From a virus, in the IMG/VR virus record IMGVR_UViG_3300025030_000064, positions 29,499 to 93,498 of that record: 64,000 bases of DNA; one strand, given 5' to 3'. Within the stretch, counting starts at the first letter, position 1; the number at the start of each line of letters is the position of its first letter. The notes below the pieces were generated by a model, which was given only the letters and a program-made list of their open reading frames with translations, searched no databases and had not been told where the DNA came from. The translations under genes were made by a program, and so were the position numbers. Below are positions 1-64,000 of this stretch, one piece after another.

Positions 1-2
1 AA

Positions 3-77
3 TTACACATGGGACAGAAGTGGTTTAATGAATTTATAGGAATTGTAAATAGGAAAAAATACGAATTTATTAAATGA
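3..77 (+). CDS. 3' end of a CDS that starts upstream of the window
   Basis: An open frame runs from the window edge to a TGA at 75-77 and encodes 24 visible residues ending NRKKYEFIK. It is in the same orientation as the late genes that follow. Only the tail is visible, so no function can be assigned, and the frame could be open by chance. Confidence 0.4.
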   Translation, partial: LHMGQKWFNEFIGIVNRKKYEFIK

Positions 78-115
78 CCTTTACTCAAATACAAAACATA
101 AAATAGAATGATGAA

Positions 116-676
116 ATGGCAAAAACAGACACTATAAATAGTAAAAGAAATTTACTGGATCTTTTAAAAAATAAAAAGACCTGGAAAACAATATTTATAA
201 GTTTAACAAGTGCTTTACTCGTTGCTTTTTTTATATATATTGCACCTTCTTCGTTAACGTTCGTTAAAAATATTTTTACTATAAATAACTTGGTTAATGA
301 AGTTGATTCATTAAAAACAAAAATAAGTGGTAAAGCGACATTAGATTTTGTGAAAACACAAGTTGATTTTACTTTAAAACATCAAGAAGATATTAATCAG
401 ACCATGTGGAAAGTAAGAGATGAAGATAGACAAGCAGATAAACTAGAACGAGAAATGAATAAAAAAGAACACTTGTTAATTCTTTCAGCGTTAAGTAAGG
501 TATTAAAGGCAACCGATAAAGATAGATTATTTGAAGAATGGCTTAAACGTCAAGGTTCTGAAAAAATGTCTAAACCTTTTATAATAGAAGATAATTTACT
601 GCAATGTGATACCTTAGTAAAAGTAGATTCAAATGTAGTTTTATTAAATAGTAATTTAATCTTAAATAATAATTAA
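116..676 (+). CDS. Single-pass membrane protein with coiled coil, first gene of the lysis cassette
   Basis: The 186-residue protein has a short basic N-terminus, one clear membrane segment at about residues 25-50, and then a long charged helical region (about 60-140) that should form a coiled coil. It ends 1 nt before the holin-like gene, and the endolysin and spanin candidates follow, so a role in lysis or lysis timing is inferred. A membrane-anchored antiholin or accessory spanin would fit. No family was recognised from sequence alone. Confidence 0.7.
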   Translation: MAKTDTINSKRNLLDLLKNKKTWKTIFISLTSALLVAFFIYIAPSSLTFVKNIFTINNLVNEVDSLKTKISGKATLDFVKTQVDFTLKHQEDINQTMWKVRDEDRQADKLEREMNKKEHLLILSALSKVLKATDKDRLFEEWLKRQGSEKMSKPFIIEDNLLQCDTLVKVDSNVVLLNSNLILNNN

Positions 677-677
677 T

Positions 678-977
678 ATGATACCAATTATTAACCTAGT
701 AAGAGAACTCTTAATTAGAATTAAACTTAAAAGTCCTAAATTATTTATTCAGATCCAATGGTGGTCCGGTGCTATAGGTACTATTATCACAGCAACCTTA
801 TTACTTAACTCAACATTTGATTGGGAATTTGAATTGATAGGCATTTTAAACATACCTTTTACAACTATTCTTTCAGGCATAGTAACATTCTTAGGTGGGT
901 TATTTGTAACGGCTAATCTAACCGTACAGGATACTAAAAGACTTGAAACTAAGTTAGACGAGAAGAGAAATGTTTAA
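678..977 (+). CDS. Holin-like small membrane protein
   Basis: The 99-residue protein has two hydrophobic segments (about 28-45 and 54-80) separated by a short acidic loop, and a highly charged C-terminus (KRLETKLDEKRNV). This matches the usual layout of a class II phage holin, which makes pores in the inner membrane at the end of infection. It lies between another membrane protein and the putative endolysin, whose start overlaps its last 8 bases. The assignment rests on size, topology and position, not on a family signature. Confidence 0.65.
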   Translation: MIPIINLVRELLIRIKLKSPKLFIQIQWWSGAIGTIITATLLLNSTFDWEFELIGILNIPFTTILSGIVTFLGGLFVTANLTVQDTKRLETKLDEKRNV

Positions 978-1551
978 CTATTCACAGATAGAATCAGTCT
1001 TAAAAGAAAAGGAATACTCACTTGATAAACGAGTGGGTTATCCTAATTTTATAGGAGTACGTTTCTTTTCTAAGATGAATGCTTTCGATGATGAGTTGTA
1101 TATCATTACCTATGGTACTAAGACAAATGATTCAGAAAACAATATAACCATGTCTATTTATCCTTTCTCTACTGATCCGGGACTATATGCATTACATCAT
1201 CCTATCAATGCTAAGGGAACATTTATAATGGCACCAGGTTATTATAAAGACCTTTGGACATTTGGACTACATAAAGGAAAGTATAAAGCATTTGTTCAGC
1301 TTAATCCATGTACAGGATATAGGGATAATAATAAAGATGACAAGTATGACTTGTTACCTAAGACATTAACTACAGGTATTAATGGTATCAATATGCATAA
1401 ATCAGGTATTGATTCAGTGACAGTCGACAACTACAGTTACGGCTGCCAAATTTTCAAGAAGAGTCCAGATTTTGCTAAAGTATTAAAGCAAGCAGAACAG
1501 TCAGGTTATACTAAATTCAATTACATCTTAATAAATTCTTATGAAATATAG
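970..1551 (+). CDS. Putative cell-wall-active enzyme (YkuD/L,D-transpeptidase-like endolysin)
   Basis: The 193-residue protein carries H143 followed 13-16 residues later by S-Y-G-C (C159), which resembles the catalytic HxnSHGC signature of L,D-transpeptidase-fold enzymes. Related phage proteins carry a variant S-x-G-C-Q signature. There is no signal peptide, so the enzyme would reach peptidoglycan through the holin encoded just upstream. It overlaps the spanin candidate by 11 bases. The context strongly suggests an endolysin. Whether it hydrolyses or transpeptidates cannot be read from sequence. Confidence 0.6.
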   Translation: MFNYSQIESVLKEKEYSLDKRVGYPNFIGVRFFSKMNAFDDELYIITYGTKTNDSENNITMSIYPFSTDPGLYALHHPINAKGTFIMAPGYYKDLWTFGLHKGKYKAFVQLNPCTGYRDNNKDDKYDLLPKTLTTGINGINMHKSGIDSVTVDNYSYGCQIFKKSPDFAKVLKQAEQSGYTKFNYILINSYEI

Positions 1552-2062
1552 CATCATTATATTACTCGTAATACTTCTATCAGGTTGTGATATCCTTAAG
1601 AGTCATAGTAAGTATATACTTGAACATGCTGATGAGATACGATTGACCTTGTGCGATAAAGCTATTGATACTACTTCTCATGTTTCTATTATTGATACAG
1701 TTTATGAAATAGTTCAATCTGAAATGCAAGAAGTAGATAGTATGACTTTAATGTTATTTCTTTATTGTGATAGTAATAATCAAGTAATGATTAAAAATAG
1801 TGAATTGCTTCAATCTAAAAATGGAAAATTACTTTACGAACTGAATAAAAACAAGTTGTTGATAAGGTCATTACACGATAGTATAGAAGTTAAAGATAAG
1901 ATAATTTACAATACAAAAACCAAAACAATAACTAATACTATTGCGGTTCCTATTTGGACTAAAGGAGATACTGAGTATAAAATATGGTGGTGGGAATATA
2001 TAGTATGGACATTGTCTGGAATAATTATTATATATTTATTCATTAAAAAAAGGTTTATATAA
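1541..2062 (+). CDS. Candidate unimolecular spanin (lipoprotein with C-terminal membrane anchor)
   Basis: The 173-residue protein begins with a lipoprotein signal peptide ending in lipobox LLSGC (Cys16). It continues as a charged helical stretch with few hydrophobic residues and ends with a membrane segment (about 150-168, after WWWEY) and a basic tail KKRF. A lipid anchor at one end and a transmembrane helix at the other is the defining layout of u-spanins such as T1 gp11, which fuse inner and outer membranes at lysis. It directly follows the holin and endolysin candidates. Start ATG is chosen because the signal peptide begins there. Confidence 0.7.
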   Translation: MKYSIIILLVILLSGCDILKSHSKYILEHADEIRLTLCDKAIDTTSHVSIIDTVYEIVQSEMQEVDSMTLMLFLYCDSNNQVMIKNSELLQSKNGKLLYELNKNKLLIRSLHDSIEVKDKIIYNTKTKTITNTIAVPIWTKGDTEYKIWWWEYIVWTLSGIIIIYLFIKKRFI

Positions 2063-2761
2063 ATGGCTACTTACGATAAGATAGTTTTTGATCTCATGAA
2101 CATTAAAAGAGGGCAACTTTCTGATGATGATATAGGAGATGAAAGACAATATGAATTTTGGTTAAATAATACCAGAGCATTACTTATCAGACAAGATAAT
2201 AATAAAGGACGTTCTCTTACAGAAAATATTATTCAGGATTTAGGATGTGTAGAAATAGAAACTGCAGACGTGGCAGAATGTTGTGATATGGAATATGGTT
2301 GTATGATAAAAAGGACTAAGTTACAATTACCAAGACCAATCGAATTATCACAACAAGATGCTATACTAAGAGTAGGAACAATTGATAAGACTTCAAAAGC
2401 ATTTACATTTGTTCCATACGAACAATTTATTTTTTCTGGGAATGGAAGATTTAATAAGTATATTATATTTGTTACATATAGAAATGGAAGATTATATTTA
2501 TCATCGTCAAATAACCTTACTTTAAAAGGAATGAAATGGATTAACGTAAGAGGTATATTTGAAGATCCAAGATCAGTAAAAGATTTTACAAGATGTGATG
2601 GCACTCCATGTTATACCGGAGATAGCGAATATCCTATGTCTAATTGGATGATAGAAGTAGTAAAAAAAATGATTCTTGATACAAATATTAAAACTATGTT
2701 AACAATACCTGCAGATACAACTAATGATGCTTCTGGAGATCCACAAACACAAGTAAAATAA
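2063..2761 (+). CDS. Conserved crAss-like structural protein (ring/adaptor candidate)
   Basis: The 232-residue protein starts MATYDKIVFDLMNIKRGQ and has a mixed alpha/beta composition without membrane segments. In crAss-like genomes a protein of this size with this type of N-terminus lies at the start of the tail-ring genes, before the P22 gp4-like and muzzle genes, which is the order seen here. I infer a virion ring or adaptor protein. The exact ring cannot be named. Confidence 0.55.
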   Translation: MATYDKIVFDLMNIKRGQLSDDDIGDERQYEFWLNNTRALLIRQDNNKGRSLTENIIQDLGCVEIETADVAECCDMEYGCMIKRTKLQLPRPIELSQQDAILRVGTIDKTSKAFTFVPYEQFIFSGNGRFNKYIIFVTYRNGRLYLSSSNNLTLKGMKWINVRGIFEDPRSVKDFTRCDGTPCYTGDSEYPMSNWMIEVVKKMILDTNIKTMLTIPADTTNDASGDPQTQVK

Positions 2762-2762
2762 T

Positions 2763-3419
2763 ATGAGAGTAGCACACATAATACATGCTGGCATAAATGC
2801 TCAATATAATTATTATATACGTTCATTAACAGATAAGCAGAAAGAGTTATTGTGTAAAAAGGATGAGAATGGAGATAGTCAATTATTCTATTATCTATTT
2901 TCAAGAAAAGAATATTCTGATATTGTAAAAGTATTAAATGAGAATATAGGAGAAAAGATTACACAGGGAAACAAAATGAATCTTGGCAGATGTGGAGATA
3001 TATATATTGCAGGAGCAAGAAGAAATGTAGAGGTTAATAAAGATGGTAAATTCATTAAGAAATGTATGGGGGTTAACTGGAAGGAAAGTATAGAATTATG
3101 GAAAGAGTTATATCCAGATGTAGAACAGAAGATGAAGAAAGGTGCAAATATATCATATAAACATATAAAAGCAAAGCCTAAAGTATATTATGATAATAAG
3201 TACCAGTATAAACTTATTTGGAACAAAGGAAGATCAAAGTTAAAACCTACAGGCCAACCATATTTCAATATGTTTACTAATGATAACTTTAAGAAAAGAA
3301 TAACTAAAGCTATAGGAGACACTGAAGGAACTCAGGTAGCTGCTGTAATTTATGATATTAAAGATTATCGTAATAAAAGGTTAAATGATATAGTAAAGCA
3401 CATGTATAAAATCGATTAA
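2763..3419 (+). CDS. Conserved structural-module protein, unknown function
   Basis: The 218-residue basic protein (many Lys, Tyr) lies 1 nt after the preceding structural gene and 1 nt before the next. No catalytic motif or membrane segment is visible. Its conserved location between ring proteins suggests a virion or assembly role. Function unknown. Confidence 0.55.
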   Translation: MRVAHIIHAGINAQYNYYIRSLTDKQKELLCKKDENGDSQLFYYLFSRKEYSDIVKVLNENIGEKITQGNKMNLGRCGDIYIAGARRNVEVNKDGKFIKKCMGVNWKESIELWKELYPDVEQKMKKGANISYKHIKAKPKVYYDNKYQYKLIWNKGRSKLKPTGQPYFNMFTNDNFKKRITKAIGDTEGTQVAAVIYDIKDYRNKRLNDIVKHMYKID

Positions 3420-3420
3420 T

Positions 3421-3717
3421 ATGTATATAGAAAGTTCGATATTCTCAGCAACAGAATCTTCTACTGAAAATGGAGTTAAGACAACCATAGAAGTAGTAAA
3501 GATTGAAAATGGTTATATCAATAAGGTAGAGAAAAGAAATGTATCTACAACAGGAGAATACCTTTCTTCTGAAAAAGAAGAACGCTCAGAGAAGATATAT
3601 TATTCTAAAGAGAATATATTAACTAAAGATAAGGAAGATGATCTTGATGAAACAAACGAAGAACCTAAGAAAGAAAGCATGAGTTTAGCTATAACTAAAC
3701 TATTAAATAGAGAATAA
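3421..3717 (+). CDS. Small acidic protein of the tail module
   Basis: The 98-residue protein is very rich in Glu, Ser and Lys. The second half is probably disordered and ends in a short amphipathic helix (MSLAITKLLNRE). It sits in the tail operon with 1-nt spacing on both sides. A scaffold-like or chaperone role is possible but not shown. Confidence 0.5.
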   Translation: MYIESSIFSATESSTENGVKTTIEVVKIENGYINKVEKRNVSTTGEYLSSEKEERSEKIYYSKENILTKDKEDDLDETNEEPKKESMSLAITKLLNRE

Positions 3718-3718
3718 G

Positions 3719-4447
3719 ATGTTAAACGGAAAATATGTATCATATAAGCGTATTATCGAAAAGCTATTTCAGAAGTATGGTTTTAAAGATAAAGTAGAGT
3801 GGTCAGTCATTCTTGAATGGATTGGTGACGGTATGGATCTGATAGGTGCAAATGATACTTATATTAATAAGGTGACAGGAATGGACCCTTTAACTCCTAC
3901 GATTAAGATAGTCGATTATAGAGGTGATCTTCCTTGTGACATATACAAATGTATTCAGGTAAGAGAATACTGTTCTAAGATACCTATGAGATATTCTACA
4001 GATAGTTTTCATAGGACAAATAATAGTGAACGTAATCCAAACCCTAACTCCAATCCAGACTATACATATCAATTAACCGATAGTCATATCTTCACTAACT
4101 TTTCAGAAGGTGAAGTAGAGATGAGTTATACAGCTTTCCCAATAGATGAGCAAGGTTATCCTATGATTCCAGATGATGTGAAGTTTATAAGAGCCATGGT
4201 AGATTACATAGCCTCTCAATTATCTATTAAGTTATGGATTGAAGGTTCTATAGATGATAAGAAGTTCCAATGGATACAACAAGAGAGTGGGTTCAGTACA
4301 GGTGCAGCACATACAAGGGCATCATTACAGAATCTCGATCAGGCAGAATCATTTAAGAATGCAATACTAAGACTTGTTCCTACAATAAATCAGCATGGTG
4401 ATGGTTTTGTTTATTTAGGACAGGCAGAAGAAAGACCTATATTATAA
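3719..4447 (+). CDS. P22 gp4-like tail accessory/stabilisation protein
   Basis: The 242-residue protein resembles the head-completion/tail-accessory family of short-tailed phages: a helical N-terminus followed by a beta-rich core and a C-terminal helix. It precedes the muzzle-type protein as in P22-like and crAss-like genomes, where the gp4-like ring joins portal to tail. Its stop overlaps the next ATG (TAATGA). The family call rests on size, order and general sequence character, not on a computed alignment. Confidence 0.6.
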   Translation: MLNGKYVSYKRIIEKLFQKYGFKDKVEWSVILEWIGDGMDLIGANDTYINKVTGMDPLTPTIKIVDYRGDLPCDIYKCIQVREYCSKIPMRYSTDSFHRTNNSERNPNPNSNPDYTYQLTDSHIFTNFSEGEVEMSYTAFPIDEQGYPMIPDDVKFIRAMVDYIASQLSIKLWIEGSIDDKKFQWIQQESGFSTGAAHTRASLQNLDQAESFKNAILRLVPTINQHGDGFVYLGQAEERPIL

Positions 4448-7400
4448 TGAAAGTTAAGAATAGTTATTTAGGTGGACTAAATCAAGATATTTCAAAACAG
4501 TTATATCCTAATAATAAAATATATGATTGCTTTGATTATAGGGTATTAACAGATGAAGGATTATCTACTGGTGCTTTAGAGAATGTAAAAGGCAACTTAT
4601 TAACTTATGATATTATTTCAAGTGCTTTAACTCAATTAGTAAATTATACTAATGTAGGAATTATAATATCAGATGCCACTAAAGTTATAGGAAGTTGTTT
4701 AGTAAGAGAAGAAAATGTTTTATTTGCCGTTAACGAGACTCCTGATTTAGATTATGCTGGAAGTACAGGAATAGATTATATAATTAAATTATATACAGAA
4801 TCAGGAGTAAGAAAATCAAAAGTTATATGGTATTCAAATGCTAATACAGGAAGATTAAATTTTGCATTACAATATCCTATTAATGCTACGGTACCAAGAT
4901 ATGAAAATAGCAGTTTAAGAAAAGTATATTTTTCAGATAATTATAATACATTACGTTATCTTAATATAAAGACATTAGAAGCAGATATAGATGCTAATAT
5001 AAATATAAGTACTATTGTATCAACTTTATTTGATATTGTTCCAGTAAGCAATTTAAAAGCACCACGGTTTGTAGAAATCATAACAGGTGGATCAAGAACA
5101 TCTGGAATGATAAAGTATTATTATCAAGTTTATACTCCTAATGGTAGTATAAGTAATATTTCTCCTTCTACAGGATTAATACATTTAACAACTTCATCTG
5201 AACAAATAATAGTCACTCCATGGTCACAAGAATATTATGGTGAAGATCCTGGAGTGGATACTGGAAAAGCAGTAAAGATAAAAATAACAAATGTAAATTC
5301 TGAATTTACGAGAATAAGAATAATATCAGCTCATCAATCTACTTATTTTGATTCTCCTATTATAGAAATAATATATGAAGGAACTATTGCAAATGGTTCA
5401 ATAGAATTTATAGATACTGGGAATACGGTATTGGGAAACTATACTCTTGAAGAACTTGTAGCATTAGAAAAAGGAGAATTTACATGTAAATCACTTACAA
5501 CTAAAAATAATTATCTTATTGCTGGAAATATCAAAGAAATGATATTGGATAATGATGATATTAGAAATTTTGATTCTCGTGTATATAGATATGATACTTC
5601 TGGCTATTCACAAGTATATGAAGAAAATGGTGATTATTATAGAATAAATAATGTTGGAGATTGGGATTTTTTTCAATCAGGTATAGTCACGGAATCTTCA
5701 ATTAGTCCTTGGGATTTACCTGTAGATGCTGATTGCATAAATTTTTATAATAATAATGCTAATGATGCTGGAGGTTTATATAGATATTTTTACAAGTCTG
5801 ATGGAGTTACTATAGGAGCATCAGGAAAAAATCTATCATTAGAATTAGGAATTAAACAATTAAAAGAAGCTGAATTATCAGGCCCTTCACAATGGTATGT
5901 TACACCAGATAATATATCTCATGCACTTAATGGAGTTAATTATATAAACAATTCATATCCTAATTATGCTAGTCCGATGATAAGGGAATTGTTTATGGGA
6001 TATAGACGAGGAGAAGTATATAGGATAGGTATTAGATTTTATGATAGTAAAGGAAGAAAAGGATTTACTAAATGGGTTTGTGATTTTAGAATGCCTTTAT
6101 GTGGAGATATTAATTCTACATCAACATATCCAACAGAAGCAGGAACATTAAGATATGATTATCTTCTTACTAATAATTGGAATGGAGATGGATTACCAGA
6201 TGAAAATGAATTTAAAGTAAATATTTTACATTTAAAATTATGGGTTGATATAACTAATGTTCCTAATGATTCTTTTGTTCCTTCTCAGAAATGTGGAATA
6301 GAAATAGTAAGAGCAAAAAGGACAGAATTAGATAAAACTATTTTATGTTCTGGATATTTAAATTCTATTTATGAAACTGCAGGATATTCAGATTTTCATG
6401 TTTTTAATAGTTTAATACATATTGACGTTCCAACAGCACAAGGAAGACTTTTAATGGGTAGTTATCCATGGGGAGGAACAAATACTTCACCATACTATCA
6501 ATTTTATTCTCCTGAAGTATCTTACTTTAATAATATAACTTTAAAAGATGATGACAGAATATGGATACAACAACTTTATCAAAAAGGTGTAACAAGTCCA
6601 TCAGTTGTGCTTACGGAGTTACAGTGTAGAAAAAGTTTATATTCATCAGACTTACAATATGCTTCTCAATCTGAAAGAACCATTATGGATTCTGTTTATT
6701 GTCCATGGAAAAAAGATAGTCATAGTGCAACTGGAAATACTTTTACTGTATCTGGAAGTTATAGAGGAAATAATTCTAATGGTGGTAATATGTGGGCAGA
6801 AGCAGGAAGTCATATAATTTTAAATTTAGATAATCCTATCTATGCCTATACAGATATTGGAAGTTATGCATATTTAGAAGACAGGGCTATAGCATATGTA
6901 GATATTAGAAGAAGTCTTCCTAAACAGTATGGAGGTAATAGTTATGACAATAGAAATATAACTCCTTATATAACAACTAATTCTTTGGTAGTTCTTTCTT
7001 CATCAGGATGGATAGATGTATTTGGAGGAGATACTTTTTTAGGATTATATGAATTCATGTCTTCTATGTGGACGGACGAAGCACACGCAGGAGAAGGTTA
7101 TACTTGTTCAATGATGGGAGTAGTAGAATCATCTATTAACGGAAACATACAAAGTAGTGAATATACTTTTAAAAAAGCAGCTAATGTACTTATTCAGGAA
7201 AAAGCAGGAACGTATTCATGGATAAATTTAAATGGTAGTGCAGTTTCTTATACTCAGGTAGAAGATATCTTTTTATATAACTCAGCCTATTCGAGAGAAA
7301 ATGATACTTTTATTTCATACGAACTTCCTATAGATTTTAATTCGGATGAAAGAAATGATGTTATGGTTAAAATATCCGAAAAAAAATATAATGGAGAATT

Positions 7401-8496
7401 ATTTGACTCGTGGTCAATATTTTTAGTTAATGATTTTATCGAAGTCGATACTCAATATGGACCTATTACAGAAACAAATATATGTTTTGATAGAATATTT
7501 GCAATACAGGAAAAAGGAGTATCTGTAATTACTTTAGTAGAAGAACAATCAACTTTAACGTTATCATTAGGTGCTGGGATTAAATTAAATAAATATGATT
7601 ATATTTCTACCACGTCAGGAAGTAAACATCAAAAATCTGTTATTGTAGGGAAAAAAGGTTTATATTATTATGATGTTCTTAATAATTCAATATGTCTTAT
7701 AGGTAGTCTTAATATAGAATCTGAAATAACTAATATAGATGGATTATCTTCTTTCTTAGCATATAATACTCCACAGTCTATATATGATTATGATAATCCT
7801 TTTCTTACCGGACAAGGAAGTGTATTAGCAGTAAAAGATACTTCTTTTGAAGAAATATTATTTACATTTAGAGATAATGATGATACTACTTTAGATAATC
7901 AAGTACAATGTTTTACACTCGCAGTAAGTGAAAAGACAGGATTGTTTCATCATAGATATGGTTGTTATCCTGATTTATGGATATCTGGCAATGGAGAATA
8001 TTTTTCCATGTTTCAAGAATATATTTCAAGTCTTAAAGGAAAAGTGTTTGTTCATAATAAAGGATTGAGAGGAGTGTGGTATGATAAAACAGCTACAAAT
8101 TCATATGTTGTAATCCTTATTAATCCTTTACAAGGTTCAGTAGCTATATTTAATAATCTTACATGGTTTACAGAGGTAACTCAAAAGATAGCAGGTATAG
8201 TAACAGATGTTTATGACTTAACTCTTACATCATATAGAGCATGGAATGACTATCAGAATACAGGAACTATTACTCTTAATAATAATAATATAGACTCAGT
8301 AGGAGCAGAACAAAGGATAATGAGACAATGGAAGACTGATATAGAAAGAGATGCTTCAGTAGGTGCTCTTGACGAACCAAGGATGAGAGATACCTATATA
8401 CTCTTACAACTCAACTTTACCAATCAACAAAGTGGTATAGATTATAGGATGGTATTACATGATGTAATTACAAGTATCACACCTTCTTCTTTTTAA
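4447..8496 (+). CDS. Muzzle-type tail protein (stabilisation protein, T7 gp12/P22 gp10-like)
   Basis: The 1,349-residue protein is beta-rich with abundant Gly, Asn, Ser and Tyr and no membrane segments. It begins MKVKNSYLGGLNQDISKQLY, a start typical of the long crAss-like stabilisation/muzzle proteins that form the distal tail tube. It follows the gp4-like gene directly. In podovirus-like particles the equivalent protein forms the exit of the DNA channel and carries receptor-binding parts. The last coding bases contain one copy of a 15-bp direct repeat that recurs after the next gene. Confidence 0.7.
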   Translation: MKVKNSYLGGLNQDISKQLYPNNKIYDCFDYRVLTDEGLSTGALENVKGNLLTYDIISSALTQLVNYTNVGIIISDATKVIGSCLVREENVLFAVNETPDLDYAGSTGIDYIIKLYTESGVRKSKVIWYSNANTGRLNFALQYPINATVPRYENSSLRKVYFSDNYNTLRYLNIKTLEADIDANINISTIVSTLFDIVPVSNLKAPRFVEIITGGSRTSGMIKYYYQVYTPNGSISNISPSTGLIHLTTSSEQIIVTPWSQEYYGEDPGVDTGKAVKIKITNVNSEFTRIRIISAHQSTYFDSPIIEIIYEGTIANGSIEFIDTGNTVLGNYTLEELVALEKGEFTCKSLTTKNNYLIAGNIKEMILDNDDIRNFDSRVYRYDTSGYSQVYEENGDYYRINNVGDWDFFQSGIVTESSISPWDLPVDADCINFYNNNANDAGGLYRYFYKSDGVTIGASGKNLSLELGIKQLKEAELSGPSQWYVTPDNISHALNGVNYINNSYPNYASPMIRELFMGYRRGEVYRIGIRFYDSKGRKGFTKWVCDFRMPLCGDINSTSTYPTEAGTLRYDYLLTNNWNGDGLPDENEFKVNILHLKLWVDITNVPNDSFVPSQKCGIEIVRAKRTELDKTILCSGYLNSIYETAGYSDFHVFNSLIHIDVPTAQGRLLMGSYPWGGTNTSPYYQFYSPEVSYFNNITLKDDDRIWIQQLYQKGVTSPSVVLTELQCRKSLYSSDLQYASQSERTIMDSVYCPWKKDSHSATGNTFTVSGSYRGNNSNGGNMWAEAGSHIILNLDNPIYAYTDIGSYAYLEDRAIAYVDIRRSLPKQYGGNSYDNRNITPYITTNSLVVLSSSGWIDVFGGDTFLGLYEFMSSMWTDEAHAGEGYTCSMMGVVESSINGNIQSSEYTFKKAANVLIQEKAGTYSWINLNGSAVSYTQVEDIFLYNSAYSRENDTFISYELPIDFNSDERNDVMVKISEKKYNGELFDSWSIFLVNDFIEVDTQYGPITETNICFDRIFAIQEKGVSVITLVEEQSTLTLSLGAGIKLNKYDYISTTSGSKHQKSVIVGKKGLYYYDVLNNSICLIGSLNIESEITNIDGLSSFLAYNTPQSIYDYDNPFLTGQGSVLAVKDTSFEEILFTFRDNDDTTLDNQVQCFTLAVSEKTGLFHHRYGCYPDLWISGNGEYFSMFQEYISSLKGKVFVHNKGLRGVWYDKTATNSYVVILINPLQGSVAIFNNLTWFTEVTQKIAGIVTDVYDLTLTSYRAWNDYQNTGTITLNNNNIDSVGAEQRIMRQWKTDIERDASVGALDEPRMRDTYILLQLNFTNQQSGIDYRMVLHDVITSITPSSF
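8475..8489 (+). repeat. Direct repeat TATCACACCTTCTTC, copy 1
   Basis: The 15-bp sequence TATCACACCTTCTTC lies at the very end of the muzzle gene and recurs exactly at 9585-9599, just after the 335-codon gene. The repeats therefore bracket that gene and its promoter. Confidence 0.75.
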
Positions 8497-8504
8497 TATT
8501 TATA

Positions 8505-8535
8505 TTTGATTATATAATATATCTTATTATATTTG
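8505..8535 (+). promoter_or_regulatory. Bacteroidota-type promoter
   Basis: TTTG at 8505-8508 is separated by 19 bp from TATATTTG at 8528-8535. This fits the Bacteroidota consensus of a -33 TTTG and a -7 TAnnTTTG. It lies 34 bp before the ATG at 8570 in an otherwise gene-free 73-bp gap, so it probably drives that gene separately from the tail operon. Confidence 0.6.
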
Positions 8536-8569
8536 CATAGAAGAAGTATTAATTAAAAACAAATAATTT

Positions 8570-9577
8570 ATGATAGCGTATATTGTAGATACTAAACAAG
8601 GATTCAATAAAAATGAATTTCGTAGAATAGGAATATATTTAATTTCAAAACAACAAGATTGTTGTGGAAAGAAAGTAAGTACAATTATTGTCACAAAAGA
8701 TGGATTATCGAATCCTCAATATAAGACTATAGTAGAAGAGTTAGTAGTACATAATAGACCAGATAATACTAATGTGATATATCTTTGTCATGAAAAATCT
8801 CATACAGAGAAACGGAAAAAAGAAGATGAAGATAAAGATTATGAATTAACATCAGAAAATAAATCATCTTATGAAGATAAGTTACGTGAGATGGCTGGAC
8901 ATTCAGAATGTGGAGAAGTAGAATTCTATAGAAGAAGAGAAGAGGCAATAAAGATATATGAAGAATACATTAAAGATCTTGCAATAAACTTAAATATATC
9001 AGAAGAAGAGTCAAGAAAAAAAATAGAACAGTTATATGCTGCTGCTGATGGTGTTTCATTAGAAGAATGGTGTAAGAAATTTCCTATTGAAACATCAAAT
9101 ATAAGTATGGGTTATCCTTTATGTAAAGAAGATGAATATAAGTTACCTGAAGAATATAATGATATTAATATTATTCCAGATGAACTTTTACCAAAAGAAT
9201 TAGATAAATATATTACAAGAGAAGATGTAGAATCATTAGGATTCAGTAGAGATAGAGTAATGAGTAAGGTAATGATAGAGTTGTCAGGTCCATACAATAA
9301 ACACAATAAAGAAATACGTGATATAAATAAAAATGATATGAGATTAACATATTGGATATGTTTTGAGCCATATGATTATAATAATTTTATGTTAAGTAAA
9401 GGTAAAAAAAAGACAGAACCTAAACTACCATATGTAAGGCTTATGAAGAGGATAAGTGAAAAAGAATTAACTACGAAATATAAAAATACTGGCTTAGTAT
9501 GGAAACCTATTTTTGAAGGACATATAAGAACAAAAGAAGATTTAGAACTTATCATGCAGCAAGTAAGAATTGAATAA
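8570..9577 (+). CDS. Hypothetical protein, independently promoted accessory gene in the virion module
   Basis: The 335-residue hydrophilic protein is rich in Glu and Lys, with a probable helical middle (about 85-150). I do not recognise it. Unlike its neighbours it has its own promoter-like sequence, gaps of 73 and 121 bp on either side, and a 15-bp direct repeat bracketing it, which suggests it was added to the tail-cargo operon. Confidence 0.65.
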   Translation: MIAYIVDTKQGFNKNEFRRIGIYLISKQQDCCGKKVSTIIVTKDGLSNPQYKTIVEELVVHNRPDNTNVIYLCHEKSHTEKRKKEDEDKDYELTSENKSSYEDKLREMAGHSECGEVEFYRRREEAIKIYEEYIKDLAINLNISEEESRKKIEQLYAAADGVSLEEWCKKFPIETSNISMGYPLCKEDEYKLPEEYNDINIIPDELLPKELDKYITREDVESLGFSRDRVMSKVMIELSGPYNKHNKEIRDINKNDMRLTYWICFEPYDYNNFMLSKGKKKTEPKLPYVRLMKRISEKELTTKYKNTGLVWKPIFEGHIRTKEDLELIMQQVRIE

Positions 9578-9584
9578 TAGCCTA

Positions 9585-9599
9585 TATCACACCTTCTTC
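9585..9599 (+). repeat. Direct repeat TATCACACCTTCTTC, copy 2
   Basis: Exact second copy of the repeat at 8475-8489, located 7 bases after the stop of the 335-residue gene. The remaining gap to 9698 is AT-rich; TTGTTATATTTACC near 9664-9677 is promoter-like but lacks a clear -33 box. Confidence 0.75.
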
Positions 9600-9698
9600 A
9601 TTCTGATATAATAAACCATCTTATAAAATAACTTCTTATTTATTAGGAGTAATAACTCATTCCTTGTTATATTTACCTTATAATAAAACATCATTATA

Positions 9699-12600
9699 AT
9701 GCCACGTCTTATAAAGAGTAAAAGGAAATATTTATTAGGTGGTCCTAAGAAGAGAAGTCAGTTAGATTCAAATCAAGATAATAGAACTGTATTAACTTCT
9801 GATGAAGAATATGTGTATCAAAAATGGTATGCTTCATTACCAAAACAATATCAAACTCCAGGAACAAAAGAGAATTACGAAACTCCATCTTCTTATGATA
9901 TAAGAGGTAACTGGAGAGATAATGAGGGAGAATATGAAATGAATCCTGATGGATTTTATCACATGCCATCATTTAGTGGTGCTACAGGAAAGTTTTTAAA
10001 GACACCAGATAATAGTGAATCATTTATTAATGGATTAAATGGAATGCCTAAATGGTCATATCCGGGTATTGATATAGGTACAGGTCAGTTACAATTAAAA
10101 AGAAAAGATGAAGTTCCTGAAAGTAATCAAAGTAAATTAAAGTCTAAGAATAAATACGGTGGTAACACAGACAACGATATGAAAAGATACTTATTAAAAA
10201 GAAAGAGAAAATATGTAATGGCAGGATTAGAAGATCCTGATGTTGTAAATTCTGTATCGTATGGAGATAAAGAAATAGAAGCTATCTTAGCGAATAAACA
10301 ACGAAATTTAAATCCAAATTATACTAATGCTATTGCTTCTGGTACAGGGTTAATTACAGGTATTGGAACAGATATTTACGAGAATAAAAATCAAAATACT
10401 GCTAATGTAGGTGCTCATGCTATTAAGGGAATGGGCTCAGGGTTTAGTTCAGGTGCAATGGTAGGAACTATGTTAGGTGGTCCTGCTGGAACATTAATAG
10501 GTGGTGGAATAGGAGCTGGATTAGGATTAGTAGAAGGACTGTATAGTGGATTTTCTGAAAAAAAACAAATGAAACAAGATGATATTGAAAATAAACAAGA
10601 AGAATATAATAAGTCATCTCAAGATTTAATTGAAAAGAATCAACACTTTGGTTTAAACCAAGGATTTTTATATGGAGGTTTTGCTATGGGTGGTGGAAAT
10701 AATGAAAATATGGTAAACTTTAATGGTGGTGATGGAACGCAAGATAGTGTAGAGTTAGGAAATAAGTTTGTAGATAACGGAGAGACAGAGACAAAGAAGA
10801 TGAACGAAAAGATTATTCATTCTAATGCTTTTGTTATCACTCCTGAGATGGCACAACAATATAATATCCCTTCTAAATATATTGGTAAGACACCTGCTGA
10901 TGTATCAAAACTGATGATGGATACAAATTTAAGAATGGTATTTGGTGGAACAAAAGAAACTTTAGATATGACAAAGAGATTTTTAAAGAAAAGTGATATG
11001 TTTGCTAAAGGAGCAGACAGGGCAGATAAAAGAAATGGAGTAGGTCTATATGCTTTAGAACAACTATCTACTGACATGGGTGAGATGATGAGAGCACAGG
11101 AAGAAGGTATACAACAACCTATGGCTAAGTTTGGTGGTAAGATGAAGTATGCAGGTGGTGGTGGAGAACCTATACCAATACCAGAAGATTATGCAAATAA
11201 GGCAGAATATATACAGGCTATGTATGAATATACACAGAAGTATGGTACTAAAGGAATGGTTCCTCAGTCAGAAGCAATGCAATCTAATGAGATGATGGCA
11301 GATATTAATGACCTAAAAGCAAATCCTAATAATATAAGACCAGAAGTAGATAATAGAGTCAAGGCAAATATCAATGATTTAAAATCAAGACCAAAATCAA
11401 GATTCCTAAAGATAGATATTAATAATTTAAAAGCAAAACAAAGACAGACTAAAGGACCATCTGAACAATCTTTCCATAAAGAAGGATATGACGAATATGG
11501 CAAGAAGAGGTATATGGGTAATGCTGCTCAGTTCTTAGAAGGAGTATATAATCCAGAAGGTATTGTTCCAGAAAGAAAAAATATGAAAATGATGGAATCA
11601 AAAACATTAGTTCCTGAAGTGGTACGACCTACAATGGTAGAAAAAGGAATAAAAGAAAAAGAAGGTACTTTTAATGAAGAGTTTAAGAAAGCAAGAGAAT
11701 CTGGACAAAAGACTTTTAAATGGCATGGTAAACTTTATGGTACTGAATTAAAAAAATCAGGTAATACGATGTTAGGAAGAAATACTACAGAAGGATTGCC
11801 ATTAGGTAAAGGTAAATTTCATGTAGGTGGTGGAGAACCTCATACTCATTCAGGAAGTGTTGATGGTGCGATAAGTGGTAGTGGTAATGCAGCAGAATGG
11901 GGAGATTTATTTAGTACTATAGGAGACATGGGAAGTGCAGGATATGATTATATTATAAATGATCCAGCAAGAGGACCCGGACAACCTATACAGTCTAAAT
12001 TCAATAATGGTCCATCAGTTCGTAGTGTTCGTCCTACATTAACTACTACAGTTCCTAAGACTACAAAGGTAATTACCAATCCAAGGACAGGAAAGAAAGA
12101 AGTAGTACAAAGTAATTCTACATCTGCTGTTGCTACTGATTATAGTGGTACTCCATTTACAAGTTATAATGGAATTCCTTTTGTTGATGGCAGTTCTATA
12201 GGTTCATCTAACACTACAACTCCATTATATAATTGGCAGAATAAAGAACAAGACTTTTCAAATACAGTTACCGGAAGTGATAATGTATCTACAGTTAATC
12301 CTGATGGCACTATAGAAACAAAGGCTGGTACTGAATCTCCTGATAGTATAGATGAAAATGGCAATGGAATAGGAATTGATGGATTACAAGCAGCAGGATA
12401 TTTAGGACAGATGGCTACAATGCTACGTAATGCATGGTTAGATAAACAACCTTTAGAGGTGGAATCGCCTGAACAGTTAGAGGCAAGATTAATAAATTTG
12501 TCAGAACAAAGAAGACAAGCAAGTAAACTAGCTGACAAGACACGTAACATAGGTTTACTACGTTCAAGAAGTACAGGTAATACGAAAGGTGCATTCATGT

Positions 12601-13079
12601 CTAATGCCAATGTACAAGATGCAAGTGTTCAAGATACATTAGGTAATCAATTAGGGCAGTCATATTTAACAGAAGAAACTACTAACAAAGGAATACAGTC
12701 AGCAACAGATAGAGCAAATGCAGCAGAGAGAGTACGTGCAAGAGATGTCAATGCTCAACGATTAGCAGCTAGAACAAACATTGGAACAAAAGCATATAAG
12801 AATCTTGGAGATTTTAGTAGTCAGGTAGCACAAGATGCAATAGCTAATAAGACACAGAATACTATTATTAGAGATATGATTAAGACAGATATGTTGGAAA
12901 TGTATCAAGATTCAAAAGGAAGATGGAAGATGAGAGCAACAGGGAAAGAACCAACTAATGCAGCAGAAAAATCTTTTCTTGCTTCTTTAGAGACAGAAGA
13001 TTATTCTGTATCTGAAAAGAAAAAAGTAAAAAAGATGTATGGTGGTAAGCTATTAAGTAAATATAATTTAGGAATATAA
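9699..13079 (+). CDS. Probable ejected cargo protein with glycine-zipper membrane segment
   Basis: The 1,126-residue protein contains a glycine-rich hydrophobic stretch at about residues 237-284 (repeated GxxxG), of the type that inserts in membranes. This is common among phage ejection proteins. A short motif, aromatic residue plus small residues and Gly-Gly after a basic run, recurs near residues 9-15, 152, 169-176, 324, 475-489, 705 and at the C-terminus (KKMYGGKLL). Regions rich in Asn, Lys and Gln separate the copies. It precedes the giant virion proteins, the position of crAss-like cargo genes. The role is inferred. Confidence 0.6.
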   Translation: MPRLIKSKRKYLLGGPKKRSQLDSNQDNRTVLTSDEEYVYQKWYASLPKQYQTPGTKENYETPSSYDIRGNWRDNEGEYEMNPDGFYHMPSFSGATGKFLKTPDNSESFINGLNGMPKWSYPGIDIGTGQLQLKRKDEVPESNQSKLKSKNKYGGNTDNDMKRYLLKRKRKYVMAGLEDPDVVNSVSYGDKEIEAILANKQRNLNPNYTNAIASGTGLITGIGTDIYENKNQNTANVGAHAIKGMGSGFSSGAMVGTMLGGPAGTLIGGGIGAGLGLVEGLYSGFSEKKQMKQDDIENKQEEYNKSSQDLIEKNQHFGLNQGFLYGGFAMGGGNNENMVNFNGGDGTQDSVELGNKFVDNGETETKKMNEKIIHSNAFVITPEMAQQYNIPSKYIGKTPADVSKLMMDTNLRMVFGGTKETLDMTKRFLKKSDMFAKGADRADKRNGVGLYALEQLSTDMGEMMRAQEEGIQQPMAKFGGKMKYAGGGGEPIPIPEDYANKAEYIQAMYEYTQKYGTKGMVPQSEAMQSNEMMADINDLKANPNNIRPEVDNRVKANINDLKSRPKSRFLKIDINNLKAKQRQTKGPSEQSFHKEGYDEYGKKRYMGNAAQFLEGVYNPEGIVPERKNMKMMESKTLVPEVVRPTMVEKGIKEKEGTFNEEFKKARESGQKTFKWHGKLYGTELKKSGNTMLGRNTTEGLPLGKGKFHVGGGEPHTHSGSVDGAISGSGNAAEWGDLFSTIGDMGSAGYDYIINDPARGPGQPIQSKFNNGPSVRSVRPTLTTTVPKTTKVITNPRTGKKEVVQSNSTSAVATDYSGTPFTSYNGIPFVDGSSIGSSNTTTPLYNWQNKEQDFSNTVTGSDNVSTVNPDGTIETKAGTESPDSIDENGNGIGIDGLQAAGYLGQMATMLRNAWLDKQPLEVESPEQLEARLINLSEQRRQASKLADKTRNIGLLRSRSTGNTKGAFMSNANVQDASVQDTLGNQLGQSYLTEETTNKGIQSATDRANAAERVRARDVNAQRLAARTNIGTKAYKNLGDFSSQVAQDAIANKTQNTIIRDMIKTDMLEMYQDSKGRWKMRATGKEPTNAAEKSFLASLETEDYSVSEKKKVKKMYGGKLLSKYNLGI

Positions 13080-13082
13080 GAT

Positions 13083-15452
13083 ATGCCAAACATAAATCAA
13101 TACATGACTCCTGCGGAGTATACTCCCAAGTCAATGTTCGCTGCGTTACCTTTAGAGTTAATGCAACAGAACTTACAAAGGAAACAAGAAGAGATAGACA
13201 GTACTCTTGCTGCAGCCTATAAGATAGGTAAAGGTTTTGATGCTGCAGGTGTATCTAGTATGAAAGGTATAGATTATGAGAAAGATGCTAATGGACAATA
13301 TGTAGATTATAATCCTGATCCAAATAAAAATGTTCCCGGATATCAACCAATGTATAAAGCAGTATATAAAGATTTTAATGTAGCTCCTGCAAGTTCTCAA
13401 TATACAGATATGATTAACGAAGATATAGATACACAAACATCTGATATAGTAAATAAGATAATGGCAGATAAGTTAAATGCAAGTAAGTATATGGGAGATA
13501 TACAGAATCTATATCAAAAGAAAAAGAAATATAGTTCTTCTATAGATAAAATTAAACTTCAAGAAGAGAGGTATAATAATACTATTAAGCAGATGCAAGA
13601 GAAGGAAGCAGATCCTACTCAATGGCAAAGAGCATATCAAGATATAGGAGATTGGGGAAATATTGCAGAGAAGGTCTCAGGCATGAGTAAAGAAGAAAAG
13701 ATGAATTATCTTTCTAATTTACCAGATCTTAATATAAGTGGTGCTACAAAATATTATGATTATAAAAAAGAGACATTAGATCAAGCAAAAGGATTTCAAG
13801 AGTCTGGACAATCAATAGGCTTATCTGTTAATCCTGTTACTGGCTTTTATAGTTATGGAAGTGTTAAAGGAGTAAAAGATTCAAGAGTACGAAATTTTGT
13901 ACAAAATACGTTATCTACAAAAGATGCAGTAGATCAAATGAAGAAAGGATATACTCAGTCTATGCTAGATTACGGAATGAGTCCTGTAGATTTTAAATAC
14001 GAAGATGTTATTGAAAGAGATAAAAGTGGTAAACCAACAAAGACAAAGACATATAATGGTTTTCAAGCATATTATTTAAATGAAGTAGATAAGATTTCTG
14101 ATGCTGCAGTATCAAGAGAAGCAGGAGAATTACCAGATATGCATTATGCTCATTTTAATGCTAAAGCAGAGAAGTTAGCTGGTATGATGATTGATGAAAT
14201 GGAGAAGCCACAAGGTATGCCATCATTTGCTGATGAGGCTTCTACTAATTCAAGTACTTTATCAAGTTCGTATAAAGAGAATAGTCCATTAAAAGTAAAG
14301 TTTGATCCTAAGACAGGAGAAATAATTGGATATGATAACGAATATGCACAATCATTAATGGATGGTAAATCATATACTGGTTCAGAGAATCCGGGATTAT
14401 GGGGTACTGCTGGTGGAGCAATAGGATTATGGTTAGAGACAAAGACAGATAAATATAAATATGAAAAAGGTAAAGAGCAAATTGCTATGAAAGCATATTT
14501 ATTAGATGTAAAGAAAAAAGCTAAAGACATACAAAGTCAATATTATCAAAAGACAGGAACAAATATTACTCCAAAACAAGCTATGGAAGTTCTTGCACAA
14601 AAGAATGGTATTCAAGAAGCAATAACTAATAGAGGATGGGATTTAGTTGGTGATGCTCCTATGCAATATAAGAAAGATTTTATTCAACATGCTAATGAAA
14701 GAAATATCTTTGAATTTAAAGATGGTATGTGGGTAGAAGTATCAGATCCGGGAAACAAAGAAGATATTATTTCTGAAATGAGAGTTGATATGACAGCAGA
14801 AGGAAGTACAAATAAAGCACCATCAAAATTATATTTTAATAATGGTCTTGGTAATATAGGAAATAATGGAGTTAATGTAATAGCAGAATATCAGATGGGA
14901 GATAAGAGATATGGTTATACATTATCACAAGAAGAAAATCAAGATGCTCAGATGGGAAAATATTATGGTGAGTTGATGAAACAATCACAAAATAATCCAT
15001 CTGCAAGATTAATAAGAGTAAAAGATCCAAATGGTCAAAGAGGAGATTTGTTTATCGTAGCAAAAAATGCACAAGATCAAGAACAACAATTAATGAATGC
15101 TTTTGGAATTAAAGATAAAAAACAACTAGAAAATATAAAAGCATTTACTACAGTTACTACTTTTGATGATTTTGGAAATACTCATATAGATAAAAAATCA
15201 GGCAAGGTAATAGATTACTCTCAGAATTTTAATGAAGAAGATTATATCTATGACAATAAGACAAAAAAATTCATATCTAATAAATCAACCAGACCTTATA
15301 TGGATGTTATGTATGATGTGTCAGGAAGATTGCAAGATCCGGGAGTACAGACACCAAATGTGGAACAAGGTTTATTTAAAGGTTCAGATAAGTCATATGG
15401 ATTAGATCCTAAATGGTTAATGAAACAACAGTTATTATTAGGAACTGAATAA
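13083..15452 (+). CDS. Probable virion/cargo protein
   Basis: The 789-residue protein is mostly hydrophilic and helical, with coiled-coil tendency near residues 130-185 (KKKKYSSSIDKIKLQEERYNN region). It follows the preceding cargo candidate by 3 nt and precedes the giant polyprotein by 12 nt, so it is almost certainly co-expressed with them. No catalytic motif was recognised. Confidence 0.55.
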   Translation: MPNINQYMTPAEYTPKSMFAALPLELMQQNLQRKQEEIDSTLAAAYKIGKGFDAAGVSSMKGIDYEKDANGQYVDYNPDPNKNVPGYQPMYKAVYKDFNVAPASSQYTDMINEDIDTQTSDIVNKIMADKLNASKYMGDIQNLYQKKKKYSSSIDKIKLQEERYNNTIKQMQEKEADPTQWQRAYQDIGDWGNIAEKVSGMSKEEKMNYLSNLPDLNISGATKYYDYKKETLDQAKGFQESGQSIGLSVNPVTGFYSYGSVKGVKDSRVRNFVQNTLSTKDAVDQMKKGYTQSMLDYGMSPVDFKYEDVIERDKSGKPTKTKTYNGFQAYYLNEVDKISDAAVSREAGELPDMHYAHFNAKAEKLAGMMIDEMEKPQGMPSFADEASTNSSTLSSSYKENSPLKVKFDPKTGEIIGYDNEYAQSLMDGKSYTGSENPGLWGTAGGAIGLWLETKTDKYKYEKGKEQIAMKAYLLDVKKKAKDIQSQYYQKTGTNITPKQAMEVLAQKNGIQEAITNRGWDLVGDAPMQYKKDFIQHANERNIFEFKDGMWVEVSDPGNKEDIISEMRVDMTAEGSTNKAPSKLYFNNGLGNIGNNGVNVIAEYQMGDKRYGYTLSQEENQDAQMGKYYGELMKQSQNNPSARLIRVKDPNGQRGDLFIVAKNAQDQEQQLMNAFGIKDKKQLENIKAFTTVTTFDDFGNTHIDKKSGKVIDYSQNFNEEDYIYDNKTKKFISNKSTRPYMDVMYDVSGRLQDPGVQTPNVEQGLFKGSDKSYGLDPKWLMKQQLLLGTE

Positions 15453-15464
15453 TAAAATTTATTT

Positions 15465-18400
15465 ATGAGAAAAGATTTATATCAGTCTATATTAAATGCA
15501 CAAAAAAATAATGTAGATACTGAATCTGGAATACCTACTCAAAGCAGAAGAGTTTATGGAAGAAGTTTTGTAGGTGATTTGGTTGGAAAATCTCAATATG
15601 ATAAAGGGTTTATATCACAAGATTGGTATGAAACTACTCCATCTGACATAAACGAATATAGAGGACAAAATCAACCTTGGTATGACCAATTAGGCAATGC
15701 AGGTATGAGAACTCTTAGTGAGTTATCAGTAGGCACAATAAAAGGGATGACAGATATTCCTGATATGCTTAAAATGTTATTCTCTGAAGATGGTATGGCT
15801 GATGTAGCGACTAAAGAATTTCAGAATGAAATATCAAGAAGTCTAGGCGAAACGGAAGAACAAGTTAACGAAGCTTTTCCTATTTATAGAACTCAGCATA
15901 ATAAAGGTTTCAGTCCATTACATTTCTCATGGTGGATGGAGGGGGTACCTTCTGCAGCATCTACAGCAAGTATGTTTATTCCTATTTTTGGTTCAGGTAA
16001 GATAGCATCTATGATAGGCAGATATGGAACAAAGATGTTTACCGGAATAAAGATGGCTAAAAATGCAGAAGCTATATTATCTACTTTCGTAGGTACTACT
16101 TTTGGTAATCAGATAGAAACATATCAACAATGGCAACCACAGGCAATAGAACTTAGAGATAAGATGATCCAGAATGGCATGTCAGAAGAAGAAGCAGATG
16201 TTAAAATAAAAGAAGAAGGATGGAAGAATCTTGTTGGTAATTTAGCTAATATCCCATTAGATATGATAGGTGCTTATCATATGTTTAAGCCTATTGGTGG
16301 TATCTCTCCACTTAAAAAAGACTTTTGGAAAATGTCTGGTTCGGGACCGAGAACTATATATGAGAAACCATCTGTTTTAGGTACGGTAAGAAAGGAAATG
16401 ATTCCTGAAGCTATACAGGAAAGTAATAACTATTATAATCAAGAAAGAGCAAATAGAAATGTAGATATTTCTTTAGGTTTATCTACAAAAGATTATACTT
16501 TATCAGAGGCTATGACTGATCCTGAATTTTGGACAGCAACAGCATATGGTGGATTAGGTTCTTTAGCTTTCACAGGTGCAAGTAATATAGGAAGACAGGT
16601 TTCTGATAATGCAAGTTATCTTATGGATAGCGAAAAGATGAAGGAGTTATCAAAAGAACAGAAAGCAAAAGGATTAAATATATTTAGTAATGTAGGCAAG
16701 GCTTTTATTACCGGAGAGACTTCTACTGAAACTTCTATTTATCAGAAACAACAAGAGATATTAAAGCCAATAATGGATAATATCATTAAGTTATCTGACA
16801 TAAAGAATGTAGCAGATATGACTGGTGATATGGCTGTTTATGATCAATCAAGAGCGGCATTAGAGACTGAACATGTTTTACTACATATGCATAGAGGTAC
16901 ATTTGGAAAGTATATGGAGAATGTAGATAAAATGCAAAGTGTACTTAATGAACAAGAAGATTATGTAAAAAAACAATTAGAACAAACTCCTGATGATGTA
17001 AATCTTCAACAGTATTTAAATAATATTAAAGAAACAAAACAATTAGTAGATAAATCTAAACCTGAATTATTATTAAAGGAACAAGATTTTATATCTGCTA
17101 TTAATAATCATAATATTAATGACTCGTCACGTATTGGAGAATTTGTAAGAACAAAGAGTGAGATAAGACAAGTAAAGAAAGATATGAATGATGCATTAGG
17201 TCATGCTAATGCTATTTATGATTATGATGATACTACTAAATATCTCGTAGGTACTACAGAGAGAATGCGTGAGATACAGAATGAGATAGAAGGATTACAA
17301 AAGAAGGTAGAGGAAAGTACTAAGTCAGTATTGACATTCTTTGATAAGAAGAAGATAAGAAGTTTACAGGATAAGTTATCTAACCTGGGGAAAAAGAAAG
17401 ACGGAACATTTGATGTTAATATAAAAGAAGATGAGTTAAGGGTATTGGCAAAGAAGACTCTTAAGCTATTATCTCTTGAAGATAATGTAAAGGATATTAT
17501 TAATGGTAAAGCAAGTGAGAAGATAGGTATAGAGGACCAGATACTAAAAGAAAAGAAGCATGAAGGATTAAAGAATTATATGTTTGGTAATACTACCAAT
17601 AAAGGTATCTATGATAAGGTAGAAGAACAATATAATGAAGAACGTCTTATTAATATGCAACCTCTCAATGATAAGATTATTGAGAATCAATTAGAGAATG
17701 GTATTACAATAAAGGATATATCTTCACAGGCTGTAGCAAATAATGCTACAGTATCAGAATCAGCAAAGACATCATTAAGAGATAAGATAACTAATGATGT
17801 AGATGCTGCAGTTAATAGCGTATTACCTCTTCTTCCTAATGAGACATTAGAAGGATTAAAGAGTGCATTAAGAGATAAAGAGACATTAGAGAGTGTAATG
17901 CAAGATGAGTTTAGTAATTCTATTCCTAATGCTTCCAAGATAATAAAAACCTTATCTCCATTTATAGGATATAAACAAACTATAGAAAAAATTAATTCCT
18001 TAGACTCAAAAGAGAAAGAGATAAGAAGTGAAGAAGATATTTTAACAGATATATTAAAGAGTGATATCTCTGCAATAAAATCTATTGTTTCTAATATAGA
18101 GAATGATAGTAATAATGCAGATGAATCTTTACTGAGAACAGTACACAATAACCTTGTTAACATACATAACTTTCTTATTAATGATAAGAGATATGAAGAT
18201 GTTGATAAGACAAAGCTTATTGAGAGCGTAGAGAAGTTAGAGAAAAAGATTGAAGGATTGTTTCAAGAAATGAATAAGAGAAGAGATAATGAAGAAGCAA
18301 GACAGATAGAAGCATATAACTCATGGATGAGATCCATCTCTTCAGGATTAAAAGAATTAGGGTTAAAAGAAGTTACTAATACTAAAGAACTCTATGAAGC

Positions 18401-21400
18401 ATTAGAATCCTTAAAGAAAGATGACAAGCTAAAATCTGATTTAGAGATATGGTTAAAAGAAGGATTATCTGAATTAAATAAATTGTCAGGTCTTGAAGGA
18501 ACTAAAGACATGGTTAACCTGGATGCATTTATTAATTCTTCAAAACTATTAGGTGGCAATCCTGTTATAGCTGAAACATCTTCATTTGCTAAATATAAAA
18601 TATCTCTTAATGTAAATGACATAGATGTATCAGAATTTCCAGACCGAACAATACAACAACGTCAACAGGCAGCAGAGATAATTAACCAATATAAAAAGGT
18701 TAAAGGACTACAAGTATTATCTGGGATGGTAAATAGTACTATCACAATTAAAGATGTAGTAAGTGATATTAATAAATGGTTAGATAAGAATCCTTCCGTT
18801 GCTCCATTTACTGAACAGGATGTAGTTATTAGAACAGCATTATTATATCTTTTTAATGAGGATATAGATATAGTTAATCTACAAGGTATAGGAGGCACTG
18901 GTAAATCTAAATTAGTTACTAAAATAGTATCTGATATCTTTAGAGAAAGAAATGGTAATGAAAGTGTAGTTGCTTTTGGAGAAGGTTTCAGAGCTAATGA
19001 GATTATTAATGAATCATTGTTCGGTGATCAAGGCAAAGACTTATTGTCATTTAATAGAGATGGTAGTCTTAAAGATGAAAAAGCTTTTGAAGAAGCTATA
19101 CGTGGTAAAAAGCTATTAGTTATAGATGAGATAGGAAGACTTAATAAAGAAAAGTATATTACTATTTCAAGATTATTATTAAAGATACAAAGAGAGAATA
19201 AAGGTTTTAAGATATTACTTACCGGAGATCAGAATCAATTATCAGGACATAAGTTTCCTACTATGAGAATTGATAACCCGGGATTTGACCTTACTAAATA
19301 TATTATTCAGTTACCTGCTCTTGCTATACCACAAAGAACTAACAATACAGAAGTACAAAGATTACAAGATGTATTTAATGGTGCTGGTGGAAGAAATGTA
19401 TTTGAAGATACATTAAACTACATGCATGATTCAAGAGATACTAATGGAGTGGCACATGTAACAGGACCATTAGAATTCGAAAATACTATTGCCAGTAAAA
19501 CATTATTAGATGATAAAAAGAAAAGAGCAATAATAACTACTGACGATAAGGTACAATATTATAAAGGAAAGTTTCCAACTACTGAGGTTCTTACTGTAGG
19601 AGAAGTTGAAGGTAATAAGACTGGTAATGCTCATGGAGTAGAATATAATGAAGTCTTTGTAGATGTAGAATATTCTGCAAAGTATATGATGGGAGTAGCA
19701 AGTTATGATAAAGTTAATACTATGATGTATCAGACTCTATCAAGAGCAACAGATTATATTATGGTACTTAGTGATAGTTGGAAAGGAAGTGATAGTATAA
19801 CGAGTATAGATAATTCTTCTATAGCAGAAGAAAAGAAAAAGAAGTTTGCTGCTAATAGAATAGCTTATGAGACATGGATAAAAGAAGAACTATCTGAGAT
19901 GTCAGATGGTAAAGAAGAGTTCGTTAAACAAGAGGAAACAGGTGTTGTAATTCCAGAAGAAGAAATAATTGTTGATATCATAGATGAAGAAGATAGAGAA
20001 GATGGAGATGTATTAGTTGAACAACCCATTGCAGAAGAAGAAAAGAATGAAGTTGAGAATACAGATGCATTATCATTACATAAACAAGTACTTCATGGAA
20101 CAGAATATAAATATGAAGGAGTAAGTGCAGTAGAAGAAGGAAGTATAGTAGAATCATATTATAGAAGTAACGCAGAGAATGATGGAATACATAAAGTATA
20201 TGTATATAAAAAAGTTGATGATAATTACGTAGAGGTGCTTACTAAAAATGCTACTATAAGTAAAGAAGAAGCAAAGAAACAAGGGTTCTTTATATTACCT
20301 AAAGAAGCAAGAGTAACACCACAAGGCAAATCTATATCTACTGCAAGAGTAACATATAAACATAAACTATCATTAAATTATAGTAAAGAAGGACTGCCTT
20401 TAAATGACACTACTGTAAAGAAGAATGAAAAGATAGTTAAGACCAGGCTAAATGCTAAAAAGATTATAGGCAGTGATATCATTACTGTTGATAATAAGTT
20501 TATAGAAAAGAATACTAAGTCAGACAAAAATCCTAATGCTATTATTCCAAATGGTTTTACATTAGATAAAGGTAAGATATATCAGATAGTTACTTACGAT
20601 ACTAAAGCAGATAAGAGAAAATATGCTTTTATTCCTATGGACACAAATAAGATGTCATTAGATAGTGTAGAAGTAGATATGCATGGTAACGTAACCGAAG
20701 GATCATTATCTGTATTAAGCAATTTTGCCAATACTATTTCTGATTTTGAAAACCAGATAGAACAACTCACAGGATTAGAGATAGTCTATGGAAGCAATAA
20801 CCCTACAGAGGAAAAGATAGGAGATAGTTTTATTCCTGAAGGTAGAGTGTTTATGGATATCCTAGATAACACTTCTATTAAAGAGGATGGAACTATAATA
20901 TTAAAAAGTAAGTTAAAGAGTTCTAATGCAGTTATAGAGGAACTAAATAAGTTAGATGTAGAGATAAAAAAAGATATAGTAAGTCAGATTAATGACATTA
21001 GAAATAGTCTTTACGAAAGAAAGAAAGAGACTCTGGTAAATATAGAGAATGCAAAGAAAGTTGATGGTAGTGATAATAAGTATTTAGTACAAGGTGATTC
21101 TACAAGAAAGCCATTAGGACATAATTGGAGATTGATAGAAGGAGTAACGTCATTAGGTCATGTAAGTGAAGATGTATTTAAAGACTATTCTATTGTAGAA
21201 GTAGGAAAGAAAGATAAGCATTATGAACTAAGACGTACATTTGAATTTGAAGGAACAGAACCATTAAAAGGCACACCTATATTATATCATGTGCTAATAG
21301 CTCAGAACCTATCTTCTAATGCAGGAGTATTAGAATTTGATGGTAAGCCAGAGATAGAGATATTCCTTGTAGCAGACACTAAGGATGGTGTATCTGAATA

Positions 21401-24400
21401 CCATAATGATAAGACAAGTCAACTTACTATAAGACAAAGAAAGATTAGTAATCTTGTTTTCAGAAATAATAAATACAATATCTCAGACATAAGAGATAAT
21501 GATATTGCAAATATAGATTCGTTCAATGCTGATATTATAACTGCAGCAAATGATGGTATCAATAAGAGGGTAAGAGGACCAGTTCAGACAGCATTTAATA
21601 GAATAGCAAAAGCCAACAGAAAAATCTATTTAGGTACTGCAGATGTAAATAAAGAAGGTTTATATTTCGAAACAAGAAAACAAATCTCTAAGAGAGACGG
21701 TAAAGAATCAACTAACTTTATTTCCCTAACAAGTTTTGATGGAGAAGATATCTTTAATAAGTCAGACAATAAAGAAGGTTTATTGCCATTAAGAGATGTT
21801 GTGCAAACATTAATAGGTACAGATGAGAATGGAGTAAGTACTGTTAATGGTTCGATGGGTTTAAAAGAACAGGTAAGAAGTAACTTAGTTAAGAAAGCTT
21901 TTCATCCTAAAGACGATGCTAACCAAACAGAAGTAAGCAATATAAAAGAAGCGTTATCTAATAAGATAACTTCTAAGTTTAATGATGTGGTACCTACCTT
22001 TGTATTATTAGAAGAAGAGCAGGAACAGATTAGTCAGGAAGAAATATCTAAACCGGAAGTAACTTCAAATGTATTAATATCGATAAACAATATCCTATCA
22101 CAAAGCATTTCTGATAATGATAAGATATTAAAGCTATCAGACTTATTAATAGCTAATGAAGATTCTGCGGTAGTTATTGGAAAGTATATTGACATGCTAG
22201 AGAATAAGGCTAACGATTCTACTACCGATACAGAAGAGATAGATCCTAATGATATTATAGATAGAGATTATATACCTAAGAGAATAACTACTTCAAGAAC
22301 TGTTAATGCATCTCAGGTGTTTAATATTGCTAAGACATATATTAAAGACTTATCAAAAGAAGAAGTGGTAGTATTATCTGCTTTAGATTTTGAAGACCAG
22401 TTTGGTAAGATGCCAATAGGTAAGTTCGTTAATGGTATTATATATTTAAAAGAGAATAGTGATAATACCTTTGATAAGGAGACATTAAAGCATGAAGTAT
22501 TCCATAAGATATTTAATCAATATCTTACTCCGGAAGCAAAAAATGCTATCCTTACGGTAGTACGTTACTCTTCTGAATTCTCTTATGTGGCAGAGAATGA
22601 AAACAGGGATGTTCAATCTTATTCAGATATAGAACTTGAAGAGTATATAAGTTTATTATATCAGAAATATGACAGAGGAGAAAGAAAGACTTCTGACAAT
22701 CCTCTTATGCAATTTATCTATGACATCTTAGGGTGGTTATCTGACATTATAGACACCTTTTATAATACTATTAAGGGTAATGATAAGAATAGTCTTTATA
22801 AGTTATTCAGAGACATTAATAGTGGCAAGGTTAATACAAGGATGGTTAACAATGGAGAAGTAGGAAGAAGCAGTAATTTACTATTAGTGACAAAACATTT
22901 TCCTGCTAATACCGAAAGATCATTAGAGATGTATCAACAGGCAAAAGAATTTGTTAAAGGGTTACTATATAAATACTCTGTTCTTAATCTTGATAAACCA
23001 TATTCTTTTATTGATGAGGATGGAATATTACAATCTAATGATATAGGATTACATGAAGCATTAGAAAGTGTTAAATATCTTTCCAAAGCAAAAGCTAAAA
23101 AAGCAAAGGTTCAACCTTCTTCAGAAAATAAATTTCTTGAACATCTTACAATAGAAAAGAATGGAAGATATCCTGTAATCGAATGGGTAATGTCTGAAGT
23201 ATCTAATATAGATAAGGAGATGCTTTTAGAGATGAAGAAACTTAATGCAGAGAAGATAAGATCAGAAGTAGCAGATATAACATCAGCAACTCTTGATGAT
23301 GAGATAATGGATAATGCATTAAAGAATTGGGAGAAGAATATCTCCCAGGAACTAAAAGAGATGTTATCATTTATTAAAATAAATAGAATTAATTATAAAG
23401 GCATTTCATTAGGACTTGATAATAAGGGTGATTGGTATGATATTTTACTTGATGGAAATATTATTGGAGAATATAAGTTATATTTAGCTAAAGGGAATGA
23501 TGATAATTATTCAATATCTATTAAAATAAATGAAAAATATCAAAATAAAGGTTATGGTCAAATTGTACATATTTTAGTAGCAGATAAAATTAGCATAAAA
23601 TATAATAAATCTCTTTATTCAGATTGGACCAATAGCATAAAAGAAATAAATGCATTAAATGCTTTAATTAAAAAAAGATATGCAGAAAAAATATCTGATT
23701 ATGGTGAATTAAAGGATGGTGTATATAGTTCAGATAAAAGATCTGTAAGAATAAAAACAAGTTTAGAATTATCTAAATTTATTAATTCACGTAGAGCATT
23801 TATCCTTGTTCTTAATAATCTTAGAAAACTTGATTTTAGAACATACAATAAAGACTGGACAACTATTCTTCAACAGATAACAGAGGCTAAAGAAGGAATG
23901 GTAGAAGGTAGTTACGACTATGTTGCTATGTCAGCTATAGAAGACTTAATTAAAAAGGCTAATGAGTTATATAAGCTAGGAGATAGGTCTTACTCATGGG
24001 TTGATGGATTCTCTATTATAGGTAATAACGCTTATGTAGATGGTAAGGTTATAGAAAAAGGTCTTAATAGTAAACAATGGTTTGAAGATATTCTAAAGGC
24101 GATAAAGAAAAGTGATAACGTAATGTCTGGATTAAAAGAATTTGTTACTAAACCAACAGATAATTTTATAGTAGGATATATTTCCAGATATTACAGAAAA
24201 GCACAAGCTGAAGATATAGTAGGTAAACTTTATCATCAACTGTATTCTTTAGTAGAGAATAATCCTTATACCTTATTAGAATCTCTAAAGTCATATGATG
24301 GTAATGTAACAGGAGATATAAAGTTAGTAAGAAGAAATCCTAATGGCATCTTAGATGCTACTATGATGGATATATGGAGTGCATTATATAATCTTCATGT

Positions 24401-27400
24401 AAGCGCCAAGAATAATGATAAAGCAGTTAAATCAAAATATGATGAGATTGTTAATATTATTGTTAATAAGAAGTACGGTAAAGCATATAAGAAAAAAGGT
24501 GGTGGTCTTAATGCAGAAGGATTAAAACATGTATTTAATCTTATGAATTATCCTTTTGATGCTACAGGATATAAAGAAACAGAATTAACTTCTATAATCA
24601 CTCAATTAGGTCATATCTTTAATTATGATTCATCAACGATTATGAATGATGATTTTGATGTAGCCTTATCAAATAGTTCAAATAGGATCAGAAATATTGC
24701 TTCTATCTTAATAAAGAATTCAGAGTTAGTAAGAGCACAGAACTATCTTAACTTTGAAGGAAAGAAGATATACCTTAACGTATCAGGTTCATGGTTTTTC
24801 GATGTCATGACAAGTATATTAAAAGGATATAATAGCAGACCTGATTACCTGAAAGCTGATAACTATATTACAAGAAATAATATCTTTGATCAGAAGTCAA
24901 AGAATCCTATTAATACGATATATGAGTATAATAATGTAGATGGTTATACTAATACTGATAAAGACTATAGTATAGGGATAAATAAATATACTGACAGGAC
25001 ATATCATTTAACCAGGTTCCTTGGTAATTTCATCTCTACAGTATCGTTACAGAATGATCAAACCAACTTAACTTACTTTCAGAGCACCCAGACACAGGCT
25101 GACCGTAAAGATATGGCCGCTGTACGAGTTAATATATTAAGTAAATATGATTTATTAAAAGGCATTAAAAAGGCAACTGAATTTGAATCAGAAAGAGATA
25201 AAGTTCTTAAAGACACAAGAACAAATGCAAATAACTTATCTGCTAAAAAATTCAATCAGTCTCCTGACGATATTTATAAAAGGTTAGAGAAAGAAGCGGA
25301 AGAAGATTTTAATGAATTTATGGAGTCTATTTCTTATACTAATAAGCAAGGTAAGGAAGTAGATGAATTGTATAAATGGGAAGGAAAGATTAATACTGCA
25401 TTTAATAAAGTGTTTGGTAGTGATTATAAGGGAATAGAAAACCTTACTTTAAAAGATAAGGCTAAACTATTATTTAATACTTTCTCATTAAATAACTATG
25501 TTAACGGTTTTCATCTTGACATGTTGCTTACTGGTGATCCTGCATTATTAGGAAAGTCAGGTAACCTCGTTAAGAGGATGAAGATGTTAAAGGCTTCTGG
25601 AAACAAGATGATGATAGGTAAAGATTATGCTAGTCCTACATCAGACTATGTAGTATTTAACGACCATGAAGAGTTCTATACTCAGTTAAGAGATATAGAT
25701 AAAAGCTTTGGTGGATTATATGATAAGAAGATAGATACTACAGATGGAGTTACCTTCGTTCTTCCTGAGACCATGGATGAAATACGCAAAGGAACCAGAG
25801 ATGAGAGTATCGGACCACTATTAAAGAACGTGATAGCTTATGTAGATAATAATGGAATACCTTATTATATAAAGACTGCTACAGTAGAGTTGACAGATGC
25901 ATTAGTGACTATGATGCCTGAGTTAAATAAACAAAGGGATATAATGCGTAATGCTGGTATTAAACATTTAATAGCTAAGTCGTCAATGAAGATGGCAATG
26001 CCTATAAAAGAAGATATAGTAAATTGGGGAGATAATATATTAGATAACCATAAAAGAGTATTAGATAATCAATATTACAGAGTACAGTCTAATCCATTAT
26101 CAGAAGCAGAGTATATTACTAATCCTTCACAGATGATGTATTGGCTTAACACTAATGGATTATCAAATGATGAAGCAGCAATAGCATATCAGGCTGATGC
26201 AGATATAATGAGTTTACAATGGAAAGTATATAATGCAAAGAGAAAGATTATAGATGAGAATGGTATTGTCAATGAGGATAATCTAAGAAAAGCTATTATA
26301 GCTAACTTGGGGCCGGATAATGAAAAGATAACAGATATGTTATTTAATGGTTTATCTTTAAACTATCCTGCTATAACAGGTAAGATGACTATACAGATAG
26401 CTTCTATATTATCTAAACAGAGATCAACAATTAAACATTCCGGAAATAAGTTTGTTCTTGCTCCAGCTATAGGAAACTATGTATATCAAATAGGTGATGA
26501 AGTATTATCTTATGATAAGTTAAAAGATAAGAGTACTGCAGATATGTTTTTTGAGATACCATCTTTTCAAGTAAGAAATGCACTTATTGATACAGTAGAT
26601 TTACTTACAAGACCCGAAGGAAAAGAATGGGTTGGTAAATATCTTAATGAGTTTGATTGGGTAAAAGACTTATCTGAAGAGAATAGAAAAATATTTGATG
26701 AGCACTTGGCACATTATAAAGATGGCAAGATGCTTATACCACGTAAACTTAGGATGAGAGATAGTAAAGGATTTACTGAGGTTATCATGCCAAGAGAATT
26801 TGCACAGAAATATGATCTTAAGACAGGAGAAAAAGTTATTCTTAATGCTAAGATAAGTAAGTTACTTGCAGAGGCTATTGGTGTTCGTATTCCAACAACA
26901 GGAATACATTCTACCATTGCTATTAAGGTAATAGGTATCAATGAAAGCACAAATAGAATTATTGCTCCTGATGAATTGGTAGCTATTCACGGATCTGACT
27001 TTGACGTTGACTCACTCTTTATTATGAAGAGAGAAGTAGATGAGTTAGGTTATCCTATTGGATATACTAAAGAAGGTGTATGGAATGAAGCTTATGAGAT
27101 AGAAGTTAATGCTATGGAAGAAGGTAAGGATAAATGGAAACTACAGATAGCATTGGCAAAGAATAAAAAATTTGATGCTATACAGAATGTTCTTACTAAA
27201 GAAGAGAATAGAGAAGATATGAATAAACCTATCTCTCTTGATCCGATAAAGAATGATATATTTAAAGGTATATCGAAGAATGATTATCAGCAATGGTTAG
27301 AAATGCTTAATGATACTATTGAAAACTTTAAAGAATTCTTTAATGAACAGTTAGAACAAAATGTATCTATTGAAATAAGAGAACAGTTACCTACCCTATT

Positions 27401-30332
27401 TGATAATAAGGGTAAAGTTCATAATGTAGATTATGATGCATTATATGAAGGTATAAAGAACGATAAGCTTGTACTGTCTGATGAGATCATAGAACAGATG
27501 ATGAAGTCTGACGTAGGAGTAGTGACTGTCCTTAAAGCTGCAAAAGGAAAATATGACATACAAGAGAATAGGGATATGAATAGATATTCCTCACAGTGGA
27601 AGAGTCATAAAGAGAATATGGATGGAAAAGAAGGAGTAGGTATCCAGGCAGCTATAATGAGAAACTTTGCTTATGCTATATATGCTAATGAAGGAAACAA
27701 CATAGCTATTACTAAAGGTAATAAAGGAGCAAGTAAATCATTTACTGTAATGGGAAAAACTTATGGTCCTATTAAAGGTGGAAGTAAGGTTTTTGATAAT
27801 GGTGATACTCTTATTAATAGTTATGTAGATAACTCAAAGGAACAGACTACTGAATATCTTAATGCTACAGGAGTAACGATGAATTATATTGCTGCAAATG
27901 TTCAGAAAGAGATGGGATTAAAAGATGTGTCATTCCTTACTAATCAACCTATCTTAAGAACTATTGGTGCTATATCATTATATACTGATGCTGCAATAAA
28001 GAGATATGTAAAACAGATAGACGATATCACAGGAGAGGTATCAGATGGTGAACTTTCATTTAAAGAACTATTAGAAGGAATAAGAGATACACGTACTGTT
28101 GATCAGATGATAAAAGCAAAAGATAAGAATGCTCTTACCACACAGAGAAAAGTATTACGTCTTTTTATAAGCAACAAACAAGATGTTGGTACTCTTAGAA
28201 AGATAGGTAATGTTCTTAGTTCATTAAGAGAAGTTCCAGTATCTTTTACAGAGATACAAGACTTATTGAATGATGCTATTTATATCAATGGAGATAACTC
28301 TTCAGTAAAGACAAAGAATAAGATTACTGACATTCCACATATTAAAGAATCAGTAGAAACAGTAAGTCTTGCACAGAAGATACTATCTCAGGTAATGGGT
28401 AAGTATAATCCTAAAGTTACTGCTATAGTAAATGAGGCTATGGCTGTTGGTGGACTTGATGAAGATATGTTAGAGGAACAGTCAGGAATAAGTCAGCAAG
28501 AGGAATATGTCAGAAATGAGTTTGAAGGATTTGTGATGTCCTCTATCTTAGAAAGACTAGAAAAAGATGGTGAGATAGAGAGGTTAGATAAGATAGGGAT
28601 AAGTTATAATGGTAAACTTGTCAATAGTAACGAGGTAAAGGCACTAGATAATAACATAACTTTCCTATCTAATAATGAGATAATGATACAAGAACAGATA
28701 GATAAGATAAAAGAGATATTGAAAGATAATACAGTAAGACAAAATAATATCTTTCTTATGATGTTCAATATATCTATTAGTTCTAAGCCTTGGAATAAAG
28801 GAGTACAGTCATTAAGATACGATGCTGGTACTTCATTAGATCCTGATTTTGATATAGCATTACAGAAAGGATTCATGGCTTTACCTGATGACTATAAGAA
28901 AGCATTTAGATTATATGATCTTCTTGTTAACAAGTCAAGGTTTGGCTTTAAAGGTTATTCTACAGTAGTTCCTGTAATAGGAGATGAGATAGGAGATGCT
29001 AAGACAACGAGTAAATGGGATAATCTTAAATACTTTGATACTTTATACAATGAGAAATTAAAGAGCATACTTGCATTAGAAGATATGTCTGCTATAACAA
29101 GTAACTTTATCCATCAACATATCTTTAATAATTCAGATAAGTTATTTAATGACCTTGCTAATGGATTAGAGGTAAAAGAAAAGGAAAATATTCTGACTGG
29201 CATGGGGAATATCTCTAAAGATGTATATGACTTATATGAAGTGTTAAATGGAGAAAGGTCATTATATGCTAAAAAGAATGACAGTATTTATGAATCACAA
29301 GGAATATACACTACTAATGAAAAGGTTTATACTATCTATAAGATGGTAGGAAAGAGAAATAAGATAGGAACCTATACTTATAATAGTGCATTTGAAACAG
29401 AGAAGTATGTCCCTGGAGAAATCGATACTGTTCTTATACCTAAAATATTCAATAAACTTAAAGAAGGAAGTATAAGAGAAACTAATTCATATTCTTATAC
29501 TAAAAAAGAAGGTATTAATCCAGCTAAGACAATTTCAGAGAACGAAAGAGTAGTAGCTAATTCCATTACCGGAGAGAAGATGAAGATAACCTATGAGAGA
29601 AAGGTAGTTGTTAATGATAATGAGGTTAAAGTAACAGAGGTATATACTAATCCAAGAATACAGTATCAATATGTTGCTGACGAAATACCTTATACAGACA
29701 TACAAATAATTGAGTTGTTAGAACTATTATCTGACAAGTATGGTAATATAGAAACAAGCTCAGATAAGTTCGTAGAAGTACTTAATAAGACTTTAGGATA
29801 TAGTGTGCCAAGGAATAACTATCCTGCAGCTTTTATCTATAGAAATAAGGTTTATATTAACACTACTGGATATGGTAAGAAGATAAGTCTTGATACACCT
29901 ATTCATGAGATAGCACATATCTATATTAATGATCTTAAAGAATCCAATCCTCAACTATACAGAGAACTTGTAAAAGAGTTAAAGAATAGTAATGAAGGTA
30001 ATGCTATTATAGAAAAGATAAGAGTAGCCAGAGAGTCTAACGAAGAGTTTAGAAACAGTGTAGGATTAGAGAGAGATATAATAGAAGAGGCTGTAGTTAC
30101 TTATATCGGAAGGATAGGGGCCAAGATAATTAATGGTACCGTAACGAAAGTAGAACAGTCTTTATGGGATAAGATAATGGCATTTATAAAAGCTTTTTTT
30201 AGTATTAATAAAAACAACTTAACTTTACAGAATATAGCAAAAGACATTCTTGATCCTAATAAAAAGATAAGATTGTATTTATCAAAAGAAGAAAGAGAAA
30301 GTATCATGGAAGAATTCAAACATTGTTTTTAA
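15465..30332 (+). CDS. Giant virion polyprotein with SF1 helicase, two zincin motifs, GNAT-like segment and virion RNA polymerase core
   Basis: This is one uninterrupted 4,955-residue frame. The N-terminus (about 140-380) has Gly/Ala-rich membrane-like segments, followed by long helical regions. An SF1 helicase occupies about 1130-1440: Walker A GIGGTGKSK at 1141, LLVIDEIG near 1215, TGDQNQLS near 1255 and LSRATDY near 1426. HEVFH at 2343-2347 and HEIAH at 4814-4818 are metalloprotease motifs, the latter followed by IIEEAVVTYIG. A GNAT-like QNKGYG motif lies near 2693. RIPTTGIHS followed by GSDFDVDSLF (DFDVD at 3845-3849) matches the catalytic double-psi barrel of crAss-like virion RNA polymerases, which are injected to transcribe early genes. 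The length is well above the roughly 2,000-residue phi14:2 enzyme, so several usually separate proteins appear fused. Proteolytic maturation is possible but not shown. Confidence 0.85.
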   Translation: MRKDLYQSILNAQKNNVDTESGIPTQSRRVYGRSFVGDLVGKSQYDKGFISQDWYETTPSDINEYRGQNQPWYDQLGNAGMRTLSELSVGTIKGMTDIPDMLKMLFSEDGMADVATKEFQNEISRSLGETEEQVNEAFPIYRTQHNKGFSPLHFSWWMEGVPSAASTASMFIPIFGSGKIASMIGRYGTKMFTGIKMAKNAEAILSTFVGTTFGNQIETYQQWQPQAIELRDKMIQNGMSEEEADVKIKEEGWKNLVGNLANIPLDMIGAYHMFKPIGGISPLKKDFWKMSGSGPRTIYEKPSVLGTVRKEMIPEAIQESNNYYNQERANRNVDISLGLSTKDYTLSEAMTDPEFWTATAYGGLGSLAFTGASNIGRQVSDNASYLMDSEKMKELSKEQKAKGLNIFSNVGKAFITGETSTETSIYQKQQEILKPIMDNIIKLSDIKNVADMTGDMAVYDQSRAALETEHVLLHMHRGTFGKYMENVDKMQSVLNEQEDYVKKQLEQTPDDVNLQQYLNNIKETKQLVDKSKPELLLKEQDFISAINNHNINDSSRIGEFVRTKSEIRQVKKDMNDALGHANAIYDYDDTTKYLVGTTERMREIQNEIEGLQKKVEESTKSVLTFFDKKKIRSLQDKLSNLGKKKDGTFDVNIKEDELRVLAKKTLKLLSLEDNVKDIINGKASEKIGIEDQILKEKKHEGLKNYMFGNTTNKGIYDKVEEQYNEERLINMQPLNDKIIENQLENGITIKDISSQAVANNATVSESAKTSLRDKITNDVDAAVNSVLPLLPNETLEGLKSALRDKETLESVMQDEFSNSIPNASKIIKTLSPFIGYKQTIEKINSLDSKEKEIRSEEDILTDILKSDISAIKSIVSNIENDSNNADESLLRTVHNNLVNIHNFLINDKRYEDVDKTKLIESVEKLEKKIEGLFQEMNKRRDNEEARQIEAYNSWMRSISSGLKELGLKEVTNTKELYEALESLKKDDKLKSDLEIWLKEGLSELNKLSGLEGTKDMVNLDAFINSSKLLGGNPVIAETSSFAKYKISLNVNDIDVSEFPDRTIQQRQQAAEIINQYKKVKGLQVLSGMVNSTITIKDVVSDINKWLDKNPSVAPFTEQDVVIRTALLYLFNEDIDIVNLQGIGGTGKSKLVTKIVSDIFRERNGNESVVAFGEGFRANEIINESLFGDQGKDLLSFNRDGSLKDEKAFEEAIRGKKLLVIDEIGRLNKEKYITISRLLLKIQRENKGFKILLTGDQNQLSGHKFPTMRIDNPGFDLTKYIIQLPALAIPQRTNNTEVQRLQDVFNGAGGRNVFEDTLNYMHDSRDTNGVAHVTGPLEFENTIASKTLLDDKKKRAIITTDDKVQYYKGKFPTTEVLTVGEVEGNKTGNAHGVEYNEVFVDVEYSAKYMMGVASYDKVNTMMYQTLSRATDYIMVLSDSWKGSDSITSIDNSSIAEEKKKKFAANRIAYETWIKEELSEMSDGKEEFVKQEETGVVIPEEEIIVDIIDEEDREDGDVLVEQPIAEEEKNEVENTDALSLHKQVLHGTEYKYEGVSAVEEGSIVESYYRSNAENDGIHKVYVYKKVDDNYVEVLTKNATISKEEAKKQGFFILPKEARVTPQGKSISTARVTYKHKLSLNYSKEGLPLNDTTVKKNEKIVKTRLNAKKIIGSDIITVDNKFIEKNTKSDKNPNAIIPNGFTLDKGKIYQIVTYDTKADKRKYAFIPMDTNKMSLDSVEVDMHGNVTEGSLSVLSNFANTISDFENQIEQLTGLEIVYGSNNPTEEKIGDSFIPEGRVFMDILDNTSIKEDGTIILKSKLKSSNAVIEELNKLDVEIKKDIVSQINDIRNSLYERKKETLVNIENAKKVDGSDNKYLVQGDSTRKPLGHNWRLIEGVTSLGHVSEDVFKDYSIVEVGKKDKHYELRRTFEFEGTEPLKGTPILYHVLIAQNLSSNAGVLEFDGKPEIEIFLVADTKDGVSEYHNDKTSQLTIRQRKISNLVFRNNKYNISDIRDNDIANIDSFNADIITAANDGINKRVRGPVQTAFNRIAKANRKIYLGTADVNKEGLYFETRKQISKRDGKESTNFISLTSFDGEDIFNKSDNKEGLLPLRDVVQTLIGTDENGVSTVNGSMGLKEQVRSNLVKKAFHPKDDANQTEVSNIKEALSNKITSKFNDVVPTFVLLEEEQEQISQEEISKPEVTSNVLISINNILSQSISDNDKILKLSDLLIANEDSAVVIGKYIDMLENKANDSTTDTEEIDPNDIIDRDYIPKRITTSRTVNASQVFNIAKTYIKDLSKEEVVVLSALDFEDQFGKMPIGKFVNGIIYLKENSDNTFDKETLKHEVFHKIFNQYLTPEAKNAILTVVRYSSEFSYVAENENRDVQSYSDIELEEYISLLYQKYDRGERKTSDNPLMQFIYDILGWLSDIIDTFYNTIKGNDKNSLYKLFRDINSGKVNTRMVNNGEVGRSSNLLLVTKHFPANTERSLEMYQQAKEFVKGLLYKYSVLNLDKPYSFIDEDGILQSNDIGLHEALESVKYLSKAKAKKAKVQPSSENKFLEHLTIEKNGRYPVIEWVMSEVSNIDKEMLLEMKKLNAEKIRSEVADITSATLDDEIMDNALKNWEKNISQELKEMLSFIKINRINYKGISLGLDNKGDWYDILLDGNIIGEYKLYLAKGNDDNYSISIKINEKYQNKGYGQIVHILVADKISIKYNKSLYSDWTNSIKEINALNALIKKRYAEKISDYGELKDGVYSSDKRSVRIKTSLELSKFINSRRAFILVLNNLRKLDFRTYNKDWTTILQQITEAKEGMVEGSYDYVAMSAIEDLIKKANELYKLGDRSYSWVDGFSIIGNNAYVDGKVIEKGLNSKQWFEDILKAIKKSDNVMSGLKEFVTKPTDNFIVGYISRYYRKAQAEDIVGKLYHQLYSLVENNPYTLLESLKSYDGNVTGDIKLVRRNPNGILDATMMDIWSALYNLHVSAKNNDKAVKSKYDEIVNIIVNKKYGKAYKKKGGGLNAEGLKHVFNLMNYPFDATGYKETELTSIITQLGHIFNYDSSTIMNDDFDVALSNSSNRIRNIASILIKNSELVRAQNYLNFEGKKIYLNVSGSWFFDVMTSILKGYNSRPDYLKADNYITRNNIFDQKSKNPINTIYEYNNVDGYTNTDKDYSIGINKYTDRTYHLTRFLGNFISTVSLQNDQTNLTYFQSTQTQADRKDMAAVRVNILSKYDLLKGIKKATEFESERDKVLKDTRTNANNLSAKKFNQSPDDIYKRLEKEAEEDFNEFMESISYTNKQGKEVDELYKWEGKINTAFNKVFGSDYKGIENLTLKDKAKLLFNTFSLNNYVNGFHLDMLLTGDPALLGKSGNLVKRMKMLKASGNKMMIGKDYASPTSDYVVFNDHEEFYTQLRDIDKSFGGLYDKKIDTTDGVTFVLPETMDEIRKGTRDESIGPLLKNVIAYVDNNGIPYYIKTATVELTDALVTMMPELNKQRDIMRNAGIKHLIAKSSMKMAMPIKEDIVNWGDNILDNHKRVLDNQYYRVQSNPLSEAEYITNPSQMMYWLNTNGLSNDEAAIAYQADADIMSLQWKVYNAKRKIIDENGIVNEDNLRKAIIANLGPDNEKITDMLFNGLSLNYPAITGKMTIQIASILSKQRSTIKHSGNKFVLAPAIGNYVYQIGDEVLSYDKLKDKSTADMFFEIPSFQVRNALIDTVDLLTRPEGKEWVGKYLNEFDWVKDLSEENRKIFDEHLAHYKDGKMLIPRKLRMRDSKGFTEVIMPREFAQKYDLKTGEKVILNAKISKLLAEAIGVRIPTTGIHSTIAIKVIGINESTNRIIAPDELVAIHGSDFDVDSLFIMKREVDELGYPIGYTKEGVWNEAYEIEVNAMEEGKDKWKLQIALAKNKKFDAIQNVLTKEENREDMNKPISLDPIKNDIFKGISKNDYQQWLEMLNDTIENFKEFFNEQLEQNVSIEIREQLPTLFDNKGKVHNVDYDALYEGIKNDKLVLSDEIIEQMMKSDVGVVTVLKAAKGKYDIQENRDMNRYSSQWKSHKENMDGKEGVGIQAAIMRNFAYAIYANEGNNIAITKGNKGASKSFTVMGKTYGPIKGGSKVFDNGDTLINSYVDNSKEQTTEYLNATGVTMNYIAANVQKEMGLKDVSFLTNQPILRTIGAISLYTDAAIKRYVKQIDDITGEVSDGELSFKELLEGIRDTRTVDQMIKAKDKNALTTQRKVLRLFISNKQDVGTLRKIGNVLSSLREVPVSFTEIQDLLNDAIYINGDNSSVKTKNKITDIPHIKESVETVSLAQKILSQVMGKYNPKVTAIVNEAMAVGGLDEDMLEEQSGISQQEEYVRNEFEGFVMSSILERLEKDGEIERLDKIGISYNGKLVNSNEVKALDNNITFLSNNEIMIQEQIDKIKEILKDNTVRQNNIFLMMFNISISSKPWNKGVQSLRYDAGTSLDPDFDIALQKGFMALPDDYKKAFRLYDLLVNKSRFGFKGYSTVVPVIGDEIGDAKTTSKWDNLKYFDTLYNEKLKSILALEDMSAITSNFIHQHIFNNSDKLFNDLANGLEVKEKENILTGMGNISKDVYDLYEVLNGERSLYAKKNDSIYESQGIYTTNEKVYTIYKMVGKRNKIGTYTYNSAFETEKYVPGEIDTVLIPKIFNKLKEGSIRETNSYSYTKKEGINPAKTISENERVVANSITGEKMKITYERKVVVNDNEVKVTEVYTNPRIQYQYVADEIPYTDIQIIELLELLSDKYGNIETSSDKFVEVLNKTLGYSVPRNNYPAAFIYRNKVYINTTGYGKKISLDTPIHEIAHIYINDLKESNPQLYRELVKELKNSNEGNAIIEKIRVARESNEEFRNSVGLERDIIEEAVVTYIGRIGAKIINGTVTKVEQSLWDKIMAFIKAFFSINKNNLTLQNIAKDILDPNKKIRLYLSKEERESIMEEFKHCF

Positions 30333-30341
30333 TTAAGTCAT

Positions 30342-33300
30342 ATGGCAAATCTATGTCCACCATTACACACTTCTGAATGGAAACACTTTCAGAGTAGATT
30401 TAATAATATAGGAGAAGCTCTTCATGTATGGAAAACACATGATTTTAGAATACCTTCTAATATTGAATTAGCAAGAGAATATGGTATGATGGCTAGACTT
30501 AAGAGACAGCCAGATACTAAAGAAGAAAAAGAGAAAAAGGATATTGAGTTTAATAAACAGTATGATGACTATATTTCAACTAATGATAATGTTTATTATT
30601 TATCTGAAGAAGATGCTATAAATAACTATAATGAGTTAAAAGATAAATATCCTAGTTTATATTTCGAACTAACAAGTAAGTTTCATCTTAAACCAAATAC
30701 TGTAGGAGAGAAAGCTTATTTTACTTTATGGAAGTTAGAAGCTAGAGATGTTCGGTTTTTCCCAGGTATTAAGTTCCATTATACAGGTAATGATAATAAG
30801 ACTGATGAGAATAGTAAGTTTTATATTAATGGACTAGGAAAGAAGTCAGAGAGAAATAGTTCTTATATAGAAGATTTTATATTGCCAGAGAAAGACAATA
30901 ATGATATTGATCCTTCATATAGAAGAGCAAGAATAAGTGCAGAGAATTATCTTAGAAATAATGGTATAGATATAGGTTTTAAAGACTATAAAGAATATGT
31001 AGTAGATAGCAGACCTAATGACAAACTTACTTTTGATGAATATGTACAACATATAAAAAATAGTGGAGAAAAAGGAAGATTAATAGGTAAGGTATTTCAT
31101 AAACATCAAGAGATAGGTGCAACACCTACGGTAGAGAATAAAAAAGAGTTATCTATATTAGAATCAAGATATGGTAATACTGATAAGGATATTAAAGAAT
31201 TAGAGAAGTTACAAGAGATATCAGAGAAGTATTATGAGAATCATGTAAAGCCAATGGTTACTGGAGCTTTAGATTTTGATTTCGAATTGCCGGTATCAAT
31301 AACAGGACTTGACTATACCTTTAATGATGGATTATCAGAAGTGAAGTCTGATACTGTTACAGGAGCTATAGATGCAGTATTTAAATATGATAAACATAAG
31401 TATAGGATTATAGATTTTAAAACAGGATATATCAATCCTGATGAACCTGGGCCATTATTAAGAAAAGATTCTAAGTTAAGAAGTAATAACTATACTCATG
31501 GTATGCTTAAGATTGTTCTTAATGCTATACAGTTTAAATCTTCTGTAGATAGAAATGCTAAGTTTGATGATATAGCATTATATAATGCAGATTTAAAGAA
31601 TGGAAACAACTATATCTATTCTATCATGGGTAGTGAGAGTAGAATGTCAGAGTTGCAATTATTCCTTGATGAATGGGCTTATCATTTTAGGACTACACAG
31701 TCAGAATGGTATAAGAACAATAAAGACCTTTTCTCTTCAAATAATTATATAGCAGTTCCGGAAGAAGATAAAAAATTAATAGATAATCAACAGGCTATTG
31801 ATGATCTTATGGTATCATTAAATAACCTTGTAGAAAGAAGAATGTCTAAAGGATTAACAGAAGCTGAAGAAGATCAAGTAAGAAGTATTATCGATTCTAT
31901 TTCTTTTCTTACAACTAAATCTACTCCTTTATCACAGGGTACCTTTGTTAGCAATAAAGGATCTATAGAGAGTAAAGGTATGCACTTCTTAGAAACATGG
32001 ACATTAGGTATAAAAGACAAGAGTAATCCTTTAGTTCAGGTAATCAATAAGCTTCATTCAGAGAGGTCATTTAAATATAATAAGGAATATCTTTCCATGA
32101 TACAGGAATACCAAAGAAGATTAACTAAGTTATCAAAAAAGACAGCAGTACATGTAGGAGTAAGCTATAAGGATATTTATGACTTTATGTGGGTAAAGAA
32201 AGAAGATAGTGAAGATGGTATTATAAAAGGTGGAGAATATCTTACTACCTGGAGAGAAGAAGAGAAATGGAAGAGTCTTACTGCAGAACAGAAAGACTTT
32301 GTTAATTATCATAGATGGTTTATAAGATATAATCTCTTTGCTACTATGGACCCAAGAGAAGGTGTAAAATATATCAATAGTGAGTTAAGAGATAGAAAAG
32401 ATTTAAGTGAAGATGATATAAAGTATTTAAAGAATCAGATTGATGAATTAAATAAGTTACCTGATCTTAATAAATTTGCAACAGCTGGAATGAAATGGTT
32501 TACATATTATGAAGGATGGACACCAAGAGTAATACGTCAACCAGAAGAAGAACAGAATATCCAAAAACATTTAGGTAATATCTTTAAAAATACATGGAGA
32601 TTCAATCAGGATGATCTTGCTTCAGTTATTAAAGATAGAGATAGTCAAAACTACATAGGTTTACTAATAAAGTATATGGGTAAAGCTAATGCTCCACAGT
32701 TACAGGAAACAGATTATACATACAACCCTGAGATAATAGCAGTATCTTTTTATGATAATATGTCAAAGAAAAGACATTTTGATGATGTACATAATCTATC
32801 TAATGCTATAGTACATATTCTTACTGAGATAAATCATAAAGCTAATTCTAAAGAGATAAAGAATATTATCAATTATACTAGTGAGTTTGCTAATCAGATA
32901 GCTGACATGAAAGCTAATGAGCTTAATGAGACAACAAAGAGAATAGTATCATTAAAGAACTTAGTAGGCTTTACTTCATTAGCATTACGATTCTTATCTC
33001 CTATGAGAACAGGTGTTACTCAACAGATAGGATTAACTAATCGTGCAGTAGCAGGAACTATATCACGTTTATTAGCTGATAAGATGGGTATAGATAAGAA
33101 GAATATAGATTTCTCCGGAAGGAATGTTGCAAAGGTTACCAGTATCACTTCTCGATTAATGAAAGATATGGTATGGGGAAGAGATAAGTTGAATAAGAAT
33201 AAGATGCACTTCTTTAATAATATCTTTGGTAATACAGTAGAGTCTTATACTAATATGGCTTATAATAAAAGTAAGATGGTATCTGCTATGTCATTCTTAT

Positions 33301-34427
33301 TAGGAAAAAAAATAACTCTTAATGGACTATATTTCATGTATAGAATATGGGATATAATAACCTATTCACAATACCTATCTGATCAGTTATTAGACATGAA
33401 GGTTCCTTCTAAGGATGGTAAGACTATGATATCAATGTATGATGCCTATGAATTTAATGAAGAGAAACAAGCATTTGAATATGTAGGAGGAGCAAGAGGA
33501 AAGACAGTTGACGGTAGAATACTAACAGATATTACTTTTAAAGAAGTAGAGACAATGAAGACTGTTGGTAGGAAGTCATTAGGAGAAATGAGAAATGAAG
33601 AAAGATCTATAGCGGAGAATACTTTATTAGGATTATTATTCTTTCAATTCAAATGGTTCTATCCAGGCATGATGAATTCAGCATGGAAATCAAAACAGAA
33701 AAGTGCTTCATTGACAAAATGGATGGAGAATGGAGAATACTTTGTATCTGATGAAAATCACGTAGACTATAATAAGAATTTCAGTAGATATACAGATGAT
33801 ACTAAGACTACAGAAACTGAATTATATAAAAAATATAAAGAATCAGGAACCCAGATACTACCAGTACTTATAGCTACTCAGATGACAGATGAAGGATATA
33901 TGAGGACATTAGGTACTGTAGGAATGATGTTAAAACTATATGCTAAGAATCCTCAGAAGTTCAAAGACGAATGGAGTAACCTCTCAGACTATCAAAAACA
34001 GAATATCATATTAGCAGGAGTTAAGTTAGCACAATGGATAAGTCTTGGTGTATTAGTTGGTCTTGCATTTGGTGGTGGTGGAGATGATGATAAAGGAAAT
34101 AAGTGGTCATATAATCTATCAGCATTACAGAAAGAAACAGGATTTGAATTTATCTTTACAGACTTACAAGGACATGCTAATACTCTTACTTCATCAGCAA
34201 CAATAAAAACTACGGCTGACTTCTTAGGAGCTTTATATGAGTTCTCAGGAGCATTAATAACAGGAGATAAGATTGAGACAGGTCCACATGCTGGATGGTA
34301 CAGAGGTCTTCCTATGACATTAAAGAAAGCGCCAGGTACTTCTATCTTCTATGATGTATGGAGAACAAAGTATGACTATGATGAATTTGAGAAGACATTA
34401 AGTAAGTGGGAGAGAGAGTACCATTAA
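30342..34427 (+). CDS. Large virion protein with RecB/Cas4-type PD-(D/E)XK nuclease motif
   Basis: The 1,361-residue protein has a nuclease region with FHKHQE near residue 252 and GAIDAVF...RIIDFKTG near 343-360, the D-x(n)-DxK signature of RecB-like nucleases, followed by a helix with a Gln-Tyr-type motif. The C-terminal third contains several hydrophobic segments, including LGVLVGLAFGGGG near residue 1235. It is the last gene of the plus-strand module and starts 9 nt after the giant polyprotein. It is probably co-packaged. A nuclease injected with the genome could attack host DNA or process phage DNA, but this is inference. Confidence 0.65.
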   Translation: MANLCPPLHTSEWKHFQSRFNNIGEALHVWKTHDFRIPSNIELAREYGMMARLKRQPDTKEEKEKKDIEFNKQYDDYISTNDNVYYLSEEDAINNYNELKDKYPSLYFELTSKFHLKPNTVGEKAYFTLWKLEARDVRFFPGIKFHYTGNDNKTDENSKFYINGLGKKSERNSSYIEDFILPEKDNNDIDPSYRRARISAENYLRNNGIDIGFKDYKEYVVDSRPNDKLTFDEYVQHIKNSGEKGRLIGKVFHKHQEIGATPTVENKKELSILESRYGNTDKDIKELEKLQEISEKYYENHVKPMVTGALDFDFELPVSITGLDYTFNDGLSEVKSDTVTGAIDAVFKYDKHKYRIIDFKTGYINPDEPGPLLRKDSKLRSNNYTHGMLKIVLNAIQFKSSVDRNAKFDDIALYNADLKNGNNYIYSIMGSESRMSELQLFLDEWAYHFRTTQSEWYKNNKDLFSSNNYIAVPEEDKKLIDNQQAIDDLMVSLNNLVERRMSKGLTEAEEDQVRSIIDSISFLTTKSTPLSQGTFVSNKGSIESKGMHFLETWTLGIKDKSNPLVQVINKLHSERSFKYNKEYLSMIQEYQRRLTKLSKKTAVHVGVSYKDIYDFMWVKKEDSEDGIIKGGEYLTTWREEEKWKSLTAEQKDFVNYHRWFIRYNLFATMDPREGVKYINSELRDRKDLSEDDIKYLKNQIDELNKLPDLNKFATAGMKWFTYYEGWTPRVIRQPEEEQNIQKHLGNIFKNTWRFNQDDLASVIKDRDSQNYIGLLIKYMGKANAPQLQETDYTYNPEIIAVSFYDNMSKKRHFDDVHNLSNAIVHILTEINHKANSKEIKNIINYTSEFANQIADMKANELNETTKRIVSLKNLVGFTSLALRFLSPMRTGVTQQIGLTNRAVAGTISRLLADKMGIDKKNIDFSGRNVAKVTSITSRLMKDMVWGRDKLNKNKMHFFNNIFGNTVESYTNMAYNKSKMVSAMSFLLGKKITLNGLYFMYRIWDIITYSQYLSDQLLDMKVPSKDGKTMISMYDAYEFNEEKQAFEYVGGARGKTVDGRILTDITFKEVETMKTVGRKSLGEMRNEERSIAENTLLGLLFFQFKWFYPGMMNSAWKSKQKSASLTKWMENGEYFVSDENHVDYNKNFSRYTDDTKTTETELYKKYKESGTQILPVLIATQMTDEGYMRTLGTVGMMLKLYAKNPQKFKDEWSNLSDYQKQNIILAGVKLAQWISLGVLVGLAFGGGGDDDKGNKWSYNLSALQKETGFEFIFTDLQGHANTLTSSATIKTTADFLGALYEFSGALITGDKIETGPHAGWYRGLPMTLKKAPGTSIFYDVWRTKYDYDEFEKTLSKWEREYH

Positions 34428-34433
34428 AAAAAA

Positions 34434-34465
34434 AATAGGGCAAAGCATTTCTGCCTCACCCTATT
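34434..34465 (-). terminator. Bidirectional intrinsic terminator between convergent modules
   Basis: AATAGGG pairs with CCCTATT, with a GC/GC inner pair and a short loop. On the minus strand the stem is followed by a run of at least nine T, so it is a strong terminator for the long early operon. Termination of the plus-strand late operon would be weaker. Confidence 0.8.
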
Positions 34466-34487
34466 CAACCTATTTATAAAAACTAAA

Positions 34488-34754
34488 CTAATCTATTTCA
34501 TCATTATGATGTTCTGCTAATGATGCTGGGTCCATACCTTTTGCACTATTTAATAATTGTCTCTTAAAATGCTCACTTCTTATGTCTTTGAATATTTCTT
34601 CTGGTATCTCTACACCAGTTTCTATATTATGTTTTGCTAATATATCAAATGCCATGTCATCTAATAAATATATTCTAGGAATATTATCTATTACAAAAGT
34701 TATCTCTGTCAGTTTTGTCTTTTCGTTGTAATATATCTTCTCTACTATTATCAT
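34488..34754 (-). CDS. Hypothetical protein, last gene of the early operon
   Basis: 88 residues, acidic C-terminus, no recognisable motif. It overlaps the upstream gene by one base and is followed by the convergent terminator. Function unknown. Confidence 0.55.
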   Translation of the reverse strand: MIIVEKIYYNEKTKLTEITFVIDNIPRIYLLDDMAFDILAKHNIETGVEIPEEIFKDIRSEHFKRQLLNSAKGMDPASLAEHHNDEID

Positions 34755-35131
34755 TATTCTAAAAATTTACATAGGTAGGACCAGGCATAGTTGTCATTGT
34801 TTACTACAAACATACATTGATTATCTTTATTTATATTAAGATATATGTTTATCTGCTTACCTGTTTCGTCTATACATTCATAAAACACCCATTCATCACC
34901 ATCATTATCTACCACTCTACTACTTATGGCATCATATATTTGTTTAGTATTACTATAAATAATAAATCTCATTCCCTTTATAGTAATTAGTATATCTACT
35001 GGCTTCATAGATGGAACAGATTCTTCTATCTTTGAAAAGGTAAAGCCATAAGCATTCATTTTTATTATCTCTTGACTATACCCTAACATAGAATATAGTA
35101 TTATCACTATTATTAATATTATTTTTTTCAT
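34754..35131 (-). CDS. Secreted/periplasmic hypothetical protein
   Basis: The 125-residue protein starts with a type I signal peptide (MKKIILIIVIILYSMLGYSQ), with a cleavage site typical of Bacteroidota after YSQ. The mature part is about 105 residues, mixed alpha/beta, without a known motif. It overlaps the neighbouring frame by 4 nt (ATGA). A role at the envelope, such as superinfection exclusion, is possible but untested. Confidence 0.6.
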   Translation of the reverse strand: MKKIILIIVIILYSMLGYSQEIIKMNAYGFTFSKIEESVPSMKPVDILITIKGMRFIIYSNTKQIYDAISSRVVDNDGDEWVFYECIDETGKQINIYLNINKDNQCMFVVNNDNYAWSYLCKFLE

Positions 35132-35622
35132 TCTTTTATTTTAATTAATAGTATGTCATCAAATGCTTTATTTAATTTTTCATCTGCATCTAATGAATTT
35201 AATCCAGCTCCATGATTTCTTGTTTTAATTATTATCAACTCAGTTATCCAATACTTAAGCCATACATCTTCACTTATTAGAAGAGATTTAAGACTGTCTT
35301 TAGCTATTATATAAGGAACATCTTTTTTAAAGACATGTTCTTCGTTATAGTCAGGATAGAAAGTAGTAATCATTACTGCATTTTCTATTGAACCCGGATA
35401 TGGATCAATACCACCTTCATATATTTTATCTACATATTCACTACATGCTTGTTCAGATAGTTCAGTAAACCTCATAGGAGGAAATACTAATTTAATATCT
35501 TTAGGTAGCTTACTACTATCTATTTCCCATAATACACTACCATCATCATTATCTATTCTTTTTACCTCATCAATACTTACTACAAGAAAAGGTATTTTAC
35601 CTTTAGTTATTATTTTTATCAT
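35128..35622 (-). CDS. Hypothetical protein
   Basis: 164 residues, no signal peptide, no recognisable catalytic motif. It is translationally coupled to both neighbours by ATGA-type overlaps. Confidence 0.55.
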   Translation of the reverse strand: MIKIITKGKIPFLVVSIDEVKRIDNDDGSVLWEIDSSKLPKDIKLVFPPMRFTELSEQACSEYVDKIYEGGIDPYPGSIENAVMITTFYPDYNEEHVFKKDVPYIIAKDSLKSLLISEDVWLKYWITELIIIKTRNHGAGLNSLDADEKLNKAFDDILLIKIKE

Positions 35623-36287
35623 TTTAATAATCTTTCTAAATTAGTTTTTTTATCTATTACTGTAAACATCTTTAATCTTCCTATTAAAGCAAGTAGTTTT
35701 TCTTTACTTGGTTCAGGTAAATGGTTATTGCCTGAATCAGCTCCTATATTCACCTGTAATGGTTCACATTCTTCTATCATTGTAATAAATTCATCTAAAT
35801 CAAAATCCATGATAGGTTCTATGGTAATATAAAGAGGATGTCTTATTAATAGCATTTGCTCTATTCTGTCAATAGGTTTTGGTGATTTCTTCATATGTTC
35901 AGGATACCACCTATTTGTTTCTAAAGTAACGCAAATACTTGAATTCATTGGCAATATCCTACGTGCATTTTCAGGATTTTTTGTTTGAAATAAATATTTA
36001 TTATCATATTTGCCACAATGAACTATAATTTGTTTAATAAATTTTTCTGGAACATCCGCAGCAAATAAATCATTTTGAGCAACCACAAATATATTATTTC
36101 CAGAACCTAAATTCTCTTCCATTGCTTTTGCATCAAGTCTAAGTTCTCCTGAATACTTCTGTTTAATTACAGGATATCTCATTAGCTTATTAGTGCTGCA
36201 ATAACTACATTCATGTAGGCATTTCCCAGCTAAGGGATTCCATGTATGTGTTATCCATGAATACATATTACCATTACTCTTATTCAT
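35619..36287 (-). CDS. DUF5131 (phage Gp37/Gp68)-family radical-SAM-like protein
   Basis: The 222-residue protein begins with SWITHTWNPLAGKCLHECSYC, where C-x3-C-x2-C is the radical-SAM iron-sulfur motif. TWNP next to it and the later FQTKNPE and TLETNR stretches are typical of the DUF5131/Gp37-Gp68 family of phage and plasmid proteins. The family's substrate is unknown. A four-base overlap couples it to the HNH gene upstream. Confidence 0.75.
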   Translation of the reverse strand: MNKSNGNMYSWITHTWNPLAGKCLHECSYCSTNKLMRYPVIKQKYSGELRLDAKAMEENLGSGNNIFVVAQNDLFAADVPEKFIKQIIVHCGKYDNKYLFQTKNPENARRILPMNSSICVTLETNRWYPEHMKKSPKPIDRIEQMLLIRHPLYITIEPIMDFDLDEFITMIEECEPLQVNIGADSGNNHLPEPSKEKLLALIGRLKMFTVIDKKTNLERLLK

Positions 36288-36559
36288 TTTTCATCTATTA
36301 TCTTATGACATTTACTACAATATAATATAAGGTACTGTAAATAGTCAAGTTCTTTACCGACTATATTAACTCCATCAACATTATAAGTTATATGGTGTAC
36401 CTCTAAGTAAAGTATAGAAGAGCAGAAAGAGCCATTAACGACTCTCCTGCATGATCTATCTCTGGCAAGAATCCTTTTACGTACTTCTTTCCAGTAGGGT
36501 GTGTTAAGTGCTTTAACATAATTAGACTTTCGTCCTCTCTTATGTTGTAGTCTACTCAT
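36284..36559 (-). CDS. HNH endonuclease
   Basis: The 91-residue protein contains the HNH core LEVHHITY followed by LILYCSKCHK, with an upstream CRRVVNG-SFC pair completing a zinc site. Its small size suggests a stand-alone phage HNH nuclease, possibly a homing or recombination-associated enzyme. It overlaps the next gene by 8 bases. Confidence 0.8.
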   Translation of the reverse strand: MSRLQHKRGRKSNYVKALNTPYWKEVRKRILARDRSCRRVVNGSFCSSILYLEVHHITYNVDGVNIVGKELDYLQYLILYCSKCHKIIDEK

Positions 36560-37262
36560 CCTGTTTTTTTACAGTACTCTCTGATGGTGGATTACATTGT
36601 GGAATATCTTCTGGCTTTAAATCTAAGGCAGGTTCATCTTTTCCTTTATCAATTACCTTAATGAACTTAGTCTTAGGTTTAGTTTTCCATGCTTTAATCT
36701 CTTCTGATGTACCAAAGTTACCATGGAAAAACTCTTCATTAGTTGTCATTGAATTATACAGATCAGTCTTTTCATAATCTGGTATGATAGATACTTTAGC
36801 TAACTTAAGTTGTAAGTCCATGAAAGTATAGAAATAATATTTACCTTCAAAAGGAACTCTCCAGGTATAGTTATCATCTAAGGTAATATCCTTAATGCCT
36901 AACTTAACTTCATTAGCTAATGCTTTTACTGTATTAGTAGTGGCATTAACCATCTCCTTAGCATCTGCCAAAGCTTTCTTAGCTTTCTCATATTCGTAAC
37001 TTGCCTGTTGTAGTTCTTTCTCTACTAATGGCATCTTAAGCTCTAAAATATCCTGATATTCTTTTCTTAGGTCTGTCTTCTCTCTGTTATCCATAAAACG
37101 TGATACGGTAATCTTTTGATTGATTCCTACCATATTCTTATTGATAAACTCTAATGCTTCTTTAGCATCTTTAAACTTCCCTAAGTTATCAGGAACGATA
37201 GAACTATTAGCTACATCGAACTCAATACTTGCTGGTCTGTACATCTCTTTGTTTGTCTCCAT
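36552..37262 (-). CDS. Coiled-coil phage protein, unknown function
   Basis: 236 residues, with a helical coiled-coil segment at about 70-115 (EKELQQASYEYEKAKKALADAK) and an acidic, proline-rich C-terminus. It is the first phage gene downstream of cassette island 1. No family recognised. Confidence 0.6.
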   Translation of the reverse strand: METNKEMYRPASIEFDVANSSIVPDNLGKFKDAKEALEFINKNMVGINQKITVSRFMDNREKTDLRKEYQDILELKMPLVEKELQQASYEYEKAKKALADAKEMVNATTNTVKALANEVKLGIKDITLDDNYTWRVPFEGKYYFYTFMDLQLKLAKVSIIPDYEKTDLYNSMTTNEEFFHGNFGTSEEIKAWKTKPKTKFIKVIDKGKDEPALDLKPEDIPQCNPPSESTVKKQDE

Positions 37263-37317
37263 ACACTTTTTTTATTTATTAAATTAATACTAAAAACTTA
37301 TTCTCTCTTAATCTGTA

Positions 37318-37367
37318 GATAACTATACCTACAAATATATTAAAACATATTGTAGCTACCTATTAGC
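37318..37367 (-). repeat. attC-like palindrome, left end of island 1
   Basis: On the plus strand GATAAC and ATTAGC enclose a stem CTACAAATAT/ATATTGTAG with one unpaired base. It is the most degenerate site and abuts the 37262 phage gene through an AT-rich leader. Confidence 0.45.
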
Positions 37368-37458
37368 TGCAATTTAATTTTAATTGCCATCGCACCGCAG
37401 TTTTTCAAACTGTTATTATTAAATCTAATTTTTTTTGCAAATTCAGCAGCCATACCAC

Positions 37459-38133
37459 TTAAAAAACCCTTTCTTTTTCCATTCGTTTCAAGCAATCCAA
37501 AGGCTCTTCATTAGGCAGTAAATTATAACCACAACCAAGCGTTCCTCCTTTCCAACTGCCTTTTCTCTTTCCAACTTCTTTTGAAAAATGTATATCTATT
37601 CCTCTGCTTGTCTTAGCAAATAAACTTGTCCACTTCAATCCTTTTGGTCGCCACTCTCTTTCATCAACATAAATCGTAGTTGGTATTATTGTTCCATCAT
37701 ATTTATCTGTAAAGTCATAAGTCCAAGATTTTTGTTTTGCCTTCCATTCATCATTATAAAAACTTTTACAACTACCTTTCGTTTCATGCTCCCAAGTATC
37801 ATCTTTCAATAATATTGAAGTCCTTACCCAATCTTTTGTAATAAATGGAAAATACCATGTCCACCATTTATTACCGCCATTACCGTTGCCTTTTCCACCT
37901 TTATAAATCCAAAAGGTATTATTATGTATTTTTATTCCCCAACATGGTGGGTCGCATTCATCTGTCCATTTATTTCTAAATGGTAAAACAAAAGTCAAAC
38001 TGAAAAATATCAAGTCTAAGTTTATTCGTGGTCGGTTATCAAAATAACCACACACTTCGTAGCTTAAATCAAAGTGCCATCCAAAATAAAAATACATCCA
38101 ATTGTTTTCAAAAATCCATTTTTCTTTTTTCAT
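37459..38133 (-). CDS. Conserved phage-type protein of unknown function (cassette gene)
   Basis: The 224-residue protein is rich in Trp, Lys and Gly (WRPKGLKWT, GSWKGGTLGCGY) and belongs to a type of protein seen in many phages without assigned function. I start it at 38133 (MKKEKWIFENN) because the longer frame (to 38181) would read through the AT-rich leader and part of the upstream palindrome. A hairpin follows the stop at 37397-37411. Confidence 0.6.
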   Translation of the reverse strand: MKKEKWIFENNWMYFYFGWHFDLSYEVCGYFDNRPRINLDLIFFSLTFVLPFRNKWTDECDPPCWGIKIHNNTFWIYKGGKGNGNGGNKWWTWYFPFITKDWVRTSILLKDDTWEHETKGSCKSFYNDEWKAKQKSWTYDFTDKYDGTIIPTTIYVDEREWRPKGLKWTSLFAKTSRGIDIHFSKEVGKRKGSWKGGTLGCGYNLLPNEEPLDCLKRMEKERVF

Positions 38134-38182
38134 ATAAATTATTATTAAAATTAAACAGACCACACACACAAGCCACCGCACC

Positions 38183-38235
38183 AGCTAACACATGCTTAAA
38201 ACCATTAAAACAGGTTTCAAGCATCATTCGTTAGC
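38183..38235 (-). repeat. attC-like palindrome with clear boxes
   Basis: Plus strand: AGCTAAC, AC, then ATGCTTaAAACC, an 8-nt loop, GGTTTcAAGCAT, CATTC, GTTAGC. Arms pair over 12 positions with one mismatch. Spacers are 2 and 5 nt, an asymmetry shared with the site at 40371. A second hairpin (38230-38267, GTTAGCAAA to TTTTTGCTAAC with inner AAAACGA/TCGTTTT) shares its right box. Confidence 0.75.
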
Positions 38236-38365
38236 AAACATTAAAACGACACTTCGTTTTTGCTAACATGTCCTTATGGCTATATTGTTCGTGTTTCATC
38301 TTTTGTTTCATAGGTTAATAATAAAAAAGAAAAGCCAACCCTCGTCAGCTTTTCAAGCTGTTATT

Positions 38366-38587
38366 TTAATGTCCGTTTAATTTAACTTCTTTTGAAGTTT
38401 TTTCACAACTGTCATACAAATCAGTTAAATAACTCTCGCTAATATTTTTCAATTCTTCATTTACTTCATTTAGCGAGGTTTTCTTTAATTTATTTAATTC
38501 ATTTTCAGTAAAATCTTCTTTTTTAGATTCACCAAAAAGAGCCAGATTCAATAATCTGATTCGCATTAATTTTCCGTTTGTTTTCAT
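38366..38587 (-). CDS. Small charged hypothetical protein (cassette gene)
   Basis: 73 residues, Lys/Glu/Leu-rich, predicted helical. The start at 38587 (MKTNGKLMRIR) is preferred over 38620 because a long A-rich leader precedes it and the earlier start overlaps the upstream gene. A CAGCTT-TTC-AAGCTG hairpin directly follows the stop. Confidence 0.5.
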   Translation of the reverse strand: MKTNGKLMRIRLLNLALFGESKKEDFTENELNKLKKTSLNEVNEELKNISESYLTDLYDSCEKTSKEVKLNGH

Positions 38588-38606
38588 TTTTTTTTTTAGT
38601 TTTAAT

Positions 38607-38849
38607 TTATAATTTTTCAAATGTTTTACCGCTTTCCATCATAATAAAATATTTTTTATGATTTAATAAGGGTAAAATAAATTTACCATCATTACCTACA
38701 AGAATAGCATAGGTATTTTCATTTGCGACAACCATCGTTTCAAGTTTTTCATAAACTTCAGCAACTTCTTTAGTTGTTACAGAATAATTATCACCTAAAT
38801 AGTGATTCATAATCTGTCCGTCTTTTTCAACGATTCTTAATGTATACAT
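38607..38849 (-). CDS. Hypothetical protein (cassette gene)
   Basis: 80 residues, no recognised motif. No palindrome separates it from the downstream 73-residue gene, so the two probably form one two-gene cassette. Confidence 0.5.
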   Translation of the reverse strand: MYTLRIVEKDGQIMNHYLGDNYSVTTKEVAEVYEKLETMVVANENTYAILVGNDGKFILPLLNHKKYFIMMESGKTFEKL

Positions 38850-38937
38850 ATATTTATTTATTAAATTTGGGTACTCTAAAAGATTTTCCCCTTCCTCTTT
38901 TTCTTTTTTACTCAGTTTTTCAATTTACTTTCTGCAA

Positions 38938-38970
38938 GTTAATGCACTTTGCAAAGCCCAGTTCATTAGC
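38938..38970 (-). repeat. Short attC-like palindrome
   Basis: Minus strand GCTAATGAACTGGGCTTTGCAAAGTG then CATTAAC. The first 20 bases match the site at 60221-60250 (GCTAACGAACAGGGCTTG) with few changes, linking islands 1 and 3. Confidence 0.55.
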
Positions 38971-38975
38971 AACCA

Positions 38976-39422
38976 TTAACCGCCATATTTAATGTAGTCT
39001 TTTAATATCCTTTCGGGTATTTTAAAAGTTGTATGATAACCATCAAGCCATTCGTTAAAGGCGGTTAACGTAACCTCCGCACTATCCTCGCTCTTGCTAA
39101 CATCAACTAAGGGTGCATTTTTTGCAGTTTCAATCGAAGTTTTACCGCCGCACCTTTTTAAAATACTTTCTACGTCTATATCTTTTGGCATCACTGGCTC
39201 TATTGGATAACACCATTCAAACATTTTCACTTCTTCTTCGGTCATCGGAAATCGTCCTGCAAATGCTGGCTCCCAAACATATCCAAGTGAGTTTTCGTCA
39301 ACATACATTCGGTTAGATGCCCTTGCCTGTGCAATTAATTCATGGTGTAAATCATTACTGCTAATTATTTTTCCTCCATGTATTGCCAAAAATTCAAGTA
39401 ATCTTTTTAAATCATTTTCCAT
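38976..39422 (-). CDS. Hypothetical protein (cassette gene)
   Basis: 148 residues, acidic, with a WEPAFAGRFPMTEEE segment and a C-terminal helix. Phage-like in character but not assigned to a family. Flanked on both sides by palindromic sites. Confidence 0.55.
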   Translation of the reverse strand: MENDLKRLLEFLAIHGGKIISSNDLHHELIAQARASNRMYVDENSLGYVWEPAFAGRFPMTEEEVKMFEWCYPIEPVMPKDIDVESILKRCGGKTSIETAKNAPLVDVSKSEDSAEVTLTAFNEWLDGYHTTFKIPERILKDYIKYGG

Positions 39423-39483
39423 CGCTCAAAGTTTATATTGTTATTATTTAAAATTGATTTCATTTAACGCACCTTAGTTGTGT

Positions 39484-39611
39484 TCATTAGAAGACATCCC
39501 TTCGGGCTGTCTTCTAATGAGAGGCTTGAAACCGTTTCGAATGCCGCCCTTCGGGACGACCTTCTAACAATGGCTAAGAAGCCATTTAAACGGCTCCAAG
39601 CCTCTCGTTAG
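39484..39611 (-). repeat. Composite palindrome: perfect 13-bp hairpin plus long attC-like stem
   Basis: TCATTAGAAGACA pairs perfectly with its complement ending at 39520. CTAATGAGAGGCTTG (39514-39528) then pairs with CAAGCCTCTCGTTAG (39597-39611) with one G-T mismatch, continued by AAACCGTTT/AAACGGcT. Inside are an AATGGCT/AGCCATT hairpin and a second CCCTTCGGG copy. The nested layout resembles two attC sites fused. Confidence 0.7.
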
Positions 39612-39614
39612 TGG

Positions 39615-39638
39615 CAATTGTTTTGTTTAAATTAAAAA
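39615..39638 (+). repeat. 24-bp inverted repeat flanking the methyltransferase-like gene, left copy
   Basis: A 24-bp sequence beginning CAATTGTTTTGTTTAAATT recurs exactly inverted at 40329-40352. Outside each copy lies the cassette box (GTTAGTGG at 39607-39614, CCACTAAC at 40367-40374). The gene at 39632-40291 is thus enclosed. Confidence 0.75.
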
Positions 39639-40291
39639 GCCAACGCACTCTGCAAATTTTTCAAATTTGTAAAAGGTTTTGTCCATTGCTCTGCCATAGC
39701 TTTTGCCAATCCATCAGGTGTTTTACTTCTCAATCGCCTGGCAACTTCATTATTATTACTTGTACTTGTTTGTCCCATATAACTGTATTTTGATTTTCCG
39801 CTTTTTGTTTTTTTAGAGTTGTATTCAATAAATACAGGCTCAACCATTTGTGTAGGTTCTAAGTTTGGTAAGTTTTTCAGCCACAAACAAGTTGATTTTT
39901 TATAAGCATCTCCAAACCAAAACGGCTGTACAATTTGGTCTGGCTTTCTAAATTCACTACTCATTATACCTATTGGGTTCTCAACTGCAATTTTCGGTAT
40001 CTCACAATGTGCTAATGCTAAAAAGAAACTAATTGATTTTTGTTGCCTTCCATCTTTTCGCTTCTGTTCAAAATGTGCTGCACCACTTACAGCTAAATCC
40101 GTACAAGGCGGAAAAAATATTCCCATCTCCCAATTGCCTCCGTATATTACATCAAAAATATTTTCCTTAAAATGCCACTCAGGATGTCCGCCACTACATT
40201 CTTGTATATCGCAACTAAAGGCTTCATGTCCTAATTTTCGCAACTCAATTGTTACCGCTTGTGATTCTTCGCAACCAACTAATATTTTCAT
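39632..40291 (-). CDS. Phage-type DNA cytosine methyltransferase-like protein (cassette gene)
   Basis: The 219-residue protein begins MKILVGCEESQAV (SAM-binding motif I) and contains FFPPCTDLAVSG (PC motif), AVENPIGIMSS (ENP motif IV) and RKPDQIVQPFWFGD followed by KKSTCLWLKNLP. These are features of the small phage-encoded cytosine methyltransferase-like family. A target-recognition domain is short or absent. Cytosine methylation could protect the DNA from restriction. It is the largest cassette gene of island 1 and sits between complementary boxes. Confidence 0.75.
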   Translation of the reverse strand: MKILVGCEESQAVTIELRKLGHEAFSCDIQECSGGHPEWHFKENIFDVIYGGNWEMGIFFPPCTDLAVSGAAHFEQKRKDGRQQKSISFFLALAHCEIPKIAVENPIGIMSSEFRKPDQIVQPFWFGDAYKKSTCLWLKNLPNLEPTQMVEPVFIEYNSKKTKSGKSKYSYMGQTSTSNNNEVARRLRSKTPDGLAKAMAEQWTKPFTNLKNLQSALAF

Positions 40292-40328
40292 CTTCTATGT
40301 TTTTAAATGGCTTACACACGCCACCCTT

Positions 40329-40352
40329 TTTTTAATTTAAACAAAACAATTG
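40329..40352 (-). repeat. 24-bp inverted repeat flanking the methyltransferase-like gene, right copy
   Basis: Exact inverted copy of 39615-39638. On the minus strand it lies in the leader of the methyltransferase-like gene and may also serve as its promoter region. Confidence 0.75.
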
Positions 40353-40370
40353 TAAAGGCTAAAGCCCCAC

Positions 40371-40426
40371 TAACACAGGCTAAAACAACATTGCGAAAAG
40401 CAACGATTGTTTAGCCTCATCCGTTA
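40371..40426 (-). repeat. attC-like palindrome at right end of island 1
   Basis: Plus strand: TAAC, AC, AGGCTAAaACAA, inner hairpin TTGC/GCAA, TTGTTTAGCCT, CATCC, GTTA. The arms pair over 11 bp with one extrahelical A, the classic attC irregularity. It abuts the stop codon of the phage gene at 40428. Confidence 0.75.
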
Positions 40427-40427
40427 T

Positions 40428-40565
40428 TTACAAATCCAAATCTTTTTCTGATCTTTCATTATCTGCTTTATTATCTAAGGCATTATATTTCTCTTCTAAC
40501 TCTTCATCTGATAGTTCAGATAAGTAGTTATTAAGGTTGTCATCTTCTTTACCAAGTATTATCAT
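40428..40565 (-). CDS. Small acidic hypothetical protein
   Basis: 45 residues (MIILGKEDDNLNNYL...), highly acidic. The start overlaps the upstream stop (ATGA). Its stop codon lies directly at the edge of cassette island 1, in GTAAATAACG. Confidence 0.5.
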   Translation of the reverse strand: MIILGKEDDNLNNYLSELSDEELEEKYNALDNKADNERSEKDLDL

Positions 40566-40813
40566 AGCATTGCTCCATCTAATCCATAACTAATAGCATC
40601 TTTAATGTTACATCTTTGTACAATAGTATCACAAGCTGCTCCACCATCAAAATGATATATCTCAACATTCCAATGAGGATTCTCGCCTGGCACTTCTTTA
40701 AAAAGATGTACTTCTATATAATGCTTTCTATATGTAGCTGAGAAGTTATACTTATCATTTTTAGTGATATTCTTATTTTGGATTATTCTTAATCTATCGC
40801 CTCCTATTTTCAT
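40562..40813 (-). CDS. Hypothetical protein
   Basis: 83 residues, no known motif. Separated by 1 nt from the preceding gene and coupled to the next by an ATGA overlap. Confidence 0.5.
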   Translation of the reverse strand: MKIGGDRLRIIQNKNITKNDKYNFSATYRKHYIEVHLFKEVPGENPHWNVEIYHFDGGAACDTIVQRCNIKDAISYGLDGAML

Positions 40814-40814
40814 A

Positions 40815-41117
40815 TTAAAATGGTAGATCGTTAGGATTAGGATTAAGGTCGCTTATTATATTCTCATTAGATATAGGTTCTTCTTTAACTATTGGAACAG
40901 GTTCAAGCATTTCGTCAATAGCAACAGTTGTTTTATTCCATCCATCTACCTTACCTCCAAAATATTTTTGTCCATTACCTTGCTTGATCCATAATGCCAT
41001 ATCTCTCTCTATTCCATTAAGCATTATTTTTCCTCTAAAGTCAGGATGATTTTCTTCTCTTTTATGATCATTCTTAAAGATAACAAAATTACCTTCACTT
41101 AATCTATTTGCTTCCAT
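40815..41117 (-). CDS. DUF736-like protein with SSB-type acidic tail
   Basis: The 100-residue protein contains PDFRGKIMLNG...ALWIKQG-NGQKYFGGKV, similar to small Bacteroidota/plasmid proteins of the DUF736 type, and ends PNDLPF. That tip resembles the acidic protein-interaction tail of single-stranded-DNA-binding proteins. A role at the replication fork is plausible but inferred. Confidence 0.45.
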   Translation of the reverse strand: MEANRLSEGNFVIFKNDHKREENHPDFRGKIMLNGIERDMALWIKQGNGQKYFGGKVDGWNKTTVAIDEMLEPVPIVKEEPISNENIISDLNPNPNDLPF

Positions 41118-41272
41118 TATTCTTCCATTATTAATTGTTCTAATTCATCTACATGTCCACAGTTTTGACAATACATTGCAGATTGTGTAATATAAACACT
41201 ATCACTTTTACATTCACTACAACGAGGAACGTCTTTTGCTTCATCATTTAGTACTGATTCTATTTTACTCAT
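41117..41272 (-). CDS. Zinc-ribbon mini-protein
   Basis: 51 residues with CSEC and CQNCG pairs spaced as in a zinc ribbon. Stop and next start overlap (TAATGG). Probably a DNA- or protein-binding accessory factor. Confidence 0.6.
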   Translation of the reverse strand: MSKIESVLNDEAKDVPRCSECKSDSVYITQSAMYCQNCGHVDELEQLIMEE

Positions 41273-41577
41273 AGTTCTTTAGGTTTAGGAGTATTAAACA
41301 TAGGATTCTCTGGCATTGGCAATGCATCTGAAAACTCTCTTCTATCTACTATATTACCATTAGATAGCATCCCAGCATAACCACTTTTACAAAGTTCTAT
41401 TGTTTTTAATAGTTTTATTTCCTTTTCAAATTGAAATCTCCAATACTCTTTAGCTATCTTAGATTTAACTGCATCTATAAATATTTTAGTAGTAATTAAA
41501 TCTTTAATCTTAATTGATTTATCGTATGCATCTGCTGCTTCTTGAAGTCGCAATTCAAGATTTTCAATTTTATTCAT
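41269..41577 (-). CDS. Hypothetical protein
   Basis: 102 residues, helical N-terminal two thirds, proline-containing tail. Four-base overlap with each neighbour. Function unknown. Confidence 0.5.
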   Translation of the reverse strand: MNKIENLELRLQEAADAYDKSIKIKDLITTKIFIDAVKSKIAKEYWRFQFEKEIKLLKTIELCKSGYAGMLSNGNIVDRREFSDALPMPENPMFNTPKPKEL

Positions 41578-41789
41578 ATTAATCCTTTTATATCTTTAAT
41601 TCGTATTATTGCTTTTTCAGCCCATTCAGGAACTTTATCTTTTCCACTTTGCAAGCATTCTATAACCCATTCAGCATTCTCATCTGACATCATATCAATA
41701 CTAGTTTTAGTAAAGTAATCCTTATCATGAATCCAACATCTATCTAATATAGAAGAGAAATATTCTTTTGATTCAATCTCTTTATTCAT
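41574..41789 (-). CDS. Hypothetical protein
   Basis: 71 residues, mostly helical, no motif recognised. Coupled to neighbours by overlaps. Confidence 0.5.
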   Translation of the reverse strand: MNKEIESKEYFSSILDRCWIHDKDYFTKTSIDMMSDENAEWVIECLQSGKDKVPEWAEKAIIRIKDIKGLI

Positions 41790-41971
41790 TATGCTTCTCT
41801 ATCTACATTTAAAGTACATACAACAATTTCCATAGTGTCATCTTCTAATCCACCTAATTCTGTTTCTTCACATGATGTAACTTCTTCAAAGTGTTCTTCT
41901 GTAGTAGGAACATAAACTGTTAAGTCCTGATTAACTTTTTGCAACTGTTCAATTAATTCTGATACTCTCAT
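41789..41971 (-). CDS. Small acidic phage protein
   Basis: 60 residues beginning MRVSELIEQLQKVNQDLTVYV, a start common among small phage proteins of unknown function, followed by an acidic stretch. Confidence 0.5.
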   Translation of the reverse strand: MRVSELIEQLQKVNQDLTVYVPTTEEHFEEVTSCEETELGGLEDDTMEIVVCTLNVDREA

Positions 41972-42186
41972 TTTGATTCTTTTTTAAGTTTAAAATTATA
42001 TTTTTTTGTTTTACGTTCAACATCTTTATATTTCCATTTAAAACCCCATGCATTTAATCTTTTTTCATTTAAAACATTTACTATATTAGAAGAAGAAGAA
42101 TGACCTAATTCTTTTGCAGCAGCCGTAGCAGACTCCCATTCTTTAACAAAATTATCATCTAAATCATATTGTATTATAGGAATCAT
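41968..42186 (-). pseudogene. NUMOD1-type DNA-binding fragment of a homing endonuclease
   Basis: 72 residues. IIQYDLDDNFVKEWESATAAAKELG followed by NIVNVLNEKRLNAWGFKWKY is a NUMOD1 module, the DNA-binding tail of many GIY-YIG and HNH homing endonucleases. The catalytic GIY-YIG start lies immediately upstream in a separate short frame (42192-42320), so this is probably the tail of a broken endonuclease. It may still be translated. Confidence 0.65.
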
Positions 42187-42191
42187 TATTT

Positions 42192-42320
42192 TTAGTAAAG
42201 TTTCTGTTGTGATTTACATTTTCCATTTTTATATTGTTTCCATCTATTTATAATATCATTAGATTGTCCAATGTAAATCTTTTTTGAAGGACTAGTGATT
42301 TTGTAGATACCTATTATCAT
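42192..42320 (-). pseudogene. Truncated GIY-YIG endonuclease N-terminus
   Basis: 42 codons encode MIIGIYKITSPSKKIYIGQS...NRWKQYKNGKC, the first half of a GIY-YIG domain including GIY, YIG and the Arg of the catalytic motif. The frame stops after QQKLY. The rest of the domain, with the catalytic Glu, is missing and the NUMOD1 fragment begins 5 nt later, which points to an internal deletion. Confidence 0.7.
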
Positions 42321-42330
42321 AATATAAAAA

Positions 42331-42394
42331 CCAGTAGTCTAACAAAGGCTTGTCCGTTTGAGGAGATTCCTCTTTGGCATTGTTAAAGCTACTG
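42331..42394. other. Long structured hairpin between genes (terminator or structured RNA)
   Basis: CCAGTAG and CTACTGG form an outer stem, with inner pairs AACAA/TTGTT and GAGGA/TCCTC. T-runs follow on both strands, so bidirectional termination is the simplest reading. The internal sequence on the minus strand (TAACAATGCC ... GGACAAGCC) recalls conserved stretches of twister ribozymes, and the TAAC/GTTA pair also recalls the attC-like sites. Confidence 0.5.
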
Positions 42395-42439
42395 GATTTT
42401 TTAATGTTTTCATACGAACAAGCACTACAAAAATAATAC

Positions 42440-42922
42440 TTACTTATGAATAATCCTAATAATTTTACCAAACCCTTGTGGCATATCTTTAAACTTCATA
42501 TCTATCGGTTCGAGAATATCAATATGTTTACTCCCTTGTACTATATCCTTAACCACTAACACACGAACAACACTATCTAAGACAAGATAAATACTATCAC
42601 CAAAGTTTACCTTAGTATAGAGTAAATCTTTACTTATAGCACACCATACACCGTAAGAATAATCTTTGATATGATCTCCACTTGCTGTAATGAATGGACT
42701 TGAATCGCATTGTGCTATTGTAGGCTGGTATGAAGTAACCTTCACGTTAATATCTACTATCCTTGTATTAGCCATTCTAAAAATACTATCTTGTGATAAA
42801 GTATCTAACGGTTCCTTATGACTACATTGACTGATATATGCTCCTGTAGATAATACCATACAACCAAACAAGGTCATAAAGGCTATCTTAGCTATTATAC
42901 TTATACCATCATTTGCACTCAT
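42440..42922 (-). CDS. Membrane-anchored 3D/RlpA-like protein
   Basis: The 160-residue protein has an N-terminal membrane segment (about 8-30) and a beta domain with VTSYQP, ITASGDHI, CAISKDLL, FGDSIYL and KHIDILEP. That is the order of conserved stretches in the 3D domain/RlpA double-psi barrel found in cell-wall-associated proteins. It may act in the periplasm on peptidoglycan or on the envelope. The catalytic Asp pattern is only partly recognisable. Confidence 0.55.
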   Translation of the reverse strand: MSANDGISIIAKIAFMTLFGCMVLSTGAYISQCSHKEPLDTLSQDSIFRMANTRIVDINVKVTSYQPTIAQCDSSPFITASGDHIKDYSYGVWCAISKDLLYTKVNFGDSIYLVLDSVVRVLVVKDIVQGSKHIDILEPIDMKFKDMPQGFGKIIRIIHK

Positions 42923-43118
42923 CTACTAATTCTTTTGGTTTATGTACTTCTGTCTGTAATCCTTTACTTCTTAGTTTCATCTCCATAAGTTGTCTTGCAT
43001 GTTTAGACTTCCAATTATCAAAAGCACAACCATCCCATGCATGAGGTAAGCTAAAGGTTAATTTACCATCAATAGCTGCTACATATACATCATCTATCTT
43101 TACTGATTCTTTTCCCAT
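42909..43118 (-). CDS. Hypothetical protein
   Basis: 69 residues, no family recognised. Overlaps the 3D-domain gene by 14 bases. Confidence 0.45.
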   Translation of the reverse strand: MGKESVKIDDVYVAAIDGKLTFSLPHAWDGCAFDNWKSKHARQLMEMKLRSKGLQTEVHKPKELVDECK

Positions 43119-43119
43119 G

Positions 43120-43407
43120 TTAATTCATTATTATTGTTTGATTATTAATTCTCCAGAATAACTTATCTGATTCTTTCTTTAACTCTATAACATAACTACC
43201 ACTAACCTTTCTTATCTCTATTACTCTTAATGGTTCCATTATAGCAGTTAGCATATCTAAGTTAAGCATATCTCCTACATGTATCTTTATATTATCTACA
43301 TTCAATCCAGTAACCTTATCTTCACTATTGACTATTACTCCTACTTCGGTAATACCATCACCATAAATAAATAATTTATCCCCTGCTATGAATTGAAAAC
43401 TAATCAT
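43120..43407 (-). CDS. Hypothetical beta-rich protein
   Basis: 95 residues, predicted mostly beta. Four-base overlap with the nuclease gene upstream. Function unknown. Confidence 0.5.
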   Translation of the reverse strand: MISFQFIAGDKLFIYGDGITEVGVIVNSEDKVTGLNVDNIKIHVGDMLNLDMLTAIMEPLRVIEIRKVSGSYVIELKKESDKLFWRINNQTIIMN

Positions 43408-43904
43408 AAACCATATTTAACTATAAAGTCAGCCACTTCAGTATTATTCTTAGCTACTATAACTTTCCAACCTTCCATACAGTTATCATGAAGATATTTA
43501 TGGAATAGTTTTAGCTTAACCGGAAAAACATCATTTGGGAAACCTTTTGTTTCAAGAATCACCTTAAGATTATTGAATACAAAATCTGGTGTCCATGTTA
43601 TAGGCAAATAGGTTTTATTACCATATTTAAATCCTGATATGATTATAAATGTCTTATGGAATATAAATTCTTCCTTACCGTATTTAAGTCTCTTATATGT
43701 ATCCATTTCAAGCTTAGAATCGAATACTATACCATTCCATTCGTGTTTAGAAGCATTCCTGATTTTCTTATTCCCTTTAACTACCTTCCTTAGCGGTTCA
43801 GATAGTTCATTACTCTTTAATCTACCTTTCTTATCTTGTACTATAGATGTACTTCTTATCATCTCCTGAAATTCTTTAGCTGACATTTTCTGCTGCTCGC
43901 TCAT
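43404..43904 (-). CDS. DUF1064-type PD-(D/E)XK phage nuclease
   Basis: The 166-residue protein has FDSKLEMDTYKRLKYG, then WTPDFVFNNLKVILETKGF and KLKLFHKYL. This is the typical DUF1064 arrangement with the E-x(n)-PD-x(n)-ExK nuclease triad. Such proteins occur in phage replication modules and are thought to be Holliday-junction or structure-specific nucleases. Confidence 0.75.
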   Translation of the reverse strand: MSEQQKMSAKEFQEMIRSTSIVQDKKGRLKSNELSEPLRKVVKGNKKIRNASKHEWNGIVFDSKLEMDTYKRLKYGKEEFIFHKTFIIISGFKYGNKTYLPITWTPDFVFNNLKVILETKGFPNDVFPVKLKLFHKYLHDNCMEGWKVIVAKNNTEVADFIVKYGL

Positions 43905-44064
43905 CTTTAAACGATATATAGTTAAGTTTTACTTTATCACAGGCAATGATAATATCATCCATTTGCGATTGTGTTAGTATTATCTCATGTTCATTATACA
44001 TCAAGTCAAATAATGGTTGATATAATTCTGCTATTTCTTTTTGATTATTACTTTTACAAGCCAT
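43876..44064 (-). CDS. Hypothetical protein
   Basis: 62 residues, helical, no motif recognised. Overlaps the DUF1064 gene by 29 bases. Confidence 0.45.
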   Translation of the reverse strand: MACKSNNQKEIAELYQPLFDLMYNEHEIILTQSQMDDIIIACDKVKLNYISFKDERAAENVS

Positions 44065-44278
44065 CTTTAAATAGTTTTTCTAATAATTTACTATTATATC
44101 CTTTCATTGCTCCACCAGTACCAAAAAATATTATACTGCTACATTTATTCTTTTTAGATAATTTAGGTTTAGCATCTTTCATTATTTTTAATACTACTTC
44201 ATCTGGGAAATCAGAAGCACATTCATCTTGCCAGAAGAATAATTTTGGAGGTTTGCCACCTTTACTTATTTCATCCAT
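44054..44278 (-). CDS. Hypothetical protein
   Basis: 74 residues, basic C-terminal half, no family recognised. Coupled to both neighbours. Confidence 0.45.
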   Translation of the reverse strand: MDEISKGGKPPKLFFWQDECASDFPDEVVLKIMKDAKPKLSKKNKCSSIIFFGTGGAMKGYNSKLLEKLFKDGL

Positions 44279-44577
44279 TAGAATTTGAGGTTATGTAAAT
44301 TATTAACCCATTCATTAAACATAAGTTTTATAAATGGTAAAAATGGTTCATAATTATCTAACTGTTCGTCAAAGTATCTATTATCATTTTCGCTACACCA
44401 TAATACTTTATCTCCGAATCCAACCATATCAACATTCCCATCTGTAGAATAGAAAAACTGTGATTCTAATTCTTCTTGCTTATCAAATAATTCTTCGTTA
44501 AGCTTAATTACTGTATCTAAATATTCATTAGTATTGTCCTTAAAAGGACTTAAATCTACTCCTTTGTCATCAAACAT
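44278..44577 (-). CDS. Hypothetical protein
   Basis: 99 residues, acidic, one-base overlap with the downstream gene. Function unknown. Confidence 0.5.
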   Translation of the reverse strand: MFDDKGVDLSPFKDNTNEYLDTVIKLNEELFDKQEELESQFFYSTDGNVDMVGFGDKVLWCSENDNRYFDEQLDNYEPFLPFIKLMFNEWVNNLHNLKF

Positions 44578-44607
44578 AATTTTATACTTTTTTATTTATA
44601 AAAGTAA

Positions 44608-44627
44608 AGGAGAGTATTACCTCTCCT
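44608..44627 (-). terminator. Intrinsic terminator-like hairpin
   Basis: AGGAGAG/CTCTCCT with a six-base loop. On the minus strand a TTTACTTTT tract follows. It lies in the 133-bp gap downstream of the 73-residue gene. A second inverted repeat (ACTATGAAA/TTTCATAGT, 44662-44700) lies in the same gap. Confidence 0.65.
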
Positions 44628-44710
44628 CTACCAAATCCAATTATTAATCCCAAAACAAATAACTATGAAAAACATTGTAAATATAAATCACTTTCATAGT
44701 AAAAGCAAAT

Positions 44711-44932
44711 TTATCTTTCTAATACTTGATCTGCTATAGTATCAAGACTTGACCAAAATAGTTGTCCTATATAATCATCTCCAAGTTGCCTGGCTATCTT
44801 TTTCATATCATCATCACTAATTTCCATTAACTGTTTTTTAGTGAATTTAGGGTTGCCGTCCATATTTTCTAATTGAAGAAGGTCTTCTCTACATACAGAA
44901 GTTACTTCAAAAGGTTCTGATAAGTTATTCAT
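44711..44932 (-). CDS. Hypothetical protein
   Basis: 73 residues, acidic and helical, four-base overlap with the upstream gene. No family recognised. Confidence 0.5.
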   Translation of the reverse strand: MNNLSEPFEVTSVCREDLLQLENMDGNPKFTKKQLMEISDDDMKKIARQLGDDYIGQLFWSSLDTIADQVLER

Positions 44933-45279
44933 GGTTTAGTTGCATTAGCTATTAACTCAAATAATGATTCTTTAGGTTCTTCTGTTTGTATTGGTCCATC
45001 AAGCAAGTATGCATGAACATAACCACTACTATACAGATTAAACCATGTTATCTTTTCATTAGGCTTCATAAGATGGCTTTCTCTTATCTTACCACATGTT
45101 ATCTCATCTAAGTCATTAATATGTTCCATAGGCTTTAAAAACCATACTCCATTAGTGCTTATCTCTATATAAAGTTGTAAGGCATCTGAGAAGTATATCT
45201 CAGCTTTTACTTCTGGTGGAAAGTTACCAAACGCATTCGGTAGGTAGCTCTCTCCAATTAGTTCAAATAGGTTATTCAT
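44929..45279 (-). CDS. Hypothetical protein
   Basis: 116 residues, mixed alpha/beta, no motif recognised. Its ATG overlaps the stop of the 53-residue gene upstream. Confidence 0.5.
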   Translation of the reverse strand: MNNLFELIGESYLPNAFGNFPPEVKAEIYFSDALQLYIEISTNGVWFLKPMEHINDLDEITCGKIRESHLMKPNEKITWFNLYSSGYVHAYLLDGPIQTEEPKESLFELIANATKP

Positions 45280-45437
45280 AAGTTATCGTAAAAAATTTTT
45301 ATTGCTCTTTGAATATTGTAGTAATCTCTTTTACTATCTTCTGATAATGCTGAGAAAAATAAATTAGTTCCTTGACTTGACTTTATCTCATCCATTACTT
45401 GCATTAGCTTTATTACTTTATTTTTTAATCTTTTCAT
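45276..45437 (-). CDS. Small helical hypothetical protein
   Basis: 53 residues (MKRLKNKVIKLMQVMDEIKSSQG...), basic N-terminus, helical. Stop and next start overlap as TTATGA, supporting translation. Confidence 0.5.
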   Translation of the reverse strand: MKRLKNKVIKLMQVMDEIKSSQGTNLFFSALSEDSKRDYYNIQRAIKIFYDNL

Positions 45438-45510
45438 TTTCTATTTTGTTTTAATCCTTCGTAATTAATTTTAATAAAATGTTTTGTTTCGCAAGTAAAT
45501 GACTCTCCAT

Positions 45511-45660
45511 TTAATTAAGTCCATGATGTACATCATAGTCATACCATAATTTACTTACTGCTTCTTCTAATGATTCACATTTATAGTCTTGTTTAATATC
45601 ATAGTAAATACCTATTGCTCCTGACTGTCTTCCGTGAAATGAAAATAAATATGTCTTCAT
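45511..45660 (-). CDS. Small hypothetical protein
   Basis: 49 residues (MKTYLFSFHGRQSGAIG...), overlapping the upstream gene by 4 nt. No motif recognised. Confidence 0.5.
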   Translation of the reverse strand: MKTYLFSFHGRQSGAIGIYYDIKQDYKCESLEEAVSKLWYDYDVHHGLN

Positions 45661-45875
45661 AAATGTTTTTGAATTAATCTATTTTTATTATTAATGTAAT
45701 ATCCTGAACCATCAATTACTTCCCATAGCTTCTCTTTAGCATCATTAAGAGTCGTTAATGCTTGACATGAGTTAAATTCTACGCTTACACTTGAAAGTGT
45801 CATATAAGCATTCTTAATGTCATTCAATACAGCTTTTTTCCCTCTACAATTAGCAATTATTATATACTCGCTCAT
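45657..45875 (-). CDS. Hypothetical protein
   Basis: 72 residues, no motif recognised. Overlaps both neighbours. Confidence 0.45.
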   Translation of the reverse strand: MSEYIIIANCRGKKAVLNDIKNAYMTLSSVSVEFNSCQALTTLNDAKEKLWEVIDGSGYYINNKNRLIQKHL

Positions 45876-46119
45876 TATTTATTCCTTTCTTTAATTTACA
45901 AATCCCATGAACTTCTACTAACTTTAAATCACCTTTCCATCTACATATCCATCGTTTATTTGCAGCAATTAAAACATTTTTTGCTTGTGGAGTTAAAAAT
46001 GGACTTTGTTCCATTATAGGATCATATAAAGACATTATATTAAATGCTTCTTTCATTTCATCTTCTGTTCTTGAATGAATAACTCCATTATCATCTATTA
46101 TTTCCCAATTTATTTTCAT
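45850..46119 (-). CDS. Hypothetical protein
   Basis: 89 residues, no family recognised. Overlaps the next gene by 26 bases. Confidence 0.45.
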   Translation of the reverse strand: MKINWEIIDDNGVIHSRTEDEMKEAFNIMSLYDPIMEQSPFLTPQAKNVLIAANKRWICRWKGDLKLVEVHGICKLKKGINNERVYNNC

Positions 46120-46122
46120 ATT

Positions 46123-46272
46123 TTAATGTTTACATTGTGTGTACATATACTTACTAAATCTCATAAATGATTCAGCATATCGTAACGTTTCATTTCCAAA
46201 CATATCACTAATATAACTTTGATGTAAGTCTATTAATGTTTTGCGATGTTGTTTAATCCAATTTTTTACCAT
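46123..46272 (-). CDS. Small hypothetical protein
   Basis: 49 residues (MVKNWIKQHRKTLIDLHQSY...), basic and helical. Start overlaps the end of the upstream 162-residue gene. Confidence 0.45.
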   Translation of the reverse strand: MVKNWIKQHRKTLIDLHQSYISDMFGNETLRYAESFMRFSKYMYTQCKH

Positions 46273-46754
46273 ATATAAATGAAATTATGGAATTCTTCTT
46301 TATGTAACTTAACATACTTTCTTAAAACTTTACAAATCTGAAACAAAGTAATCCTTTTTGCTTTTTTATTATAAGGTTCACAATTCTTAATCAATACTTG
46401 AATATAATTCGATTCAGCTTGTTTTATCTCTTTAGCTTTCTTATTGGATATTCTTTGTCTTGAATAATTAGGATATACTGTATATTTACCAGTATTCCAT
46501 TCAATAGGTTGATAGTTTTTAGCTATATCAAGAAGAGCCATTAAGTCATTCTGTTCAATCTCTTTAATATCTATAATCCTTCTTTCTCTTCCATCATCAG
46601 CAGGTCTATTAACAAAGCCATTTACATATACATTAAATAACTCATCATCTTGCCTTAAACATAGCTGTCGTTGAATGCCTTTATAATTAGCATTAGGTCG
46701 ATAACAATCTGTGTCAGTATAACACAAAATTGTCTTTTTGTTTATATCAATCAT
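46266..46754 (-). CDS. Hypothetical protein
   Basis: 162 residues, basic C-terminal half. No family recognised. Start overlaps the TGA of the next gene. Confidence 0.5.
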   Translation of the reverse strand: MIDINKKTILCYTDTDCYRPNANYKGIQRQLCLRQDDELFNVYVNGFVNRPADDGRERRIIDIKEIEQNDLMALLDIAKNYQPIEWNTGKYTVYPNYSRQRISNKKAKEIKQAESNYIQVLIKNCEPYNKKAKRITLFQICKVLRKYVKLHKEEFHNFIYIW

Positions 46755-46926
46755 TTAATTTTATTGTTTTAAATGAATATTGCTCATCATCGTTCCCGGC
46801 AAATCCTTCAATACATCCAGTCTTAATATGCCTTACTGCTTCATCAATAGAGTTGTCAAAACTACTTTGGTCATCTTCTATACAGGTAATCTCTATTTCT
46901 ATTTTAAATGTTTCAAATGTTTTCAT
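46747..46926 (-). CDS. Small acidic hypothetical protein
   Basis: 59 residues (MKTFETFKIEIEITC...), predicted beta-alpha. Overlaps both neighbours by a few bases, which supports translation. Confidence 0.5.
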   Translation of the reverse strand: MKTFETFKIEIEITCIEDDQSSFDNSIDEAVRHIKTGCIEGFAGNDDEQYSFKTIKLND

Positions 46927-47132
46927 ATTTCTTTAATTATACAATAAAATGCTTGTGGGTCCATCTTCTTTATCAACTTACCAAGAGTATCATTCTGATA
47001 TGCTTTTCTTATAGTACCAATACTACATCTATCCTTACGTTGAACAGAGGTGAAGTATATAAGTTGCTCCACCACCTGTTCTTCAGTATAGACAGACTTG
47101 TAATATTCATTTACCTTGTCTGTATCTTTCAT
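46923..47132 (-). CDS. Hypothetical protein
   Basis: 69 residues, helical, with a possible HTH-like middle (SIGTIRKAYQNDTLGKLIKK). Not assigned. Confidence 0.45.
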   Translation of the reverse strand: MKDTDKVNEYYKSVYTEEQVVEQLIYFTSVQRKDRCSIGTIRKAYQNDTLGKLIKKMDPQAFYCIIKEI

Positions 47133-47133
47133 G

Positions 47134-48030
47134 TTAGTCTTTATCTAAATCAACTACATCAATAGTAGGCATAACTTTATATTCTTCTACCATCATTTCT
47201 CCAATAGCTGCTATATCTGTAATAAGGGTTGTGATGTCTGCTTTATTTGCCTTCATTACTGCCGTCATAAAATTGTAGAACTCCCATAAGGTACAATCTG
47301 GACCTTCGTAGAACTTCTCACCTTTCTTAGCAATTATACCTCTTACTACTTCATTAACCTGAGATACATTTAAAGGAGCAATACATTTAATACCTATGTT
47401 TGATGATACTGCATTAACCAATAGCTTACCTGTAAATCTTAGCATTTCAAATCCAGTAATATTAATTCTTTTCATTGACTCAATAATAGTTAAATCTTTA
47501 TTTCTTAATGCTACTAAGTTACCTGACCATTCTTTGAATACTTGAAGCATTCTTTCATAGTTAACATCTTTCTTCGAACCATAGGTATGCATGATATTAC
47601 TACCAAAGATGCACATATTCTGACAGTCATGAACATTACTGCCAAAGGCTAAGTCTAATCCTTTATCATGATAGCTAAAAGCTATTGCTCCTTGTGTTTC
47701 TTCTCCCTGTAATGAAGGAATAAGTATCTTTCCTGTTACCTTATCAATTATCCATGCTTCAAGTACTTTCTCAACACCATATTGTTCTTCTATCTTAGGA
47801 ATGATTTTAGTTCCTGATGATTTAGCACAATATATATGGTCTAATACAGGAGCCTGACCAGCTTCATTTAATATCCTCATTAAGTCTTCAATAAATTGAA
47901 AGTGTGATACAGGTCTTGTCTTACTATTATAACCCATATCCTTAGCACTTACGGTCTGTTTGAGTTCTTCAATGGTTAATATCTCTACTTTTTCTGTTAT
48001 GAATAATTGTCTATTTGTTGTTGTTTCCAT
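47134..48030 (-). CDS. DUF932/DUF3871-like protein
   Basis: The 298-residue protein has AIAFSYHDKGLDLAFGSNVHDCQNM followed by a long helical C-terminus, resembling the phage/plasmid DUF932 group and its Bacteroidota counterpart DUF3871. Those proteins occur next to replication and recombination genes and have no established function. Here it lies upstream of nuclease, SSB and helicase genes. Medium certainty. Confidence 0.5.
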   Translation of the reverse strand: METTTNRQLFITEKVEILTIEELKQTVSAKDMGYNSKTRPVSHFQFIEDLMRILNEAGQAPVLDHIYCAKSSGTKIIPKIEEQYGVEKVLEAWIIDKVTGKILIPSLQGEETQGAIAFSYHDKGLDLAFGSNVHDCQNMCIFGSNIMHTYGSKKDVNYERMLQVFKEWSGNLVALRNKDLTIIESMKRINITGFEMLRFTGKLLVNAVSSNIGIKCIAPLNVSQVNEVVRGIIAKKGEKFYEGPDCTLWEFYNFMTAVMKANKADITTLITDIAAIGEMMVEEYKVMPTIDVVDLDKD

Positions 48031-48031
48031 T

Positions 48032-48202
48032 TTAATGATATTTAAGTATTAGTTCATCTGTACACATATAATGACAATCACTTTTTTTATGTCCATAGTC
48101 TTCTATTATCTCTTCTGTACTTCTTGAGTCATTATCTTTATATTTATAAATGTGGATTTCACCTGTTTGGTAATCCATTACTATTAAAAAATGTTCTTCC
48201 AT
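48032..48202 (-). CDS. Small hypothetical protein
   Basis: 56 residues (MEEHFLIVMDYQTGEIHIY...), beta-rich N-terminus. Its ATG overlaps the preceding TAA. Confidence 0.5.
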   Translation of the reverse strand: MEEHFLIVMDYQTGEIHIYKYKDNDSRSTEEIIEDYGHKKSDCHYMCTDELILKYH

Positions 48203-48393
48203 TATATATTAGTTTTATGTAACCCATAACCTTGTTGTGTAAGTATATTTATTAAGAATTTGACTTCATAATAAAATGTCTCTTTTGCCAATGCCTTATC
48301 TAAAGCATATTTAAGTACAAGTTCTTTTTCTCCTTGACTTATGTCTATCACAGCCATCTTCTTTGGTTCTTCTGTTATCCAATGATTTTCCAT
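48202..48393 (-). CDS. Hypothetical protein
   Basis: 63 residues, no motif recognised, in the early operon. Confidence 0.45.
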   Translation of the reverse strand: MENHWITEEPKKMAVIDISQGEKELVLKYALDKALAKETFYYEVKFLINILTQQGYGLHKTNI

Positions 48394-48395
48394 AA

Positions 48396-48740
48396 TTAAA
48401 TTGTATGTTTAACTCTTTCCCATAATGTACTCGTTGCTCTTATCATCCTATCTAATTGTTCATCGGTATAGTAATGTTTATAATATGATTTACTCTTTAA
48501 TTTAAGAGACTGCAGATAATCTATAAATCCATTTGGTGTAAGATTCTTCTTTATCTTATTACATCGTGAACAACTTCTTACTTTTAACCTTCCTCTCATT
48601 GATTTAGGCCAGAAATGGTCTGCGTTAGTAAAACCATCATTACCACAATACCAACATTTAAGTCTATTTCCTAATGTTCTACCTTCATAAACATTTAATT
48701 TATTACTTAGAATAGGTTCTAACTTATCATCTTCTTTCAT
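48396..48740 (-). CDS. HNH endonuclease with zinc-binding cysteines
   Basis: The 114-residue protein has CWYCG, then ADHFWPKSMRG and CSRCNKIKKNLTP, the standard CxxC...DH...CxxCN pattern of a zinc-stabilised HNH nuclease. The catalytic His is in ADHF. It is a stand-alone enzyme with no attached DNA-binding module. Confidence 0.8.
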   Translation of the reverse strand: MKEDDKLEPILSNKLNVYEGRTLGNRLKCWYCGNDGFTNADHFWPKSMRGRLKVRSCSRCNKIKKNLTPNGFIDYLQSLKLKSKSYYKHYYTDEQLDRMIRATSTLWERVKHTI

Positions 48741-48751
48741 ATAGATAATAA

Positions 48752-48769
48752 AGCCGGAATTACCCGGCT
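48752..48769 (-). terminator. Intrinsic terminator-like hairpin
   Basis: AGCCGG/CCGGCT with a six-base loop, followed on the minus strand by TTATTAT. It lies directly downstream of the 72-residue coiled-coil gene. Confidence 0.7.
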
Positions 48770-48775
48770 CTCAGT

Positions 48776-48994
48776 TTAAAATAATAAATTATTATTAGGT
48801 TTTTCTTCAGATATTTTCGTCTCAGGTAATTCTTGTTCTTCTTCATGTATCTCCTGAGAAGTCATCTGTATCTTAGGTTGAAAAATTGGAGAACCTGTAG
48901 ATCCTTTTAAAAGTTTTTTCAATCTTATATTTTCTGCTTCAGTTATTTCTATTTGGTCTATTAACTGTTTTAATAATTCTACGACTTTACTCAT
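48776..48994 (-). CDS. Small coiled-coil protein
   Basis: 72 residues, with a leucine-heptad N-terminus (VVELLKQLIDQIEITEAENIRLKKLL) and an acidic tail. Probably a homo-oligomer. Function unknown. Confidence 0.5.
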   Translation of the reverse strand: MSKVVELLKQLIDQIEITEAENIRLKKLLKGSTGSPIFQPKIQMTSQEIHEEEQELPETKISEEKPNNNLLF

Positions 48995-49289
48995 TTTCTT
49001 TATAAATTAATTTAGCTTGTTCAACATGTTTTAAAATATCTTCATTAACAACTTCGTTCTCTCTTCTTATAGCCTTAACGAGTCCTTGTCTTAAGATAGG
49101 CAAGTTCTTTACTATTGAGATAGTAGAAAACTCTTTTTCTATAATAACATTAAAACCTTGCTTATCTTTATTACCTATCTTAAGATAGAGAGTTGTTCCA
49201 GTAATCTTGAATTCTCTAAGATAGAACTTGTATTTATAACATGTTCGTCTTATATTATCTCTAATAAGTAAAAACAATCTCTCTTTCAT
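48987..49289 (-). CDS. Hypothetical basic protein
   Basis: 100 residues, basic and beta-rich, next to the nuclease gene. It may bind nucleic acid, but no motif was recognised. Confidence 0.5.
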   Translation of the reverse strand: MKERLFLLIRDNIRRTCYKYKFYLREFKITGTTLYLKIGNKDKQGFNVIIEKEFSTISIVKNLPILRQGLVKAIRRENEVVNEDILKHVEQAKLIYKENE

Positions 49290-49291
49290 AA

Positions 49292-50203
49292 TTAAATAAA
49301 TTGATATGTTTTTCTGTCTTTACACTCTTTTACTGGACATGTCTTACATCTTTCAAAGTCAGGGTTAGTTATCCATCCATTAACAGGATAATAATCATTA
49401 ACAGCATTATTAGTCTTTCTGATAGCCTCAAACAGTTCTTTCTGTTTAGTTGCATCATACGAACTAAAAACCCATTTATTCTCTGACTTATCTTTATAAT
49501 CAAATACCCAGTATGCAAACCAAAAATCTCCCCTGTCTAACATTAACTTTGTCTCTTCTGATATCTTACCTACTAAATGAGGATTAAGTTCAAAGTCAAT
49601 ATCCTTTACTAACTCATTATACATATCTGCTTGTATATGGTCCATCCTCTCAGGATCACCCCAACCAAACTCAGCAGGATAAGTGCCATTGATATCTTTA
49701 GTAAGTTTAAGGTCAATAATCATTAGCTTAGGAGTACCACCAAAGTCTACAAAACAAGGAAAGATGTCTAAAGTACCTTTACAAAGTATGCCGTTTATCC
49801 ATTTAAAGATAGTCAACTGTACATTGTCTTTAGATATAGCTATCATTCTATCCATTGCTTCTTTCTTAAATACAGCTACTTGATTATCTATTCTTACTTG
49901 GTCAATAGTTGGCTCACCTACATGTATTATCCCTTGTCCTTGAAGCTCTGCTATCCTATTTTCTTTCTCTTGTTTCTTAGAGATAGACTTCCTTGGTAGG
50001 TCATAAATCTTATTACCATATACACCAGATCCAATACTTGCTGTTTCAAAGTACTGTCCTTTAAGCATAGATAGAGTAGTCTCAGAGTATTTCTTAAGTA
50101 TATCTACCTGTTGTAGTCTTAAGGGGCATAGCGGTCTGCTCTCCCCCTTAAAATACAACTTCTTTACTAGGGATGCGTTAATAGCTACTGGTACATCAAT
50201 CAT
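49292..50203 (-). CDS. Cas4/RecB-like PD-(D/E)XK exonuclease with Fe-S cysteines
   Basis: The 303-residue protein contains KGTLDIFP...KLMIIDLKLTKD (D and D-x-K) and a downstream QADMY, the RecB-family nuclease core. One cysteine precedes the core (LCPLR, near residue 26) and three follow near the C-terminus (CKTCPVKEC). This is the distribution that holds a 4Fe-4S cluster in Cas4/AddB-type enzymes. It overlaps the putative SSB gene by one base and probably acts with it in recombination or replication. Confidence 0.75.
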   Translation of the reverse strand: MIDVPVAINASLVKKLYFKGESRPLCPLRLQQVDILKKYSETTLSMLKGQYFETASIGSGVYGNKIYDLPRKSISKKQEKENRIAELQGQGIIHVGEPTIDQVRIDNQVAVFKKEAMDRMIAISKDNVQLTIFKWINGILCKGTLDIFPCFVDFGGTPKLMIIDLKLTKDINGTYPAEFGWGDPERMDHIQADMYNELVKDIDFELNPHLVGKISEETKLMLDRGDFWFAYWVFDYKDKSENKWVFSSYDATKQKELFEAIRKTNNAVNDYYPVNGWITNPDFERCKTCPVKECKDRKTYQFI

Positions 50204-50820
50204 TATGATGGTAATTGATTAAGATACTTTTCTATTTCCTTACTGCGTTCCAAAACCTTCATGGAACTTACAATTTGAAAGATAGGAATATCTGCTTGCT
50301 CTACTGCACGTTTTAATGCATTCTGACGAGTTATTCTTACTTGTTTAGGAGAAATACCACTTGGCATTGAACTAATGTCAAAGATATACTCTGCAAACAG
50401 ATTAGCCACACTAATAAGATTAGTCTTAACAGGTATAGCATCTGTAAACTGTGTTTGATCTAACTTCAAGAAGAAGTCAGTAGCAGCTTCCATACCTACC
50501 ATCTTAGCAATAAAGAAATCCTTATTAGGATCTTCTGGTTCCCAGGCTTTCTTTTTATCTCCACCATTATATTCTTTACCTACTTCTTTCATTCCTTTGA
50601 TAGCATTACCATACTGTCCTGATTCAATGTTATAGGTATATTCTGCATTTAATGACCATTTAGGTACAGGAGAAGTACTACCTGCTTCACCAGTATCATT
50701 ATTTTCAAAAACCACCACTTGATAGTAAAGTGTTTTACCACCTGAAGGAGTATATGTTCTTTGTTGTCCGTCTTTACCCATTTTAGGAGTAAAAGATATT
50801 AATTTACTTTTCTTTTCCAT
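50203..50820 (-). CDS. Putative single-stranded-DNA-binding protein
   Basis: The 205-residue protein has a beta-rich N-terminal region with aromatic residues (TLYYQVVVFEN, KWSLNAEYTYN) and a helical C-terminus. It is directly coupled to the Cas4-like nuclease and lies in the replication block, the usual place of an SSB or recombination mediator in crAss-like phages. The OB fold is inferred. Confidence 0.4.
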   Translation of the reverse strand: MEKKSKLISFTPKMGKDGQQRTYTPSGGKTLYYQVVVFENNDTGEAGSTSPVPKWSLNAEYTYNIESGQYGNAIKGMKEVGKEYNGGDKKKAWEPEDPNKDFFIAKMVGMEAATDFFLKLDQTQFTDAIPVKTNLISVANLFAEYIFDISSMPSGISPKQVRITRQNALKRAVEQADIPIFQIVSSMKVLERSKEIEKYLNQLPS

Positions 50821-50859
50821 TACTTAATTATTAAATTATTAATTAAAGATACTATTTAC

Positions 50860-51096
50860 TTATTGAATAACAAAAACCTGATTCATGAGTTTAATATACA
50901 TAACTTTACCACTTGCTATTCTTACCTTTGCTCCTTTATAGGTTATCTTTTCTTTCTTAGCATATTCTTATATTGTCATAAGTCCAAACTTTGATACTAA
51001 ATGTTCAAGTATTTCAAGTTCTTCGTTCATTAGAATATGATTCTCATTTGATGCTTTTATGTACCTAATAGATACATTTTCATATAGTTTACTCAT
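50860..51096 (-). pseudogene. HTH-like small protein gene interrupted by TAA (paralogue of 58601-58837)
   Basis: The frame encodes 78 residues but codon 43 is TAA. Reading through gives MSKLYENVSIRYIKASNEN... and ...KITYKGAKVRIASGKVMYI, which aligns without gaps to the intact gene at 58601-58837. The stop aligns with Ser43, a one-base change from TCA. The leader upstream of ATG is also similar in both copies. Island 2 begins directly upstream. Confidence 0.75.
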
Positions 51097-51129
51097 TGGT
51101 CTTATTTATTATACTATGAGTAGCGGAAT

Positions 51130-51439
51130 GTTAGCCAAAAGAAATTTTCGGGCATAAGTGCTTAATTGACGCTCCCATCATCTTAATAAATTTATCTGCA
51201 ACTTTTTCATTTGGAAATCTAAACATTCCTGTTGCTGTATTGATTGTTGTTGGTTCGTGGCATACGGTATAAAAATGCGGTTTTGGATTTTCAGCTAATG
51301 CCACATAATTATTTTGGTTCAATCCGTAATCAAACGTCCATTTAGGTTCTTTAGATAAAAGTTGCTTCCAAATTTTAAATGCCTTTCGTTGTGCGGTTAT
51401 AAATTCTTGCTCTGTAACCGAAAATTTCTTTTGGCTAAC
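51130..51439. repeat. Perfect 22-bp inverted repeat pair inside one gene
   Basis: GTTAGCCAAAAGAAATTTTC plus two G at 51130-51151 recurs exactly inverted at 51418-51439, with 266 bp between. Each copy starts or ends at a cassette-type GTTAGC/GCTAAC box. Confidence 0.85.
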
Positions 51440-51496
51440 AAGTGCTTTATTCAATGCCTTACTTTTCGGCTTCGTATTAACTTTTTTCTTTTCCAT
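51131..51496 (-). CDS. Hypothetical protein spanning a perfect 22-bp inverted repeat (cassette gene)
   Basis: 121 residues with a basic N-terminus (MEKKKVNTKPKSKALNKAL); no known family. The codons for LVSQKKFS and for the C-terminal PKISFG* are encoded by inverted copies of the same 22 bp (51130-51151 and 51418-51439), and the stop TAA lies in the GGCTAAC box. Confidence 0.55.
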   Translation of the reverse strand: MEKKKVNTKPKSKALNKALVSQKKFSVTEQEFITAQRKAFKIWKQLLSKEPKWTFDYGLNQNNYVALAENPKPHFYTVCHEPTTINTATGMFRFPNEKVADKFIKMMGASIKHLCPKISFG

Positions 51497-51524
51497 AATA
51501 TTTGTATCTCTAATTAAGTTTTGT

Positions 51525-51563
51525 CTGTTAAGTCGGTACTAAATAAAGCCCCGTTCGTTACCG
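51525..51563 (-). repeat. attC-like site with shared core
   Basis: Minus strand: GGTAACGAACGGGGC followed by TTTATTTAGTACC and GACTTAAC. Contains the 16-bp core also seen at 52360-52375. Confidence 0.55.
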
Positions 51564-51569
51564 CCAATT

Positions 51570-51734
51570 TTAAGACGGCATTTTCCAACTGTTCGAACTT
51601 GTTTTTATCCACCCTGCATTTATTCGCCCTAATTCAACTAATCCGTGCATATATTCGTACATAAGTTCATCATTTTCATACATTTCAACTAACCTATTCC
51701 AATTTTCTATAAATGGTTTCCAAATAGGACACAT
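51570..51734 (-). CDS. Small hypothetical protein (cassette gene)
   Basis: 54 residues (MCPIWKPFIENWNRLVEMYE...), Trp- and Met-rich, helical. It fills a gap between two cassette genes and ends 10 bp from the GTTACC box. Possibly shares a cassette with the 96-residue gene upstream. Confidence 0.5.
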   Translation of the reverse strand: MCPIWKPFIENWNRLVEMYENDELMYEYMHGLVELGRINAGWIKTSSNSWKMPS

Positions 51735-51749
51735 TAGTTTTATTTTATT

Positions 51750-52040
51750 TTATTTTTCCAAATTAAAACAATCGTCTAGTTCTATTTGTACGTTCCAATT
51801 AAGGTTGCTCACATCAACTTCGATAGATTCTTTTACGGTTATTTTTTCGAGTTTTGACAACGTGTAAAAATGTCTGTCAATCCAATAACCATAAGAACCT
51901 CCATTCGCTTGTAGCGGCTTAAAATTAGGAATAAAACTAATGTCAAATAGATTCTTTTTACGGAAGGCAAAAGTTTTATTTCCAATCTTAAAATGGTTCG
52001 AATAAGTGATGATGTATTTTTCTTGTAAAAGACTATCCAT
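51750..52040 (-). CDS. Hypothetical protein (cassette gene)
   Basis: 96 residues, Phe- and Asn-rich, with FKIGNKTFAFRKKNLFDISFIP; no function known. Leader is AT-rich and separated from the mini-element at 52084 by 43 bp. Confidence 0.5.
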   Translation of the reverse strand: MDSLLQEKYIITYSNHFKIGNKTFAFRKKNLFDISFIPNFKPLQANGGSYGYWIDRHFYTLSKLEKITVKESIEVDVSNLNWNVQIELDDCFNLEK

Positions 52041-52083
52041 TTGATTATCAGTTTAAAATATGGGTGGCTGTGGTATATAAGAT

Positions 52084-52192
52084 GTTATAAGTCAGTTTGC
52101 CCATAAAGGTATCCGCATCCATCAGGGCAGTACCATCTAACATCGTTTGCTACTTTGTATTTAAGTGGGTGCTGGCAAACCGAACTTATAAC
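52084..52192 (-). repeat. Tail-encoding mini-element 1 (109 bp)
   Basis: Arms GTTATAAGTCAGTTTGCC and GGCAAACCGAACTTATAAC pair with 1-2 unpaired bases. Read on the minus strand the element encodes VISSVCQHP...YCPDGCG...QTDL-stop in the frame of the upstream ORF. A second element with the same arms and encoded motif lies at 52828-52939. Confidence 0.75.
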
Positions 52193-52342
52193 ATGGGCTT
52201 TATTCAATAATTTAATTTTTAGTAACTCTCTCATTTCATGATGCACTTCAATCAATTTTGTTCCATCAAGCGCACATTTCTTCGGCACAGCTTTGTATGC
52301 TATTTTCAAAATTTCGTTTATTAAGTCGTTATCTATTGTCAT
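52085..52342 (-). CDS. Small protein with element-encoded zinc-binding tail (cassette gene)
   Basis: 85 residues starting MTIDNDLINEILK. The earlier in-frame ATG (52390) would lie inside the preceding palindromic site and is not preferred. Residues 1-50 are a helical region without known family. Residues 51-85 (VISSVCQHPLKY...WYCPDGCGYLYGQTDL) contain a C-x-H / C-x3-C zinc-ribbon-like tail encoded entirely by the mini-element. The stop TAA is part of the GTTATAA box. Confidence 0.6.
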   Translation of the reverse strand: MTIDNDLINEILKIAYKAVPKKCALDGTKLIEVHHEMRELLKIKLLNKAHVISSVCQHPLKYKVANDVRWYCPDGCGYLYGQTDL

Positions 52343-52359
52343 ATCGTATAAAATTAAAT

Positions 52360-52461
52360 TACTAAATAAAGCCCCAACCGTTAGCTGCAAGCACTACATT
52401 TGTACTTCGATTATAGTTCATAGTTGAAAATTTTTAATATTTTTTGCCTACGCTTCTAATC
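52360..52461 (-). repeat. attC-like site downstream of the 96-residue gene
   Basis: Minus strand: TTAGAAGC at the gene end pairs with GCTTgcagCTAAC, followed by GGTTGGGGC and the TTTATTTAGTA core. The interior carries a 20-bp sequence that recurs inverted at 52751-52770. Confidence 0.5.
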
Positions 52462-52770
52462 ATTGTGTTTAGACAAGTTTCCTACAAGTTGGCATAATCC
52501 ACCAAGCCCGTCATCAAGTTTGTGATGTATAAAATCACTTTCATTGGTTTTGCCTTCTAAAAAACTTATTATTAGTTGTAATTCTTGCAATCTATCAATA
52601 TACCAGTTTTTTCTTGGTACGTGTGAATTATTCAAACGAATTGACCGTGATTTGTATTTCAGTCTTTCGATTTGCAAATCCTCGTCCTTAATAAGTTTTT
52701 TAAATACTTTAACTCGTTTTTTTAGAGTTGTTATTGTTTTTTCCATCCTTAAAAAATATTAAAAATTTTC
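52426..52770. repeat. 20-bp inverted repeat flanking a cassette gene
   Basis: AAAAAATATTAAAAATTTTC at 52751-52770 recurs exactly inverted at 52426-52445, enclosing the 52456-52746 gene. The sequence is AT-only apart from one base, so part of the match may reflect composition. Confidence 0.65.
52456..52746 (-). CDS. Coiled-coil hypothetical protein (cassette gene)
   Basis: 96 residues. The N-terminal half is a basic coiled coil (TLKKRVKVFKKLIKDEDLQIERLK) and the C-terminus is Gly-rich. It ends in TAG. Inverted copies of AAAAAATATTAAAAATTTTC lie directly before (52751-52770) and after (52426-52445) the gene. Confidence 0.5.
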   Translation of the reverse strand: MEKTITTLKKRVKVFKKLIKDEDLQIERLKYKSRSIRLNNSHVPRKNWYIDRLQELQLIISFLEGKTNESDFIHHKLDDGLGGLCQLVGNLSKHND

Positions 52771-52827
52771 TTTCGTATTTCAATCATAGTTCAGTTCTTA
52801 ATAATGGCACGTTTCATAGCCCCAACC

Positions 52828-52939
52828 GTTATAAAACAGTTTGCTTTGGAACTGTCTTACAGCATTTATAACAAAATCTTTTATTGCCTCCTGCATCGAT
52901 ACAATATTGCCAAGGATGACTACAAACCGATTTTATAAC
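52828..52939 (-). repeat. Tail-encoding mini-element 2 (112 bp)
   Basis: Arms GTTATAAAACAGTTTG and CAAACCGATTTTATAAC match mini-element 1 at the same positions, including the CA versus CGA unpaired bases. Encodes VIKSVCSHP...FCYKCC...QTVL-stop on the minus strand. Confidence 0.75.
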
Positions 52940-53008
52940 ATCAGATAATAACAATTTTTCAGTGCTATTATCAATCTTTTTTACTTGTTTTTTGCTTTTG
53001 TTTTTCAT
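52829..53008 (-). CDS. Small protein with element-encoded zinc-binding tail
   Basis: 59 residues. The first 23 (MKNKSKKQVKKIDNSTEKLLLSD) are basic and lie inside the loop of the palindrome at 52934-53049. The remaining 36 (VIKSVCSHPWQYC...FCYKCCKTVPKQTVL) lie in mini-element 2. The tail shares V-I-x-S-V-C-x-H-P, C-x2/3-C and Q-T-x-L with the 85-residue protein, with synonymous differences at His and Pro codons, so the tail seems to be under protein-level constraint. Confidence 0.6.
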   Translation of the reverse strand: MKNKSKKQVKKIDNSTEKLLLSDVIKSVCSHPWQYCIDAGGNKRFCYKCCKTVPKQTVL

Positions 53009-53049
53009 ATTAAATTTATTTAAACTGTTGTTATCTGCGTACCGTTATA
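52934..53049 (-). repeat. attC-like palindrome with ORF start in its loop
   Basis: Plus strand: TATAAC, ATC, AGATAAtAACA, about 80-nt loop, TGTTGTTATCT, GCGTACC, GTTATA. The arms pair over 11 bp with one mismatch and spacers of 3 and 7 nt. It shares its left box with the end of mini-element 2. Confidence 0.7.
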
Positions 53050-53245
53050 GGGCATTTGGATTGAACAACCTAATAGCCTTTAAAGGTGCTTTCATTGTCA
53101 AATCACTCATTACATCATCCACATCATTTAAAATAGTATGATGAACTGTGCCTTTTAATTTCATTGATATTTTAACCCTTGCATCCATCAATTCTTTGTG
53201 GAGCAATTCGTATAGTTCGGTTTCTTTTTTCTTACTGATTTTCAT
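53045..53245 (-). CDS. Small helical hypothetical protein (cassette gene)
   Basis: 66 residues, Lys/Leu/Met-rich and helical, no family. Its C-terminal codons lie in GTTATAGGGCATTTG, which is matched 14/15 by the inverted sequence before its start (53250-53264 region), so the gene sits exactly between complementary cassette ends. Confidence 0.55.
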   Translation of the reverse strand: MKISKKKETELYELLHKELMDARVKISMKLKGTVHHTILNDVDDVMSDLTMKAPLKAIRLFNPNAL

Positions 53246-53258
53246 AAAACAAACGCCC

Positions 53259-53350
53259 TATAACATTACATACACAAAAGCGGGGGCGAAGTGCTAAAAT
53301 GTATGTTCGGGTTAAAGAAGCCCCGCCTTCGTGTATGCTTTACCGTTATA
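53259..53350 (-). repeat. Best-defined attC-like palindrome
   Basis: Plus strand: TATAAC, ATTA, CATACAC, AAAA, GCGGGG, loop, CCCCGC, CTTC, GTGTATG, CTTTACC, GTTATA. Two stem blocks separated by symmetrical internal mismatches and outer boxes with unequal spacers are the features that define attC sites. Confidence 0.8.
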
Positions 53351-53361
53351 AACAATAAAAA

Positions 53362-53589
53362 TTATTCTCTCCGTTTTAAATATGGATGTTTTCTATAAAA
53401 CAGCCATTGCTTAAATCGTAATCTCGGCATTTTCCAACCAGATTTTACGGCATCCAATGTCAGCCATTCGGAAATAAAATTCATTAGGCGGTATCTAAAT
53501 TTTAACCACTTTGGAAAGTCATGCCAATTCTTTCCTTCTTGTGTGTATATTTTATTTCCTTCGATTAATGTGTTTTCACGCCAACCCAT
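53362..53589 (-). CDS. Small basic hypothetical protein (cassette gene)
   Basis: 75 residues, rich in Trp, Lys and Arg (WLKFRYRLMNFISEWLTL), no known family. Located between attC-like sites. Confidence 0.55.
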   Translation of the reverse strand: MGWRENTLIEGNKIYTQEGKNWHDFPKWLKFRYRLMNFISEWLTLDAVKSGWKMPRLRFKQWLFYRKHPYLKRRE

Positions 53590-53596
53590 AATTTTT

Positions 53597-53650
53597 ACTG
53601 TGTTTTATATCAAGTTTTCGTTTAAAACAGTGCTTATTTCCACCGTTAGA
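53597..53650 (-). repeat. attC-like palindrome
   Basis: Plus strand ACTGTGTTTTA pairs with TAAAACAGT with one extrahelical base; GTTAGA is the right box. The CCGTTAGACAA context also occurs at the right edge of island 3 (60506-60516). Confidence 0.55.
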
Positions 53651-53656
53651 CAACAT

Positions 53657-53882
53657 TTAATCCGTCACCTCTGGAATGTTCCCATTTAATATATCCGTGA
53701 ATGATATTACCTTGAAATGACCACCATCAATAGCAATCCAATCCTCACACATATCCGACCAACGAACATGATAACATAGTCTTGGCTCTAAATCATCACT
53801 TGGTTTTACCATTTCAACTCCAACTATTTCTGCTAGAACTCCTGTTTTATAAGAGTATCTATGAACTCCTACTAAATATACT
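53657..53882 (-). pseudogene. 5'-truncated phage-type gene at the island boundary
   Basis: An open frame encodes VYLVGVHRYSYKTGVLAEIVGVEMV...WSDMCEDWIAIDGG...NIPEVTD, a type of small beta-barrel protein common in phages. There is no start codon: an in-frame TAA (in CGTTAAGTATATT) directly precedes the conserved region, at a TAACGTTA box. The first few residues appear to have been lost in a recombination at the cassette boundary. An internal Met is available but would remove about 25 residues. Confidence 0.65.
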
Positions 53883-53902
53883 TAACGTTAGGACTTAATT
53901 CG

Positions 53903-55231
53903 TTATTTACTTTGGTCATAAGCAACAACTTTTAATTCACTTTCCTCTCTTTCTACAAAATCCATCAACATTGTTTTACCGTACTCTTTAGCTATCGCTT
54001 CCATCTCTTTAAGTGACTCATTATCAAGGTCATTAGCACATCCAATAACAATTAAAGGACTATCATTAATGGCACACTGTATTCTTGCTCCTGTGAGTAT
54101 AGCTTTAGACTTACATACCTGATTCTCTTTAAAGGATAGTTCGCCAAGCATTAGACCATCATCTGTTAGTCTTAGGTCTTTTACTGGGTTCTTACTATTC
54201 TTAATGATATCATCTTGTTTGTCTCTTTCTAACTGTACTGCAGCATCAGTCTTTTCCCATTCATCATGATTAACTACTCTCTTAGCCTTTACTTCATCAT
54301 ATGACTTCTTTTTAAGTACAAGAGCATCTATCTCAGCTATCTTCTCTTTACCTGTCTGAATACGTTGCTTTAACACATCAGCATTAGGAACATCAGATGT
54401 CTGTAGCTTCACTAACTCTTCTCTACTCTTATTTAGTTCTTCAGTAGCTTTATTAAGAATCTTGATATGGTCTTGTAGTTGTTTAATCTGTTGTTCAGAC
54501 TTTGCTATATCAGAAATATTTGTTTCTATACTCTTATCTGCATGAGCGATCTTCTCTGCTATACCTTTCTGTTTTTCTATAGCTACTGCGATACCTGAAT
54601 ACTCTTCTTCTAATTCTTTTAGCTTATCGAAGTTTACTTGTCTGACAGAAATAAGGTACATCTGATCATCTGTGAGCTCATAACCCTTTTCTATCTCCGT
54701 TAATTGCTTAACAGTGGCATTAAGGTTTGTTCTTTTATCGTAGTACTGCTTTTCTAATAGAGTAGATAGTTCATAGGCTTTAGCTTGTTCTTCATCTAAT
54801 AGAGAAAGGAATATCTTCTTAGCTTCTTCTTTACCTTTAGCAGACATGCTCATCTGCATGAATTCTTCAGCAGTAAAAGTGTTGTACTTAAAGATATTTC
54901 TAATCTGGTTGACAGACTTTACAATCTTTCCTTCTTCATCAATAGCTACAAACTTAGCATCTCCTGACTTATCAAATGTTGCTCTTACTATGTATCTCTT
55001 TCCATCTGCTCCTACAAGGTTAATAGCTTCAATAGAGCCATTCTCTTCTCCTATTGTTACTGGTTGGTCAATATCGAGCTTTGCAGTGTGTAAGGCTTTA
55101 ATCGCCTGTAAAAAGCTCGATTTCCCTTTATCGTTAGAACCTGATATGAAGTAGATATAGTTATCAGCTAAGTCTATTTCTTTGTTTTTTAACTTTTTGT
55201 AGTTTTTGAAAATTAATTTAATTTCTGGCAT
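53903..55231 (-). CDS. SMC/RecF-like ATPase
   Basis: The 442-residue protein has Walker A GSNDKGKSSF near residue 32 in a RecF/Rad50-type N-terminus (KNYKKLKNKEIDL), a long coiled coil (about 160-320) and a C-terminal half with PLIVIGCANDLDNES in place of a canonical Walker B. Similar small SMC-like ATPases occur in phage recombination modules (compare T4 gp46), but the Mre11-type partner is not visible. Its stop TAA is itself the first TAAC box of island 2. Confidence 0.75.
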   Translation of the reverse strand: MPEIKLIFKNYKKLKNKEIDLADNYIYFISGSNDKGKSSFLQAIKALHTAKLDIDQPVTIGEENGSIEAINLVGADGKRYIVRATFDKSGDAKFVAIDEEGKIVKSVNQIRNIFKYNTFTAEEFMQMSMSAKGKEEAKKIFLSLLDEEQAKAYELSTLLEKQYYDKRTNLNATVKQLTEIEKGYELTDDQMYLISVRQVNFDKLKELEEEYSGIAVAIEKQKGIAEKIAHADKSIETNISDIAKSEQQIKQLQDHIKILNKATEELNKSREELVKLQTSDVPNADVLKQRIQTGKEKIAEIDALVLKKKSYDEVKAKRVVNHDEWEKTDAAVQLERDKQDDIIKNSKNPVKDLRLTDDGLMLGELSFKENQVCKSKAILTGARIQCAINDSPLIVIGCANDLDNESLKEMEAIAKEYGKTMLMDFVEREESELKVVAYDQSK

Positions 55232-55252
55232 ATTATTTTATTTTAGTTAATT

Positions 55253-57067
55253 TCATACCTCAATAAATTCATTTTTATCTAGGTCACATACATATCTTAT
55301 AACCTTATCTTCTCCTTGTCCAGCATCTCTTATCTTCACTCCTTCAATAATAAACATCTTCTTTAATAGTTCATATTGTTCCTTTGCTGTCAAATCTCTA
55401 TCTCCAAAAAGATATAGGTCACGTTTATCTCTTACTTTCTTCTCTTTGTACTTACCATTATGTAACCATGTATAAATAGCCATTATTCCTCTCTTATACT
55501 TATCTTCTTCTGTAGAGTCATTAATACTCTGCATTAGTCTGTAATAAGCAGTATAGGCTATAAAAAGGCTATTCATTGTTGCTTCTGTACCATCAGCCAT
55601 ATGTTCCCTACCCATGATAACATCTCTTACCTTATCCCATGTAGCTTGTTTAAGGTTTACAATAGGATTCTTAAAGTTAGTAGTAAAGCTATCACTATTA
55701 GGATTTAGTTTCCAAAAAGACTTCTCAAAGTCCTGGTCGGTAAACTTCAATTCTTCAGTAGGCATACCTAACGCTCTTTGTTTATACACATCCATAAGGT
55801 CAGGATATCTACTTGGGAGATTAGCTAATGCAACAGAATTAGCATAGTTAACGAAAGTACCACTACCCTTAATAGTTGTCTCTCTTGGTCTGTAACCGTC
55901 TTTAAGATTATACTTTGAACCATGTTCTTTAGTGACATGATGAAGAGCATATATACATGCATTTGTTTCAGTTCTTATTTCTACAAGAACATCCATGATA
56001 TACATATCCTTTTCTGTCTGGTCCTTGAATCTTATCGTACTACCTATTAAACCAATATTATCAACTACTATGATAAGCTCTTTTTTATTAGCTTTTGCTT
56101 GTTCATTAACCTTACGAGAGAATTTCTTTAACTCTTTCTCTGTTATCTTAACATCAACAAATTTGATATTAAATCCTTTCTTACTTAATCGTATTAATGA
56201 ATTAGCAATAGTCTGTTTCTCTTCTACACATAGCTTATTGTCTTTAGATAATAGTTTCCTATCTCTATAGCCAGTATCCATAGATATCATTCTTCTCACA
56301 ATCTTTTCTTTTGGATCTTCCATTGATACCCATAGTACATCAATATCTTTATTGTTTTCACACACATGATACATAATAGCTATAGTGGCTGCGGTTTTTG
56401 CTGATTCTTTATCTGCTGCAAGCATGAAAATAGAGGACTTAGATAAGCCAAAGAGATTATCAAACTTAGGAAATTGTTTAGTAGCATAGATATTTGATTC
56501 TCTATTACTATTATCTTCAATCTCATTAGCTGCTGATTCAATACATTTTTCCATCTCTACCATCTCCTTGCTTCTTGTAAAGGCTAATAGAGAAGATATA
56601 CCATCAATATGATTATGTATCACATCATCTATATCTATATCATCAGTAAAACAATCTTGTTGTACTTGTTCGCTCAATCGTATTACTTCTCTTAGGATAT
56701 ACTTCTGTTGTATAATCCTCATGTGGAACATAGCATGAGAAGAAGAAGCTACTTTACCTGTTAATGTAGTAAGATAAAAGGCTCCTCCTACATCTTCAAG
56801 CTTTTGTCTATCTATTAGCTTATTCTTCACAGTAAAGATGTCTATAGGCTCATTCTTTTCATAGAGAGAATGAATAGCTTCATAGATAATCTTATTCTCA
56901 GGAGAATAAAACCAATCAGCTTTACATACGTCTAATACTCCTTTTGCCTGTTTCGGATCAATCATTATAGCTCCTAGAATTGTTTGTTCTATATCTATAT
57001 TTTGAGGCGGTATCTTAGATAGTACATCTACTGCTTTCTTTCTCTTATCTGTTTTATCTTTTTCCAT
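55253..57067 (-). CDS. DnaB-type replicative helicase
   Basis: 604 residues. The N-terminal domain (about 20-120) matches DnaB (PPQNIDIEQTILGAIM, DWFYSPENKIIYEAI). The RecA-like domain has WVSMEDPKEKIVRRM (motif H1a), ELIIVVDNIGLIG (Walker B), ALHHVTKE and KGSGTFVNYANSVAL. The Walker A region reads LAADKESAKTA where family members have AARPxxGKTA, so the glycine before K224 is replaced by alanine. A C-terminal extension of about 130 residues follows. It should unwind DNA at the phage fork. Confidence 0.85.
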   Translation of the reverse strand: MEKDKTDKRKKAVDVLSKIPPQNIDIEQTILGAIMIDPKQAKGVLDVCKADWFYSPENKIIYEAIHSLYEKNEPIDIFTVKNKLIDRQKLEDVGGAFYLTTLTGKVASSSHAMFHMRIIQQKYILREVIRLSEQVQQDCFTDDIDIDDVIHNHIDGISSLLAFTRSKEMVEMEKCIESAANEIEDNSNRESNIYATKQFPKFDNLFGLSKSSIFMLAADKESAKTAATIAIMYHVCENNKDIDVLWVSMEDPKEKIVRRMISMDTGYRDRKLLSKDNKLCVEEKQTIANSLIRLSKKGFNIKFVDVKITEKELKKFSRKVNEQAKANKKELIIVVDNIGLIGSTIRFKDQTEKDMYIMDVLVEIRTETNACIYALHHVTKEHGSKYNLKDGYRPRETTIKGSGTFVNYANSVALANLPSRYPDLMDVYKQRALGMPTEELKFTDQDFEKSFWKLNPNSDSFTTNFKNPIVNLKQATWDKVRDVIMGREHMADGTEATMNSLFIAYTAYYRLMQSINDSTEEDKYKRGIMAIYTWLHNGKYKEKKVRDKRDLYLFGDRDLTAKEQYELLKKMFIIEGVKIRDAGQGEDKVIRYVCDLDKNEFIEV

Positions 57068-57078
57068 TGTTGAATTTA

Positions 57079-57534
57079 TTATAAAATTCCTTCATCAGCA
57101 AAGCTATAGTATTTCTTTAAATCACCTGCTATAATTAAATGTTCAAGTAAGGAAATCTCAAAATACCTTGCTCCTTCTTTAATCTTCTTTGTTATATCAA
57201 TATCTTGGTCAGAAGGTTTTAAGTTACAACTTGGATGATTATGAATAAGTATTAATGCACTTGCTCCACAAAGAATAGCTTTTTGAAATATTAATCTTGG
57301 GTCCATTATTGTTCCAGCTATACCTCCTTGACTTATTCTTGTCCATCCTATCGTATTATGTGCTTTGTTTAAGTAAAGACATAAAGATTCTTCTGATAAT
57401 TCAACTGTATCTAGATTAAGTAGCTCTTTAGCTATTGTAAATACATCCGAGGATTGCTTAATCTGATATTTCTTTACATCTCCTGATTTATACTTTAAAG
57501 TAATCTCAGGCATTGTTGATTTATATTCTTTCAT
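57079..57534 (-). CDS. RadC/JAB-domain protein
   Basis: The 151-residue protein ends with LILIHNHPSCNLKPSDQDID, the HxHP-S-x(n)-SxxD zinc-binding motif of JAB metalloproteases in RadC. Residues before it match the RadC core (GGIAGTIMDPRLIFQKAI). Such proteins are common on phages and mobile elements, with unclear function. Coupled to the 48-residue Cys-rich gene by ATGA. Confidence 0.8.
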   Translation of the reverse strand: MKEYKSTMPEITLKYKSGDVKKYQIKQSSDVFTIAKELLNLDTVELSEESLCLYLNKAHNTIGWTRISQGGIAGTIMDPRLIFQKAILCGASALILIHNHPSCNLKPSDQDIDITKKIKEGARYFEISLLEHLIIAGDLKKYYSFADEGIL

Positions 57535-57677
57535 AAGCCTCCTTCTGCATCTGAATAACTAATATCTCCATGTCCAGTACCACCTTGATCATTATCCATG
57601 TTACACTCTTCGTCTATGAGCATATCACAATCATCACAACTTCTATTATCGTTATAAGGGCAATTAGGGTTATTCAT
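57531..57677 (-). CDS. Cysteine-rich mini-protein
   Basis: 48 residues with Cys at NCPYND, SCDDCD and ECN, acidic. Likely metal binding. Overlaps both neighbours. Confidence 0.5.
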   Translation of the reverse strand: MNNPNCPYNDNRSCDDCDMLIDEECNMDNDQGGTGHGDISYSDAEGGL

Positions 57678-57855
57678 CTTCTATTTCTTCTTTTTCGTTA
57701 TTACATATCCATAAAGAAGTGTCTTCTTTGTTAGGATCTAATCCATATTCTCTTGTTAAAATAAATATTAAATCTTTAGCTTCTTGATAATTATTAGCTT
57801 GTATATTTAACAATACTTCATTATGCCAACTATGAATAAAAGTAAATGTTTTCAT
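57670..57855 (-). CDS. Hypothetical protein
   Basis: 61 residues, beta-alpha pattern, no family recognised. Confidence 0.45.
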   Translation of the reverse strand: MKTFTFIHSWHNEVLLNIQANNYQEAKDLIFILTREYGLDPNKEDTSLWICNNEKEEIEDE

Positions 57856-57860
57856 TTGTT

Positions 57861-58379
57861 TTATTGTTTTAATTGTTGATATTCTAGTTTCAATTCTTCC
57901 TGTAGTAATGTAATCTTAGACCAACTAAATCCCTTCTCTTCTGCTAATCGTTCTCTTTGTATTTCAGTACCAAAATCATAAGCCAAATGCTCCCTAGCTG
58001 TTAACATTACGATATTCTTAGGGTTTAGTTTAAACTTATAATATTTATTCTGAGCTTTGGAAAGTACATGAGCAAATTGATTATAGTAGAAAGGACTATC
58101 CTTATCTACTAGCTTATCTCCTGATAGGAATGAGATATGAGGCATTGTGTTCCATATATGTTCAAACATCTCTTTCTCTGAATCAAATCCCCATAAGGAA
58201 TACTTATCTATATTTCTTTTAAGTACCTTACTATTATTCTTAACTATCTTTGAACAGTTATATCTTTTAGGTTTTATTATAGCTTTCTTTATTGGTTTAC
58301 CATGTTCCTTAGCCCAACATCACTTGCAGAGTTGTAAAGCAAACACTGGTCTATCATCATTAAGACATGTCTTAGCCAT
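57861..58379 (-). pseudogene. HNH-like nuclease gene interrupted by an in-frame TGA
   Basis: The frame from ATG at 58379 encodes MAKTCLNDDRPVFALQLCK, then TGA at 58320-58322, then CWAKEHGKPIKK and a long C-terminal region. FAHVLSKAQNK...LNPKNIVMLTAREHLAYDFG looks like an HNH core. The TGA falls inside what would be a C-x2-C zinc pair. The 102-codon frame starting at 58169 alone lacks the zinc-binding half. Nonsense mutation is the simplest reading; TGA ends other genes here. Confidence 0.65.
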
Positions 58380-58382
58380 TAA

Positions 58383-58604
58383 TTATAAATACTTTTTGGA
58401 AAATTGTTTATATAATAAAGCCCAATATTCATGACCTTCTTTTGTCTTAGCCCAATGAAATCCATGACTAGGATTAAGTAAGTTTATACGATTATAGCCA
58501 TTTTGTTTTTGTACATTACAAAGATACTTATCTAATGCTTTATTTTTTTCTAAGAACTCTTTTAGTTCTCTTGTTAATACTATTAAAATAGGTTTGTCTT
58601 TCAT
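58383..58604 (-). CDS. Hypothetical protein
   Basis: 73 residues, mixed, no family recognised. Four-base overlap with the HTH-like gene upstream. Confidence 0.5.
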   Translation of the reverse strand: MKDKPILIVLTRELKEFLEKNKALDKYLCNVQKQNGYNRINLLNPSHGFHWAKTKEGHEYWALLYKQFSKKYL

Positions 58605-58837
58605 TGTATTATAAATTTTTGGTTCATTAGTTCAATATACATAACCTTACCACTATTTATTCTCTTCTTAGCTCCATTATAGCTTATATTCTGCTCTTTA
58701 GCAAAGTCTGATAATGATGTTAGTTTATATCTTTGAACCAAATACTCTAATATTCTTAGTTCTTCATCCATTGTTATATGACCTTCTTCTGAAGATTTTA
58801 TATACCTATTTGCTACATTTTCATACAGTTTACTCAT
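58601..58837 (-). CDS. Small HTH-like protein beside island 3 (intact paralogue)
   Basis: 78 residues. SLSDFAKEQNISYNGAKKRINSGKVMYI has the spacing of a helix-turn-helix, preceded by a helical dimerisation-like N-terminus. Island 3 begins immediately upstream of its leader. The interrupted paralogue at 50860-51096 has the same position beside island 2. A regulator, a recombination directionality factor or a marker of the original insertion site are possible readings. Confidence 0.6.
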   Translation of the reverse strand: MSKLYENVANRYIKSSEEGHITMDEELRILEYLVQRYKLTSLSDFAKEQNISYNGAKKRINSGKVMYIELMNQKFIIQ

Positions 58838-58891
58838 TGGTTCAATTTATTGTATTACGAGTAGTATGATGTTACCAAACATTGTATTAAT

Positions 58892-59263
58892 TTAAAAATT
58901 ATTTGCCATCGCACGTTCATAATCATCGTCAATTATTACAGTATCTTTTCCTATTGCATCGCATAACGGTATTGTTTCTCCATCTTCGGGGTGTCTATAA
59001 ACTGAAACAAACATTCCGTCCTGAAACTCCACCGTAGAAGAATATCCTGCACATACAAATAATTGGTCGCCTTCATAAATTTCTTTCCCATTACTGTCTT
59101 TCAGTCCTGTATATTGCCCAACATTATCAACCGTCCAAGATGTTTCTCCATTGGTTATTTCCCAATTACCATTTGTCTGTTTAACCAAATAGCCATACGC
59201 CCAATATTCTTGTCCGTTTATTCCTTGAAACCATCCTCTAAATTTAATTTCTCTATTTTCCAT
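58892..59263 (-). CDS. YopX-family protein (cassette gene)
   Basis: 123 residues with REIKFRGW at the start and VGQYTGLKDSNGKEIYEGDQL in the middle, the diagnostic motifs of the YopX family found in Gram-positive and Bacteroidota phages. Function unknown. Flanked by a 12-bp perfect inverted repeat ending in cassette boxes. Confidence 0.85.
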   Translation of the reverse strand: MENREIKFRGWFQGINGQEYWAYGYLVKQTNGNWEITNGETSWTVDNVGQYTGLKDSNGKEIYEGDQLFVCAGYSSTVEFQDGMFVSVYRHPEDGETIPLCDAIGKDTVIIDDDYERAMANNF

Positions 59264-59324
59264 CGCTTAAATAATTTTTAAATTAATACAACGAGCCTAC
59301 GCTCAAATTCCTTACGCACTTTGG

Positions 59325-59391
59325 TAACATCACCTTTGCGCTATTCTCCAGCCGCACTATCCAACGCACAACAGACGCAAAGCTGCGGTTA
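59325..59391 (-). repeat. attC-like palindrome between YopX and ASCH genes
   Basis: Plus strand: TAAC, ATCAC, CTTTGCG, loop, CGCAAAG, CTGCG, GTTA. The stem is perfect over 7 bp. A GAGC-CTAC-GCTC hairpin lies just left of it. Confidence 0.7.
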
Positions 59392-59400
59392 GTGGCAAGC

Positions 59401-59913
59401 TCAAAGAACCACTATCGTACTTTTGATGTCTTTTGTTACTTCTTTCCATCCTTGCGTTCCTTTCCAAATTATTGGTTTTATTTGCCTTACATCTTCGTAA
59501 ACATGGCAATACAAATCTTCCCGCCACTTCACAAAACACTTGTCGGCATCTTTTGGCTTCATTTTCCTACTATCAACTAATTTACCTATTGCAATTCCGT
59601 AACCATTCAAATCAAGGGTTCCGCTATCCCGATTCATCGCACTAAGCATTTTATAATATAAATCTGTTCCGCAAAGTTTGTGCTCAATATCTTCACTATA
59701 TGCTTTCAAACTTGTACATATCAATACCCACCCACGCACATTTGTATTCCATGTTCGAGTTTCAATTTTACCATAAAGCATTGCGGTTGCAAATGGTTGT
59801 TTCCAAGATAAAGCCAATAATTTTTGGTCTACAGGAAATGAGCCAGCCACTAACACAGGCTCAACCGCAATAGCGGGTTTAGTGGGTAAGTCAAATAAAG
59901 TGCCTTGTATCAT
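59401..59913 (-). CDS. ASCH-domain (PUA-like) protein (cassette gene)
   Basis: 170 residues. LALSWKQPFATAMLYGKIETRTWNTNVRGWVLICTS matches the N-terminal half of the ASCH fold, which is predicted to bind RNA; several family members act on nucleotides or RNA. Its start region overlaps the hairpin CCACTAA...TTAGTGG and the GCCACTAAC box, so the N-terminal codons are part of the cassette end. Confidence 0.7.
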   Translation of the reverse strand: MIQGTLFDLPTKPAIAVEPVLVAGSFPVDQKLLALSWKQPFATAMLYGKIETRTWNTNVRGWVLICTSLKAYSEDIEHKLCGTDLYYKMLSAMNRDSGTLDLNGYGIAIGKLVDSRKMKPKDADKCFVKWREDLYCHVYEDVRQIKPIIWKGTQGWKEVTKDIKSTIVVL

Positions 59914-60157
59914 ATTCGTTGTATTTTGATTGTCCTAATTGTATTTTTATAATTTTAGAATTATCGTTACACGAAAAAATTAAACAGCAAGCAATAATGA
60001 AATATAATTTTTTAATGTGTTTTATTAATTTTCGTAAATTATTAAAATATTTTCTATCATTTCTATAAAATGTATTTTCCTCTAAAATTATATTTCTTTC
60101 ATGGTTTATGTTAATAGCATTTGATTGTCCTTGTATTATAATTATTTTATCTTTCAT
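59891..60157 (-). CDS. Hypothetical membrane/lipoprotein-like small protein
   Basis: 88 residues. The N-terminus includes IIIIQGQSNA, and LYFIIACCLIFSCN near residue 52 resembles a lipoprotein signal with lipobox, so a shorter product starting downstream is possible. AT-rich, overlapping the ASCH gene by 23 bases. Weak coding evidence. Confidence 0.35.
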   Translation of the reverse strand: MKDKIIIIQGQSNAININHERNIILEENTFYRNDRKYFNNLRKLIKHIKKLYFIIACCLIFSCNDNSKIIKIQLGQSKYNEYDTRHFI

Positions 60158-60220
60158 AAACCCTCCTCATTTTTTAAACTTTTTATTTATTTCAAATTTA
60201 ATTTATTACAAATTAATACG

Positions 60221-60250
60221 CACGTTTACAAGCCCTGTTCGTTAGCGTTC
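60221..60250 (-). repeat. attC-like half-site
   Basis: Minus strand GCTAACGAACAGGGCTTG then TAAACGTGC, closely matching the site at 38938-38970 in island 1. Confidence 0.5.
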
Positions 60251-60481
60251 ATTTACCAACACACTCTGATACATCTCTTCAAGGTCTTTAAAAAACCTAT
60301 CTCCTTGAATAATCACCATTGATGGATTATTTTTATTTACATATCTGATATAACCACTTTCAATCCTTTCATAACACTCATGAGCATCTCTACCTTTTTC
60401 TGTATTAAACCAGTGTAAATATGTTCTTGTTTGTATTATTGTTGTTATTTTTAAATCTGAAATTTGATGTTTAAAATCCAT
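60242..60481 (-). CDS. Hypothetical protein (cassette gene)
   Basis: 79 residues from MDFKHQISDLK; a start at 60499 would place the leader inside the cassette box. No family recognised. Ends near GTTAGCG, which with 60221-60240 forms an attC-like half-site. Confidence 0.5.
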   Translation of the reverse strand: MDFKHQISDLKITTIIQTRTYLHWFNTEKGRDAHECYERIESGYIRYVNKNNPSMVIIQGDRFFKDLEEMYQSVLVNER

Positions 60482-60540
60482 TTTAATTTTATTTTGCATT
60501 GCCAGCCGTTAGACAAAATTACGCTTCGTTTCACAAATAT

Positions 60541-60576
60541 ACAAAGAAAGCAGATTGTTAGTCTGCTATTCTTTGT
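60541..60576 (-). terminator. Intrinsic terminator-like hairpin
   Basis: AGCAGA/TCTGCT inside a CAAAGAA/TTCTTTG stem with a six-base loop and T-rich flanks on both strands. Directly downstream of the gene ending at 60578 and just outside island 3. Confidence 0.65.
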
Positions 60577-60577
60577 T

Positions 60578-61141
60578 TTATTTAGTTAAGATTGAGAACT
60601 CAGCATAATTATAGAATATGCATATCTTATCATTATCCAATACTTGTATAGCAATAGAATTAATATCTGTTATTTTATATTTCTTACCTAAAGATAATCC
60701 ATTCCATTTATCATTAAAGATAACTGTTCCTAATTCAGTATTAAGATGTGTATAATACACTTCATCGTTTATTTTAAGAGTAGATAGTATCTCAGGTGTT
60801 ATCTGAGTATATTTGTCTTGAATTATCTCTTTAAATCCTTCCGTATTGAGTTCTTCAGCTACTTCTAATGATAGGTATTGCCTTTCTTTGTACTTTGAAC
60901 CTCTGAAGTCTTTATTATGTTGTTATAGATGTTGTCTACAACGTCTTATTGATTCAAAGTTAGTAAGTGATCCATTAGCAAGTAAATCAAAAAAGGTAGA
61001 TATAGTTTCTTCGTAGCTATTTATTGTTCTATTTTCCATATCCTCTTGCCATATCATTGACACAAGTAAATTATCGTTGTCCTTACAATCCGGTACTGAC
61101 TCTAACATTATTCTTATACGAGTTTTTAGTTCTTTAATCAT
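60578..61141 (-). pseudogene. Phage gene split by an in-frame TAA
   Basis: The frame from ATG at 61141 encodes 72 residues ending SIRRCRQHL, then TAA (60923-60925), then continues in frame QHNKDFRGSKYKERQ to a stop at 60578. IRRxRxxLQxxxPxLRG is a motif of a phage protein family found in Bacteroidota phages; the stop falls where Gln is usual (CAA to TAA). The downstream part could only be made from a GTG at 60760 or by readthrough. Confidence 0.7.
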
Positions 61142-61410
61142 GACGGTTTAGGATAAAAGTTTAAACAATAATATTCTGCATGTTCTGTATGTTTTCTTTT
61201 CATCATATCTTTTTTATGAACTAAAGTAATATCTTCCCTATGATTAGAAATATGATAAAAACAATCACGTTTTAATGCACATTGACTACAATTACATAGT
61301 TCAATATTTGTTTGTTTATTCTTATTTACATTCATTAGAAAACAAACAAGAGCAAATAGGGCTGCTATAGCTAATAACAACCCTATAATATAATATTTAT
61401 ATGTTTCCAT
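61138..61410 (-). CDS. Membrane-anchored cysteine-containing hypothetical protein
   Basis: 90 residues with an N-terminal membrane segment (IIGLLLAIAALFALVCFLM) and CNCSQCALKRDC afterwards, which may bind metal. Four-base overlap with the next gene. Confidence 0.55.
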   Translation of the reverse strand: METYKYYIIGLLLAIAALFALVCFLMNVNKNKQTNIELCNCSQCALKRDCFYHISNHREDITLVHKKDMMKRKHTEHAEYYCLNFYPKPS

Positions 61411-61412
61411 TG

Positions 61413-61901
61413 TTAGTGTGATGTATAATTAAGTTCTTTTAATAAACCATATTGTTCAGCTTGTATGGCCTTTTCTATCATTTCTGTTACATTTATTTCT
61501 TCTGAGCCTAACTTAGCTATTAAATTAGATACAAGTCTGCCAGAGGTCTTAGAATGAACGAATCCTTTCTTTAGGATTATATTCTTGCCATTGTCAAGCC
61601 ATAGATAACATTTCTTATTAGCATTATCAAAGTTAAGGAAGTAACCCAGGTACTTAAGACTTCTTATCTTAGCTATGTCATATCTGTTTAACAGATGTGT
61701 ATAACCAAATTCATTACTTACTTCTGGTGCTTCATGAGCAGTCATAGTTACATTACCTTGTTTATCTCTTGATAAAGATAGTATATTATATACCTTATGA
61801 ACACCATTACGAGCTATGTAAGACTCGATATTTACTTTTACATACTTCTTTTCCTCTTTTAAGCTACTAAGCTGTGTGAGGTCATTTAATACTTGTTTCA
61901 T
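61413..61901 (-). CDS. Hypothetical protein
   Basis: 162 residues, mixed alpha/beta, no known motif. A large inverted-repeat structure lies in its leader (61927-61991), so its expression may be RNA-regulated. Confidence 0.5.
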   Translation of the reverse strand: MKQVLNDLTQLSSLKEEKKYVKVNIESYIARNGVHKVYNILSLSRDKQGNVTMTAHEAPEVSNEFGYTHLLNRYDIAKIRSLKYLGYFLNFDNANKKCYLWLDNGKNIILKKGFVHSKTSGRLVSNLIAKLGSEEINVTEMIEKAIQAEQYGLLKELNYTSH

Positions 61902-61926
61902 TTTATTCAGTTTTTAAATAAGTTAA

Positions 61927-61991
61927 TGAATAGCAAAAGAGAGTTAACTAACTCTCTTATATAGGAACTGACTAAACCTACTTGCTATTCA
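61927..61991 (-). promoter_or_regulatory. Two-tier RNA hairpin in the leader of the 162-residue gene
   Basis: TGAATAGCAA (61927-61936) and TTGCTATTCA (61982-61991) form a perfect outer stem. Inside, AAGAGAGTT pairs with AACTCTCTT. The structure ends 26 bp before the gene's ATG. It could be a terminator of the upstream gene, an attenuator or a small structured RNA. Confidence 0.55.
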
Positions 61992-62027
61992 AAATATAAA
62001 AATCTTTTATTGTCAGTATTTTAATGA

Positions 62028-62198
62028 TTAATTTTTAGATTGTTCTTTTATCTCTTCTCTTACATTTGTACTTGTTAGTGCTGCAAATGCTAATAGTAAT
62101 ACAAATCCACTAAGCATAGATAATTCTATCATGTCAAGATATATAGATATTATAAATGCCATTCCTAATAGGAATAAGGTTATTGCGTATTTTATCAT
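62028..62198 (-). CDS. Small two-helix membrane protein
   Basis: 56 residues with two hydrophobic segments (about 3-20 and 29-42) and a charged C-terminus. No family recognised. It occupies most of the gap between 61992 and 62353. Confidence 0.5.
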   Translation of the reverse strand: MIKYAITLFLLGMAFIISIYLDMIELSMLSGFVLLLAFAALTSTNVREEIKEQSKN

Positions 62199-62353
62199 AT
62201 AATTATTTTTTATAAAACCTACCAGAAGTTAGATCTTCTGCCAAACGAGTTAATAGATAGATGTACAATGCCATCTAAATAGGTTTAGATTAATGTTAAT
62301 TGAATGATATATCTAATAAAGCCATAAGAGCATTATCAGATTGTATTTGATAG

Positions 62354-62506
62354 TTAGAATCTATCATTCTCTTTAGATCTCCAAAAGCAATTAGCACATT
62401 CTTTACGTTCAAAGCAACCAAAGTTAGAAGTTGTACAGTTTCGGCAATTTGTTTCGTCAATGTCTTTATGTTTACATAAAGAACATGATTTTATATTATT
62501 ATTCAT
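62354..62506 (-). CDS. Cysteine-rich zinc-finger-like protein
   Basis: 50 residues from MNNNIKSCSLCKHKD; a start at 62557 is less likely because it runs through the leader hairpin. Cys pairs CSLC, CRNC and CANC are spaced as two small zinc knuckles. Function unknown. Confidence 0.55.
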   Translation of the reverse strand: MNNNIKSCSLCKHKDIDETNCRNCTTSNFGCFERKECANCFWRSKENDRF

Positions 62507-62535
62507 ATTAATTAGTATTAAGAGTAAATCACCCA

Positions 62536-62595
62536 ATAGCCTTATATATCTCCCCAAACAGAAACAAACATTCTATTTCAGATATATAAGAACTA
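62536..62595. repeat. Inverted repeat in the intergenic region
   Basis: CTTATATATCT (62541-62551) pairs with AGATATATAAG (62580-62590), extended by AATAG/CTATT on the outside. The loop is 28 nt. It separates the zinc-finger gene from its upstream neighbour and may be a terminator or a protein-binding site. Confidence 0.55.
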
Positions 62596-62609
62596 TTAGA
62601 TGAAGAATA

Positions 62610-62999
62610 TTAATCTCTAACTTTTTCCCATAGTTTAGAAAAGTGTTTCTTTCTTTTCTGAATACCAATATAAAGAATAGTATTAGGTTTATAAAAGTTA
62701 GGTTTATGATCTGCTATTCGTGTAACTACATTTTTACTCATTACTTCAGGAGTTAGTTCATTAAGTCCTGTATGATTAAGAGTACAACCATCACTACCTA
62801 CTTTAACAAAGAATCCTTCTACTCCTTTTTTTGTAAACATCTCATATTCTCCACATAATACATGAACATGTCCAGATTTTTCAGATTTAGCAATAAACTG
62901 AGGAGTTGTTTTAACACATCCTTCTGGTAATTCGTTCAATTCATAACATTGGACATCTCCATGCATAGAATTTACCCCTAAAAATTTGATCTTTTCCAT
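62610..62999 (-). CDS. Partner protein of the DUF6745-like gene (GDV...GHxH type)
   Basis: 129 residues with MHGDVQCYELNELPEG, KSGHVHVLCGEYEMF and a C-terminal YIGIQKRKK. This recalls small proteins with a GDV / GHaH pattern that I recall being encoded next to DUF6745 genes in other bacteria. Here the two are also adjacent, 107 bp apart. Function unknown. Confidence 0.5.
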   Translation of the reverse strand: MEKIKFLGVNSMHGDVQCYELNELPEGCVKTTPQFIAKSEKSGHVHVLCGEYEMFTKKGVEGFFVKVGSDGCTLNHTGLNELTPEVMSKNVVTRIADHKPNFYKPNTILYIGIQKRKKHFSKLWEKVRD

Positions 63000-63106
63000 T
63001 TTAATTAAATTTATATTTGTTAATATGTAAATTAAATAACTCTTTTTTTCTTTTCATGAAAATTGTTGCAAGTATGAGGTCTTATTTTAGTTTGATTAAA
63101 GATTAG

Positions 63107-64000
63107 TTAATTTCTTTGTTCCCAAATATAAGGAATTTCTTTAGACACATAATCCGGCCTGTGATATTTAGCAGCATCAATACAATTATCAAAGCTACTA
63201 TCAGAAGGAATAAGATATGTTTGTCCAGTTGAAGGACAAGTCATTTTTAACCACGCTAATTGAGCTGGACATTTACCATTTAAATCCTCTTCTTCGTTAA
63301 ATGATTCTTTTGTTTTATAAAGTATCATTTCTTCTATTTCTCCATTAGAATGAACAAAGGATTGTTTATCAATTTCTATAGCATCAAGAAATGTAAGCAT
63401 AGAACCTTCTCCTTTAGATTCAATAATCTCATACATCCCACCACGAACGTCTTCATTTTCTTCTTTCAAGAATTGTTCTTTTGTAAATCCTTTAAATATC
63501 CATTCTGGCATAAAACGACCATTTATATAATATTGGCTAAATCCATCTTTGAATATTACAGCATGACTAGATGTGTTGTGTAATCTATTTGCATTATCCT
63601 GATAAACTTTTGGTTTACTACAAACAATACAAACATTTTCAAATGTGTATAACTCATAAATCCCCGATTGTAACAATTTTGCAAATTTATCAAAATTAGA
63701 CCAATCATATTCTGTAAAATGGTTAGATGATTGAAAATACTTATAAAAAGCAACCCATCCATAATCGGATATGTTTCCATAATAAGATGATTTTTGATAG
63801 TTAGCCCAGATGTTATCCCTGATGTTAGCCCCGATGTTAGCCCAGATGTTATCCCCGATGTTAGCCCAGATGTTATCCCTGATGTTAACCCCGATGTTAT
63901 CCCCGATGTTATCCCTGATGTTATCCCTGATGTTATCCCTGATGTTATCCCTGATGTTAGCCCAGATGTTATCCCTGATGTTAGCCCCGATGTTAGCCCA
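63107..64000 (-). CDS. DUF6745-like protein with N-terminal tetrapeptide repeats (5' end outside window)
   Basis: The frame is open from the window edge to the stop at 63107 (at least 297 residues). Residues at the start are tandem tetrapeptides of the type (W/G/R)-(A/D)-N-I encoded by about 18 copies of a 12-bp unit. They are followed by YYGNISDYGWVAFYKYF, LHNTSSHAVIFKDG, YINGRFMPEWIF and CPSTGQTYLIP. Repeats of this kind before a W-x-A-F-Y-x-F motif and an HN...A-V-x-F-x-D-G core are typical of DUF6745 proteins. No function is established. The true start is to the right of the window. Confidence 0.7.
   Translation of the reverse strand, partial: WANIGANIRDNIWANIRDNIRDNIRDNIRDNIGDNIGVNIRDNIWANIGDNIWANIGANIRDNIWANYQKSSYYGNISDYGWVAFYKYFQSSNHFTEYDWSNFDKFAKLLQSGIYELYTFENVCIVCSKPKVYQDNANRLHNTSSHAVIFKDGFSQYYINGRFMPEWIFKGFTKEQFLKEENEDVRGGMYEIIESKGEGSMLTFLDAIEIDKQSFVHSNGEIEEMILYKTKESFNEEEDLNGKCPAQLAWLKMTCPSTGQTYLIPSDSSFDNCIDAAKYHRPDYVSKEIPYIWEQRN
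63797..64000 (-). repeat. In-frame 12-bp tandem repeats
   Basis: GATGTTAkCCCn on the plus strand repeats with near-perfect 12-bp period to the window end. Variation is confined mainly to the Trp/Gly/Arg and Ala/Asp codons, so copies can expand or contract without frameshift. Confidence 0.9.

Follow-up and report, generated by a model that had tools for sequence, protein, structure and literature searches.

A crAss-like phage bears three islands of integron-type cassettes, with DNA-modification and anti-immunity genes among the cargo. The islands lie in a window of 64,000 nucleotides (the whole stretch of DNA analysed here), which comes from a virus record of 93,498 bp. The TerL of the carrier is approximately 40% identical over 93% to those of cr1_1, cr55_1 and other crAss-like phages, in agreement with the initial annotation. 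Integrons are bacterial gene stores, and both the integron integrase (TIGR02249) and the PF00589 recombinase are absent from the 93,498-bp record; since the phage has neither an integron integrase nor another tyrosine recombinase, the islands are classed as integrase-less integron-type cassette clusters (CALINs). It is very likely that the three islands are such clusters gained by the crAss-like phage, their cassettes probably being moved by a host enzyme in trans.

attC-like sites of the three islands

The attC-like structure, consisting of an R''/R' core, an L''/L' stem and a loop, is present in the window sites. The motif TAACGNNTG, which the initial annotation had picked out as shared on the minus strand, occurs in 6 copies in the window compared to 2.3 expected (0/100 shuffles reach 6), all of them minus-strand copies within the named islands, with one copy located in an ORF. 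By aligning 13 sites from other phages and plasmids, with zero window sequence, the covariance model R1 was built as our own version of the attC-model check proposed at the outset. On the 64-kb window, exactly three matches of R1 reached E < 0.01, each of them to the minus strand of island 1 or 2: site A at the left edge of island 1 (40368..40429; 23.8 bits, E 3.3e-4), site B (38183..38236; 21.8 bits, E 1.3e-3; DNA fold z of -7.1 on the cassette strand) and site D in island 2 (53258..53351; 36.5 bits, E 5.2e-8). The next-best match in the window, at 12.5 bits, is noise. In island 3 there was no R1 match at E < 0.01, and the evidence there consists of two closing units (described below) and, between them, the weak attC-like site E (59326..59390, minus strand), whose structural-finder score of 11.2 is within shuffle range and which is accepted because of the closures on either side. 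Thus, of the three islands first proposed, islands 1 and 2 stand on R1 matches, and island 3 stands as two closed units and one weak site. On class 1 integrons, which served as a check, the structural finder located the attC of aadA1, aadA2 and dfrA12. An earlier finder, which combined TAAC/GTTA pairs with fold energy, gave output that was mostly noise and was abandoned, and an Rfam search at the gathering cut-off returned no match.

The window sites form a variant of the attC layout. R1 did not recognize class 1 attC sites significantly, so the window site family is regarded as a subtype; R1 also overlooks many long-loop sites, and counts based on it are therefore lower bounds. The unpaired inner spacers are 5-6 and 1-3 nt, and one site subtype is 123-125 nt long. 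The R' boxes of the window (GTTAGTG, GTTAGCT, GTTATAG, GTTATAA, GTTAGCC and GTTACCA) rarely fit the consensus GTTRRRY, their constant part being GTTA only; as GTTRRRY is taken as a consensus and not as an absolute requirement, the sites are called integron-type. The cassette strand is the better folded one in 29 of 33 sites, a figure subject to selection bias, and the covariation among the aligned sites is partly circular, because some sites were picked for complementarity. G.T pairs exceed A.C pairs in the cassette strand when all sites are taken, a count biased by the finder; in the sites found from one arm only the ratio is 20 to 7, which is a hint only because these sites are related to each other.

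Three seeming half palindromes of island 2 are complete sites with long loops, as follows from the closure of the units on which they border. They lie on the minus strand at 52937..53046 (structural finder 16.1), at 52190..52382 (located by sequence; R'' TAACGGTTGGGGCTTTATTTAG, R' GTTATAAG) and at 51437..51559 (structural finder 12.8). The following ORF has its leader and start within the loop of such a site, contains the L'/R' arm and crosses G|TT in frame 0. Among all 35 sites examined, 11 have an ORF that begins within the loop and runs across G|TT, and GTT is in frame 0 in 9 of these 11, a pattern that was spotted post hoc.

The right edges of islands 2 and 3 abut two paralogous phage genes on the minus strand, at 50860..51096 (with an in-frame stop) and 58601..58837, whose proteins are 63% identical, and the homology of the edges starts at TAAC. 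Either one target was hit twice, or the edge was duplicated.

Closure of the cassette units and their cargo

In an integron cassette, the first bases are complementary to the R'' box at the cassette's own end. Eight window units, all on the minus strand, show this relation, their first bases (G|TTA...) being complementary to their last (...TAAC), over 8-22 nt in seven of the eight. In island 1, the unit with the DNA methyltransferase ORF 39632-40291 (39607..40374) starts with GTTAGTGG, complementary to its end CCACTAAC, and the closure of the unit with the Acb3 ORF 37459-38181 (37362..38189) has decayed by one base, ATTAGCTG vs GTTAGCTG. Island 2 holds four units: that of the 66-aa ORF 53045-53245 (53044..53264), with a 10-nt closure, a G/T position and then 3 nt; the body of a 59-aa ORF (52828..52939), with the 9-nt closure GTTATAAAA/TTTTATAAC; the body of ORF 52085-52390 (52084..52192), with a 9-nt closure and a stop codon that is the TAA of TAAC; and the body of ORF 51131-51496 (51130..51439), with a perfect 22-nt closure, GTTAGCCAAAAGAAATTTTCGG/CCGAAAATTTCTTTTGGCTAAC. 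In island 3, the unit of ORF 59401-59913 (59388..59854) closes over 9 nt, GTTAGTGGC/GCCACTAAC, plus 3 more, and the unit of the YopX ORF 58892-59263 (58871..59328) over 9 nt, GTTACCAAA/TTTGGTAAC. Together with the R1 matches, these closures bear out the attC-like sites and cassette units that had been read from the sequence initially. The closed units leave out ORFs 52456-52746, 53362-53589, 59891-60157 and 60242-60499, as well as three small ORFs of island 1 (38366-38620, 38607-38849 and 38976-39422; 38366..39422, minus strand), which were taken from the ORF list and have no family match above the cut-off.

Closure is also found outside the window. For 13 consecutive site pairs from six records, 65% of the seven flanking positions match, compared to 28% for cross-record pairs; in three further records that were not used to define it, 6.3 of 9 positions match vs 3.4 when permuted (0/20000 permutations). 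In Flavobacterium phage filifjonk9-1, a phage of Flavobacterium sp. LMO9 with an array of nine sites, 6 of 8 units match over 10 nt, have G vs T at position 11 and then match at three more positions, and a seventh unit matches over 9 nt. Over the whole window, complementary GTTA/TAAC pairs are not more frequent than in shuffles, with only the islands and the strongest pairs standing out, and for this reason the whole-window count is not relied on alone.

Regarding the cargo, ORF 37459-38181 is a predicted Acb3 CBASS inhibitor (PF25187, E = 2.6e-37, 129.4 bits vs a curated cut-off of 27). The methyltransferase and YopX assignments made initially hold for ORF 39632-40291 (phrog_757, E 3.5e-61) and ORF 58892-59263 (PF09643, E 9.9e-11); the ASCH assignment of ORF 59401-59913 does not, as Pfam and NCBIfam gave no such match and only phrog_3193, of unknown function, was hit. 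Units in other phages carry C5 and N4/N6 DNA methyltransferases, GP88 and RNA ligase. The cargo is likely to serve counter-defence, that is, DNA methylation and CBASS inhibition, and most of the named cargo would fit this role. The strongest annotation, Acb3 (PF25187), was absent from the initial annotation. Single-protein scans with the ATPase and a 236-aa protein found no relatives.

The same site family in other phages and in plasmids

Pattern scans for the complete palindrome turned up sites of this kind in five further viral contigs, L031 and L032 among them. Site A and its leader, 76 bp in all, are near-identical in three phages (the window phage and the contigs L031 and L032), with different genes on both sides; L031 and L032 match the site A region over 110-125 bp at 89% identity. 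The stretch common to the three begins exactly at TAAC and stops near the next start codon, and the gene beside it is the DNA methyltransferase in the window, a radical SAM protein in L031 and a PAPS-reductase-like protein in L032. Sites of the same family are present in unrelated phages, namely siphophage contigs, a 634-kb phage and Flavobacterium phages 6H and filifjonk9-1, and on Empedobacter and Riemerella plasmids, which strengthens the link to Bacteroidota drawn initially. Weaker DNA matches were obtained to a Chryseobacterium plasmid, in which the structural finder confirmed no site over the matching stretch, and partial matches to Acinetobacter plasmids. The occurrence of the same kind of site in unrelated phages and in Bacteroidota plasmids suggests that phages and Bacteroidota bacteria trade genes via one common cassette pool. 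In one genome scan, two deltaproteobacterial matches were seen, one of them a convincing attC whose genome also encodes an intact IntI. A Bacteroidota integron, suggested initially as the source of the cassettes, did not turn up among the viral and plasmid records covered.

Two of the observations that had been named in advance as speaking against cassettes, identical islands in all relatives and terminators conserved with their genes, were not made. A TerL search brought in 24 records, of which 22 are crAss-like relatives (38-48% identity) and two are fragments of the phage itself; none of the 24 has a site at E <= 0.001, an absence that is provisional because many of these records are short; the sampled crAss-like relatives are thus without the islands. 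The same site precedes different genes, and among the 80 closest viral homologues of the methyltransferase, only two (L107 and L110) have sites on both sides together with closure, the other 78 having no such sites at the thresholds used. Empty insertion sites were also sought in crAss-like relatives, whose early genes are too diverged for alignment.

Origin of the islands and relation to known systems

In the proposed mechanism, the recombination point G|TT would bound each unit, with the attC-like hairpins between units. On insertion of a circular cassette at this point, one end of the unit would consist of the cassette's first bases and the other of the R'' box complementary to them, and such an insertion would produce the end pattern observed. 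As the phage has no recombinase of its own, the cassettes would owe their movement to the host, to some other element or to recombination in the past; most probably they are inserted and excised in trans by a tyrosine recombinase of the integron type that the Bacteroidota host or its plasmids encode. To our knowledge, no attI of a Bacteroidota integron is available for comparison. It is simplest to assume a host integrase that works in trans, because IntI1 recombines phage attC sites (PMC9892861).

Other recombination histories deserve consideration. A different tyrosine recombinase (e.g., XerCD-like) is kept in view because Bacteroidetes genomes very seldom contain a complete integron (PMC9024848), and it is possible, although not probable, that a Bacteroidota-specific cassette system of integron-like layout generated both the phage islands and the plasmid resistance arrays. 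The 5-6/1-3 spacers unlike those of class 1 attC, a closure of 10 nt, a G/T position and 3 nt instead of 7 nt, and a cassette strand richer in G.T than in A.C pairs all point this way; however, the sites of Polaribacter phage P12002L are similar in layout, one of them was recombined by IntI1 in the experiments described in the main text of Qi et al. (PMC9892861), and no candidate recombinase was identified in this analysis. In a broader and rather doubtful version, Bacteroidota phages and plasmids would share one cassette pool served by an undescribed recombination system with extended R boxes; the start codon and leader of the following gene would often sit in the loop, a gene body would thereby be translated in frame as soon as it was inserted, and counter-defence genes would be exchanged from phage to phage and between phage and plasmid. 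It is unlikely that each island was acquired in one piece from some other phage or plasmid, via homologous or illegitimate recombination, and is now an immobile relic: the decayed end of the Acb3 unit, the missing recombinase and the paralogous genes at the ends of islands 2 and 3 would suit such an origin, but the majority of units are intact and closed, and the same site has other cargo elsewhere.

Explanations of the palindromes without cassettes are less favourable still. Transcription terminators or RNA-processing hairpins travelling with their genes would agree with the intergenic position of the sites on the coding strand, with the better folding of the cassette strand (selection bias again applying to the 29/33 sites) and with the weak terminators thought to occur in attC sites, as the main text of PMC9892861 has it; this reading was rejected as very improbable, since it predicts neither the complementarity of unit starts and ends, nor one site ahead of different genes, nor hairpins with one end within an ORF. 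MITEs or small transposons with terminal inverted repeats are even harder to credit and were likewise rejected. The unit ends are indeed inverted, one of them over 22 nt, yet they differ between units with only GTTA/TAAC in common, the searched units gave no match to any transposase family, and an L''/L' stem stands between units.

The integron-type reading with a host enzyme in trans also has a precedent. Phage CALINs are already known: Qi et al. 2023 published them, one in a Bacteroidota phage, and their main text reports that IntI1 recombined phage CALIN sites in the laboratory, one from P12002L (PMC9892861). Like the window phage, P12002L, a lytic Bacteroidota phage, has integrase-less attC clusters with methyltransferase cargo, as described there (PMC9892861), and its sites show TAAC and 6-nt and 3-nt spacers, similar to the window; unlike the window phage, it is not crAss-like. 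The main text of Qi et al. has no crAss-like phage, anti-CBASS cargo or long-loop sites with ORF starts, all of which the window has (PMC9892861). Phage CALINs as such are thus not new, and three islands in a crAss-like phage, of which no well-described case was known to the initial annotation, stand as new beside that main text (PMC9892861).

Class 1 cassettes (attC of aadA1, aadA2 and dfrA12) share with the window the order R'', L'', loop, L', R', the G|TT point and the cassette logic, whereas their spacers are 5/6 compared to 5-6/1-3 and their R box is approximately 7 nt compared to 10+3 nt in the window family. Vibrio VCR arrays resemble the islands in that unrelated ORFs are split by long imperfect palindromes, and a VCR is about as long as the site subtype of 123-125 nt; in contrast to sedentary chromosomal integrons, the islands are without an integrase and have few units. 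The Bacteroidota resistance plasmids p1681-tetX and pRCAD0416RA-1 have the same site family, and two Riemerella plasmid units close over 9-10 nt, but the cargo of these two plasmids is resistance genes outside any phage. What is new is the crAss-like carrier, the three islands, the anti-CBASS cargo and sites of a subtype that differs from class 1 attC.

In general, the cassettes that this crAss-like phage carries are of the integron kind and include an anti-CBASS gene and a DNA methyltransferase, and one site family ties unrelated Bacteroidota phages to plasmids of the same phylum. Hardly any complete integrons are known from Bacteroidota, and it becomes testable which recombinase is at work in this phylum. 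If the cassettes move, phages could swap counter-defence genes singly.

Pairing of cassette ends and sites on resistance plasmids

In the cassette units of three further records, outside those from which closure (the complementarity of the first bases of a unit to its own last bases) was defined and with filifjonk9-1 included, a constant G at cassette position 11 lies opposite a T in the cassette end, and three additional matches follow this G/T position. The G/T at position 11, together with the three matches beyond it, is possibly a recognition feature. Plasmids of Riemerella and Empedobacter carry sites of the same family (L178, 9152-11711; L052, 6264-6387 and 18165-18289) next to resistance genes, estT and tet(X) among them, and in two Riemerella plasmid units closure extends over 9-10 nt.

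Other features of the phage record

Island 2 is bordered on its right by a phage gene (window 50860-51096) that contains an in-frame stop compared to its paralogue at 58601-58837. One ORF of 4955 aa occupies window 15465-30332. Since both record ends lie inside the 12-bp tandem repeat TGATGTTATCCC (window 63795-63999, with 17 copies at the window end, and positions 1-213 of L004, the other end of the record), the record may have been broken within a repeat of a circular map.

Cassette arrays in Flavobacterium phages

An array of about five sites is located in Flavobacterium phage 6H (L054, 3007-5107), whose genes there are annotated as hypothetical proteins in the published genome. Flavobacterium phage filifjonk9-1, a cultivated phage whose host is known, carries a nine-site cassette array (L176, 123-6490) with cargo including several DNA methyltransferases; this array is a laboratory model ready for use.
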